From positions 1 through 64,000 of the forward strand of contig JAHLKC010000147.1 of NCBI GenBank assembly GCA_025449115.1: a DNA stretch of 64,000 nucleotides. The letters run 5' to 3'. Below the pieces are notes generated by a model. That model saw nothing but the letters and a program-made list of their open reading frames with translations, did not search any database and had not been told where the DNA came from. The translations under genes were made by a program, and so were the position numbers. Origin of the DNA: Chytridium lagenaria. Taxonomy: Eukaryota; Chytridiomycota; Chytridiomycetes; Chytridiales; Chytridiaceae. Below are positions 1-64,000 of this stretch, piece by piece. Positions within the stretch are counted from its first letter, which is position 1. Every line of letters starts with the position of its first letter.

Positions 1-467
1 TCCTCATCCATCTCCCCATCCATCTCCTCATCCATCGACCCTTCATCATCCTCAAACGCCCTCTTCCGCGACGTTTTATCCCCTCCATCCTCCGGAAACA
101 TTTTATCCATCTCCCCCTTTAAATGTTCCATCATTGGTATATTCTGTAACTGAATCTGCTCCCACACCTGTTCCAAATCAAACCCTTCAACATGAAGTTT
201 ATCGAGTGGACTCATCCCATGCGGCTCAAACTTTTTTGCTGCAAGTGAAGGGTTAGATTGTGACGAAGGATCCCGGCGCAAACCAAAGTCGAACATCCAT
301 TTTGAAGCGGATAACAGACGTTGCGATACAGCTTCATCGGGGATCAAGAAGAGTTCGGGTTTGCCGAGAATTTGATCAGATAGTACTGATAGAGGGTTTT
401 CGGGGGTGGGTGCCTTCTTCTTTGGCGTTAATGCCTTCTTCAGTTGTTGAGCCTTCTTCGAAACCAT
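1..467 (-). CDS. MPP10: MPP10-like U3 snoRNP component (5' part, runs off the window)
   Basis: Start of a gene that leaves the window at its left edge. The frame is open from the ATG at 467 down to base 1, about 155 codons, with no intron or frame break. The Lys-rich N-terminus is followed near residues 95-115 by the stretch VEGFDLEQVWEQIQLQN. This resembles the conserved Mpp10 motif of the form GFD-EQIW-QLELQN. A run of Asp/Glu-Met repeats (DEEMDGEMDE type) then begins, as expected of the acidic Mpp10 middle region. In known systems Mpp10 works with Imp3 and Imp4 in the nucleolar small-subunit processome during 18S rRNA maturation. The assignment rests on that one motif plus composition; the rest of the protein is not visible. 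Confidence 0.72.
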   Translation of the reverse strand, partial: MVSKKAQQLKKALTPKKKAPTPENPLSVLSDQILGKPELFLIPDEAVSQRLLSASKWMFDFGLRRDPSSQSNPSLAAKKFEPHGMSPLDKLHVEGFDLEQVWEQIQLQNIPMMEHLKGEMDKMFPEDGGDKTSRKRAFEDDEGSMDEEMDGEMDE

Positions 468-649
468 TATGTTTTTGATGGTGTTTGAAAGAAGAAAAAA
501 AAAAGTTGCGGACGTGACAATTTTAGACCAACAAACTTATGTTGTTGTTTTGGTTCATTGATTATAAAATAATATGAAGATCAGGGGTTTTGCGTATACA
601 GAGAAGGACGCAAATAGGTAGAGAAGTAAAGAATAAAAAGAAGGTATTC

Positions 650-2144
650 TCACTGCAAGAGGCAGAACGCGGAAAAGTAGAATAGAAAAAGGAGGCACTA
701 TCATTGGAGAGGTTAATAAATCCAAGTTCAACCTGCACTTGAGTGCCAGTCATTAGCGGCGGGTACTTTTTAACATTCTCCTCAGTCGCGAACCTCTCAA
801 GCGGCTTAAGCTCATTGTCTGACGCAATGTGGAAGAAAAGGTGGACGAAATTCTCCACAGAGGTCTGTTCTTAGCCTTTTGGGCTTCAATGGCCTGAAAG
901 CATAAGAAAACAAATTATTAGAGACCAAATACAATTGAGGAAAAAATGCTAGTACGTACCTTTAGAGTGGACGGAACAATAACGACTTCGTGGAAACCAG
1001 CGACAACCTGTCCACCGGTTAGGTATTCCATCTGCTTACCCGCCTGGACGAGCAGGCAGCCATCAGGAACCCTGGCAAGCATCTTCTTTCCATCCTTAGT
1101 CCAAATGTGAAGACCAGGGAATCGAGACTTTCCATGGATGGTAAGGAAGTTCAAATCGCTAAATTTAAAACGTTAACATAATTACTTTAAGAGTATTTTC
1201 AGGAAGCAAGATACGATATATAAAAAAACTCACGTGTGGAATCCAGCAAGAACAGTGTCAACCTGTCCGTACTTGGAAAGATCACTTCCGGTGGGAGCGA
1301 GAAGGTGAGGTCCGTACTTTGCCATCTTGAGAAGGTGTCCTGAGGAGGTCAAATCCAACGGCGAGCATCTGGGAGAGCACGTCCACACCGTCGTGAAGGA
1401 GTTTACCCCAGCCATTCATAAGACCCTCCCATTGGGGGAAAGCTTCGTAGATATATTAGCGCTATAAAAAACTATAAAGCGTATCATTACCTTTAGGAAT
1501 AACGGGATCGGCGTTAAGCTGGGGGAACTTTGTGGTTTCAGGGATTTCTCCATACGCCAGAAGAATCTGCAGTTTGATTAGAATGGTTATTCAATTGAAA
1601 CAAAATATTCTCACCTCCACTTGGGATCGGGTCCGTTGAAATCAAAAGGCTTCTCCTCCTCAGCCATCTATAGAGAGCACACAACATCAGAAATGCGTTC
1701 GGACGTCTATACAAAAGTGATCATACCTTTTTAACTCTCTCCAAGCAATCATCGTCCCTTCCACACCTGGGAACCTCAGTAAGCTCAGGCGTAGCTCCAA
1801 TCTGGTAACCAAGTTCCGGGTGAATGTCGGGAAGTGTCGCCTCGGCGCTTTGATCAAAATAGTCTTCCATCAAATCAAGGAAGTTGGAGTTGTAGTCTTC
1901 ACTGACCCTGGGATCTTTGATGCACAAAGCAGAGTACTTTTCGAGAGTCTCAGCTGCCTGTCATCAATGGCTCCATTAGAATTCTGGACATGTGACGCTG
2001 AGATGCAGAGTCGTTCTGACTAGAATGCAATACTGGACCCACCTTTTTGCATTCTGCAATGGCCTCTGCGGACGTCGGGTCCTTGAGGAAGGCAGAGATG
2101 TCGATAACGGGGATGTTAAGATCCGGGGAAACGACGGCAGGCAT
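650..2144 (-). CDS. 2-oxoglutarate/Fe(II)-dependent oxygenase, isopenicillin-N-synthase-like
   Basis: Start at 2144 (MPAVVSPDLNIPVIDIS, a typical DIOX_N opening). Readable exons are 2144-2043, 1957-1727, 1667-1615, 1566-1491, 1442-1234, 1158-960 and 893-733, joined by GT-AG introns. A lone TGA at 652-650 behind a TTGCAG acceptor may be the last exon; reading through would stop at 562. Catalytic residues are visible: the HxD pair in GFHTDLNF across the 1234/1158 junction, the distal His in GGQVVAGFHEVV, and the RxS 2-oxoglutarate-binding triplet in LWRISS. The family oxidises small molecules; the substrate cannot be told. Four -1 frame breaks are inferred (near 1555, two near 1325-1340, and near 835). 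They may be sequencing errors or decay. A single stand-alone gene, with no biosynthetic cluster around it. Confidence 0.85.
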
Positions 2145-2400
2145 GCTTAGATGTTCAAAAAGAAAAAGAGTTTTTCTTCCATGCATGACATTGTGCCCCT
2201 TTAGCCTAATTAGGCCAAAACTGCGTTACAAAAGATAAGGAACTAAAAGATGCTGGTCAGATTCCTTAAAAGAAAGAGTCACGTTAATAATTGGATACGC
2301 GTACACTGCAGATAAATCTCGAAACTTAAACAGCAAACAGCGAGTACAATGGGAGGAAAAGAACGCAACGCCTTGTAAGCATAACGGATATATAAATTAT

Positions 2401-3324
2401 TTAATAGTTTTGGTTCATCGGAGCCCCTCCACCCTCCTTGATTTGACGCAGCAACAGTTGTATCAAACTGAGCTTGGCCAACAACATCTTCAACGCAGAA
2501 ATCACAATCTCCTTAGGGTCCATCACCCCAGTCCCCTCTACCGTGAAATAAAACCGATTCGGTTTCGCATTATAATCAAAAGGCTGATCTGGGCTCGGTT
2601 CAGGTTCCTTTGCTCCGTTTGGTCCAACCGGCCATTCTTCCTTCACATCACTCTCCACCCAGTAAGTTGTATGTCTCAACCGATTATGCGGGTCATATTC
2701 AAACGACACAGCTGAGCAGGGACTCCATTTTGCATGTTCTTTTGCAGTTCCCTTTTTGGCAATGCAACGGACTTTGATTTCTTGACCGCGTCGAAGTTTT
2801 ACGAGAACAACACCAGAGTCGTCATCATCTCGGAAGATTGGGCGGATCTGTTCATGGGAGCTAAGGAGATCTCGGGCAGTGACATCACGGTTTCGGTCTG
2901 AATCGCAGCGGACGTGGAGAGTTAGTTCGACGGAGCAGAGAGAGCAGTATTGGGTGCATGTGCAGTCACGGGTATAGATGATGTTAGAGAGGTCGTTGGG
3001 TATAGAGGGATGAGGCCGAGACGGTGGGCGATGAATTCATCAATTAACACAGTCTTTCAAGAAACGGTCAGAATGCAAGACTTCATGGGCATATGAGAAT
3101 GAGATGAGGGTGGTATGAGTTCTTACCGAGTTCTCCTCAATCTCAACCAAGTCAATGGCCATAGTTGGCACCTCAGCAAGCATAATTCTGCGCAGCGCAT
3201 TGGCGACAGAGATGTCCGTATTGGATAATATGAAAGAGATGGATGGCTCTTCCTTGTCTATCCTCTCGATAGTGACCTGAGGCCCGGTGTCGTTGAACTG
3301 GATGTGCGAAGCGTCGATGTCCAT
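2401..3324 (-). CDS. RPB3: RNA polymerase II subunit RPB3
   Basis: Third-largest subunit of RNA polymerase II, which pairs with RPB11 in the alpha-like assembly platform. Exon 1 is 3324-3128 and carries the alpha-motif SVANALRRIMLAEVPTMAID. After an intron (3127-3054), exon 2 opens with TVLIDEFIAHRLGLIPL, continuous with the family signature. The zinc-loop cysteines follow (CTCTQYCSLC), then the GKEHAKW-type box seen here as GTAKEHAKWSPC, and FEYDPHNRLRHTTYW near the C-terminus. The stop is TAA at 2401-2403. The frame is lost once, just after LGLIPL (about 3002), and a single extra base restores the rest of the protein. In an essential, normally single-copy gene this looks like an assembly error. 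The start was chosen because MDIDASH gives the usual short N-terminus; the upstream in-frame Met at 3384 would add 20 unsupported residues. Confidence 0.93.
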
Positions 3325-4539
3325 TTCTGAAGTTTGGAGAACTACAAATTTTGAGTAGAGGTGCAGATGTTGAATCTTACCCAATATAGCCAGGAGGAGG
3401 ATCGAGGCGAGATTGAGAAAATACGAAGCAACATCTGGTCACATTTTGGGACACTGTGTAAGTTTCGGCATTACAAGCAACGCTGGTTGGTGAAGATGTG
3501 CTTGATGTAGCGACGATTGTGGGCAATGGAGATGCTTTTCGCTGAATTCCACGGTTGCGCAGGGCGTCAGCAGCTTTTCGCAGGGACAAAGGCAGTTTTT
3601 GTGTCTTGCAAGGGCTTTTTTTTGAGAAAATGATGGTGTTGGATAAAGGTGAGTATTAGTGTTATTATTATTTTTGTTCCTTTCCAGTTTTAAGTCTGCT
3701 TTAACATGATGATTATCTTACCCACGGAAACCGTTGACAACGAAACCGACAACCAGATCCAGTAAACCATTCGAAGCAAGGAATTCTCGCAAAGCGCTGT
3801 TACATTCATATTAAGCTCATAGTCTTCGCACCCTCGCCGATTATTAAGTTCTCTTGCTAATATTGTCTCGTTTTTTCCTTAGCGATAAGATTTCGGTGCT
3901 TGACAAAGGACGCGTCGTCCAATTTGATCGCCGTTGGTTACTTTGCCGGAAATGGCTTGGATGGCGGCGGACATGCCGTCGCCGAGTTTTTAAAGTAAGG
4001 CTTCGTTTTGGAAAGGGTGGAGCTCCAGCCCTAATCACGGAGAACGAATTGGGGAGTGGAAGTCGATTCCAGCTATTTTTTATGACATGTTAAACGGCAC
4101 GAGTTAATGCAAGTTGTGGGACAATTCCTCAATACATGCGAGTCTGGAAACCTAGAAGTGCTTCGAGCGCTGGCAAAAAAGGAGCGCGGGTTTTAAATGA
4201 GGTTGGTTGCCTTTAAGAAGTTGAGAGTTTCAATGTATATGTAGCTTTTACATCTTCACATACGTACATGATATTTATCATTTTAAACGAGCGTGTTATT
4301 CATAAGTTACAAAGTAGAGTATATGACGCCGTATATTTTGAAAACAATTGCGAAATGGTGTTGTTTTAAAAAAACAAACTGGGATATTTCAAAGACATTT
4401 TGAAACCCATTTTGGGGTTTTCTGCTCGCTTGCAGCTCTCAATAAGCAAACTATAAAAGAGAAAAAAAAGGGACGAAAAAAATCAAAACGATGAATGTGA
4501 AATACATCTTTCCGACAACGACAACAAAAAGATTGAAGA
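3325..4539. other. Unresolved stretch, possibly a small minus-strand gene
   Basis: About 1.2 kb between RPB3 and the first DM9 gene. On the minus strand there are open pieces at 3589-3377 (MSLRKAADALRNRGIQRK start), around 3800-3727 (ending in VVGFVVNGFRG before a GTAAGA donor-like site) and around 4010-3880. They could be exons of one short gene. I recognise none of them and see no conserved motif. 4100-4390 is AT-rich with nothing recognisable. A second look with RNA evidence is needed before calling a gene. Confidence 0.3.
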
Positions 4540-5867
4540 TTAAGCGTAGCAAGCAACTTTGTAGGTCCTGGAGGTAACCTCTTTTCCGCCATAGGGGAAC
4601 ACCATGCCGTCGTTAATGTGCTCACCGGCCTTGCCGATCTGTACGCTGTTGTTGTAGAAAGTCTGTGCAAGGAAGAGGATGCGGCCATCCTTCTCCTGAC
4701 CAGCCGCAATAGGAAGAGCGTTCTGCAGGGAGGAAGTGGAACATGCGCCGGAGACCTCCACCCACTTGATGGCGTTGACGTTGCCGCAGAGTACCTGGAA
4801 CTTATCATCCTTAATGGAAATTTCCTTGTTACCCTGTAGATACAATTAGAATCTTTCTTTTACTGATATTGTAAAGAAACTCTGATGAGCCGAGCCTTAA
4901 CTTACATAACCGATGTTACATCCCATCTTGGGATTTGCCTTTCCGACACACACACCGCTGTCATGATAAACCCTGGCTGCAAAGAGAGACGAACCATCAC
5001 CGTCGGAGCCGCACTGGATGGCATTGGAGGGCATGTACTTGCCCTCGGTTGTGATCCAGAAGAGAGGCTTGTTCTCCCTCTGGTCGTTCTGGGAGACAAT
5101 CGTAACCTCGTTGACCCAAGCATCTCGCTTTTGGTCATCGCTCTGGTTTTTGTGGAACTTGTACGCGGCGAGCCCACCAACGCCAGCAAGAGCGCTGGCT
5201 CCGAGGACACCAGCTGCGACCTATTACGTAAGAGTAAAACCATTAATTAGCATTACAACAAATCCAGTAGGAGAGAATGATAAAAATGTAAACTACCTGA
5301 ACATAAGGGTTCTCAAAGAATCCTGGCTTCTTGTGCTCCTGTTGCTGGTCCTGCTGCTGATCTTGGTTCTGGTGCTGCTCTTCTTCTTCTCCTCGGGCCT
5401 ATTTTCGTACGAAGGAGCAGGGTCGGACGGCCTCACTTCGTAAGAAGGCTTCTGTTCCTGCTGCTGGTGTTGCTGCTCCTGGTGGCCGCATTGAGAGTCA
5501 TGCTGATGTGTTTGCTGATGGGTTTCGCCGGCCACACGGTTCCAAAGGCCGGGGTCATGGGAGGCTCCCATCCGACTTGAGAAGTGTGGGGCTATATTAG
5601 AAAGACGAAAAGGGTGGTTAACGATCAATGCAAATAGGTCAAGAAAACACGCGTTTTGCAATCTTTTCTGTCATGATCATGCATCCATGGGCCTGATCAT
5701 GCATCCGGAGTGCAAGGCTGGGGAGCAGAATCATCAAAGATGAAGGACTACTTGTCCCATGCAGTTTTGAATGGGGATGTGAGGTGTACCTGGACGATCT
5801 GGTAGGTGACGCCCTGGTAGATGACCTTGCTGCCCTGAACGTAGTTGGTCTGTGGTTGCCACTCCAT
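4540..5867 (-). CDS. DM9-repeat (DUF3421) protein with N-terminal chitin-binding-like module, paralog A
   Basis: Four exons: 5867-5790, 5591-5297, 5220-4906 and 4833-4540. Exon 1 plus the start of exon 2 encode a short aromatic module (MEWQPQTNYVQGSKVIYQG, later VGWEPPMTP) with the spacing of carbohydrate-binding family 5/12 domains. A Gln/His/Pro-rich linker follows, then a Gly/Ala-rich hydrophobic stretch around AAGVLGASALAGVGGLAAY that may be a membrane helix. Two DM9 repeats close the protein (GKYMPSNAIQCGSDGDG..., then INDGMVFPYGGKEV). DM9 domains bind mannose-type sugars in characterised animal proteins, so a glycan-binding role is plausible but inferred. Exon 2 needs two extra bases (about 5538 and 5390) to stay in frame. 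Intron positions and phases match paralog B at 10298-11654. Confidence 0.8.
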
Positions 5868-6006
5868 GTTTAAAAGATTTGAAAGGGTTGATTGATGGGG
5901 ATCAAGTGAGTCGAGAGATGCGCGATGGGCAAGTACTGCTAAAGTGATGAAAAAGCGCAAGAAAAAGCTGATGCCGGACACTGGTGGGGAAGCAAGAGGT
6001 GCCAGC

Positions 6007-6014
6007 TATTTATA
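6007..6014 (-). promoter_or_regulatory. TATA-like box upstream of DM9 paralog A
   Basis: TATAAATA on the minus strand, 140 nt before the ATG at 5867 and correctly oriented. Position and sequence suit a core promoter with a 5' leader of about 100 nt; no transcript data support it. Confidence 0.45.
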
Positions 6015-6629
6015 CGCATGGCCGTTAGCCCCAAATCCATTTTCAACCAGCCCTGTGGTATCCAAGGGTTGGTTGAAAGGAGAAGCAAAAAGATTCGGGC
6101 TGGGTTGGGTTGGTGGCGCCAAAGAAATGTCCAAAGAAATGTAGCTTTAAAAGGAAATTATTTAAGTGAATTTTTAGGGACTTTTAGTTAACCAAAATCA
6201 TAATCCAGATTTGAAAATCCCTCTAAATTAAGACTTACTTATTACACGTTTGTTGTAGAAAAGAACGATGCGGCTGTTTGGGAATACTTTGAAGTCGATA
6301 AAAAAGCTATGAACAAGCAGTTTTTCTTTTCTGTTGCAGCATTGAGAATGATTACGAGTAAAGTCTAAAAATCTAAGCCGTCAAACAGAATATGCTCTAC
6401 GGCGGTTAAGTGGAAAAGTCTAAAGGGTTGCGGGGAACAGTACACACGGATTTTGTGGAAAACATGAGGCCAGACGCGTAAGAATGAATGCATACCAGAG
6501 ATTAAACATTCGACCAAATATCAAGAAGTATAAATAAAATTAGTATGTCACGATCAGTCACAAAGATAGCACTGCTAGAGATCCTTAAGCATTCCCGAGC
6601 GATTGCTGATATTTAATTTTCATTAACTC
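6015..6629. other. Intergenic, nothing recognised
   Basis: AT-rich sequence between the DM9 gene promoter and the 3' end of the acidic-repeat gene. I see no coding or RNA feature. Confidence 0.5.
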
Positions 6630-9600
6630 TTAGATGAATGCCATTCCATTACTCCCATCGAATTGCTCAGGCGGAATGCTGTTGTCGCGCAAGAGATCTG
6701 ATAGAAGCTCATTTAAGACGGCCTGAGTGAGAAGGGGAGCAGTGGAAAACTTTCCGGGACGAATTACTGTTCGAAGAGAAACGTGTTCCTTGATGCAGCA
6801 CTCAAATCGCAATGAGAGGTTCCTCTTAGCTTGCCTGCAACATCTTTTTATACTTTGGTGCGGTCAGCACAAACGAATCAATATAGTTCGCTTACGAGAT
6901 TGACTCCACAGTGTACCCGTTAGTCTCCAATACATTGTAAAAGGACTCCTCCAGCTTCAACGGAAAGATTTGAGTGAACTTCAACATTATCTGAGCATGA
7001 CTTATATCTTCCACATTTGCGGTTCCCTCAGTCGCGTCAGCCTCTTGAGGCTGTACCGAGGCTCCTGAAACCGATCTACAAAGCAGAGTCATACTGGATT
7101 CATGGAGAGGTAGACTTGCGCGTTGATTGGTATCACGCTGACCATAGCCGTTAACACCAGACTCCATTGGTTCTTCTAATTTATCCTGCAATGGATGGTT
7201 CTGAGACCTGCAAACATTCACATCTGAAGAAGAGGGGGTGGAAGGGACGGCATGCTGATTGGCTTGCGACGTCTGGCCCGATGTGATAAGCGAGGAAACG
7301 TCGCGGTTGTCGCTAATATCGGCTCCAAAGTCGGCGCTTGTTTCAGAACAAGACTGAGTTAGATTGGTCGAAGTCGCAACGTTTGTTTCCGAAAATGAAG
7401 CCTGAGTGCATCATGAATCGAGTCACCAAGTGGAATGTCGTGGGGAGGAGAACATGCAATCTTGCTACTGCTATGAGTGGATGAGGGGGATGATTCGACG
7501 TCGCAGAGGTTATATTCGCCGTTATCGGCCGCTTTCTTCAATGCATTTCTCGCTTTCTTCTCCCTTCTACGGCGCTGCTTCCCACTCAACAATTCGGTTC
7601 AGATTCGATTAAACAGGGTACAAAATTCAATGGAGCACTTGATATTATAGTAGAAGACAAAGAGACATCGAGGTTAGAAGGGACTGGCATGGTATAAATT
7701 TCAACATCGACGGCGGCGTGAGAGCATGGGTTTCCATTTCCACGTTCTGCTTTCCAATTAATATTGTTCTAGTCACCACAGCGTTAACAGGTCCCATATC
7801 CAAGTTATCAGAGGTGCGGTAGGTGCTTGAAGAAATACCATCCGCGTTGTCTTTAGGAAGCGGGGTTCCCCCATTGGCAGATTCGTCAAGAGGTAGAGTG
7901 GATAAAGTCGATGGAGTTGGGACGGAATGAGTGGGAGCAAAAATAGGGGTGGGGGTAAACGATGAGGCCAAAGTATCCTGTGCCAATGTCGTTGGAGTAA
8001 CCGAATCTGCGCTAGCTTCAAAGATCTCCATATCCGCATCGGGGTCCAAACTCTTTCCTTTCGTGACCGTCTCGTCAGAATTTTTGCACTAGATGTACCA
8101 GCCGTGGTGGGGGCAGAGTGATCGCAAAGGGAAAAGTTTTTACAATTATCTGCCAACTCCAGCGAGGCGAACTCCGATGTCGCAGTCTTCACATGAGCCG
8201 AGGATGTGGCAAATATTTCAAAGTTAGCAGCACCTCGTTCCGCAGGCAAACACTCCTTAGGATACTCGGGATATCTAAACGCAGAAGAAAGATTCTGGAG
8301 AAATGATTCATGTCGGAAATGTCCGCGTCCTCTGCCTTATCCTTATCCTCTGAACCCTTTCCGTCCGCCACGCAGCCGTTTTCAATGCCAGAAAGCTTTG
8401 CGATGAGAGATTCATTCAAATTAATTTCCTGAGAGGTTTGGGACATTTAGGGAGGTGGTCTCGACAGAGCAGCAGGCTTGGTATATCTCCCAGATTAACG
8501 GCGCTTGCCCCGGTAGGCAGCCATTCCTCAGCAACCCTGGCCATCCCAGAAGTATTTAAAAGTTCTTGGGACGTTAAGTGGACTTCAGGAACGTCAACGC
8601 TCTCATTCCTCTTCTCCACTGTCCTCGCCTCATGTTCATGATGGTTAATAGATGGCTTGTAAATTACCATCGCTTGACATCGTACGTCAGATGATGAAGC
8701 GGCGATCTCCATTGGAGCCAGGAGCCTGGCATCTCCCGCCTTCATCACTTCCTCCGAAGGCAAGCTCCTTTTTGATATTTTGTAAGGCTCTTTGGAGGCG
8801 GACGAAAGATCCTGGGAGCTGAGATCGACATTGAAAACGTCCACGTCGACGCTCTTCTCTTCCTTAGTGCTCAGATTATCCAAATGCTCATTGAGACACT
8901 TCCTGTGGAAACTTTGGCCTCGGCGGAAACATTTCGGAACTTAGAAGGCTTTTTCAACGCGTTCCTGGCCTTCTTGGCCTTCCTGCGTCGCGATTTTCCG
9001 TTCAAAGCAACCTCAGGTTCTGAAATCTCAACCTGAAGAACTGTGGCTTGACGACCGGTGTCAGAGTCCTTGCGGTCGGCGTTAATAGCCTCTTTGACTC
9101 CGTCCACCTTCATATCCATTGCGTTCTGTTTGTCGGTACCCTTGGCGTACTCAGCTTCTGACGGCTCAACCTCAGGAGCTGCAGCTAGGATATCGTCGAT
9201 GTTGTCGGGTCGACGTCAGGCGCATGGTTGACTCCGTCCATCTTTACGTCCATTGCGTTTTGGATGTCGGCATCCTTGAAATCCTCAGCCTCTACTGGTG
9301 GAGCTGCAAGTTTGACATCCGCATTAGAGTCGTCTACCCTCATCTCTTCTAAGTATTCAGATTCAGTACCTCTACTGGCCTGAACTTTTGATTCATCAAC
9401 CTGCGGAAAGGCAGCTTGGAGGTCGACATCAGAATTGTTGAAATCAGCGTTAACGCCCTCGGTAACTCCGTCCGCCCTCATCTCCGCTGGGTTTTCAGAT
9501 TCGACGCCTTTGCCAGCCTCAACTTGTGACGGATCAATCTGAAGAGGTGCAGCTTGGAGCTCGACGTCAGAGCCGTCGAGTTCGGCGTTAGCGGCCTCTT

Positions 9601-9721
9601 TGACCAAGTCAATTGTCAAATCCACCTTCACGTCAAAACTTTTCTGATCTTGGCCACCCTTGACAACATTCTTTAAAGCATTCTTCATCCGCCTTCCCGT
9701 CGCTTTATTGCGTTTTGCCAT
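6630..9721 (-). CDS. Disordered acidic-repeat protein with three basic RNALKK boxes, function unknown
   Basis: I do not recognise this gene. Reading from MAKRNKATGRRMKNALKN (ATG 9721), the protein is low-complexity and rich in Asp/Glu/Ala/Val. Imperfect repeats of about 45 residues begin VKEAANAELDGSDVELQAA, VTEGVNADFNNSDVDLQAA and VKEAINADRKDSDTGRQA. A basic box recurs three times: GRRMKNALKN at the N-terminus, RRRKAKKARNALKK near 8960 and RRRREKKARNALKK near 7560. A second short repeat (VFNVDLSSQDL / VPEVHLTSQEL) lies in 8640-8860. A clean intron (6895-6835) joins a conserved-looking C-terminal exon ending GSNGMAFI. The open frame steps at about 9180, 8880, 8430, 8220 and 8000, always in the sense of one missing base. 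An intron probably lies near 7575-7650. A nuclear location is only a guess from the basic boxes. Confidence 0.6.
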
Positions 9722-10297
9722 AGAGTTGAAAGATGGGTAACTTCTTGAGAGAAGTGAGAACATTCAGGATATGGTGGGGAGTTTGCGGACAAAAGTTAAG
9801 ACCAAGCACTTACCTCAACTGCGATTATTGATCTGTAAAGTCTTTTGAGATGCGACGCAATTGTTTGATGGCTCTGGAGCTGAGCTGTCAACTGAACTTT
9901 CAAGAAACGTTGCAAACAGGAGAAACTTTATGCGATACTGTAGAGTTATGGTGTAAATCTGGCTATGGGATCACCATCAATAATCCGTTACGTCCGAGAA
10001 TTGGTGACTGCAGAAACATGGTACAGACGCAAAATGGACAGAGCTAAGAAAAATAACAAGAGAATAAACAGTTTCGAACTCGCAGGGATTGGCCAAAAAC
10101 AGTTGGTATATATATGCATTTATCTGCATTGTAAAGTGACAGCTCAGAAGTAATGAAAAAAGCGTAATAGAAGTAAAGACCTTTCTATGCAAGATAAGCA
10201 GCACTTGTTCTCAAGCAAAACAAAGAAGAACAGAAAACAAATATGAGTGGAAAGAAAATCAGTATCAATAAAAAGCCTAACTTATACGCGTCAGCTT
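9722..10297. other. Intergenic, nothing recognised
   Basis: Region between the start of the acidic-repeat gene and the 3' end of DM9 paralog B. Short open frames on both strands show no family resemblance. Confidence 0.5.
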
Positions 10298-11654
10298 TCA
10301 CGCAAAACAAACAACCTTGTAAGAAGGCGCAACAACCTCCTTTCCACCGTAGGGGAAAAACATGCCATCATTGATATGAGCACCAGCCTTCCCGACTTGC
10401 ACGCTGTTATTGTAAAAAGCTTGAGCAACGTAAAGAGGGCGTCCATCATTCTCCTGTCCAGCTTCAATTGGTTGAGCGTTTTGAAGAGACGCGGTGATGC
10501 AAGGGCCTGTGAGGTCGACCCATTTCAAGGCTTTGGGGTTGCCACAGAGGATTTGGTATTTATACTTTTTGATGCTGATTTCCTTGTTGCCCTAATGAAT
10601 TAATTAATAAAGTAAGTAGACATAAAGCGTTAAGTAAAGTTGAGTTAAAAATAAAAGAACCACATTATGAAAAGTAAAATTACTTACGTATCCAATATTG
10701 CATCCCATCTTCATGTTAGCCTTCCCCACGCAAACTCCCCCATCATGGTAAGCCCTCGCCGCAAACAACGGTGCACCATCTCCATCGGTCCCGCATTGAA
10801 TCGCAGTTGGAGGTATGTACTTTCCTTCAGTTGTCACCCAGAAAAATGGCTTGTTCTCCCTCTGGTCGTTTTGAGACATTGTTGTGACTTCTTCGATCCA
10901 AGCCGCACGCTTTTGGTCGTCAGAATGGTGCTTTTGGAATTTGTAGGCTGCTACTCCGCCAATACCCGCAAGCGCTGTGGCGCCAAGAACACCAGCAGCG
11001 ACCTTGGAAATTATTAGTCAGGAAAAGAGGTAGCCGATCGTCAGGAAGTAGCAATTGACAGAGAAGTTACATTAAGCAAAAATGGAGAGCTCACCTGAAC
11101 GAGAGGGTTGTTGAAAAAACCTTGCTTCTTTTCTTCCGGTTTTCCCTCATGTTTCTGTCCATCACTCTTCTCGTCTTTGCTTTCATATGTTGGTGCAGTA
11201 TCAGACGGCTTCACCTCCGATGCAGGTTGAGTGTATCCGCTTGTTTGTTGCTGCTCAGCTGAAGGCTGGGGCTGATGTTGGACATGGGTTTGCGGCGGGG
11301 GATGTTGGGAGGTAGGTTGGGAGGTAGCACCTTCAACTTGATTCCAGAGGGCTGGAGTAAGAGAGGGCTCCCAGCCAACTTGAGAGGTGTGAGGCTGGAG
11401 CGAAAGATGTTTAGTGATCAACCCATATATTAGAACGCGTTCCGATTCAGAATGCATGGTATCATCCATCATCCACGCAAATATGGTTGCTGTAAACGGA
11501 GCACCACATGGAGCAAACGAAGGCCAAGAAGATGTAAAAGAAGCAGTTGATACTGTTAAGAGGTGGAGACCAGTACCTGAATGATCTGGTAGGTAATACC
11601 GTGATGGATGACCTTGCTACCAAAGTCGTAGGTGGTTTGAGGTTGCCACTCCAT
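10298..11654 (-). CDS. DM9-repeat (DUF3421) protein with N-terminal chitin-binding-like module, paralog B
   Basis: Fully readable: exons 11654-11577, 11394-11095, 11002-10688 and 10591-10298 give 987 nt (328 residues) with no frame break. Order of parts: CBM5/12-like module split by intron 1 (MEWQPQTTYDFGSKVIHHG, then VGWEPSLTPALWNQV); a Gln/Pro/His-rich linker; a Lys/Glu-rich stretch; a Gly/Ala-rich hydrophobic helix (AAGVLGATALAGIGGVAAY); then two DM9 repeats ending INDGMFFPYGGKEV and YKVVCFA. There is no classical signal peptide, so it may be a tail- or mid-anchored or cytosolic lectin-like protein. It is the same length and structure as paralog A, 4.4 kb away on the same strand. Its clean frame makes it the reference for spotting missing bases in paralog A. 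Confidence 0.86.
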
Positions 11655-12123
11655 GTTCAGTTTGCTTTAATTTCGAATGAGGGTTTGATGGAAAATGCAA
11701 AATCAGTGGAGCTGTCGTGAGTACGCACGCCGAAGAAGATGCTGATGGAAGTTTCGGAAGTTCGGAAATGAAGTTGTGGGTCTTTTGTAGAAGCCGCCTT
11801 AATAATACGAGGAACTAATAGAGCCCAACCTTTTTTTTTGGCTTTTTAAAGGGTTTCCATTCTCATATCGCAAATTAAAACGAAGTCCCAAAAAAGGGGT
11901 ACATTTTATGTAGAAAGAAAGGCCAGAATTAAAACCAAAGTTGGTAAAGACGTGAAAAGATAGACAAATAAAAACAAAATAAAGTTAAGGTAATAACTGC
12001 GCGGTGGGAGAGAAAGATTTGTGAAGCGGGGACAGGAACCAACGGGACACTTAAACAAGAGCGAGAAAGGCAGCAAAAGTGGTTAAGGCAGCAGCAAAAA
12101 AGCCAAATAAAAACACAGTCATT
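11655..12123. other. Intergenic, nothing recognised
   Basis: Purine-rich upstream region of DM9 paralog B. No clear TATA box or RNA gene was seen. Confidence 0.45.
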
Positions 12124-12211
12124 ACGAAAAGAAAAAGGAGACTAGCCCCCTCAATTCTCTGTTTTCGACGAAAAGAAAAAAGAGACTAGCCCCCTCAATT
12201 CTCTGTTTTCG
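12124..12211. repeat. Two-copy 44-bp tandem duplication
   Basis: The unit starting ACGAAAAGAAAAA and ending TCTCTGTTTTCG occurs at 12124-12167 and 12168-12211 with one mismatch (G/A at unit position 14-15). It sits just beyond the stop of the SH3 gene, probably in its 3' UTR, so it looks recent and non-coding. Confidence 0.85.
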
Positions 12212-12215
12212 GTCT

Positions 12216-14697
12216 TCATGTCATGCGCTCTCCAGCAAATTCTCCAACTCTTTTACTTTCATCTATCCCACTCTCGGCAGTCACGTAAGAGACCCATGAC
12301 GCGTCTTGCTCACCCAACTCCTCGCCATTCCACGGTTCGTTATCCTCATCATCCTCATCCCCATCAACGTCCCCAGTAAATACTGACGAGGTGCGATCCA
12401 ATTGTACAGGAATCGCACCTGAAACCATCAGCCCAGTTGGTAAATACTCCTCCTCTTCACCTCCCAATATCTCGTCTCCATTTCCTTCCACACCAGACGC
12501 AACTACAGACGTCACTGACGCCACAGTCACATTCCCACTCGCGCTTGCCATCATGCTATACACCGACTTTCTCTCCTTCGCAGAAGGCGGCTTAAACCCA
12601 AGGCTAACACTTCTCGGCTGAGACCTTAATAATGTCGCCATGGTAGCCTCAGCCGACGGCGTTGTTCCAAAAGAGCTGAAAGAGAAACGTTTTCGATTTG
12701 AAGTTATTGACGCTGGGTATGCAACAGAGGAAGAGGAGATGGAAGGGGGACGGTTGGCGTTGCCGCGTTTTCCAGTGATAGAGTTAGACGACGTGTCAGC
12801 AGTATGTTGCTGTTTTAAGTGGTATTGCTGCGGTTTGGGCGGCGCCGGATGGAGTTCAGAGGAAATACACCGGTTTTACCTGAGATGGAAAAAGTTAGTT
12901 CAATTAGAAATGAAGGCAAGTGACCAGTGGTTAACATCAAATATAAAGTAAACGAAGGCCTACCAGTTGTAACATTCAAACCATAAGCCCATGAATCCTC
13001 AAAAATTGCATGAACCGATATCAGATCCCCTCTTCCCAACTCCATCTCATCAGGCAAAGTAGCTCGAAACCCAGAAAGAACCTTATACACGAACCCACCC
13101 TGTGAATCCCTCGTGCCAAAACTACTCTGACTAGACAATATCGATGACCGTCCGGGTGTGGACTGCGCAATAGACGCACCACCAAAGAATGAATTCCTCG
13201 TTGTATTGGACGTATTAAAGGGAGCCGTGGTTTTTGGATTGGCAAGCTTCCCATATACAATTCCAACGTTTCCACCTTGAAATGATGTGTTGTATCCGTA
13301 CCCGTATCCCTGCCCATAGGATGCCATGGAATCCAGCGAATCTTTATGGGCAGAGTCTGAAAGCTGTTGCGCTGTTCCGCCCTCTTTGTCAGGCATTACT
13401 ACGTCCGACGGTGGAACCGCGCTAGGGCTTGATGATGAACTTCCGAACGCAAAGAATCCCCCACGACCCCTCTTTGTCACTTTCCTAACGTTCCGCTTAA
13501 GCTTCCCGGACCCTGCTGGACCACCCCACACTGGGCTGTTGTCAGTGGCAGCAGCGTTAGCACCATCTCTTTTCCCATGCATGGCGGCAGGCTCGGCGTA
13601 GATCATACTGGCGCCTAGGCGAGTTTCCGGGAAAACGGTAGGGCTACTAACTCCTCCGCTGTCGGAGACCATGAAGCCGTCCGTAGTAGCGTTGCGAGGT
13701 CCAACCTTCAGCCAGAACTAATTCGTCGAAGATTCGGTGACGCTGTGCTCCAGCTGAAAGGGAACCCCGTTCTCTGTTATCAACACCCGAATCTGCAGGA
13801 ACACTCGCCACACCACTACCGTCATTGTCTCAGGTACCGAACCCATCTCCAGCCCCTCTTCCATCCCTGACGTCGACCTATCGTTCTCGGCAAAGATTGC
13901 GACAGAGCGCCGGTGCCCCACCACCTCTCGCGTAATCACATGCTGAAGCGACAAGCTCTGAGGAAGACGACGACGACCTCAGGCTAACCCTGGGTTGCTA
14001 GAAGGAGTTTTCCATCGAATCATCCAGATAATGCTGTCATGAATGCAGAAGAGGGTTTTGCATCGGACTTAGCCGCTTGACCATGTTTAACACGTCTCCT
14101 TGGGGCCTGAGCATCCGATGCTTCCAATATGGAGGCATCGACATGTCCAGCCATTGATGTTGAATACTGCCTTCTTCTAACGGTGCTGGATGGTCAACTC
14201 CAACGGTATCCGTTCCAGATGTAAACCTATTGCTGCAGGTGCATGACGGGAAGCCTGTTTCATGCTTTGTCCACCATGAGAAGATTCGAGCTTTTCAGCC
14301 CTTTGCTTCCTTCTCCGCATATACAAAAATACAATAAGAACCACCACCGCGACAGCAAGAGCCACACAGATGATGGCTGCAAGAAGAGCCGCCGAGAAGG
14401 TTGCCGATGTTGAAGGTGTTCCTGGGTTAAACACAGGAGGGATGATGATGGAATTGGTGGAAGTCGGGATGATGGTGGCATCTATTGGGATGTCGCTTGG
14501 CTCAACTTTGATGACATGAACGTGAGAGGTTGTGATGTCGATGTTGCGGGATCGAAGGGAGATGGTGACGGTTCCTCTGGGCGTGGTGGTTGACCTCCAG
14601 CAAGGACAGGTGTGGATACTGTTGTGAAAAGGAGGAGAAGCAAAGTGGGCAGCGTAAAGTGATGATGATGGTGAGTGTTCATTTGTCGTGCTTGCAT
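12216..14697 (-). CDS. Single-pass membrane protein with C-terminal SH3 domain (Fus1-like architecture)
   Basis: The ATG at 14697 opens a signal peptide (FTLPTLLLLLFTTVSTPVLA after a His run). A Pro/Ser/Thr-rich ectodomain is followed by a transmembrane helix near 14400-14320 (AALLAAIICVALAVAVVVL) and a basic stop-transfer (YMRRRKQR). The cytoplasmic part is long and low-complexity, with KRNVRKVTKRGRGG and a Tyr/Gly stretch YGQGYGYGY. The SH3 domain begins ...FVYKVLSGFRATLPDEMELG, is split by an intron after NVTTG and resumes KTGVFPLNSIR. A Ser-rich tail ends at 12216. Frame breaks occur near 14540 and 12850 (each one missing base), and the 13700-14170 part is not cleanly readable. The layout (signal, one membrane span, cytoplasmic SH3) matches fungal Fus1/Sho1-type adaptors. 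The tie to cell fusion or osmosensing is inference. Confidence 0.65.
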
Positions 14698-15964
14698 GGC
14701 AAAAGGTATTGTAAGAAAAACGAGGTTCTTATAAATAAAAGATGTGGGAATTAGGAAGGTAACGGGGACAGGATTTAAGTCTCCTGGGAGTCGGTTGATG
14801 GCGGGAAGTGAATGATGGCAATGAGGCCCAAAAGGGATAAAGAAAAAAGTGTGCTGGAGGCTGGAAATCAAAAAAGGCTGGAACAAGGTTGGCGACAACT
14901 CACTGGAGGCAGCGATGGCTGCAACGGTCGGGCAAAACCACCGCATCAGACGAAACGGTGATGACTTCAGGCACTTGCAGGCATGAGAGCGCGAGCACAT
15001 ACTCTGCCGCCGCTGCATTGTTGCTGACTTATGCATGCTCTTGCCGTGGGGCAAATATACGTCAAAGATAAGTTGGATGCAGCGCTTGCATCCACGAAGT
15101 ATTGCAGGTAGAGGATGACGGATGTCAGCTGATAAGAAGGTGGACGTCAGCAAAATCCAGCACCTGGTGAAGAAAGGATTTGCTGCTTCTTCAGCAGATG
15201 GGACACCTTGCTGGTATTTGCTTGGGCCAAAACGACCGGGAAAAATAAGGACGAAAAATTAGGTGGGGGGAGAGCCAAATTAGTGGTTTTTTGGTTTTTG
15301 CAGCCTGTGGACGTGGTAATCATGAATGAGGACAGTAGGCGGAAGAGAGCGAGGTAAAGGTGTTTAGCGTGTAGGTAATCAGTTGTAATGAAGTAAGTAG
15401 TCCAGGAAGTGGTGGTATGTGGTAACGGTGTATATATGTATATAATAAGAAAAGTTATATGCTCAATATATGAACACCAAAAGGGGAACGAACGACACGC
15501 GTCAACCATAAGCGTCTACTACCTTCGTCGCTATGCCCTACAGTCGCCCATCACAACCTCCGTTGCAACTTCTTTTGCAGTCATCAATCCTACCCTCTTT
15601 CGAGATCAGCTCCTTGGTCCATACTCCCGGACACTCTTAATGGCCAGGGGAAGCTCACTGCCCCACGCAAAGACCACACCGAAATTGAAGCGCGGTGACT
15701 CCCGGATCCGCTGGCGCCGAATGAGATGCTTGGATGTCGGAAAAAAAACCAAGCATCGAAATTCGAAGGAATAATAATGGAAGGAAGTTAAGAACACGGG
15801 CTTCAAAAGAAAAACCCCTGGAAAAAAGAAAGCCAAAAAAGGACTATTCGTGCAGCAATAGGTAATGATGTATCAGGTCTTAAAAAATGAGGCATCGCAC
15901 AACTTCACAATCTAATAAAATCCCATAAGATCCTTAAGAGAATATCTTTGCACATAACACAACC
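14698..15964. other. Intergenic, nothing firmly recognised
   Basis: Region upstream of the SH3 gene and downstream of the peptidase gene. There is an AT-rich tract with TATATATG near 15430 and a few short open frames without resemblance to known families. No RNA gene was seen. Confidence 0.45.
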
Positions 15965-18283
15965 TCACAACCTCGTAAACTCCTTCACCGCTCCCTCTCC
16001 ATCGATCGCCACAACATCCTCAATCCTAACTCCACCCACAATCTCCACATAATTCCCCTTTTCCAACTTCTCCCATCCAACGACTCCGTACAGTCCATCC
16101 TTTTGGTTAGGGTCGTTACGAATGGATTCAAGGAGCAACGGTATAAAGTAGACACCGGGCTCGATCGTGGCAACGTGTCCACGAGGGATACGGAAGTCGT
16201 TGGCGAAGGTCGACGGGGTTTTGGTAGCGATGGTGGGGGTAGAGTTGGGGAACGGGAAACGGGGCCAGGCAGGTCCTTGGGAGGAGAAGGAGAGGGTGTA
16301 GGCTGCGGTGGAGAGACCAGAGGTGATGATGGGAGTAGGGTCATGGACTTCGAGACCTAAAAAAAGTTATGTGAAGAACAATAAAGTTTTTTAGAAAGCG
16401 ATCAGAAATGTATATATATATACTTACCAACGGGGTGTCCCAATCCATGAGGCATAAACACACCAGCCGCACCCTTCTTTACAAGCTCATCCACCTCACC
16501 CACCAAAAACCCAGCATCCCTTAACTCTGTCGTCAAATACCTCATCGTTGGCTCAACCACATCCTTAAACCACCACTTGCCCTCACCGTAAAGCTTTTCA
16601 ACAGCGTTCCTCTGAACTCGCTCAACAATTCCGAGAACCTCAATTGATTGAGGGGAAGCAGCCGGAGAGTGTCGGGACGAACCCTTGCAGCCATGGGATC
16701 CACCACGGATGTAGGTACGGGTGAGGTCGGACGCATAGCCACGGTATTCGGGGGCAGCGTCGATGAGGACAAGGGAGCCGGGGATGATAGGCGCGTAGCC
16801 GGCGGTGAGGTTCTCGCCGGTACGATAGTGGAGGATGGCTCCATGGGGACCAGCACCGACGATAGGAGCGTAAGACTAAACAGAATCTAAGCATGACGCG
16901 ATGGGACAAAATATATAATTTTATACCTGAAGACGTCCACCACAAATGGCACCAAGCGCCTCAAATGCACTCGCAACCTCAATCTCATTAGCAGTCTTGG
17001 CGGATGCAAGGTACCTCTCCGCCTTCTTGTGAGACCAAGCAGCAAGGTTACTAGCCCTCTCCAACGCCTTCAACTCAGAAGAAGATTTGATGAATCTAGA
17101 TTTGGCAAACGCATTCCAAGTAGCAATAGATGGAACCATAGCGCTGCTCGCAGCGCATGCAGAAGGAGCCACGAAGTTACGAATATGGGCGGCATCAGGC
17201 ACAAGAACGATACGACGAGAAGATGAATTACGGATCTTCTTATCATCATCTTCGTGACGGTGAGAATGTTTATGATCGTGCTCTTCTTTTTCTTCATTAT
17301 GATGGTGGTGTTTGTGGTGCTTCCTTCCCCGCTTTTCGAGACGAAGGTTCATGTCGGTGTTAATGGCACATCCGAGAGCGTCCTTCCAGAGATCGGACAT
17401 AGGTTTGACATCGTCGAGACCGTGGGCATCGATAAGGAACTCCTTGGAAGGGAAGGTTCCTGTAAACACGGCCTCACGTTGAGATTGCTCGGGGAGGTAT
17501 AGTGTGATCTTGAAAGCCTTTTCACCAGTCGCGTTGACTCCTTTAGCGGGGCTGAGAAGGACAGCAGCTCCGGAGATGGTAAGAGGGCCAAGGACTTTAA
17601 CGGCACTATTAGATTCGCAAGCAAGGAAAGCGGTGGAGCAAATAAATGCTTACGGTATTCAACGTTCGGAGTCTGCTTCCAACCTTGAAATTCAGCATCA
17701 CTTCCGTCCCTTTGAGGCCTAGGGGCTGTGCCAAGAAGGATACTGAACTCATCGTCACTTCCGTGAAGTGCAGCCTCTGTCTTAATAGCCTCCTCCAGGT
17801 GCTTGAAAAGCTTAGCACGGTTCTCGGGGAAGATCTTGTCAGGAAGATCGAGCTCCTTGAACGGGCAGACTGAAAGAAGGTAAACGATTAATTCATCAAG
17901 TACCCATAGCTTCCGTTACAACAACGGGAATGAAAGGAACACATGATACCATCGCCTAGAGATCTTCCCCTTCGATGCCACCTCCACCACCTCCTCCAAG
18001 ACGGCCACTCCATCCACCCTTTCGATTCCGAGCTCATCCAAGTGTCCCCATCACCCGTAGCCATCTCCTGGACAACAACAAACGCTACGAAGATCACCAC
18101 AAGAACCGTGGCAGCGTGCAACAACCCGATCACCGCCTTTTGCCAGGCAGGACGGCTTGAACGTTTGCCATTTCTGCAGGCAAAGGCGTTGCTCCATCGA
18201 CAAGTTGAGGATGGAAGTGGAAGTGGGGACTTGGAATCATTGTCGTCGTCAAAACGGAGCGTAGTCTTGGAGTCGTCCTCCAT
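15965..18283 (-). CDS. Membrane-anchored Xaa-Pro peptidase (metallopeptidase family M24B)
   Basis: The ATG at 18283 opens an N-terminus with one likely membrane anchor (VIGLLHAATVLVVIFVAFVV), giving a type II topology. The peptidase part starts at LCPFKELDLPDKIFPENRA after an intron ending near 17873. Readable exons are about 17873-16927 (an internal short intron near 17655-17610 is possible), 16875-16428 and 16356-15965. Metal ligands of the pita-bread fold are all present: Asp pair in LIDAAPEYRGYASDLTRTY, His in HGLGHPVGLEVHD, Glu in TIEPGVY, and Glu in GGVRIEDVV. Catalytic-region HGAILHY is also present. These enzymes remove residues ahead of proline. Unusual is a His/Glu/Asp-rich insertion at about 17250-17330 (KHHKHHHHNEEKEEHDHKH). 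At least one missing base is needed near 17640. Confidence 0.85.
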
Positions 18284-18492
18284 TTCGCCTTATCGAAATT
18301 CACTTTTTGGATGACACAACAAGTTTGTGTTGAGATCTATGAATGTCAATTCAAGCGTACAACTTTGAGTAAACATCGCGCTAAAGTACCATTGCACTCA
18401 CACTTAGGCACATTTTATATATTTCCAAACCATGGCATTTACGAACGAAAAAACGATCAAATGTTTATGTATTTCATTACACCTGTTTTCAC

Positions 18493-19175
18493 TCAAGACT
18501 CAATAGTTACTTCCTGATCACCGGCCTGTGTGTGAGCCATATCCATGTTAAAAAGCTCCCGTCGTCTGTTCATCAAATCTTTCCCAAGTGATTCTCTCCC
18601 TTCCCACTCTTTAGCGAAACTCCCCAAAACGTATCATTCCAAACATTACCCTCCACAAGCTCCATATCACCCGTCCCCATTAACAGCATCGCAAGCTCCG
18701 AGCCCCTCTCAAACTTAATCTCTACAAGTCGCTTCATCACTTCAATTTTAACGCTGTCCCAATCATCTCGTAACGGTACTTTTCGACCATTCCTTTTCGC
18801 TTGTTGCGGTGTCATCGTTGAAAATGTTTTTTTGATAGTATCGGCGTTTGGGGATACTAAAGATACTTTTTGGGCCTGGAAGGCGGATTCAGTGCTTTTG
18901 TAGAGAATGCCGTCAACTTCTATGTCGCAGGGATGAAAGTTGGAGAGGAAGGAGCTATGTCCGCGAAAACTGCGGATGCTGTCTCCTTTCTGTTTCGCGT
19001 CTGCACCTGGTGGTTTGACGGAGGTTGGGGTGAACCTCTTTGATTTGGATTCGCTGGAGCTGGAGGAGTGGGATGAACGTATCTTCATTCTAATCGTTAT
19101 AATTGAAGAGGATATTGGGTGGTTGCAATGATGTTTTATTGTTTCGAGACGTGACTGCGCCGCTTCTTTTTGCAT
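18493..19175 (-). CDS. NADAR-domain protein (YbiA-like)
   Basis: Domain signature from about residue 65: FRGHSSFLSNFHPCDIEVDG, then YKSTESAFQAQK, then LRDDWDSVKIEVMKRLVEIKF and a C-terminal VEGNVWNDTFWGV...GENHLGK. As read, the frame ends at 18573 just after LGKI. One extra base there continues into LMNRRRELFNMDMAHTQAG and a stop at 18493-18495, which restores the usual family ending. Length is then about 227 residues; a second Met at 19088 is an alternative start. NADAR proteins are N-glycosidases linked to NAD and ADP-ribose chemistry, and some remove ADP-ribose from guanine. Which activity this one has cannot be told. It lies 90 bp from the left end of the adjacent retroelement. Confidence 0.85.
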
Positions 19176-19265
19176 AATTTGCTTGATTTCTAACTGGTCG
19201 GCAGACGCACAGAGTTTCGAAAGAAAAGTATTTTTACCTAAAATGTGATCAGCTTTTTTATTTAT

Positions 19266-19374
19266 CTATGCGTGAGTGCAACGTTAGCAATTTAGGGGAG
19301 TGGGAAGGTCTGTGTCACAACACAGAAACTTTCCAAAGCTAGCAACAGCGCTCATCCTGTTGACATTACTTTCA
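19266..19374 (+). repeat. YR element repeat A1
   Basis: 109 bp starting CTATGCGTGAGTGCAACG and ending near TTGACATTACTTTCA; pairs with A2 at 24367-24475, one mismatch (A at 19368, G at 24469). Confidence 0.95.
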
Positions 19375-19424
19375 AGACAAACAAAGCTACAAACAAAGTT
19401 CATCACACTTCACACTCCCTTCCC

Positions 19425-20893
19425 ATGGACGAACTCCTCGCCGCGCGTGAGAAACGTCGTGATGCTGAACTTCACAGATGGATAGAGGAGGGTTCTCCCA
19501 GTCACGTTGAAACTGTCGCAGCAGGCAAGGAGGCTGACGGTGGCGAAGCATCAACCCATCCACAGCCCATCATCGACGCTTTCGACATCGATGATGATGC
19601 ATTTGACGACGCGCTGGAGACCCTGTTCGAGGCTGGTACGCCTTCCCCTAAGGCTGTGAGAGAATTGGTCCGCAGATTCAAAGACAAAGCCTCCAACAAG
19701 CCCATGCGCTTCACGTTTGAAGACCGTCCCACCGTGATTCGCAAGCGTACATTTGAAGAGGATCAGGACAGTATCTCAAGCCACCATACCACAACCCGGG
19801 CCCCAGAACATCGCCCTAAATCTCGTGTGGTCGGTGATGGGAACTCCAAAGAATCAGCTCCTTCCTCCACAACCATGCTACCGGTTTTAACCGCCTCGGG
19901 TTGGATCTTAGCTCCTCGTATTAGCGTGGCCCCTGATCTGTATGCTCCAGACGTCTCTAAATTACCACTCGGCGGACCATTTCCTGTACCTCCACCACCC
20001 ACGAAAGCACTTCCTAAATGGAGTGCCGCCAAAGCAGCTATCGAAAACGCACTTAGCTTGGTTTCAGTTCCTCGAGAAGATGCATCTGCTAGATCAGGAT
20101 TAATGGCGCCATCGGCAAAAGCAACTCGGCATACCATTGCAACGCTGGATATATATACTGAGCTACGCGTCCTTCAGAAAAAGGATATTCTGGAACTGGT
20201 CACTTCAATCGACCGTGTGTTGGCTGGATATTTTTCTAGTGAAATATGGGATGCCGTTGCAAAGTTAGCACCACTTCATATGGTGGTGTTTGACGCTGAG
20301 AGCGGCTCCAAACTCACACGTCGCATGGTGGTGGACGAGGGTTCACTCAGTTGGACCGAAGAGGTGGTGGACGAATCAAAAGCAGTTCCGGGACTTTGCT
20401 AGCTGGAGTGCGGCGTTCAAGCGCTTTTAAAAGCGCTACATTGGTTTTTTACCCACACCGCCAAGCAGAACTGAAGGCTTTTAAGGCTGAGATTCTCAAT
20501 GTGACGACAACGTATTGTTGGGACGCAGCCGCATCTTATGAATATGCTAAACGACTATTCGTATTACGAGAACCGTACATGCAATTGGATGACGATGCCC
20601 CAGTGGTATTTCAACGCCATGTCGTCAATCGTTTCCGACCATCAAACCCAGGACAACATCTCGTCCCGCCTATTCCCAACACGTCACCCGGTTTTCGTAC
20701 CCTCTCGTCATCACCTGAAATCTGCTATAAATTTAACACCGCTCGCGGTTGTTACTTGCGCAATCGGTGCAAATACTCACACCGATGTTCTGTCTGTGAC
20801 GCCAGTCATTCAGCGGCAAAGGCTCACAACAATGAAGCCCAGCGAGACAATGATGGCCACCGCAAGGAAAAAGAAGGGGACAGGGCGCGCTGA
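19425..20893 (+). CDS. Gag-like protein of the YR retroelement
   Basis: Two overlapping frames (19425-20402 and 20351-20893) form one protein if a single base is missing near 20390. It begins MDELLAAREKRRDAELHRW. The C-terminal part carries a Cys/His cluster CYKFNTARGCYLRNRCKYSH followed by RCSVCDASHSAAKAH. This is the CCCH-type finger plus second knuckle usual in DIRS/Ngaro Gag proteins. A Lys/Glu/Arg-rich tail follows. Its likely role is packaging the element RNA. The open frame starts 50 bp after A1. Confidence 0.78.
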
Positions 20894-20977
20894 AAAGAAG
20901 TTCACATCGACAACCGTTGACACTGGCGACAAAAAAGCGCCATCACGTTTCCCCTGAAGGTCGTCAGTGAACCTACG

Positions 20978-22790
20978 TTGCTTTGTTCTCCAACCCAAGA
21001 TCACATACTAGATTCTCCAGCCACCCATCCAAGTTTACAACAACGTGCTCAAAAACTCGAATCAAACCCTGATAGTAGCGCAGCCATCTCGTGTATTCCG
21101 AATCTGCAGCGCGCAATTCTTCCTTCTGTCGCTATCGTCCCATCGCGCGACAAAGTGTGCGCTATTCAAGCGCCTTTTGAATTCCCGTTTTCGTCTTCAC
21201 AAAAACGCATTGCAGCGTTTACGGCGGATAACCCCGGTTTCACCTTTATCCGCACGCCGATATCACCCTCGGCATTCGCCTTTTTAACGCATGACTTTCC
21301 GAATCAGCCACTCCGTAATTATCTTTTGCGGGGTTTAACTCGCGGGTTTCCCATACCCGCAATTCTTGAACCTTCAACGGTGCTGGCTTCAAACCACTCG
21401 TCATCGGTTAATTTTCACCCATCCGCCCCTCAACAAATTCGGGACAACATTCAGAAAGAGGTTGAACTCGGAAGAAGATCAGGACCATTTTCCAAGGACA
21501 CAGTTAAATCCTTTCCTGTCTTTGCCCAACGCCCCCATGGGTGCCGTTCAAAAGGAGGGTGCGGAGGAGGGCGTGATTCGCTTTATTCACGACTATTCGT
21601 ACCCCAAAGTACCGGGCTCCTCCAGCATAAACAATCACATTGACCGCAGAGTGCTTGGTCCATGTCACTTGGACCGTGTCGACATTCTCATACAGCGTAT
21701 CGCATCGTTACCAGTTGGTTGTATGCTGTTCATGGTTGACGCAAAAGCTGCTTACAGGCAATTTCCTCGCAGGGAGGTTGACCAATTTGGCAGGGAATTG
21801 AGTTTGAAGGACAATATTTCGTCGACCACGCCACCATGTTCGGCATGACCGATTCTGGTTTCCCGTGCTGCTTGTTTGGCGATGTGGTGTGCTGGATTCT
21901 ATTCAATTTCTTCATTGAATGTTATCACTACAGTGATAATTTCTTTGGAGCAACCCACGCCTCGTTAATTGACGTAACGATACGGTTATTGCTGTTGGTC
22001 ATGGGTTTCATCGGGTACGTAATGAAAACCCACGAGGTACTCAAAGGAACGTCATTGAAGATTCTCGGATTTCAAGTTGACACAATGGCTCTAACGGTAA
22101 CACTACCTGCTGAGAAAAGGAAACGAATCAGCTCCTTCCTGAGAAAAATCGTCGGTAAATCACCACTCACTGCGTCCGACGTTTCCATGGTTGCTGGAAC
22201 CCTTACCTGGGTTTGCCAAATCTTACCTCAAGGCCGGGTTTATCTCCGTAATGTCTATGACATGCTAGGTAAACCCGCAACCGCCATTCGACAAGGTTTC
22301 CCTTTTGCAGCGATACACGACATCACGTGGTTTGCTGACATAATTCTGGAATGGCCTGGTATCGAATTCATTCGCGAAAAAGAATGGCTATCCAACGGTC
22401 ATTTTGGTATCGTTAGTGATAGCTCATTAACCGGCGCTGGTTTTGTTCCCGCAAATTACTACGTGATGTTCAGCTTGTGCCCACATTGTGTTCAGCTCTT
22501 GATGTTAGGCCAGCAGCTCAAACTTGGAACTCGCGACGATAGTTCTTGGCGTCACTACGATGGGAGCTGAATTCTCCGGTCGATGTGTTCAATGGCATAC
22601 GGACAACGCCAACAACGTCGCTGTTTCACCAAAGGCTACGGTTTCCACATCTATCTTGTCAGCACTCGTACGCGAAATTGTAGAGGCCTCAGTAAGATTC
22701 CAGTTCCACCTTCGGCTGGTTCACCGTTGCCCGCAATAACGTCGCCGGTTGTGATTATCTGTCGCGTGGCGACGATCAACAATTTTCAGC
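20978..22790 (+). CDS. Reverse transcriptase / RNase H of the YR retroelement (frame-broken)
   Basis: Spread over frames 20978-21643, 21366-21848, 21836-22570 and 22524-22739. The fingers region reads VIRFIHDYSYPKVPGSSSINN; the first catalytic Asp motif is MLFMVDAKAAYRQF. The second catalytic box reads HYSDNFFG at 21926-21949, where YVDD is expected, so the second Asp is Asn. RNase H follows with FGIVSDSSLTGAGFV, WHTDNANNVAV, and VAGCDYLSRGDDQQF in another frame. As written, this copy cannot make an intact enzyme. Some breaks may be base-call errors, but the Asp-to-Asn change is a substitution. Confidence 0.75.
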
Positions 22791-22985
22791 GAGTTTTCCT
22801 CTCAAAACTCGCAAACCTTTAGTGCTATCGAATTCTTTTGTCAGATTAAATGGCAGCGTTGGATTTAACGTTTTTCACGGCCGCGGGGACGTAACACCCC
22901 GCCAGTCGCCATGACCGACTCATTCGTGGCACAGCGGTCGACGGATCACCTCTTTTTCAACAACCCTTCCCCGCAACAAGTCTTA

Positions 22986-23935
22986 TGAAGAAACTATTGC
23001 AAGGTTGGAGAGGTGGAACGCTGTTGCACCACTGGGCGCCGGATAAGTTGCTCCCGGTTACCGTCGACTCGTTGTTGCGATTATTGACTTTTTTGGGTTT
23101 CGAATTGTACGCCAAGAGTTGAAACTGGGTACACTTTTAACTTACATCTCGGCCATTGGTTCTTTTCATAAGGCCAACGGATGCCTTGGGCTCCTATTCG
23201 GCAATCTGAACGTATCCGCTTTGCATTAGCAAATATTAAAATCTTTCCGCTCCCAACTCATCACCAAATCAAGCGGATTCGTTCACCATTCAACACCTTC
23301 ATAAATTATTACGCACGATTGATCCGGGAAAACATGAGGACGCGGTCGTATGGGCAATGGCGTCTCTCGCATTTTGGTCGTGCGCGAGATTATCTGAGGT
23401 AGTTAATTCTGGCGCCAATCCAGAAAAACACCTGTGCGTTAAGCACCTCCATCGACACTTTAAAAATGGCGTCTTACTGGCTCATTCGTTCATCTTACCG
23501 GAACCAAAAACCAACACCAACCACAAACAACACCTGTTTTTACCGGTGCGCCGAGACTCTTTGGACGCGTCAGATGCTGTTGAAGCTTTGGTCTTCAGCG
23601 CTTGTAGGCGCGCACCGTTACGGCAATTAGAAGACAACCAATTAATATGGCATCTTCCATCCGGCGCTATGGCAACAACAGCTTGGTTTAAACAGGAGCT
23701 AAAAATTCGCATCGGCTTCACCGCCGGTGAATCGTCCTTTAGAAGCGGTGGAACGACACATTACTTACATAACGGCTGGTCTGATGACGAACTTCAACGC
23801 TGGGGGCGCTGGACTTCGGATGCTTTCTATGGCTATTTACGAACCAACCCTGAGTTCGTTTTAGCTATTTATTACCGCCATCCACATACGTCGTACTCTG
23901 ACAACCCGGCTTTGGGACTTACGTCGTCAATTTAG
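22986..23935 (+). CDS. Tyrosine recombinase of the YR retroelement (frame-broken)
   Basis: The N-terminal helices are in pieces (MKKLLQGWRGGTLLHHW, then a new frame from 23181). The catalytic part is open at 23357-23935. Recognisable boxes are the first Arg in FWSCARLSEVV, the box-II region GESSFRSGGTTHYLHNG, and the C-terminal GRWTSDAFYGYLR with candidate nucleophile Tyr at 23828-23836. In box II the usual His-x-x-Arg reads Ser-Ser-Phe-Arg, so the His is replaced. The protein would join circular cDNA into the genome. The start is uncertain. Confidence 0.75.
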
Positions 23936-24255
23936 CGTTCTTATCAAAGTAAGACGCAACCCCATTCATAAGTATCTCACGATCACTAGGTTTCACTGGT
24001 GATACGTTGGCTTGCGGCTGACAATATGTTTGGTGGTTCGCGACGACTTATGGTAATATATAACGCGATTCACATCACTAATACATACAGAATCGCTTAC
24101 GTACTGTATGTCAACGCATTGCCAATAATGTTCGCGACCACTTTACTTTAAGGTAATGTGCGACGCAGCGTTGTTGTTAATCCTTCGTTAGGCACTCACC
24201 TCATTCTCACGTCCTCGTCGCCGTTGGTATTGTAGGGGGCGGGCTCGGGTCGTGT

Positions 24256-24366
24256 AGGGTAGTTCGAGCAGGGAGCAGCTACCCATAGGGTACGCAAGCG
24301 CCTGCGTCGAACGCGCCCGCCTTTCCTACATCAACGTCTAGTGACTTCAGGATGAGAACGAACTAA
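24256..24366 (+). repeat. YR element repeat B1
   Basis: 111 bp from AGGGTAGTTCGAGCAGG to AACGAACTAA; no mismatch seen against B2 at 24559-24669. Its last base touches the first base of A2. Confidence 0.95.
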
Positions 24367-24475
24367 CTATGCGTGAGTGCAACGTTAGCAATTTAGGGGA
24401 GTGGGAAGGTCTGTGTCACAACACAGAAACTTTCCAAAGCTAGCAACAGCGCTCATCCTGTTGACATTGCTTTCA
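24367..24475 (+). repeat. YR element repeat A2
   Basis: 109-bp copy of A1, immediately after B1, so B1-A2 mimics a joined circle junction. Confidence 0.95.
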
Positions 24476-24558
24476 CCCACCTTCCCTCCCTAACCATTTG
24501 TTCTTTGCTTTTCATTTCATATCATGTATTATCCATATGTATTTCATTTAAATATACA

Positions 24559-24669
24559 AGGGTAGTTCGAGCAGGGAGCAGCTACCCATAGGGTACGCAA
24601 GCGCCTGCGTCGAACGCGCCCGCCTTTCCTACATCAACGTCTAGTGACTTCAGGATGAGAACGAACTAA
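24559..24669 (+). repeat. YR element repeat B2 (right end of the element)
   Basis: 111-bp copy of B1; its end (ACGAACTAA) marks the right boundary, followed by non-element ATTCTGTG. Confidence 0.95.
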
Positions 24670-24855
24670 ATTCTGTGAAGCTCATCTCGCCCCTTACGTC
24701 CTGTCCTGTCTTCTCCTCAGTGTACAAAGTATGCAAACTGAGAACTATTCTTGCAAGGAAAACTCCGCAGTATTCTACAAATGTCACGTGATATCACATG
24801 AACCTGCTTGTCCCACCCTCCGCAGTATATCAAAAATCGACTCCCATTCACCGTG

Positions 24856-24863
24856 TATAAATA
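24856..24863 (+). promoter_or_regulatory. TATA box of the U2 snRNA gene
   Basis: TATAAATA 39 bp before the inferred 5' end of U2, suited to RNA polymerase II initiation. Confidence 0.6.
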
Positions 24864-24894
24864 CACCCATTCCCCCCTTTCATCGTTCCTTACA

Positions 24895-25083
24895 ATCCTC
24901 TCAGGCCTATTGGCTAAGATCAAGTGTAGTATCTGTTCTTTTTAGTGTGATAACTAAAACACTGGACACTGTCCAGTTAAATCTATTATCACAATGATTT
25001 TTGCCTGTGACTCGAGGACCATCCGGTGCTTGCATCGGGTACCTTGGGACGGGTGTCGCTTGGCCTTTACACTTGCTGCCAGC
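24895..25083 (+). ncRNA. U2 spliceosomal snRNA
   Basis: The near-invariant U2 5' half is present: CTATTGGCTAAGATCAAG followed by TGTAGTATCTGTTCTT. This includes the branch-site recognition sequence GTAGTA at 24926-24931. A perfect hairpin ACTGGAC-ACT-GTCCAGT lies at 24961-24977 (stem IIb position). An Sm site ATTTTTG is at 24997-25003. GC-rich 3' hairpins follow to about GCTGCCAGC. The length of about 189 nt matches animal-type and larger fungal U2. The RNA pairs with intron branch points during splicing. The 5' end is set by analogy and the 3' end is approximate (within 10 nt). It lies only 225 bp beyond the retroelement, whose insertion leaves the TATA box intact. Confidence 0.93.
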
Positions 25084-26362
25084 TGACGCCGAGGAGGGGT
25101 TTTTTTTCTCTCTTTGAAAAATCCCGTTTTTCTCTTTCTCCTTTCACCAGGGGAGGGATGAATTGGTTTTTTAATAAGAGCAATCTTCTTTTATCCATCA
25201 CTATCTTAATTGAAAAAAACAAAATGAAAATAAGAGACTCATCATCGATCGTCATTAAATGTTGCGATGGGATAAATATGTCTAAAGGGGTGGAAATATT
25301 GGAAAGAACTAGACTAGAAGGTTGCAGGTATTCATCATAAAACAGTCCCGCATCATAGTTGTTAAGTTCGCCATTATCCATTATATGAAGTATATGAAGT
25401 CCATACATACATACCTTCCTTTTACCTACCTTAACAACATATCGCTATTCGGGTTTGCCGACTAAAAGCTGAGTTTAAAAATGCCAAGCGCTCATTGGTT
25501 GTCGGTCTCATTTGCTTAATCATGGTGTACGGCAGGTGAGCAAAAAGAAGAATCCACCGAAGGATGTTGATTCAATATCACTACACATTGCTTATGTGGA
25601 TAAATATGATCAAGCCTTGTTTCACCATACCAGTAAAGCCGCCATCATATGAGAACCACTTTAATGTTAGACATTAAATGAACTTGGGAAAGAGTTACCA
25701 GCAAGATGAAGTGTGGCCAGTTGAGATAATTTTTTGGTAATGCTCACAATGAGATGGGTAAGTGTGGTGAGAGCACGGAGGAGGAGAGGGATAAATGGTG
25801 TGTGGAAATGCGCATTCTTTTGAGGGAAAAGAATGATCAGAGTTGGATGGCCATGATGGTTGACATTGTTTATTCCTCTCTGGACTCTAGCGAGTCCATA
25901 TTTAATTATTTATATATAGTTTTGATGTATTTAATTTATATGTTTTGATGAGTATACGCACAGTAAAGTAATACATTAATAAGATGTTTTGTCTCAAATC
26001 TGTCTTTACATCTTCATTAGTTAAGTAGTATTTAATATTTATTAGTGTGCGAATTACAAAAGTCAACTTTTTAGCGTTAGACATTTGTCTTTTTAATTCA
26101 AAGGTGACTATGATTTTGTTTTTAAAACTTAAAAACAAACCCATGGGCCATCACACTAGAAATTATTATTTACATTAAACAATTTCCACGAAACCTAACC
26201 ATACAAACCCCTAGTATACTTTAAAGGCTAAGCGGTTGTGTCCTGAACTCCTGATATAAGCTGGAAGGGTGTTTGGAACGCTCGTTCTTGCAGAAGTTCC
26301 TTTTTGTGCAATGGTTCCTTTGAACGTCTTTGCACTGACAAGTACCCAAACGCGAGGATGAA
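25084..26362. other. Intergenic, nothing recognised
   Basis: AT-rich sequence between U2 and the Kazal gene. Short open frames on both strands lack any motif, and no further RNA gene was recognised. Confidence 0.45.
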
Positions 26363-26370
26363 TATAAAAG
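26363..26370 (+). promoter_or_regulatory. TATA box of the Kazal gene
   Basis: TATAAAAG 70 bp before the ATG at 26440, well placed for a strong TATA-dependent promoter. Confidence 0.6.
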
Positions 26371-26439
26371 GGCACTTTTGAAGGTCCACAGTGTGCATCC
26401 ATCTGATCCTCATCATATACACTCCATCAACGCTACAAA

Positions 26440-27314
26440 ATGCTTCCCATCACCGTCGCCTCTCTTGTAATGCTCACGGTGACCCCGTCACTTTTGACCT
26501 CCTTCGTATCAGCGACCTCTCCAGTTCCACCTTGCGACACCAAGCTATGCTCCGACACCGCCCAGCCTGTCTGCGCGACGAACGGCAATACCTTTGGTAA
26601 CCAATGCCTCCTCATGGTTGCTGCATGCGAGAAGCCCTCTGCCAACATCTTGAGAGACCGTGAAGGGCCCTGCGGTGATGTCAGCTGCGAATTTACTTGC
26701 CCTGACAAGGCCGAGCCTGTATGCGGAACTGATCGCAAACCATACTCCAACATATGTGCTCTCATGACTGCCGCATGCAAAGATCCTTCCGCCAACCTCA
26801 CGAAGTATCACGACGGACCCTGCGATGGTGTTGAGCCTTTGCCTGCATGCGTGTATGATTGCCCCAACAATGCTGTTCCCGTATGCGGTTCAGACGGCAA
26901 GACTTACGACGACGAGTGTGTTCTCAAAACTACTGCATGCAAAGATCCCTCCGCCAACCTAACCAAGTCCTACGACGGACCTTGCGGGGTAGGCATTGAG
27001 TTCGGCTGCAACTATTACTGCGGTTCGAGTGATATAAACCCGGTCTGTGGATCTGACGGAATCACCTACAACAACAAGTGCCATGTGGGAAAACCAGCTT
27101 GCGAATCTCCCGAAAACACTACCGTTGTGCATGACGGGGCCTGTGGGATAATGGCGGCTACACCGTATCTTTGAAGAGCACCATGATTAAGACGGCTGAG
27201 GTCACCAGCAGCATCTACACCTCCAAGGACTTGTATGTTAGCGGCGCTGGTCGAATCGTTGATAAGACAGCGACGTTAACCCTGATGATCATTGTTGGAG
27301 CTTACCTTGTGTAA
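26440..27314 (+). CDS. Secreted four-domain Kazal-type protease-inhibitor protein with GPI-type tail
   Basis: Signal peptide [20 protein letters not shown], then four Kazal domains of six cysteines at about residues 31-77, 83-128, 137-182 and 190-236. The core motif is very clear in domain 3 ([13 protein letters not shown]) and domain 4 ([13 protein letters not shown]). By the family rule (second residue after the second Cys) the P1 residues would be Asp, Asp, Asn and Ser. As read, the frame stops at 27172-27174. One missing base in TGTGGGATAATGG would continue to [16 protein letters not shown] and a hydrophobic end [15 protein letters not shown], stop 27312-27314, which looks like a GPI-attachment signal. 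Kazal domains inhibit serine proteases; here it would act at the cell surface or outside. It is intronless. Confidence 0.88.
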
Positions 27315-27807
27315 ATCCCCTTTAACGCATCTATCCTGTCTCTACTTCCTGTTGTGAACAACATCATCTAACTGATCAAGTTCAACAACTAATGTACCCC
27401 CCCCTGTACCCCCCCCTTCTTTCCCAATTCCCACCAATAAATATTTCGGATAAAGCCTCGATATGGACCTCACGTTAATCTTCTGTCTTGACTTCCATCG
27501 CCGTTCCGATGTTGGTTTGGACGGATTCCCTCTTTTGTGGCAATTTTGATTTACCCAAATGGGATACTCCCGATGTGCAGGGGACCTTCCTCTAAAGCGC
27601 AATGGAAATCTTGCACGGCGGACCATATTGCAATTAGTGCTCCTCATGTTTGGTGCCTGGGTGCTTCATTTAATAAAGATCATATGATTATCGGGGAGAT
27701 CGTCGCGAAGCAAGCTTTCTTCTTGATAGTACGTCTCCGCAACAAGTACGGCCAAAGAAAAAAGTGCTTTAAAGGGACGTCAATACTACAATACACGGTA
27801 TTCCACC
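27315..27807. other. Intergenic, nothing recognised
   Basis: Contains two C8-9 runs near 27395-27416 and no recognisable gene. Confidence 0.45.
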
Positions 27808-30560
27808 ATGGGTTCCGCTAGGCGTACAAGCTTCCTCGTCTTGCTTTTTTGCCTTTGCGTTAGCTTGGCGCAAGCTTTTCATTTGGGTGATGATGAAAAC
27901 CATTGCTGGATTCAATCAAAGCTCTCGCCATGCCCACCTAGCTTTGACCTTCTGTGGATACAAAGGCCACCTGAACTTATCACATCAAGCACAACTTTCA
28001 ACGCAACATATTCCATCGTTCTCGGAAATATCGTAACCACCGGGACGCATCTCATTGCCCATGCGAATCTTCACGCGTGCCCTCAGGATATCGGTTTTTG
28101 TGATGTGAACGTCAGAAATGGAACTGCGTCTTCTAGTAAGTGCTTTCGATTTCGTTTGTTGAAGTCTCTACTAACATTGGTTGTTATCAGGCGGAGCTAT
28201 CGTAACCCAGGAAGCTGCGCAGGTCTCAAACAAAACCGTGATTTTCTCTTCTCTTAGGCTTGCCGCTGGGCAGTGGACTATTGTCGCCCATCTTCGAGTT
28301 TTCTCCCGAAACAGCACCAATGATCTAGTTCAACTGGACGTCGCAAGAGCCGTTTACAGGACTGTGATTCGGAGTTCTTGCTCGCCTGGCTTTGCCAAGA
28401 TCGGGGTCAACGATGATGGCGAAGCTCAATGTGCTGTCTGCAGCATCGGTTCTTTCTCAAACGTTACCGACAGTCCGTCTTGCAGGTACTGCGCGCCAGG
28501 AAACATTTCAGCCAGATAATGGGAAGACTTCTTGTTTAAGATGTCCGGAAGGGTACTTCCAAGACCGATCTGGTCAGGGATCATGCCTTCCTTGTCCTGG
28601 TTTTACTTACTCTGATGGAACCGGAGTCAGCTGCAAGAGTTGTCCTTTTGGTTCCTTCACATCGGGTGCGGCCAAGTCTGTTAACGAGTGTATTTGCGAG
28701 CAAGGTGGGTAATAAAGTTAGCTAACGATATCTGATTTCATTACTTAGGATATTATAGTGCATCTGGAAACTCCAGTTGCGCAACATGTCCATCCTCTGG
28801 CATATGCTGCGCCTGCAACTCTGATTCAGCAGCGTCATGGAATACCATTACGAGCAATTTAAAGAGTGGTGTTGCTGCTTGCACAGGATGCAGGAATGGT
28901 ACAATTTTACCGATTGCGAAACCAGGCTTCTATCCAGCGTCGGAGAGAAATAATCTTTTTTCAATGCGATCCGGAAGATTCATGTGTAGGAGGACCAGAC
29001 TTTCGTGATCATTGTGATGGGCTCATTGATCATGGTGTTGATGGAAGAATGTAGCGATGCTGGATCGGTATTTTTGAATATGTTTCAGGTATTTTTTAAT
29101 TTTTCGGTTACCCTCTTTTTCAATACCTTCCTCATCTGAATACTTTATGTGTAGGTCTTCGATGTGGCTCGACGTTACAGGTCTGTCTGGCCGCGATACA
29201 CATCATCCCTGCTTTATGCGGCCGCGCTTTTCAACTTGGACTTGACCTTCTTCCGTCTCGACTGCTTTCTACAAATGGACTATCTCACGCAACAGATACT
29301 GTGGCTGCTGATTCCAGTGTTTTTAGTTTTCAGCTTGCTTCTTATCTGTTATGTTTTCTATGCCATTCGAAAAGCCAGACCTGAATGGCGGCGAGAACCT
29401 TCGCTGCCGTGGGGTCCTGGAAAACACTACCCGTTCAACTATAGACGCCCTCTTACAAAGATTTTTGAGGTTCCGGATGCTGAATTCTGGCGAATTTGCG
29501 TCAGCTGGGCAATCTTCTGCCTTATCCCTGTTTACGCGATTGTTGTCTCAAGAGTCATTTTGCCTTTTAACTGCGGTGAAGCATTGAACTCCGGCTTTGT
29601 CACAGTCACATTCGTTAAAGAGATTAAAGAGTTAAAGTGTGGATCGGCTGAGCACATGGGCCTGGCTGCACCCTCAATCGCGGGACTTATTATATGGTGC
29701 ATTCTTCCACCTCTTGGTATCTTGGGTCTGACTATTCATGCCCATTACGAGAGACCTAATGACTGTAAGTATATCATCACTGTAGAAAAAGTCAAAATCT
29801 CATATGATTTTTAATCACAGTCGCCCGAATTCTACCAAATGTTCTGGCCGCTCTACTATCCCTTTAAGATGAACAATTCGTTCTTTTTGCCCATCAAGCT
29901 TTTCTCTTTCCTCCTCTTCCAAAGCACCCATGCGGCATTTAGATCCGATACTCTTCAGATGACAGCAGGGATTCTCGTTTTATTAGTGGAGCTCACGTTG
30001 ATTGCCTGGCGGCGTCCTTGGATTGAGGAATTTACCACATATATCCATTTTATCGCAAGTGGTGGTGTTATTGCCTTCCTAGTCTTTGCGAAAGACACTA
30101 CAACGGTCCCTACCTCAAGTGATAGTTTTAACAACTATGACCCCATTTTGACTACAACAATTACCCTATCTGCCGTTGTCGTGGGTATTCTACTCGCTGT
30201 CGCGACTATTGTGCCATTTCTTCCTTCAAGGTATTTTATTCCGCCCCCTTCTTTCGAATCTTTATCTCCTCACATATAATCTCTAATGCGTTTTCTCTTG
30301 AATCCAGTATGAGGCCAAAAATGTTTGAAAAAACCGATAACATTTTTAATCGTTCGAGAGCTCATAATATGCCGGGAATACACGTTTCAGTACCAACAGA
30401 GGATTGCGAAGGAAACATTAACGACGAGTCAAAGCGTTTAAAAATGGACTCTGTTCGGAGCTCAACCATTCAAAAGAGCTCAATGATCAAACAGGAATCA
30501 GAGGCAGAGTGGAAGGAAAGTGAACTGCCTCCCGGGTTCTCAATGTCGCAGCTGAGGTGA
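27808..30560 (+). CDS. Receptor-like multi-pass membrane protein with cysteine-rich (ephrin-receptor/GCC2-GCC3-like) ectodomain
   Basis: The ATG in CCACCATGGG opens a signal peptide (FLVLLFCLCVSLAQA). A globular ectodomain with N-glycosylation sites is interrupted by an intron (28136-28190). Repeated cysteine-rich units follow (CSPGFAKIG..., CLRCPEGYFQDRSGQGSCLPC, CKSCPFGSFTSGAAKSVNEC), like the ephrin-receptor-like/GCC2-GCC3 repeats. After introns near 28707-28748 and about 29085-29154 come several membrane spans: LLIPVFLVFSLLLICYVFYA, ISWAIFCLIPVYAIVV-like, IAGLIIWCILPPLGILGLTI, then LQMTAGILVLLVELTLIAW and ITLSAVVVGILLAVATIV. A last exon (about 30309-30560) encodes a charged cytoplasmic tail. 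At least one -1 break lies at about 28515, and the 28980-29150 region is unclear. It could be a surface sensor; the ligand is unknown. Confidence 0.72.
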
Positions 30561-30961
30561 TCCGCGCTGTTGATGCGGCTGGTCTTATAATATAATTGTG
30601 TATTTAATTTATTGACTCTCATCTTTTAAACCATCATGTGCGGCAGGCAAAGTTTTATTGATTCTTTCTATCAACAACAATAAACTGCATATTCAAAGTT
30701 TATACTCCAATCTCCATGCGTATGGGCATCCACATAGTACCTAAAAGTTGTTGAAACACATACATATACCGAAGAGGCAATAAACCTCCAGCAAAACGTA
30801 ACAAGACCCTTTACAGTATCATTGTTAAGCCTTTGTATTGAATCAGCTCCAAACTCATAGTTTCAGTCCAAGGTCTTGACATCCACCTTCACTTCGTTGA
30901 AATCAACACAGCTGGATGAATTGCTCAATCGCAAAAATTATTCAAGTATCGACAACCAAAA
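30561..30961. other. Intergenic between two plus-strand genes
   Basis: AT-rich 3' UTR and promoter space (AATAAA-like signals at about 30679). No other feature seen. Confidence 0.5.
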
Positions 30962-32788
<1,827 letters not shown>

Positions 32789-33259
32789 ACTTGCTTCAAG
32801 ACATTGTCAACTTTTGTTTTCTTTCGCTCTCTGGGAGGAGTTTCGCATCTCTTCACGCAGCTTCCGTCCAAATATATTATTCAAGGATTTTAATTGTTGC
32901 TTTTTTCTTTGTCGTTTTACCATTCATTGGCATATTATAGAGCTAAGGACCGACTGCAATTACTCTTATCAGTTTGTCAATTGATATCATTAGCCGAACT
33001 TGGAGCTGTACTTGAAACCGAACTTGGAACCGAACATGGAACATAGCACATACGGTAAATTCTAGCGATGAGGTATAGTCAGTTATTTGCCGTAATGGAG
33101 AATACACTATAATACCTTGTCATAATGAAGAATATACTATATTTACTCTGCTAAAATGGAGAATACACGTAATATAGTGAAAGCGCTTATTGAATTGGTT
33201 ACGTATGAACACGATGAACATTCACATGTTTTTTAAAACATAGGAGCTTATTTTTATTA
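32789..33259. other. Intergenic, nothing recognised
   Basis: Downstream of RPT5. Contains a few near-repeats of TGGAGAATACACTA (33090-33180) but no gene. Confidence 0.45.
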
Positions 33260-33690
33260 GTGTGTAGTCAATATGGTTAGCCTTAAAAACACTAAATAAA
33301 TCTACTCAAACTTGCAAAACTGCTCCAAATTGCGTGAGAGTCGGTGTATAATAAATTATTGAACCCATACGGAGCCAATATGTGAGCATGGAGTTTTATC
33401 ATATTCATGATGCCATAGTCAACATCGTTGGCCTACTCTGTGGCCAGGTGTGACGCGTGTGAGGTAACGGAGAGATAACAAAACCTACTCATAACATACA
33501 AACACTACTCCATATGTATGCTTGAGAGTTGGTGAACACATAAAAAACCAATACTGAGCCATCCATGAGCATGGGATTTTTTTCAACTTTTCTTCACAAC
33601 ATCATAGTCAGCATGACTGGCCAACCCTGTGACAGAGTGTAATGATGCATGTTATGTAACAAAAAAGGAAAACCTGCGCAAGACTGCAAA
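33260..33690. repeat. Diverged tandem repeat, about 2.5 units of roughly 170 bp
   Basis: Shared landmarks recur in the same order: GAGCATGG(A/G) with a T-rich tract, CATAGTCA(A/G)CAT with TGGCC, TGTG-CAG-GTGT, then AACAAAA-CCTAC/GC. They occur at about 33370-33500 and again at 33565-33680. A third, weaker unit is at about 33262-33330 (GTAGTCAATATGGTTAGCC...). No coding content. An old satellite-like duplication. Confidence 0.55.
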
Positions 33691-34079
33691 AACAGTCAAG
33701 TTGTTTGATACACATGTTTTTTGCAACTTCATTCATTTGCGGTGATAGTTTTTGATGTGAAATTCTCTCTTTGGTCCCCTCTGCTAAGCCCCAGCATACA
33801 AAGGCAGAGAAGATGGGATATAACAAAACTTAACGGAGTTAGTCAAAATGTTATAGCCATCAGCCATGTGAATAATGTAATTCTCCACAGTTTGTATTGC
33901 AGGAGGTACGGCGAACATATGTTGTTTATGTGCGTGTCCATGCGTTTTCTGTCTTTTATTTATTACTTGTGTATTACATTTATATGAGAGATTTCTTGAT
34001 GAAGTTTGTACCTCTAAATTAAGGGGTTTATATTAAGTTATTTCCCCATTCTATGTCCCAGGTAGTTGGCCTTACGGCA
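33691..34079. other. Intergenic, nothing recognised
   Basis: AT-rich sequence up to the 5' break of the copia-B element. Confidence 0.45.
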
Positions 34080-34189
34080 TGATCTTGCCTTCACTCTTAC
34101 TTGATGACAGAACCTCTACCCTGTAACCACCCGGTGAAGCAATCCTGCTGTTTGAGACAGAAGGCTGTAATGGAATGATCTGCGGATCA

Positions 34190-37100
34190 AGGAGCAGTCG
34201 GCTAACGATCATGCCAAGAACCTCATAGAGTCTCAAGTGACTGATTTGGTCTAGCACTTGATTGGAGAGGACTTCACGGCCAAGGAAGCGAGGGAGGCCT
34301 CGTGCCATTGCTTGAGCGTATATCCCAACCCAACCGCAACACCCTCACGCGCAAGCTCACGCGTCTCAGAATGAAAGGAGGCGATTCTTTACGCGTATTC
34401 GTTGCAGAACTTTGACAATGGTCAACCAACTCAAGGCAGCCAGAAAGGCTGTCTCCAACGAGCAACACATTGCTTACCTGCTCACCAAACTCCCAGAAAC
34501 TTACAACGTCGCGGTTGCCAACATTGAAACGGACGACAAAGCGGTCAAGGACTACAACCTGGTCGTTGCCAGGCTTCTCGACTGTGAAGAGAAGATCAAG
34601 GACCGCGTGGAGGCATCGGAGGAAGCGGAGGCCTTCTTCAAGGGGAAGAAACCAGCAGGAAAGGACGCGTCGAAAGGTGGAGATAAAAGGTCAGTGACTT
34701 GTTTTAAGTGCAAGAAGATAGGACACTATGCGAACAAGTGTCGCTCTGGGAAGAAGAAGGACTCGGGGAGTCGAGTGATGATACCTCAGAAACGAGAGAG
34801 ATGGTGGTGGTAGGAACCGTCATCGTGGGAAGTGGTGGAAGAAGCGCGCCTCGGACAAGAAGAAGTCTGCAAACACGGCGCGTGCAAGTCCAATTGCCTT
34901 TATGGCTATTGTGCGTCAGGTTGACGCGGAGGCTGGGGAAGCCTTGTCGGTTAAGCTGGAGAAGCGGGATAACCGATGGATTCTGGACTCTGGAGCCACT
35001 CACCATATGACCTTCTCGAAGGAAGGTTTGCGGGGTTACCGCGCCGCGAGCAGCCGCGTAAAAACTGCAGAGCACGGCGAAGGAATACGCGTGGAGGGAG
35101 TAGGAGATTTAACCCTCAGCATCAAGGTCGGGAAGGCCACGCAAACGATCACGCTCAAGAACGTACTCTATGTGCCGGAGCTCACGCGTAATCTCATCTC
35201 CTGGGTGCAGCAGCGTCGCGTGGCGTTGTTTTGGAGTCATCCAGCGGCAAGTATCGCCTCAGACACGTCGGATCGAACGACGTGACGGCAGAGTTCAAGG
35301 TTGAGGACAACCTATTTTATCTGGTGCAGCCAGACACCGCAGCAAACACCACGATGGGTGTGAAAAGCCAGTCGCTCAACAGCGCGCAGATTTGGCATCG
35401 ACGGATGGGTCACATCTCGATGAAGGCGGTGAAGAAGCTTGAAAAATCGGCAACGGGTGTACGCATCACGTTGTATAACGACGACGACGACGTGCTGTGC
35501 AAGGGATGCATTGAGGGGAAGCTTACGCGCTCCTCTCACCCGGAGAGAGTTGAGAAGGACTACAAAGTCTTGGAACGCGTTCACGTGGATTTGGCGGGAC
35601 CCATGAAGCGGAAGAGCTTGGGAGGGTCGCGTTACTTCATGGTGGTTGTGGACGCGTCAACGGGTTACTGCAACACGTACATGCTCAAGGAAAAGAAGCA
35701 AGCGGTTCAGTACATCAAGCAGTACAAGAGAGAGGCCGAGGCACTCACAGGTCGACGGATTGACGCGTTGAGATACTCGGAAAGGAACCCTGAGGAGATG
35801 GAACGACTTCGAGAAAAGCCGCATCTCCTGGAGATTGTTGCAGATAACGGTGGGGAATTTAAGAACAAGCAGCTGGAGGCATGGTGCCTGGAGGAAGGCA
35901 TCAAGCTCACGTTCACCATGCCCTACACGCCTCAGCAGAACGGTGTCGCGGAAAGAATGAATCGGTCGCTCATTGAGAAGGCAAAGTGCATGCTTAGCGA
36001 CGCGAGTCTTGACGACAAATTCTGGGGAGAGGCCGTTACGTGTGCCACGTACTTGTACAATCGATCTCCTCGTAAGGATGGGATTTCACCTCTGGAAGGC
36101 TTCACGGGAAGGAAGCCTAACTGAAACGCGTTGAATCTTCGGTTACGCGTGTACGCGCACGTCCAAAGGAACGACGGAAGAAGATGGAAAGAACGCTTGC
36201 AAATGTGTTTTCTTGGGATATGAGGGATGGGGTATCGCCTTTACAATCCAGTCACGAAGAAAGTAGTGCGCAGCAAGACTGTTGTGTTTGACGAGTTGAA
36301 CACTGGAGTGTGGGAAGGACACGACGCAGACGTGTCCACCTGGAAGGTACACAGGAAGCTGCTGGACAAGGTGGGAAGCGATTCAGGGAGTTGGGGGAGC
36401 GATGAAGACTCCGAGGATTCCGAAGATGAGTCATTGAGCTCTGAGGATGATGGAGATAACGCGTCACAGGTCAGTGAAGACAGCGAAGCGTTGGAGGATG
36501 ATGTCGAGGATGCTCAGGAAGAGAACGACGCGTCAGAAGAGTTCGAAGACGCGCCAACCTCGCCAAGAAGGACTCCTCAACGCGCTACACGCAGCGTTTC
36601 ACGTCTCCCGGTACCAGCAACACCACCAGCAGAGGAAGGCACTCGTCGTTATTCCCTGAGAGAGAGGAGGCCAGCAAACGCAGAATGGTTTAAGGCTCAA
36701 GCTCCAGGAAAGCGCGCTCCTGCTCCACGTAATCCTGCAGCACACACCGTTACCGTGATGAGTGACGAGGACGTGACAGATCCAGCAACCGTTGAGGACG
36801 CGTTGGGACGTGTCGATTCAGAAGAATGGTTGAAGGCGCTCCAGGAGGAGTACCAGTCGTTGCTGGAGCATCAGACGTGGCGTCTGGTGCCTCGACCAAA
36901 GGGCAAGCACATCATCAAGAGTGGATGGGTGCTCCGTTACAAGCGAAAGGAAAACGGCTCCGTGGAAAGAAGAAAAGCTCGATTCGTTGCGAAGGGATAT
37001 TCGCAGAAAGAAGGCGTGGACTACTTGGAGACTTACGCGCCAGTGATGAAAGGGGCGACCTTTCGGACAGCACTCGCGGTGGCAGCTCACGAGGGGATGG

Positions 37101-38300
37101 TGTTACGCCAATACGACGTCAAGACGGCGTTTCTCAACGGCAATCTCAAGGAGGAGATATACATCGAGCAACCAGAGGGTTTTGTGATTGTTGGGAAGGA
37201 AGACTGGGTTTGTCTTCTCTTGAAGACCTTGTATGGTTTGAAGCAATCACCTCTTGGATGGAACGAGGTGTTGGATGAGTTTCTCATCTCGATAGGCTTC
37301 ACACGTTCGCTCTCGGATCCCTGTCTTTACTACCGACGCAACGGCGAGAGGTTATCGTTACTGGTTGTCTATGTTGACGACCTAGTGCACGCGTGTCCTG
37401 ATCAGGAAGAGGCAGACGCGTTTCAAGACGATCTCAAGCGTCGGTTTACGGTCACAAGCCAGGGGGAGCCAAGATACGCGGTTGGAACCCAAGTTCGCTA
37501 CAATCAACACGAGAGGCATGTGCGTATCAAGCAGGAGGCCTATATCATCTCGATGATGAAGAAGCTACGAGTGCCAGAAGGACATCTCAAGAAGCTTCCG
37601 CTAAGGCCAGGAACGCGTCTCAGACGCGTTGAAGACAACGAGACTCCATTGGAAGAAGTGGAGGGACTAGCCTATCGAACTGTGGTCGGTTCATTGATGT
37701 ACGCGATGGTTAATTCGCGTCCCGACGTGGCATTTGCAGTTGGAATGCTGGCGCGCTACCAGGCGCGTCCTGGACACGAGCACTGGGAGTGTGCTCGTGA
37801 TTTAGTCGGGTATTTACAGTTGACGCGTAGCTTGGGCATAAGCTATTCGCGTCAAGGGAACAAGTTGAAGCTTGAAGGATTCAGCGACGCGGATCTTGGG
37901 AACGATCCGGACGAGAAGAAGTCAATCAGTGGATTCGTCATCATGCTGAATGGAGGAGCTGTGATGTGGGGTGCGCGTAAACAAGCGTCAGTAGCTGTTT
38001 CCAGCGCAGAGGCCGAGTATGTCGCGTTGAGTGAGGCATCGTCGGGCTCATCTGGTTGAAGCAGCTCTGGAGGAGATAGGATACTCCTTTGACGATCCAC
38101 CAACGCTTTGGTGTGATAACACGGCAGCAGAGGCCATTGCAAAGAACCCCATCATCAGCTCGAGGACGCGACACGTGGATCTTCGGTTCCACGCGGTTAG
38201 AGATCGCGTTGCCAAGCGTTTGCTTCAGGTGAGCACATTGGAACCAAGGAACAGCCTGCAGACATGCTCACGAAAATGGCTGGGGGTAGAGGTGTCGTGA
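34190..38300 (+). CDS. Gag-Pol polyprotein of copia-B (frame-broken)
   Basis: Gag: MVNQLKAARKAVSNEQH and zinc knuckle CFKCKKIGHYANKC (34700-34741). Protease: RWILDSGATHHM near 34976. Integrase: zinc-binding H-x-H/CxxC (WHRRMGHIS ... CKGCIEGK), catalytic region HVDLAGPM, VVDAS, DNGGEF, and YTPQQNGVAERMN. Then a long acidic spacer and the reverse transcriptase in one 610-codon frame (36227-38059), with YDVKTAFLNG and the active-site YVDDLVHA. RNase H follows (FSDADLGNDPDEKKS, ISSAEAEYVALSEA-like), with its end out of frame at 38060-38300. At least five frame changes are present, so this copy is not autonomous as written. Confidence 0.85.
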
Positions 38301-38373
38301 ACGTGGGGATCGGATGATATCAGAGATGGGGGAGCCAGAGAAGTCGTGAGTAAAGTTCACGAAAGGGGGAGAA

Positions 38374-38862
38374 TGTTGGGTTTCGCTCACTTGACTCACA
38401 GGACGCGTCAGGATCACTCGCACCATTAGTCCGCGGCGTCGGGCGCAACTAGAGTGCTCTGGAATTTACGCGTCGTTAGAGTTGAGCGCGAACGCGCCCA
38501 CTGGACTTCTAATTTACATTCTGGACTCATTTGAATTTCCACTTTGATTTACCTTCCTTGATTGGTTTATTTTCTTTATGCCAGTTTAATTATAACTCTA
38601 CCTGTTTGTGATTGGACATTCTCTTCTAGCCTTTATTCCCTTTGTTCCCGTCAAGGATCTCTGATTTGTTTATCTTTGTAGTGGAGAGTTTAACGCGTGA
38701 GTGTACACGTCTCCAATAGGTTTACCTTTGTGTTGTGTTCCTCTTTACTTGTTCCTTTTGTTTGAGTATTTAAGGACTCGTGTGTTGAGTCGAAATAAAT
38801 CAAGAAAGTTGTTCGAGCCAAAGTGCATTTAACTTTGTTTTAATTGAGCCCCGTGAACAACA
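38374..38862 (+). repeat. 3' LTR of copia-B
   Basis: Starts TGTTGGG directly after the purine tract. It contains a TATTTAAGGACTCG promoter-like stretch and AATAAATCAAG polyadenylation-like signal, and ends near CCGTGAACAACA. The right boundary is approximate. Confidence 0.7.
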
Positions 38863-38952
38863 AGTATTCAACAAGAGGAGCGTAAGAGTCTTGTCTACTT
38901 GTCTTTGGTCTTTGTCTTGCCTCTGTCTAAATGCCCGCAGGTTTGTTTTCTT
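38863..38952. other. Short non-element flank
   Basis: 90 bp between the copia-B LTR and the inverted copia-C LTR. Nothing recognised. Confidence 0.5.
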
Positions 38953-39312
38953 GGGGTTACAGGGCTCTTTGTAATTATAGTAATAAGCTTAATAAATATA
39001 TAATGAACTGGTAAACGAGGACTCCAGAGGTGACGACTAATTAATACTGATGACAACTAACTTATATTAATATAGCTTAAAACAATACATTATGATATGT
39101 GGGTGGCACTCCTAGCCTTAAGGTCTTCTGACTGTGCATCCCTCATTGTCCCAAACTTAACAGAATAAAAAAACTACGGGCGGGGTTTGGAACATATCAA
39201 ACTGACAATTTTTAACTTAAGTAATGAAGGCAAGAATTTAGACGGGGCAACAAAAGACTTAGACAAATTTAAATGCGGGTGAGTAAACAAAATAGAAAGT
39301 TGAAACCCAACA
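38953..39312 (-). repeat. 3' LTR of copy 3 (LTR type C)
   Basis: Near-identical to the LTR at 48131-48487; the last few bases (TACA) of the canonical end are missing or changed at 38953. Confidence 0.8.
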
Positions 39313-39878
39313 TTCTCCCCCTCAGCTTTCTAAACGTGCAGTTTTACTCAGCTACTTTAACCATCCCAAACTTAGCGCGTAATTCTTCAAACTGAGTTCG
39401 CGGTAATGCTTTCGTAAACAAATCCGCAGGTTGTAACTTCGTGTTAAGGTATTCAACGCGTATCTTCTTCGCGTTAACTCTGTCTCTGATGACGTGAAAC
39501 CTTCTGTCCACATGGCGAGAACTCAGTGAAATGATTGGCGTGCTGGCTAGCGCGTTTGCCGTCGTGTTGTCGCCATAAATGACTGGTGCGTCGTTAAATG
39601 AGTATCCTAGCTCCCCCAGAAGCTGACTAACCCAAATCATATGTGATGATGCCTCACTCAAGGAGACATATTCAGCTTCGGCAGTAGACTGAGCCGTTGT
39701 CGCTTGCTTCTTAGTTCCCCACACAACAGCTCCCCCATTCAAAGTGATCACAAATCCACTAGTAGACTTCATGTCTGCCGGGTCCGTTCCCATGTTGGCA
39801 TCGGCATAACCCACCAATTCCAGTTTCTCTCGACGTGAGTATTGAATCCCCAGCTGCTTCGTTTGCTGAAGATATCCA
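38953..39878 (-). mobile_element. Detached 3' end of copia copy 3 (RNase H plus 3' LTR), on the minus strand
   Basis: Minus-strand RNase H (YADANMGTDPADMKSTSGFV..., stop at 39344), purine tract, and an LTR of the same subtype as 48131-48487, including the shared GTTTACTCACCCGC and GGAGTCC blocks. It breaks at 39878 in the middle of the codon series for ACGYLQQT-type sequence. Joined to the break at 57174 it restores the reading frame exactly, so it is the missing end of that element. Confidence 0.85.
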
Positions 39879-40277
39879 TGTTGGGTCTATTTCATCTTTC
39901 TATTTTGTTTCACTCACCCACATTCGTTATTTTGTCTAAGTTATTTTTCCCCCGAACCTATTTGTTTACGCGTTATTTTAAGTTTTGAGTTGATCAGTTT
40001 ATTGAGCTCCTCATTCCATTTGAGGAAGCGTTAATCCCTTTAACCTTATTACTTTATGTTTTATTTATGATACGTAATTGGAGGGATTTACGGGTCATGA
40101 GTTCTGGTGTAAATCCCCACCCTCTACATGTATTGCGAAAGTAGTTAACATTAATATATGGAAGTTTCGTAGTAATTACCTCCCTGTCACCGCTGGAGAC
40201 TCCATCACTATTCTTTATAGTTTAATTCCTTTATTAATATTATAATTTAATTACAATTGAGCCCCGTAACCCCTACA
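39879..40277 (+). repeat. 5' LTR of copy 2 (type A)
   Basis: 399 bp. Closer to the copy 4 LTRs than to its own partner at several diagnostic bases. Confidence 0.9.
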
Positions 40278-40291
40278 AGTGGTAGCACTTC
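40278..40291 (+). other. Primer-binding-site candidate of copy 2
   Basis: AGTGGTAGCACTTC directly after the LTR. TGGTAGC would pair with a tRNA ending GCTACCA. The same sequence follows the 5' LTRs of copies 3, 4 and 5. The tRNA cannot be named. Confidence 0.5.
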
Positions 40292-40394
40292 ACCTGGTTG
40301 GAAGGAGGAGTGAATCGATCCATTTGAGGGCCGAAGAGTAAAAGAGAAAAGAGCGTTTATCCCAAGAAAGAAAGCAAGCTGTCAACACGAGAAG

Positions 40395-43300
40395 ATGACG
40401 AAAGAAAACGACGACAAACCGGTGATGTTTGATGGGACACAGTTCCACATCTGGAAGTACCGCATGATCGGGTACTTGAAAGGCAAAGGCCTTTGGAAGA
40501 TCGTCGAGAAGGGCTGGACGCCCTATGCAGTCGTTGACACGCCTACAAATGCCGAAAAGAAGACTAGGTTAGAAGAAGAAGACCTGGACATGAAAGCAAA
40601 AGAGAATCGAATCAAGAGTTCACGACATCATCTTACCGTTGAACAGGATGAATCCACGGCAAAGGCGACGTGGGATAAAATATCGAGACCTATGAGAGAA
40701 AGGCTCAGACGAACAGAAACGCGATTAGACGCAAACTCACGAACTTGAAGATGAAAGAAGAAGACGACTTAAAGACTTACATCGCGGAGGTCTCGTCAAC
40801 CATTCAGCAACTGAAGGCAGCGGGGGAAGACACGGCAACCCCGCAACACATCTCCATCCTCTTGACGACCCTCCCGGAAGCATACGACATCATAGTCAAT
40901 CTCCTCGAGAACGAACCCAAAGCCGAGGCTGACTATGCCTATGTCGTTGGAAAGCTGTTAGATCATGAAACGAAATGAAAGAGAGAAAGAAAGAAAATGA
41001 AGAGAATGAAGGCGCTCAGGCTCACGCTGCGGGACGCTACAATAATCAACAACAAAGACACCGCGGCGGCGAGGACCGAGAATGCTACAATTGCGGAAAG
41101 AAAGGCCACTTAGCAAGAGACTGTTGGAGCGCGAGAAGAAATAACGACAACAGAAATGAAAGAGACAACGAACCCAAGCTCAACCTGCGGCTGCAGGAAG
41201 AGGCTTTTACCGAGGAAGAGGTCGCGGTGGTTTCCGTGGTCGAGGAGGACGCGGAAGAGGAGGTCGAGGCCGAGGTGGTTGGAATCGAGGACCTAATGCA
41301 AACCTGGCAAACCAAAACAACAATCAGAACATCAACAACGGAGGAAATCCTGTGGTATTCGTTGCAGCAGTACCTACCGTCAACATGAGCTCGGAAGGCG
41401 GTCCGCAGACTAGAGACACCAGATGGATGTTAGACTCTGGAGCCACTCACCACATGACGTTCCAGCGCAACATCCTGTCGAACTACCGCTCCATCCAGTG
41501 CAACATCAGCACTGCCGACAACAACAGCAATCTTGAATCCCGTGGAGTTGGTGACTGTGAAGTGAAGATTAGAAACGGTGAAAGAACAGGAACGTTAATA
41601 CTCAAGAACGTGTTATACGTACCAAACATCGGACGGAACCTGATCTCGCTTGGGATGGCGAGAAAGAAGGATCTTGACATATTCCCGAAGGACGACGGAT
41701 ACGACCTTAAACCAAAGAAAGAACCGTCAGCACAAGCACTTGCAACGTTCACCTACAGCAGCAAAGAGAACTCATTTACCTTGATCAAGTCATCGAATTC
41801 AAGCCAAGCACCCTCAGCAAAGGCGAGAAGCTCTGACACCGCACCAGTGGCACTTGCGGATGGGTCATCTAGGAAAGAAGGGAGTGAAGAAGTTAATGAA
41901 GGTAGCGAAGGGAGTCAAGATGACGAATGAAGACGACACTTACCTGTGTGAGGGTTGTGTTGATGGGAAAATGACAAGGACATCATTTCCTGACAAACCC
42001 GACGAGTTGAAAGCCAAGGAGCCTCTCGAGAAAATCCACGTTGACATCGTTGGACCTATGAAGACCGCGTCAAATGGCGGCGCACGTTACTTCCTCACCA
42101 TCGTCGATAGCGCGACAAACTACGTTACCGTTTACCTGTGCAAGAAGAAGAATGAGTCATTCAAGTTCATCAAAAGTTTTAAAGAAGAAGCCGAGAAGAA
42201 AATCAAAAGGAAGCTCATTGAAATCGTGGCAGACAACGGCGGCGAATTCAACAACAAACTAATGAAGGATTGGTGCTTAGAGCATGGGATTCGACTTACG
42301 TTCACCATGCCGTACACACCGCAACAGAACGGTGTTGCCGAACGGATGAACAGGACCTTGAACGAGAGGTCTAAAAGCATGTTAAGTTCTTCAAAACTCG
42401 AAACGCGTTTTTGGGGTGAAGCCGTGATGGCTGCAGCTTACCTCATTAACCGATCACCAACCCGAACGAACGAACAAGATGCAACGCCGCTTGAGAGATT
42501 CGCTGGAGTGAAACCTGACTTGTCGAGACTTCGTGGTTGGGGTTGCCTGGCACTCGTCTTGATACCCAAGCAGCAACGAAAGAAGGGAGATTTAACGCAC
42601 GACGGTGTGCTCTCGTTGGGTATGAGCCGCTGGGCTATCGCCTTTGGGATTTGCAAACGAATAAGTTGGTTAGAAGCAAGTCAGTGATTTTTAACGAGGG
42701 AGTAATGGCGGCGGAAGCAGAGAAGGGAGAATCAAAGTTTGAAGGGGAGGTTCAAGAATGGAAAAACGACTAGACTTACCGGATTACTCTACAGACTCGT
42801 CAAGCTCTGGTGGAGTGAAGTTGACACGGCGATAATGACGAAGAGTCTGAAGATGAAGATGATAATGTTAGTTATCATACACCCGATCGCGACGACGATG
42901 AAGATGAAGAAAGAGAGGAACCTCACTCACCTACGGTTCGTCGATCCGGTGGAAGAAGAGTTCCAAACTTCCGTGAAGACCTGGATGAGCCATACGAAAC
43001 ATCCCTTCGAAGGTCATCACGGAACAAGAAGAAGCCTGGAGAGTTTTGGACGGTTAGACCATCAGCAAACACGGCATCGTTAGAAGATGACGACGAACCA
43101 AAGACCTACCAGGAAGCGATGGGTAGGAAGGAGAAGGACGAGTGGAGGAAAGCGATGGAGGAAGAAATGAAAAGTTTGTTGAGATGGGAACATGGAGGTT
43201 GGTTCCCCGACCTAAAGGGAGAAAGATTATTAAATCAGGATGGGTGTACAAAACAAAGCGAGATGAGTTGGGAAATCTCGATAAACGAAAGCGAGATTTG

Positions 43301-44660
43301 TTGCTAAAGGCTACTCGCAGAAACAAGGAATCGACTATGACGAGAAATTCGCACCCGTCATCAAGCAAGCACGTTGAGAGTGATGCTTGCGGTCGCTTGT
43401 CAAGAAAACATGGAGATTCGACAATACGACGTCAAGACCGCGTTCTTGAATGGGAAGTTGGAAGATCATGAGATATATATTGAACAGCCTGAAGGATTCG
43501 TCGTTGAAGGGAAGGAGACTGGGTGTGCCTGTGCATGAAGAGTCTCTACGGACTCGTTCAAGCACCAATGTGTTTCAACACCGACTTGAACACGTCCAAG
43601 TCGACGAGGAGAAGTTTACTCGGTCAGCGGCGGATCCATGCCTTTATTACAAGCGAAACGGCAAGGATCTCACCTTGAAGGGAGTTTACGTCGATGATAT
43701 CATAGAAGCGTCGACGAGCAAGGAGGAATTAGATCGATCAGAAAAAACGATTCATGAGACGTTACCGAGGTACAAGAGCATCAAGTTTTCGATACGTCCT
43801 GGGGTGGCAATGTCGATATGATCGTGTAAAAGGGAAGATTGTGGTGTTCCAGCAGAGATACATCGAAACGATGGGTCAAAAGCTGGAATTACCGAAAACT
43901 CTTTTACACTATACTCCAATGGACGCCGTGAAGAAACTCCTGAAGAACATGGAAGGGGAGATAATGAAAACGAACGAGAAGAATCAAGGATACCGACAGT
44001 ACACTGGATCTTTAATGCATGCGATGATTGGAACTCGACCTGATATAGCATTCGCGCTTGGAATGAGCGCTAGGTTTCAAGAGAACCCTTACCCAGCGCA
44101 TTGGGATGCGCTTTTACCGAACTTGTGGATACTTACAGCAAACGAAGCAATTGGGTATTCAGTATACTAGAAAGGACAAGCTGGAATTGGTGGGATATGC
44201 AGACGCCGACATGGGAACGGATCCAGACGACATGAAGTCAACGAGTGGTTTTGTGATCACGTTAAACGGGGGAGCTGTGGTGTGGGGAACGAAGAAACAA
44301 GCAACGACGGCCCAGTCTACCGCAGAAGCTGAATATGTTTCACTTAGTGAAGCATCGTCACATATGATATGGGTTAGCCAACTTCTGGGGGAGTTGGGTT
44401 ATACGTTTAATGACCCCCCGGTGATTTACGGCGACAACACGACAGCAAATTCCCTCGCCAGCACGCCGATAATATCGCAAAGTTCACGACACGTGGATAG
44501 AAGGTTCCACGTCATACGAGATAGGGTTAACGCGAAGAAAATACGCGTGGAGTACCTGAACACGAAAGAGCAACCTGCAGACTTGTTTACGAAAGCTTTG
44601 CCGCGAACGAAGTTTGAAGAATTACGAGCAAAGTTTGGGATGGTTAAAGTGGTTGATTAA
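40395..44660 (+). CDS. Gag-Pol polyprotein of copia copy 2 (frame-broken)
   Basis: Start MTKENDDKPVMFDGTQFHIW. Gag (UBN2-type), zinc knuckle CYNCGKKGHLARDC near 41083, and RGRGG-type Arg/Gly region in another frame. Protease MLDSGATHHM near 41427. Integrase with CEGCVDGK, IVADNGGEF and TPQQNGVAERMNR. RT with VYVDDIIEAS near 43685. RNase H in 44106-44660 with VGYADADMGTDPDD and EAEYVSLSEASSH. Frame changes occur in gag (about 40610), near 40975, 41860, 42590, 42770 and within RT. It aligns almost base for base with copy 5. Confidence 0.88.
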
Positions 44661-44691
44661 AACTGCAAGGTTAGAAAGCTGAGGGGGAGAA

Positions 44692-45092
44692 TGTTGGGTT
44701 TATTCATCTTTCTATTTTGTTTCACTCACCCACATTCGTTATTTTGTCTAAGTTATTTTTCCCCCGAACCTATTTGTTTACGCGTTATTTTAAGTTTTGA
44801 GTTGATCAGTTTATTGAGCTCCTCATTCCATTTGAGGAAGCGTTAATCCCCTTAACCTTATTACTTTATGTTTTATTTATGATACGTAATTGGAGGGATT
44901 TACGGGTCATGAGTTCTGGTGTAAATCCCCACCCTCTACATGTATTGCGAGAAGTAGTTAACATTAATACATGGAAGTTTCGTAGTAATTACATCTCTGT
45001 CACCGCTGGAGACTCCATCACTATTCTTTATAGATTAATTCCCTTTATTAATATTTATAATTTAATTACAATTGAGCCCCGTAACCCCTACA
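44692..45092 (+). repeat. 3' LTR of copy 2 (type A)
   Basis: 401 bp. Agrees with the LTRs of copy 5 at the diagnostic positions checked. Confidence 0.92.
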
Positions 45093-45672
45093 AAGACAAA
45101 TTAGTAGGTTCACTTTCATTAACAGAAGAGAAGTAACGCTACGATCAAGAAGAAACGAAAACTCACCCATCAAGAGCCCTCAAAACACTCCATCCCATCT
45201 CCACTGACCCCTCTAATATTCTTCTCCTTCGCAACTGCATCCATCATATCCTCAAGCTGCTCATTTGTCGGCACCTTCCCATCCACAAGTGCCTTATAAG
45301 CCGCAATTAATCTCATAAAAACAGGTGGCTGCTCAAGCATCGACGACCTCCTATCAAACGCAGGAGCTCTTTGTCTGACTGTGCCCGGGGAAGGGTAATG
45401 CAGAGCAACGCGAGGGTCATGCGGAAGACGGGACTAGGACTCGCTGAGATCTCCACCGGTCCTTGTTGGGCCGAGGTAAGGTTGAGTGACGCGGCATCCC
45501 GATGGACCCGAGGAAACAGCACCAGTGATGTTTCCACCAACATTTCGGGAAAACTGGGAGGTATGAGATGGGGAAGAAGAATTGAATATGCACTTACAGC
45601 TTCGAGACGGTCTTTCAGGCTTTGAGTGTCAGCGGTGTGAACCCCACTCAGTTTGTAGTCTGCGGTAGGCAT
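45093..45672 (-). pseudogene. 5' exons of a disrupted host gene (other half at 62403-63432)
   Basis: Exon 1 from ATG 45672 (MPTADYKLSGVHTADTQSLK) ends in a GTAAGT donor. Exon 2 begins FSRNVGGNITGAVSSGPSG after a CCCAG acceptor and runs to a GTGAG donor at 45166. An in-frame TAG interrupts it near 45438, before RLPHDPRVALHYPSPGTV and LEQPPVFMRLIAAYKALVDG. The following intron is cut at 45093 by copy 2. Its continuation, with the same target duplication, sits at 62403 on the other strand. Joining them gives an 85-nt intron with branch-like CTACTAAT and 3' end TTTCTAG. Function unrecognised. The exon 2 stretch FMRLIAAYKALVDGKVPTNE has the feel of fungal helical-repeat proteins (HAM1-like), but I would not name it. 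Confidence 0.7.
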
Positions 45673-45839
45673 GGCAATGAAATTATGAAAAGAAGCAACA
45701 AGGGGATAAAGAAGCGGACGGGACAGCTTTTATAAAAAACGTTAAAGCCTAAGTGGTGGTTGGCCGTCCCCCGGGCTCTCCCGTCATGCATGATGGATGG
45801 ATGCCTCCAACTGGGTGACAATTTGGTGGAATTGATAAA

Positions 45840-46445
45840 TGGGCAATGCTTTCGTAAACAAATCTGCAGGTTGTAACTTCGTGTTAAGGTAATCAACGCG
45901 TATCTTCTTCGCGTTCACTCTGTCTCTGATAACGTGAAACCTCCTTTCCACATGGCGAGAACTCTGTGAAATAATTGGCGTGCTGGCAACAGCGTAGGCG
46001 GTAGTGTTATCCCCATAAAATACTGGTGGGTCATTGAACGAATCTCCCAGCTCCCCCAAAAGTGGACTAACCCAAAACATATGAGACAACACCTCACTCA
46101 GCGGAACGAATTCTGCTTCAGCTGTAAACTGAGCCGTCGTTGCCTGTTTCTTAGTTCCCCACACAACAGCTCCCCCATTCAGTGTGATCACAAATCCACT
46201 GGTTGACTTCATCTCTGCCGGATCCGTCCCCATGTTGGCGTCCGCATATCCCAACAATTCTAGTTGCTCTCTTCTCGATACTGAATCCCCAGTTGCTTAG
46301 TTTGTTGAAGATATCCTCAAGTGCGGTAAAGCGCATTCCAATGCGCAGGGTAAGGGTTCTCTTGGAATCTTGCGGCCCTACCCAGTGCAAACGCGATATC
46401 TGGTCGCGTTCCAATCATGGCATGCATCAAGATCCAGTGGAACGC
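45840..46445 (-). mobile_element. Copia family fragment (RT end to RNase H), minus strand
   Basis: The minus strand encodes YADANMGTDPAEMKSTSGFV, KKQATTAQFTAEAEF and YLNTKLQPADLFTKALP. Upstream pieces match the RT end (AYRTCGY/ALGRAAR-type region near 46320-46440). No LTR is attached. Several substitutions relative to the other copies mark it as older. Confidence 0.8.
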
Positions 46446-46696
46446 TTCCGAAACCCCCTAATGTCCGGGTTTGTCAATTTTGCAAACGGTTGGTCAAACA
46501 CGTTTGCAAAGATATTTAGCACTCATTTTAAACGGATCGTCAAAGTTTGCCGAGACCAAAAAACGATCTCGGCAAACTCGAAATTTTCAAATACATTTGC
46601 AGATTCTGGTCTTGCCCACGTTAAAAGCATCCCTTGTACGAAAGTGTCCGCCTTCTCAAAGATGCCGCCGGAACCCGTCACTTCCAAACTAAAAGG
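46446..46696. other. Non-element sequence, nothing recognised
   Basis: Contains short inverted words (AACGGATCGTC / GACC...CGATCTCGGCAAAC) but no recognised feature. Confidence 0.4.
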
Positions 46697-47026
46697 TGTT
46701 GGGTTTCGCTCTCTTGACTCACAAGGACGCTCAGGATCACTCGCACCATTAGTCCGCGGCGTCGGGCGCACTAGAGTGCTCTGGAATTTACGCGTCGTTA
46801 GAGTTGAGTGCGAACGCGCCCACTGGACTTCTAATTTACATTCTGGACTCATTTGAATTTCCACTTTGATTTACCTTCCTTGATTGGTTTATTTTCTTTA
46901 TGCCAGTTTAATTATAACTCTACCTGTTTGGGATTGGACATTCCCTTCACCCTTTTTTCTCTTTGTTCCCGTTAAGGCTTTTGGATTTGTTTACCTTTAT
47001 CTTTGGAGAACAAAACGAGTGAGTGC
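46697..47026 (+). repeat. Partial copia-B LTR
   Basis: Begins TGTTGGGTTTCGCTC and follows the LTR at 38374 closely for about 330 bp, then breaks into copia coding sequence. It has no downstream half. Confidence 0.8.
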
Positions 47027-47029
47027 ACG

Positions 47030-48093
47030 CAACAGGCAGCAGCTTACCTCATTAACCGTTCCCCAATCCGTACAAATGAAGTGACGCTACACAGCTTGAA
47101 ACATTCGCCGGAGTCAAACCGGCCTTGTCGAGATTGAGGGGGGTGTGGATGCTTAGCACTTGTTTTGATTCCCAAGCAGCAGCGGAAAAAAGGGCGATTT
47201 TAACGCGCGACACTGCGCTCCTGTTGGGTATGAACCGTTGGGTTACGCCTGTGGGATTTGGAAACAAACAAGCTGGTCAGAAGCAAATCCGTCATCTTTA
47301 ACGAAGGGGTGATGGTTGCTGAATCAGAGAAGGGAGATTCAAAAGTTTGAAGGGGAGGTTCAAGAGTGGAAAGCCGACTTGGTTTTACCTGATTATTCCA
47401 CAGACTCGTCAAGCTCTGGTGGAAGCAAAGCGGATACGGCAGTGGATGATGAGGAATCTGAAGATGATGAAGATGATAATGTTAGTTATTGTAGGGGTTA
47501 CGGGGCTCAAATGTAATAAAATATAATGAATTAATAAAGAGAATTAAACTATAAAATGGTGATGGAGTCTCCAGAGGTAACTTAAACCTACTTACGATGA
47601 AACTTCCATGTATTAATATTAACTACTTTTCGCAATACATGTAGGAGATGGGGATTTACACCAGAACTCATGATCCGTAAATCCCTCCTTTTACGTGTCA
47701 TAAACTAAACATGAAATAATAAAGTTAAGTGATTAACGCATCCTCACATGGAATGAGGAGCTCAATAAACTGATCAAATCAAAACTTAAAATAACGCGTA
47801 AACACATAAGGTTTGAGGAAAAATAACTTAGACAAAAAAAACGAATGTGGGTGAGAAAACAAAATAGAAAGATGAATAAACCCAACAGTTATCACACTCC
47901 TGACCGCGGCGAATTTGAAGAAGAAGATAGAGAGAACCCGCTCACCTACTGTTCGACGTTCTGGTGGTCGTCGCGTACCAAACTTCCGTGAAGACCTGGA
48001 TGAACCACACGAGACATCTCTTCGAAGATCAACACAAAACAAGAAGAAACCTGGAGACTTTTGGACGGTCAAGCCATCGGCAAAACGCCATCG
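47030..48093 (+). mobile_element. Copia fragment (integrase end to spacer), split by a solo LTR
   Basis: Pieces equivalent to the integrase end (AAYLINRSP, ATQLETFAGVKP-like) and the acidic spacer (SSSGGSKADTAVDDEESEDD, then RRSGGRRVPNFREDLDEPH-like). It is interrupted at 47490-47887; the two sides are continuous once the LTR and one GTTAT are removed. Confidence 0.8.
47490..47887 (-). repeat. Solo LTR, type A, with 5-bp target duplication GTTAT
   Basis: TGTAGGGGTTACGG...AAACCCAACA flanked by GTTAT at 47485-47489 and 47888-47892. A complete LTR without internal sequence, the product of LTR-LTR recombination. Confidence 0.92.
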
Positions 48094-48130
48094 GAGACGC
48101 GTATACTCACGCGTTAAACTCTCCATTACA
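48094..48130 (-). repeat. Short inverted piece of copia-B LTR
   Basis: GGAGACGCGTATACTCACGC and AAACTCTCCA are the reverse complement of the copia-B LTR around 38686-38722. It shows the copy 3 insertion site was already rearranged repeat DNA. Confidence 0.6.
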
Positions 48131-48487
48131 TGTTGGGTTTCATCTTTCTATTTGTTTACTCACCCGCATTTAAATTTGTCTAAGTCTTTTGTTGCCCGTC
48201 TAAATTCTTGCCTTCATTACTTAGTTAAATATTGTCAGTTTGATATGTTCCAAACCCAGCCCGTAGTTTATTTATTATGTTTTGGGACAATGAGGGATGC
48301 AACAGTCAGAAGACCTTAAGGCTAGGAGTGCACCCACATATCATAATGTATTGTTTTAAGCTATAATAATATAAGTTAGTTGTCATCAGTATTAACTAGT
48401 CGTCACCTCTGGAGTCCTTGTTTACCAGTTCATTGTATATTTATTAAGCTTATTACTATAATTACAAAGAGCCCCGTAACCCCTACA
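48131..48487 (+). repeat. 5' LTR of copy 3 (type C)
   Basis: 357 bp, TGTTGGG...CCCCTACA. Shares ends with type A but has a different middle (GACAATGAGGGATGC, GTCGTCACCTCTGG). Confidence 0.9.
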
Positions 48488-50205
48488 AGTGGTAGCACTT
48501 CGGCTGGTTGGAAGAAGGAGTGAACAATCCATTTGAGGACTAAGGAGTAGAGAACAGCAGAGAAGAGTGTGAGCATTGCAAGAAAGAAAGAATCAGTCCC
48601 AAGGCACCAAAGAAAGTAACCAGTCAACACGAAAGATGACGAAAGAAAAGGACGACAAACCTGTGATGTTTGATGGCACACAGTTCCACATCTGGAAGTA
48701 CCGCATGGTCGGTACCTCAAAGGCAAGGGCCTTTGGAAGATTGTGGATAAGGGCTGGACGCCCTATGCAGTCGTTGACACGCCTACAAACGCCGAGAAGA
48801 AAACTAGGTTAGAAGAGGAAGACCTGGATATGAAAGCAAAAGCGAGAATTGAATCAAGAGTGCATGATATCATCTTACCGCTAATCCAGGATGAAATAAC
48901 GGCGAAAGCAACTTGGGATAAAATTGTCGAGACCTATGAGAGAAAGGCTCAGACAAACAGAAACGCGATTAGAAGAAAGCTCACCAACTTGAAGATGAAA
49001 GAAGAGGACGACTTAAAGACTTACATTGCAGAGATCTCGTCAACAATCCAGCAACTAAAGGCTGCGGGGGAGGACACTGGAACCCCGCAGCACATCTCTA
49101 TCCTTCTGACCACCCTACCAGAAGCGTATGATATTATCGTAAATCTCCTCGAGAACGACCAAAGCAGAGAATGACTATGCCTATGTGGTGGGAAAACTGT
49201 TAGATCATGAGAAAATTAAGAAAGAAAAAGGAGAACAGAGGACAGGTGCTCAAGCTCATGCTGCAGGGAGACATAACAATCAGCAGGCAACGCGGAGGTG
49301 AAGACCGCGAATGTTTCAATTGTGGTCGAAGAGGACACCTGGCTAGAGATTGCTGGGGTGCTAGACGAAACATCGAAAATAGATACGATGGAAACAACGA
49401 ACCTCAAGCTCAACCAGCAGCAGCTGGAAGAGGTCATTTCCGTGGACGAGGACGTGGTGGATTCCGTGGTCGGAGGCCGCGGAAGAGGTGGTCGAGGCCG
49501 TGGTGGTTGGAACCGTGGCCCTAATGCAAACGTAGCGAATCAGAACAACAATCAAAACAACAACAACAACGGAGGGAATCCAGTAGTGTTCGTTGCCGCA
49601 GTGCCAACAGTCAACATGACTGGGGATGGCATGCTGCAAGCGAGAGACACTAGATGGATGTTAGATTCAGGAGCTACTCACCATATGACGTTTCAACGCA
49701 ACATCCTGTCAAACTACCGATCCATTCAGTGCAACATCAGCACGGCGGACAGCCAGAGCGAGCTGGAATCGAAAGGGGTCGGAGACTGTGAAGTAAAGAT
49801 TAGAATTGGGGAAGAACAGGAACGCTAATACTGAAGAATGTGTTATATGTACCGAACATCGGACGGAACCTATCTCGCTTGGGATGGCGAGGAAGAAAGA
49901 ACTGGACATCTTTCCAAAAGATGATGGCTATGATCTGAAACCGAAGAAAGGACCATCAGCACAAGCGCTAGCAACATTCACATACAGCAGCAAGGAAAAC
50001 CTCATTTACCTTGATCAACGTCGGAGTCTAAACCCAGCACCTCCGTTGCAAAGGCTGGGAAGCCACTATCGCCACATCAGTGGCACCTGAGGATGGGTCA
50101 TCTAGGAAAGAAGAGTGTGAAGAAGTTAGTGAAGGTTGCAAAGGGAGTCAACATGACAGATGAAGAGGACACTCACCTTTGCGAAGGGTGTGTTGATGGA
50201 AAGAT

Positions 50206-50527
50206 TGTTGGGTTTTACATCTTCACTTATATTCACGTGTTAGTTTTCGCTATTATGTTGGTTAATGACTCTTGGTCTTTCTACTGTTTGTTTAGTTACT
50301 TGGTTTTTGTTCTTCGTGTTATTCTCCATGTCATCGACTGTGCGGGAACTGTGCTGCGACTGTGCAGGCACAGTGATGACAACAGCGGCTTTGCCGACTG
50401 TGCTACGACTGTGCCGACTGTGCCAGCTCTTAGTATAAGAACTCAAGGTTTTCCAATGTAATAAAATAAGTGATCATATATATACATTTGTCTTTATTGA
50501 GCTCTAAGTACGCGTCAGGATCCAACA
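50206..50527 (+). repeat. Solo LTR of a different family (type E) with target duplication AAGAT
   Basis: 322 bp, TGTTGGGTTTTACATC...GGATCCAACA, flanked by AAGAT at 50201-50205 and 50528-50532. Removal restores the integrase frame (CVDGK-MTR). It contains a cluster of GACTGTG words (about 50336-50425), a TATAAGA near 50435 and AATAAAATAAG signal. No internal region of this family is in the window. Confidence 0.92.
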
Positions 50528-52115
50528 AAGATGACGAGAGTTTCATTCCCTGACAAACCCGACGAAATCAAAGCTAAAGAACCTCTTGAATGGATTCACG
50601 TCGATATTGTCGGCCCTATGAAGAATGCGTCAAACGGCGGCGCAAGATACTTTCTCACAATCGTGGACAGCGCCACAAACTACGTGACCGTGTATCTGTG
50701 CAAGCAGAAGAGCGAGTCAGTAAAGTTATTAAGAGTTTTAAAGAAGAAGCCGAAAAGCGCATCAAGCAGAAATTGAAAGAGATTGTGGCGGACAACGGTG
50801 GGGAGTTCAACAACAAAATTATGAAGGATTGGTGTTTGGAGCATGGAGTACGACTCACCTTCACCATGCCGTACACACCGCAGCAGAACGGTGTTGCTGA
50901 GAGGATGAACAGGAGCTTGAACGAGCGATCTAAGAGCATGTTAAGCTCATCAAAACTGGAAACGAGATTTTGGGGAGAAGCTGTGATGGCTGCAGCTTAC
51001 CTTATCAATAGATTGCCTACGCGCACCAACGAAGAAGACGCCACGCCACTTGAGAAATTTGCCGGAGTCAAGCCTGATCTCTCGAGGTTGCGTGTCTGGG
51101 GATGCCTCGCGCTTGTCTTGATCCCAAAGCAGCAGAGAAAGAAAGGCGACTTTAACGCTCGCCGCTGCGTGCTTGTGGGATATGAACCGCTTGGATACCG
51201 CCTGTGGGACTTGCAAGCAAATAAGCTGGTTAGAAGCAAGTCTGTTATTTTTGATGAAGGAGTTTTTGGGGGGAAGAGAAGAGAGAGACAGAAGTTTGAA
51301 GGGATGTATCAGAATGGAAGAGTGATCTGGACTTACCAGATTACAACACGGATTCGGCAAGTTCTGACGGAAGCGAGGGCGAAACCGCTGTAGATGACAA
51401 CTCCGATGAAGAGGAAGATGATAATGTTAGTTATCACACACCTGATCGTGAAGACTACAACGAAGAAGATAGAGAAGAACCACGTCACCTACGGTTCGTC
51501 GATCAGTGGAAGAAGAGTGCCAAATTTCCGTGAAGACCTGGATGAACCGTACGAAACATCCCTTCGAAGGTCAACAAGGAACAAGAAGAAACCTGGAGAG
51601 TTTTGGACGGTTAAGCCATCCGCCAACACCGCATCATGGGAAGAAGATGATGATGAGCCAAAAACTTACTTAGAAGCGATGCAGAGGAAGGAGAAGGATG
51701 AATGGAGGAAAGCAATGAAGAGGAGATGAAGAGCTTGGTCGAGATGGGGACTTGGAGGCTGGTGCCCCGACCAAAAGACAAGAAAATAATTAAATCTGGA
51801 TGGGTGTACAAAACTAAGCGCGATGAGTTGGGTAATTTGGACAATGTTGACGATATCATTGAAGCGTCAACAAGCAAGGAGGAACTGGACAGATCGGAGA
51901 GAAGATTTATGAGACGTTACCTTTGAACACGAGCTGCAAGTTTTCGATACGTATTGGGCTGGCAGTGTCGCTATGATCGTGTGAAAGGGAAGATTGTGGT
52001 GTTCCAGCAGAGATACATCGAAACGATGGGTCATAAGCTGGAATTACCGAAACCCTTTTGCATTACACGCCAATGGACACTGTGAAAAGCTGTTGAAGAC
52101 AATGGAAGGCGAGAT

Positions 52116-52513
52116 TGTAGGGGTTACGGGGCTCAATTGTAATTAAATATAATGAATTAATAAAGAGAATTACTATAAAGAATGGTGATGGAGTCTCCAG
52201 CGGTGACAGGGAGGTAATTACTACGAAACTTCCATATATTAATTTAACTACTTTTCGCAATACATGTAGAGGTGGGGATTTACATCAGAACTCATGATCC
52301 GTAAATCCCTCCAAATTACGTATCATAAATTAAACATAAAATAATAAAGTTTAAGGGATTAACGCATCCTCAAATGGAATGAGGAGCTCAATAAAACTGA
52401 TCAACTCAAAAACTTAAATAACGCGTAAACGAATAGGTTCGGGGGAAAAATAATTTAGACAAATAACGAATGTGGGTGAGTGAAACAAAATAGAAAGATG
52501 AATAAACCCAACA
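52116..52513 (-). repeat. 3' LTR of copy 4 (type A)
   Basis: TGTAGGGG...CCCAACA in plus orientation; differs from its partner at 56601-57002 by several substitutions and small indels, so copy 4 is not brand new. Confidence 0.92.
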
Positions 52514-52542
52514 TTCCCCCCTCACTTTCTAACCTTGCAGTT

Positions 52543-55500
52543 TTAATCAACCACTTTAACCATCCCAAACTTTGCTCGTAATTCTTCAAACTTCGTTCGA
52601 GGCAAAGCTTTCGTAAACAGGTCTGCAGGTTGCTCCTTCGTGTTCAGGTACTCCACGCGTATTTTCTTCGCGTTAACCTATCTCGTATGACGTGGAACCT
52701 TCTATCCACGTGTCGCGAACTTTGCGATATTATCGGCGTGCTTGCGAGGGAATTTGCCGTCGTGTTGTCGCCGTAAATCACCGGAGGGTCATTAAACGTA
52801 TAACCCAACTCCCCCAGAAGTTGGCTGACCCAATCATATGTGACAATGCTTCACTAAGTGAAACATATTCAGCTTCGCGGTAGACTGAGCCGTCGTCGCT
52901 TGCTTTTTCGTTCCCCACACCACAGCTCCCCCGTTCAAAGTGATTACAAAACCACTTGTTGACTTCATGTCGTCCGGATCAGTTTCCCATGTCTGCGTCT
53001 GCATATCCCAACCAATTCCAGCTTGTCCTTTCGAGTATACTGAATTCCCAACTGCTTCGTTTGCTGTAAGTATCCACACGTTCGGTAAAGCGCATCCCAA
53101 TGCGCAGGGTAAGGGTTTCTTGAAATCTAGCACTCATTCCAGGCGAATGCTATATCAGGTCTTGTCCCGATCATCGCATGCATCAAGGATCCAGTGTACT
53201 GTCGGTATCCTTGATTCTTCTCTTGTTTTCGTTATCTCCCCTCCATGTTCTTCAGGAGTTTCTTACGGCGTCCATTGGGGTATAGTGTAAAAGGTTTTCG
53301 GTATTCCAGCTTTTGACCCATCGTTTCAATGTATCTCTGCTGGAACACCACAATCTTCCCTTTTACACGATCATAGCGACATTGCCACCCCAGGACATAT
53401 CGAAAACTTGAAGCTCTCGTACTTCGGTAACGTCTCATGAACCGTTTTTCTGATCGGTCTAATTCCTCCTTGCTCGTCGACGCTTCTATGATATCATCAA
53501 CGTAGACGCCCTTCAAGGTGAGGTCCTTGCCGTTTCGCTTGTAGTAAAGGCACGGATCCGCCGCAGAGCGAGTAAACTTCTCCTCGTCGACTTGGAACGT
53601 GTTCAAGTCGGTGTTGAAACACATTGGTGCTTGAACGAGTCCGTAGAGGCTCTTCATGCACAGGCACACCCAGTCTTCTTTCCCTTCAACGACGAATCCT
53701 TCTGGTTGTTCGATATAGATCTCATGATCTTCAAGCTTGCCATTCAAGAACGCGGTTTTGACGTCGTATTGTCAAATCTCCATGTTTTCTTGACAAGCGA
53801 CCGCAAGCATCACTCTCAGTGTTTTTGCTTGATGACAGGTGCGAACTTCTTGTCATAGTTGATTCCTTGTTTTTGCGAATAACCTTTAGCGACAAATCTA
53901 GCTTTGCGTTTGTCGAGATTTCCCAGCTCATCTCGCTTTGTTCTGTACACCCATCCTGATTTAATAATCTTTCTCCCTTTAGGTCGGGGAACCAACTTCC
54001 ATGTTCCCATCTCAACCAAACTCTTCATTTCCTCCTCCATCGCTTTCCTCCACTCGTCCTTCTCCTTCCTACCCATCGCTTCCTGGTAGGTCTTTGGTTC
54101 GTCGTCATCTTCTAACGAAGCCGTGTTTGCTGATGGTCTAACCGTCCAAAACTCTCTGGGCTTCTTCTTGTTCCGTGATGACCTTCGAAGGGATGTTTCG
54201 TATGGCTCATCCAGGTCTTCACGGAAGTTTGGAACTCTTCTTCCACCAGATTGACGAACCGTAGGTGAGTGAGGTTCCTCTCTTTCTTCATCTTCATCGT
54301 CGTCGCGATCAGGTGTATGATAACTACATTATCATCTTCGTCATCTTCAGGCTCTTCGTCGTTTACCGCAGTATCAATTTCACTTCCACCAGAGCTTGAC
54401 GAGTCTGTAGAGTAATCCGGTAAGTCTAGGTCGTTCTTCCACTCTTGAACCTCCCCTTCAAACTTTGATTCTCCCTTTCTGCTTCTGCCGCCATTACTCC
54501 CTCGTTAAAAATCACTGACTTGCTTCTTATCAACTTATTTGTTTGCAAATCCCACAGGCGATAGCCCAGCGGCTCATACCCAATGAGAGCACACCGTCGT
54601 GCGTTGAAATCTCCCTTTTTTCGTTGCTGCTTGGGTATCAATACGAGTGCCAGGCAACCCCAACCACGAAGTCTTGACAAGTCAGGTTTCACTCCGGCGA
54701 ATCTCTCAAGCGGTGTTGCATCTTGTTCGTTCGTTCGGGTTGGTGATCGGTTAATGAGGTAAGCTGCAGCCATCACGGCTTCACCCCAAAAACGCGTTTC
54801 GAGTTTTGAAGAACTTAACATGCTTTTAGACCTCTCGTTCAAGGTCCTGTTCATACGTTCGGCAACACCGTTCTGTTGCGGTGTGTACGGCATGTTGAAG
54901 GTAAGTCGAATCCCATGCTCTAAACACCAATCCTTCATTGGTTTGTTGTTGAATTCGCCGCCGTTGTCTGCCACGATTTCAATGAGCTTCCTTTTGATTT
55001 TCTTCTCGGCTTCTTCTTTAAAACTTTTGATGAACTTGAACGACTCATTCTTCTTCTTGCACAGGTAAACGGTAACGTAGTTTGTCGCGCTGTCGACGAT
55101 GGTGAGGAAGTAACGTGCGCCACCGTTTGACGCGGTCTTCATAGGTCCAACGATATCGACGTGGATTTTCTCGAGAGGGTCCTTGGCTTTCAACTCGTCG
55201 GGTTTGTCAGGAAATGATGTCCTTGTCATTTTCCCATCAACACAACCCTCACAAAGGTAAGTGTCATCTTCATCGTCATCTTGACCCCCTTCGCTACCTT
55301 CATTAACTTCTTCACTCCCTTCTTTCCTAGATGACCCATCCACAAGTGCCACTGGTGCGGTGTCAGAGGCTTCTCGGCCTTTGCTGAGGCGGTGCTTGGC
55401 TTGAATTCGATGACTTGATCAAGGTAAATGAGATTCTCTTTGCTGCTGTAGGTGAACGTTGCAAGTGCTTGCGCTGACGGTTCTTTCTTTGGTTTAAGGT

Positions 55501-56482
55501 CGTATCCGTCATCCTTCGGAAATATGTCAAGATCCTTCTTTCTCGCCATCCCAAGTGAGATCAGGTTCCGTCCGATGTTTGGTACGTATAAAACGTTCTT
55601 GAGTATTAACGTTCCTGTTCTTTCGCCGTTTCTAATCTTCACTTCACAGTCACCTACTCCACGGGATTCAAGGTTGCTGTTGTTGTTGGCAGTGCTGATG
55701 TTGCACTGAATGGAGCGGTAGTTCGACAGGATGTGGCGCTGGAACGTCATGTGGTGAGTGGCTCCAGAGTCTAACATCCATCTGGTGTCTCTAGTCTGCG
55801 GACCGCCTTCCGAGCTCATGTTGACGTAGGTACAGCTGCAACGAATACCACAGGGTTTCCTCCGTTGTTGTTGTTCTGATTGTTGTTTTGGTTTGCCAGG
55901 TTTGCATTAGGTCCTCGATTCCAACCACCTCGGCCTCGACCTCCTCTTCCGCGTCCTCCTCGACCACGGAAACCCCCGCGTCCTCTTCCACGGAAAAAGC
56001 CTCTTCCTGCAGCCGCAGGTTGAGCTTGAGGTTCGTTGTCTCTTTCATTTCTGTTGTCGTTATTTCTTCTCGCGCTCCAGCAGTATCTTGCTAAGTGACC
56101 TTTCTTTCCGCAATTGTAGCATCTTCAAGTTCGTGAGTTTGCGTCTAATCGCGTTTCTGTTCGTCTGAGCCTTTCTCTCATAGGTTTCGATGATTTTATC
56201 CCATGTCGCCTTTGCCGTAGATTCATCCTGGATTAGCGGTAAGATGATATCATGAACTCTTGATTCAATTCTCGCTTTTGCTTTCATGTCCAGGTCTTCT
56301 TCTTCTAACCTAGTCTTCTTTTCGGCATTTGTAGGCGTGTCAACGACTGCATAGGGCGTCCACCCTTTCTCGACGATCTTCCAAAGGCCTTTGCCTTTCA
56401 AGTACCCGATCATGCGGTACTTCCAGACGTGGAACTGTGTCCCATCAAACATCACAGGTTTGTCGTCTTTCTCTTTCGTCAT
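52543..56482 (-). pseudogene. Gag-Pol of copia copy 4 (gag deletion, frame-broken)
   Basis: Starts MTKEKDDKPVMFDGTQFHVW at 56482. Protease RWMLDSGATHHM near 55780; integrase CEGCVDGK, IVADNGGEF, TPQQNGVAERMNRT (55352-54426); RT QYDVKTAFLNGKLE-like and VYVDDIIEAS near 53500; RNase H near 53130-52690 with several breaks. The gag zinc knuckle is lost with the deletion near 56120, so assembly of particles would fail. Confidence 0.85.
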
Positions 56483-56600
56483 CTTTCTCGTGTTGACAGC
56501 TTTCTTTCTTTCTTGGGATAAACGCTCTTTTCTCTTTTACTCTTTGGCCCTCAAATGGATCGATTCACTCCTCCTTCCAACCAGGTGAAGTGCTACCACT

Positions 56601-57002
56601 TGTAGGGGTTACGGGGCTCAATTGTAATTAAAATAGAATGAATTAATAAAGAGAATTATACTATAAAGAATGGTGATGGAGTCTCCAGCGGTGACAGGGA
56701 GGTAATTACTACGAAACTTCCATATATTGATTCTAACTACTTTTCGCAATACATGTAGAAAGTGGGGATTTACATCAGAACTCATGATCCGTAAATCCCT
56801 CCAAATTACGTATCATAAATTAAACATAAAATAATAAAGTTAAGGGATTAACGCATCCTCAAATGGAATGAGGAGCTCAATAAACTGATCAACTCAAAAA
56901 CTTAAATAACGCGTAAACGAATAGGTTCGGGGGAAAAATAACTTAGACAAAATAACGAATGTGGGTGAGTGAAACAAAATAGAAAGATGAATAAACCCAA
57001 CA
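56601..57002 (-). repeat. 5' LTR of copy 4 (type A)
   Basis: 402 bp. Followed on the element side by the AGTGGTAGCACTTC site (56587-56600, minus strand). Confidence 0.92.
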
Positions 57003-57174
57003 GAGATAACTAAAACAAACGAGAAGGGACAAGGATACCGACAGTATACCGGATCGTTGATGCACGCTATGATTGGGACGCGACCAGATATCGCGTTTGC
57101 ACTGGGAATGGCGGCTAGATTTCAAGAAAATCCTTACCCATCACATTGGGACGCGCTTTACCGCACTTGTGGAT

Positions 57175-57574
57175 TGTAGGGGTTACGGGGCTCAATTGTA
57201 ATTAAATTATAAATATTAATAAAGGGAATTAATCTATAAAGAATAGTGATGGAGTCTCCAGCGGTGACAGAGATGTAATTACTACGAAACTTCCATGTAT
57301 TAATGTTAACTACTTCTCGCAATACATGTAGAGGGTGGGGATTTACACCAGAACTCATGACCCGTAAATCCCTCCAATTACGTATCATAAATAAAACATA
57401 AAGTAATAAGGTTAAGGGATTAACGCTTCCTCAAATGGAATGAGGAGCTCAATAAACTGATCAACTCAAAACTTAAAATAACGCGTAAACAAATAGGTTC
57501 GGGGGAAAAATAACTTAGACAAAATAACGAATGTGGGTGAGTGAAACAAAATAGAAAGATGAATAAACCCAACA
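57175..57574 (-). repeat. 3' LTR of copy 5 (type A)
   Basis: 400 bp; agrees with 44692-45092 and 62002-62402 at diagnostic bases. Confidence 0.92.
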
Positions 57575-57605
57575 TTCTCCCCCTCAGCTTTCTAACCTTG
57601 CAGTT

Positions 57606-60600
57606 TTAATCAACCACTTTAACCATCCCAAACTTTGCTCGTAATTCTTCAAACTTCGTTCGCGGCAAAGCTTTCGTAAACAAGTCTGCAGGTTGCTCTT
57701 TTCGTGTTCAGGTACTCCACGCGTATTTTCTTCGCGTTAACCCTATCTCGTATGACGTGGAACCTTCTATCCACGTGTCGTGAACTTTGCGATATTATCG
57801 GCGTGCTGGCGAGGGAATTTGCTGTCGTGTTGTCGCCGTAAATCACCGGGGGGTCATTAAACGTATAACCCAACTCCCCCAGAAGTTGGCTAACCCATAT
57901 CATATGTGACGATGCTTCACTAAGTGAAACATATTCAGCTTCTGCGGTAGACTGGGCCGTCGTTGCTTGTTTCTTCGTTCCCCACACCACAGCTCCCCCG
58001 TTTAACGTGATCACAAAACCACTCGTTGACTTCATGTCGTCTGGATCCGTTCCCATGTCGGCGTCTGCATATCCCACCAATTCCAGCTTGTCCTTTCTAG
58101 TATACTGAATACCCAATTGCTTCGTTTGCTGTAAGTATCCACAAGTTCGGTAAAGCGCATCCCAATGCGCTGGGTAAGGGTTCTCTTGAAACCTAGCGCT
58201 CATTCCAAGCGCGAATGCTATATCAGGTCGAGTTCCAATCATCGCATGCATTAAAGATCCAGTGTACTGTCGGTATCCTTGATTCTTCTCGTTCGTTTTC
58301 ATTATCTCCCCTTCCATGTTCTTCAGGAGTTTCTTCACGGCGTCCATTGGAGTATAGTGTAAAAGAGTTTTCGGTAATTCCAGCTTTTGACCCATCGTTT
58401 CGATGTATCTCTGCTGGAACACCACAATCTTCCCTTTTACACGATCATATCGACATTGCCACCCCAGGACGTATCGAAAACTTGATGCTCTTGTACCTCG
58501 GTAACGTCTCATGAATCGTTTTTCTGATCGATCTAATTCCTCCTTGCTCGTCGACGCTTCTATGATATCATCGACGTAAACTCCCTTCAAGGTGAGATCC
58601 TTGCCGTTTCGCTTGTAATAAAGGCATGGATCCGCCGCTGACCGAGTAAACTTCTCCTCGTCGACTTGGAACGTGTTCAAGTCGGTGTTGAAACACATTG
58701 GTGCTTGAACGAGTCCGTAGAGACTCTTCATGCACAGGCACACCCAGTCTTCCTTCCCTTCAACGACGAATCCTTCAGGCTGTTCAATATATATCTCATG
58801 ATCTTCCAACTTCCCATTCAAAAACGCGGTCTTGACGTCGTATTGTCGAATCTCCATGTTTTCTTGACAAGCGACCGCAAGCATCACTCTCAACGTGCTT
58901 GCTTGATGACAGGTGCAAATTTCTCGTCATAGTCGATTCCTTGTTTCTGCGAGTAGCCTTTAGCAACAAATCTCGCTTTTCGTTTATCGAGATTACCCAA
59001 CTCATCTCGCTTTGTTTTGTACACCCATCCTGATTTAATAATCTTTCTCCCTTTAGGTCGGGGAACCAACCTCCATGTTCCCATCTCAACCAAACTTTTC
59101 ATTTCTTCCTCCATCGCTTTCCTCCACTCGTCCTTCTCCTTCCTACCCATCGCTTCCTGGTAGGTCTTTGGTTCGTCGTCATCTTCTAACGATGCCGTGT
59201 TTGCTGATGGTCTAACCGTCCAAAACTCTCCAGGCTTCTTCTTGTTCCGTGTTGACCTTCGAAGGGATGTTTCGTATGGCTCATCCAGGTCTTCACGGAA
59301 GTTTGGAACTCTTCTTCCACCGGATCGTCGAACGGTAGGTGAGTGAGGTTCTTCTCTTTCTTCATCTTCATCGTCGTCGCGATCAGGTGTATGATAACTA
59401 ACATTATCATCTTCATCATCAGACTCTTCGTCATTAATCGCCGTGTCAACTTCACTACCACCAGAGCTTGACGAGTCTGTAGAGTAATCCGGTAAGTCTA
59501 GATCGTTTTTCCATTCTTGAACCTCCCCTTCAAACTTTGATTCTCCCTTCTCTGCTTCCGCCGCCATTACTCCCTCGTTAAAAATGACTGACTTGCTTCT
59601 AACTAACTTATTCGTTTGCAAATCCCAAAGGCGATAGCCCAGCGGCTCATACCCAACGAGAGCACACCGTCGTGCGTTGAAATCACCCTTCTTACGTTGC
59701 TGCTTGGGTATCAATACGAGTGCCAGGCAACCCCAACCACGGAGTCTTGACAAGTCAGGTTTAACTCCAGCAAATCTCTCAAGCGGCGTTGCATCTTGTT
59801 CGTTCGTTCGGGTTGGTGATCGGTTAATGAGGTAAGCTGCAGCCATCACGGCTTCACCCCAAAAACGCGTTTCGAGTTTTGAAGAACTTAACATGCTTTT
59901 AGACCTCTCGTTCAAGGTCCTGTTCATACGTTCGGCAACACCGTTCTGTTGCGGTGTGTACGGCATGGTGAAGGTAAGTCTAATCCCATGCTCTAAACAC
60001 CAATCCTTCATTGGTTTGTTGTTGAATTCGCCGCCGTTGTCTGCTACGATTTCAATGAGCTTCCTTTTGATTTTCTTCTCGGCTTCTTCTTTAAAACTTT
60101 TGATGAACTTGAACGACTCATTCTTCTTCTTGCACAGGTAAACGGTAACGTAGTTTGTTGCGCTATCGACGATGGTGAGGAAGTAACGTGCGCCGCCATT
60201 TGACGCGGTCTTCATAGGTCCAACGATGTCAACGTGGATTTTCTCGAGAGGCTCCTTGGCTTTCAACTCGTCGGGTTTGTCAGGAAATGATGTCCTTGTC
60301 ATTTTCCCATCAACACAACCCTCACACAGGTAAGTGTCTCTTCATTCGTCATCTTGACTCCCTTCGCTACCTTCATTAACTTCTTCACTCCCTTCTTTCC
60401 TAGATGACCCATCCGCAAGTGCCACTGGTGCGGTGTCAGAGTCTTCTCGACCTTTGCTGAGGCGTGCTTGGCTTGAATTCGATGACTTGATCAAGGTAAA
60501 TGAGATTCTCTTTGCTGCTGTAGGTGAACGTTGCAAGTGCTTGTGCTGACGGTTCTTTCTTTGGTTTAAGGTCGTATCCGTCGTCCTTCGGGAATATGTC

Positions 60601-61884
60601 AAGATCCTTCTTTCTCGCCATCCCAAGCGAGATCAGGTTCCGTCCGATGTTTGGTACGTATAACACGTTCTTGAGTATTAACGTTCCTGTTCTTTCACCG
60701 TTTCTAATCTTCACTTCACAGTCACCAACTCCACGGGATTCAAGATTGCTGTTGTTGTCGGCAGTGCTGATGTTGCACTGGATGGAGCGGTAGTTCGACA
60801 GGATGTTGCGCTGGAACGTCATGTGGTGAGTGGCTCCAGAGTCTAACATCCATCTGGTGTCTCTAGTCTGCGGACCGCCTTCCGAGCTCATGTTGACGGT
60901 AGGTACTGCTGCAACGAAGACCACAGGATTTCCTCCGTTGTTGATGTTCTGATTGTTGTTTTGGTTTGCCAGGTTTGCATTAGGTCCTCGATTCCAACCA
61001 CCTCGGCCTCGACCTCCTCTTCCGCGTCCTCCTCGACCACGGAAACCACCGCGACCTCTTCCTCGGTAAAAGCCTCTTCCTGCAGCCGCAGGTTGAGCTT
61101 GGGTTCGTTGTCTCTTTCATTTCTGTTGTCGTTATTTCTTCTCGCGCTCCAACAGTCTCTTGCTAAGTGGCCTTTCTTTCCGCAATTGTAGCATTCTCGG
61201 TCCTCGCCGCCGCGGTGTCTTTGTTGTTGATTATTGTAGCGTCCCGCAGCGTGAGCCTGAGCGCCTTCATTCTCTTCATTTTCTTTCTTTCTCTCTTTCA
61301 GTTTCGTTTCATGATCTAACAGCTTTCCAACGACATAGGCATAGTCAGCCTCGGCTTTGGGTTCGTTCTCGAGGAGATTGACTATGATGTCGTATGCTTC
61401 CGGGAGGGTCGTCAAGAGGATGGAGATGTGTTGCGGGGTTGCCGTGTCTTCCCCCGCTGCCTTCAGTTGCTGAATGGTTGACGAGACCTCCGCGATGTAA
61501 GTCTTTAAGTCGTCTTCTTCTTTCATCTTCAAGTTCGTGAGTTTGCGTCTAATCGCGTTTCTGTTCGTCTGAGCCTTTCTCTCATAGGTCTCGATGATTT
61601 TATCCCATGTCGCCTTGCCGTAGATTCATCCTGGATTAGCGGTAAGATGATATCATGAACTCTTGATTCAATTCTCGCTTTTGCTTTCATGTCCAGGTCT
61701 TCTTCTTCTAACCTAGTCTTCTTTTCGGCATTTGTAGGCGTGTCAACAACTGCATAGGGCGTCCAGCCCTTCTCGACGATCTTCCAAAAGCCTTTGCCTT
61801 TCAAGTACCCGATCATGCGGTACTTCCAGATGTGGAACTGTGTCCCATCAAACATCACCGTTTGTCGTCGTTTTCTTTCGTCAT
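57606..61884 (-). CDS. Gag-Pol polyprotein of copia copy 5 (few breaks)
   Basis: The start at 61884 (MTKENDD) is one base out of frame with MFDGTQFHIWKYRMIGYLKG. Gag continues through 61532-60888 with CYNCGKKGHLARDC. Protease and GAG-pre-integrase: 60924-60436 (MLDSGATHHM). Integrase through spacer to the RT start is one 470-codon frame (60302-58890), with IVADNGGEF, TPQQNGVAERMNR and KARFVAKGYSQKQG. RT-RNase H is one 414-codon frame (58893-57649), with VYVDDIIEAS and VGYADADMGTDPDD. Only about five single-base breaks separate it from a full-length polyprotein. It is the best reference for the family. Confidence 0.88.
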
Positions 61885-62001
61885 CTTCTCGTGTTGACAG
61901 CTTGCTTTCTTTCTTGGGATAAACGCTCTTTTCTCTTTTACTCTTCGGCCCTCAAATGGATCGATTCACTCCTCCTTCCAACCAGGTGAAGTGCTACCAC
62001 T

Positions 62002-62402
62002 TGTAGGGGTTACGGCGCTCAATTGTAATTAAATTATAAATATTAATAAAGGGAATTAATCTATAAAGAATAGTGATGGAGTCTCCAGCGGTGACAGAGA
62101 TGTAATTACTACGAAACTTCCATGTATTAATGTTAACTACTTCTCGCAATACATGTAGAGGGTGGGGATTTACACCAGAACTCATGACCCGTAAATCCCT
62201 CCAATTACGTATCATAAATAAACATAAAGTAATAAGGTTAAGGGGGATTAACGCTTCCTCAAATGGAATGAGGAGCTCAATAAACTGATCAACTCAAAAA
62301 CTTAAAATAACGCGTAACAAATAGGTTCGGGGGAAAAATAACTTAGACAAAATAACGAATGTGGGTGAGTGAAACAAAATAGAAAGATGAATAAACCCAA
62401 CA
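62002..62402 (-). repeat. 5' LTR of copy 5 (type A)
   Basis: 401 bp; one visible difference from its partner near the end (CGGCGCTC versus CGGGGCTC). Confidence 0.92.
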
Positions 62403-63432
62403 GTCTTTCTGTTTCTAGGTTGCTTCAGACTGTTAAAAAGATTGTGCATGAACGGAACCAGCTACCACTTACGCCTGGCGACGGGATCTATCGCCACGAA
62501 AGGAGCTGGGGCTGTTTCAGAAGCCTCTCCGATTGCTAAAGACGGAATGTCATCCTCCTATTTTCTTATTTTTCTCGCGTTTAATTATTGTTAATGTCTT
62601 GGATTCTATTTATCTTGCTAGCCATGTCAAAGATGTTTACCCTTGGCAAGGCGCTCGTGTGAACACGGATCCGAAATTCAGAAACTCGATGAAGACTTTG
62701 AACGAGTTGTTCCAAGAACTAACTTCTGCGGCGCGCGAGGAGGGGAAGAGCCTGGGAAGGCGTTTGCTGAGGTTTTGGGTCGCGTTTGCGGAGATGTGAA
62801 GGGATATCTTAAAGGCGCTAGGAAATGGGAGGCTGAGGAGGAGGAGGAGAGCGAATAGCAGGCTGAAGAGTATGGAGGGGAAGAAGAGGGGGGGAGGATC
62901 AGGAAGTCCCATTGAGAAGTAGTCGACGCAAAGGAGTTACTGCTGGAAGGCAAGCTTATATTTCCTTTTTTTTCCGTACTGTCTTTTTTTTAATTTCCTA
63001 ATGCATTTGAATTGTTAAAGGGAGGAGAAGGCGTCTGAGAAGAAGCCAAGGATTCATGCACAGGCTAAGGTTAAGTAAGTGCCATTTTTTCTACTTAATA
63101 TTTGCTTTAGATCGTTTATTGCGCTTTCTCTTGTTGACATTTGCCTCTTTTTTAAATATCAGGACTCATTCCCGATCAAAAGAAGACCGTCGAAGCACCT
63201 GAGCCCAGCAAGTCCAAGTCCAAGCAAATGGTTCTCGGAGCTGAGACCTGTCCTAGCTCCACAATGTCTGGACCGGCTGCGATGGATGCTCCACGTCGCC
63301 CTCACGCTAAGGCTTCACCAAAGCGCTCCGGATACAAGACCGAAGGTCGCCAAAAAGAGGCCAAGTTGCCCCCAAGTGAGGCCCCAGGCGAGTGGGGAGA
63401 GACTCCTATCAAACAGCAGGAGTCTCTGAGCG
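62403..63432 (+). pseudogene. 3' exons of the disrupted host gene (other half at 45093-45672)
   Basis: Starts with the intron end GTCTTTCTGTTTCTAG (62403-62418), then coding LLQTVKKIVHERNQLPLTP from 62419 and, in a shifted frame, IATKGAGAVSEASPIAKDG. A later exon near 62620-62860 reads DPKFRNSMKTLNELFQEL, then GDVKGYLKGARKWEAEEEE in another frame. Further Lys/Pro-rich sequence lies to about 63430. The region has several short GT-AG introns and frame breaks. The protein is not recognised. At about 63433 it fuses with the tail of another copia element. Confidence 0.55.
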
Positions 63433-63943
63433 AACTCAGTTTGAAGAACTATGCGCTAAGTTTGGGATGGTCAAAGTAGTCGAGTAAAACTGCTCGTTTA
63501 GAAAGCTGAGGGGAGAATGTTGGGTTTAATCTTTCTAGTTTGTTTTTACTTACCCGCATTCTTTATGTCACTAAGTTCATTTATGCCCTCGCACTGTTTC
63601 TTGCCTGAATTTCTGAGTTTAAATTTATTATTCGTTTTGCTGCTCATACCATTTATGTCAGCGTTAATCCCCGCACGTTAATCCCCGCGCGTCATTTGGT
63701 TAAGTTACTTTACATGTTTGTTTGTGACAATGAGGGATGAACGGGTCATGAGACCTTGTTAGCTTGGAGTGCCACCCTCATATATACCTGTAGTGTTTTT
63801 GAAAGCATTTAATTATAAGAAGTTAGTTGTCATCAGTATTATTCAGTAGTCACCTCTGGAGACATCGTCACCAGTTTACACATTTGTTATTATTAGTTTA
63901 ATAGTTATTCCGTATTATTACAAGAGCCCCGTGAACCCTTACA
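63433..63943 (+). mobile_element. 3' tail of a further copia element with LTR
   Basis: The last codons of RNase H (FEELCAKFGMVKVVE-type, here LKNYALSLGWSK in the shifted frame) and stop near 63486 are followed by purine tract GAAAGCTGAGGGGAGAA. A 426-bp LTR follows (63518-63943; TGTTGGGTTTAATC...CCCTTACA). The LTR is related to type C but diverged. No 5' part is visible. Confidence 0.8.
63518..63943 (+). repeat. LTR related to type C
   Basis: Shares TTACTTACCCGCATTC, GACAATGAGGGATGAAC and CACCTCTGGAGAC landmarks with the type C LTR. Confidence 0.8.
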
Positions 63944-64000
63944 TCTTGCCGTGCATCAAAACATCTACATTTTCCGTTACAAGCTTACTGTTAGAACTGT

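Follow-up and report, generated by a model that had tools for sequence, protein, structure and literature searches.

Inversion of a segment between oppositely oriented copies of a repeated element is a known kind of event. In inversion 2z3 of Drosophila buzzatii, copies of the transposon Galileo stand in opposite orientation, have exchanged their target duplications and are chimeric (PMC2775673). In Candida albicans, non-allelic recombination between long inverted repeats turns the intervening segment in one homologue (PMC6591007), and copies of retroelements are reported to have caused inversions between human and chimpanzee (PMC2603318). The locus described here lies in a window of 64,000 nucleotides (C147:1-64000) of the Chytridium lagenaria assembly, which comprises 41.9 Mb in 356 contigs. 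It shares with Galileo 2z3 opposite copies at the ends of the segment, exchanged target duplications, chimerism and empty sites on the uninverted chromosome. Galileo is, however, a DNA transposon with 7-bp duplications at the ends of a large cytological inversion (PMC2775673), whereas the window holds a copia LTR element with 5-bp duplications around a 12-kb block; only one of the two copies is visibly chimeric, and an empty site is seen at a single end. The Candida albicans case is similar in the length and spacing of the inverted repeats. Those repeats lie at the centromere and elsewhere, exchanged target duplications are not the subject of the part of the report we draw on, and the inversions were shown by PCR and Sanger sequencing, whereas the present case is known from the assembly alone (PMC6591007). 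The human and chimpanzee inversions involve L1 and Alu, in contrast to the LTR elements of the window (PMC2603318).

The two elements, their flanks and the block between them are:

39879 to 45092, forward strand: copy 2, full-length copia-type LTR element, characterised by LTR ends, flanks, substitutions and LTR relatives
57175 to 62402, reverse strand: copy 5, full-length copia-type LTR element, characterised by LTR ends, flanks and domains
39874 to 39878, forward strand: ATCCA, left half of target duplication x, with its partner at 57170-57174
45093 to 45097, forward strand: AAGAC, half of target duplication y, with its partner GTCTT at 62403-62407
57170 to 57174, forward strand: TGGAT, the reverse complement of ATCCA
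62403 to 62407, forward strand: GTCTT, the reverse complement of AAGAC
45098 to 57169: the block that is inverted when compared with sister contig C67 and with the ancestral order; the exchange proper is located within the two elements

Copy 5 encodes Retrotran_gag_2 and zf-CCHC, then rve, then RVT_2. The family belongs to Ty1/copia by the order of gag, integrase and reverse transcriptase, the copia-type gag, the LTRs running from TG to CA and the 5-bp duplications of its relatives. Copies 2 and 5 are 98.5% identical over 5.2 kb on opposite strands. A preliminary description of the window had claimed that their four flanks are crosswise reverse complements; all four were re-read and none proved to be misread. 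Copy 2 is flanked as x..y and copy 5, along its own strand, as y..x, and flipping the block restores a perfect 5-bp duplication to each. From the 5-mer make-up of the window two random 5-mers are equal with P = 0.00116, and both crosswise matches would arise by chance with a probability of about 1.4e-6. All four element ends are free of extra bases and deletions, and both elements are full length.

The right-hand junction of the block cuts a host gene into two pieces:

45098 to 45841, reverse strand: piece a, upstream exons together with the initial part of the intron that copy 5 interrupts
62403 to 63016, forward strand: piece b, the end of that intron and the downstream exon

This junction could be compared with the sister contig C67, which is colinear with C147 in the same orientation over 1-34.7 kb (blocks of 96.5-98.9%) and 62.4-98.9 kb (blocks of 92.8-98.0%). 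Six forward blocks of at least 4 kb and at least 97% identity, outside 34-62 kb and leaving aside block 83539-98887 (94.6%) and shorter blocks, gave 307 substitutions in 36,101 aligned columns, i.e. a substitution difference of about 0.85%, and 268 indel events, 228 of them of one base, of which 149 stand beside the same base. We take C67 to be the other haplotype of C147 rather than a homeologue. Since C67:147642-149185 matches 46639-45094 reversed and runs directly into the match of 62403 onward, window 45094-46639 is turned round. Pieces a and b, aligned separately, overlap by 4 bp on C67, the fifth base being different (GTCTG for GTCTT), and copy 5 is absent from this join. On C58, which carries a paralogous locus, the same join is found with two bases missing and the order at the right junction is again unflipped. 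The host intron is whole on both contigs, as the preliminary description had expected it to be after flipping, and its suggested comparison with a sister haplotype thus yields the unflipped order at the right end. C67 shows the inversion directly for 45094-46696 and tests the right junction only, because copies 2, 3, 4 and 5 were not found on it at the position of the inverted block (nor copy 3 anywhere in C67:126500-153000) and because C67 is itself rearranged between 128.9 and 147.6 kb. The unflipped order with a single target copy on an uninverted chromosome is therefore seen at the right end (C67 and the paralogue C58); the left end lies inside copy 3.

The host-gene segment has features of its own. 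On both C147 (45098-45841, reverse strand, and 62403 to about 63440, forward strand) and C67 (locus L005, about 5455-7714) it is embedded with its introns in a copia pol, at the RNase H end and on the same strand, with parts of that pol on both sides. The same segment on C58 (locus L006, about 1941-3745, reverse strand) stands outside copia and looks like the source. It looks as if a gene had been captured by a retroelement together with its introns, and the arrangement was found in one allelic pair only. An intron of the segment contains on C67 (L005, 6816-7321) a solo LTR flanked by TTGAA on both sides, which is absent from C147. Another solo LTR, at 47490-47887 of the window (reverse strand) with GTTAT on both sides, sits in a copia pol fragment, and this fragment has inverted pieces of a different LTR family on its two sides (46697-47034 and 48083-48130). 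Elsewhere the window carries a U2 spliceosomal RNA gene at 24893-25097 (forward strand, 110.9 bits) and, at 26407-27174 (forward strand), a protein with four Kazal-type protease inhibitor domains.

At the left-hand junction an older element is cut:

48131 to 52115, forward strand: copy 3, 5' LTR and first part, split by copy 4
52116 to 57002, reverse strand: copy 4, nested in copy 3, with the intact duplication GAGAT/GAGAT
57003 to 57174, forward strand: copy 3, pol piece ending at the exchange
38953 to 39878, reverse strand: end of the copy 3 pol with the 3' LTR, beyond copy 2 and on the opposite strand

The pol pieces of copy 3 (57004-57174, forward, and 39878-39300, reverse) have their matches in the pol of copy 5 at 4096-4266 and 4262-4838, so that, aligned separately, they overlap on the intact pol by exactly 5 bp. 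The 26 bases spanning the uninterrupted pol junction occur at 35 places in the assembly with at most three mismatches: 20 places show one mismatch, 6 show two, 9 show three and none is perfect. One of the 35 is at 46299 of the window. The backward control occurs nowhere. This agrees with the proposal that the reading frame of copy 3 becomes continuous after flipping. The further proposal that copy 3 thereby gains a matching 3' LTR is borne out less cleanly: among 40 places scored out of 235 candidates the best match of LTR 38953-39313 is the copy 3 LTR at 48130-48483 (95%, 549 bits), with a modest margin of 14 bits over the runner-up (535 bits, 93%), and copy 3's own target duplication is not recognisable, the 5' flank being TTACA and the outer end of the 3' LTR near 38949 degenerate. 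The exchanged flanks, the order on C67 and C58, the overlap of the copy 3 pol pieces and the junction present at 35 places lead to the conclusion that 45098-57169 is inverted in the C147 contig, as the preliminary description had stated for its 45-57 kb block.

The distribution of differences between the two elements is uneven, and one stretch deserves separate mention:

43446 to 45092, forward strand: substitution-free tract common to copy 5 (57175-58821, reverse strand), with 0 substitutions and 6 one-base indel columns

All 51 substitutions between copies 2 and 5 lie in 39887-43445 (3.6 kb) and none in the final 1,647 bp; when they are counted as 36 clusters, a gap of this length appeared in 1 of 100000 random placements, with sites treated as independent. 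For copy 2 at 42000-43445 eleven other copies outscore copy 5, and at 43446-44691 the best match is copy 5, followed by C215:16049 and C96 at 99%. A comparison of 50 LTRs puts the 5' LTR of copy 2 at most one substitution away from three LTRs on other contigs; in it the 3' LTRs of copies 2 and 5 group with the 5' LTR of copy 5 (0-1 substitution, one private base), the next relative of this group being at least five substitutions away. Judged by these comparisons copy 2 is chimeric, with the 5' two thirds from one lineage and the 3' third from that of copy 5, and we propose that 43446-45092 represents a gene-conversion tract or a collapsed repeat. The 5' region of copy 5 has a 99% relative in two pieces at C215:17297-18690, and its best single match is copy 2, which indicates that the two lineages are close.

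To see how other members of the family are flanked we surveyed 40 LTR places scored out of 279 candidates and read the flanks for a subset. Both outer flanks were read for 15 full-length elements:

C288:2119, C304:4981, C171:63855, C122:110678, C21:149038, C18:168021, C43:251903 and C36:47418: control elements
C13:232995, C10:283613, C18:190 kb, C18:181223 and copies 4, 2 and 5 of the window: control elements, continued

Perfect 5-bp duplications were present in 12 of the 15, the exceptions being copies 2 and 5 and C36:47418 (TTATT/TTAAT). Several elements were left out of this set: C13:242009/246217, the latter an LTR with AAACG at either end, which resembles a solo LTR and stands in a complex array; C215:12197/1891, each with GAGAT as its flank, since their pairing would rest on that very match; C36:32932-43299, a tandem comparable at one end only; and elements for which a single flank was read, which ran off the end of a contig or which the script did not delimit. 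These last include C96, C9, C180, C74, C111, C142, C155, C255, C78, C28, C128, C109 and C24, and likewise the second element of C304. On C18 three elements alternate in orientation, roughly 8 and 3 kb apart, and each has its own duplication; as both inverted neighbour pairs keep their duplications, inverted neighbours are not always swapped in this assembly.

The LTRs of the family are less informative. In elements with perfect duplications the 5' and 3' LTRs differ by 0 to 13 substitutions, so that the 6-8 of copy 2 are ordinary, and in many of them one LTR is nearly identical to LTRs elsewhere, as if exchanged between copies. The pairing of LTRs was tried as an independent test of the inversion and failed, as both 3' LTRs are alike and LTRs within elements elsewhere differ equally. 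LTR pairs of this family often do not cluster, unlike those of the Arabidopsis families tested, in which LTR pairs within elements are reported always to have clustered and this was taken as a lack of exchange (PMC545599). Runs of LTR/internal/LTR/internal/LTR in one orientation, as expected from unequal recombination, were observed at C36:32932-43299, C67:153921-160754 and C13:232995-246617.

A second inversion of the same kind is probably present at C36:32850-52960, judging from the arrangement of its elements. The element at 47418 (forward strand) has the 5' flank TTATT and the one at 32932 (reverse strand) the 3' flank TTATT. Flipping the interval reunites an older element, whose duplication then agrees in four of five bases (GAAAG/GAAAA), and also the pol of another copia family, one piece of which stops, and the other begins, at one and the same lysine (residue 251 in the ORF from the window that served as query). 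We grade this case as probable because the fourth flank has disappeared into a fused LTR, the second piece of pol has decayed, and only repeats came up when a sister contig was sought for the block. The two C36 elements differ in 156 substitution columns, about 10 in flank bases and about 146 in the elements; the first 4.0 kb of the element accounts for about 137 of the latter and the last 1.2 kb for 9.

The explanation that we favour, with a probability of roughly 0.7, is that a break was repaired between the inverted copies, accompanied by gene conversion and a crossover, and that this happened on one haplotype. Such repair would start from two copies of one copia-type family that faced in opposite directions on that haplotype, separated by about 12 kb: copy A in the pol of the older copy 3 (target ATCCA) and copy B in the intron of the host gene (target AAGAC/GTCTT). 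Copy A would have broken in its 3' third and been repaired from B, with at least 1.6 kb copied from B into A, and the intermediate would have been resolved by crossing over, either in a single chromosome or between two sister chromatids. The segment between the copies would thereby be turned around, the 3' flanks exchanged and copy 2 left chimeric. By the duplications, the present 3' end of copy 2 was formerly that of B and the present 3' end of copy 5 that of A. Both are now of the B type, and in the LTR and internal comparisons the 3' part of copy 5 shows one lineage only, with no trace of lineage A, which the proposed conversion would explain. We infer that the event occurred in a cell and not during assembly, with A as the recipient and with crossover and conversion taking place together. 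The tract free of substitutions and the single substitution between the LTRs paired by B's duplication suggest that the event is recent, and, because the site of B is empty on C67, B and the inversion should be younger than the split of the haplotypes, unless the element was lost there without trace. The crossing-over between inverted retroelement copies read from this locus in the preliminary description is in accordance with the exchanged flanks and with C67 and C58; its caution that a join on the wrong strand during assembly would give nearly the same picture also stands.

Such an error is the strongest alternative, and we consider it unlikely but still to be reckoned with. The assembler would have merged the near-identical 3' thirds of the inverted copies and left them by the wrong exits, the chromosome itself having no inversion. 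This predicts the same exchanged flanks, and since a merged stretch receives one consensus, the substitution-free tract would be expected as well; residual one-base indels are also apparent in large number (228 of the 268 indel events, against the 307 substitutions). The six one-base indel columns in the tract, however, mean that it is not one copied consensus. The assembly, which contig sizes and the share of one-base indels suggest was built on long reads, kept matching flanks in 12 of the 15 full-length elements, held apart haplotypes with only about 0.85% substitution difference, and resolved nested and tandem copies as well as the two inverted neighbour pairs on C18, these without exchange. 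The pattern on C36, moreover, recurs between elements clearly different in sequence. Much less probable is a real inversion by another route, such as template switching in replication or end joining within the elements, with the tract coming from a separate conversion: tract and crossover need not be a single event, and LTR differences within elements suggest frequent exchange of sequence among copies of the family, but the clean element ends and full-length elements are what homologous exchange predicts. That there was no inversion, the flanks agreeing by coincidence after copies 2 and 5 lost their duplications by mutation or deletion, is hardly credible even with 3 of 15 full-length elements lacking a perfect duplication, given the chance of about 1.4e-6 and the independent agreement of the copy 3 pieces and of the order on C67 and C58, which refutes it.

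Break repair between the inverted copies could have a wider meaning, although we hold this to be rather doubtful: a young copia family might repeatedly turn neighbouring segments, on one haplotype only, through repair with long conversion tracts, in a genome that would be diploid or dikaryotic. Should a culture contain both orientations side by side, local gene order would be switched reversibly by the two elements, and the contig would capture one of two states. In any case the locus is a compact and polarised example: it combines exchanged duplications with a sister haplotype still in the old order at one end, and adds a candidate tract of conversion as well as a second case in the same assembly. 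If it is an assembly error, exchanged target duplications offer a cheap test for false inversions in assemblies. If it is real, LTR elements make small haplotype-specific inversions, and the length and direction of the conversion tract can be measured.
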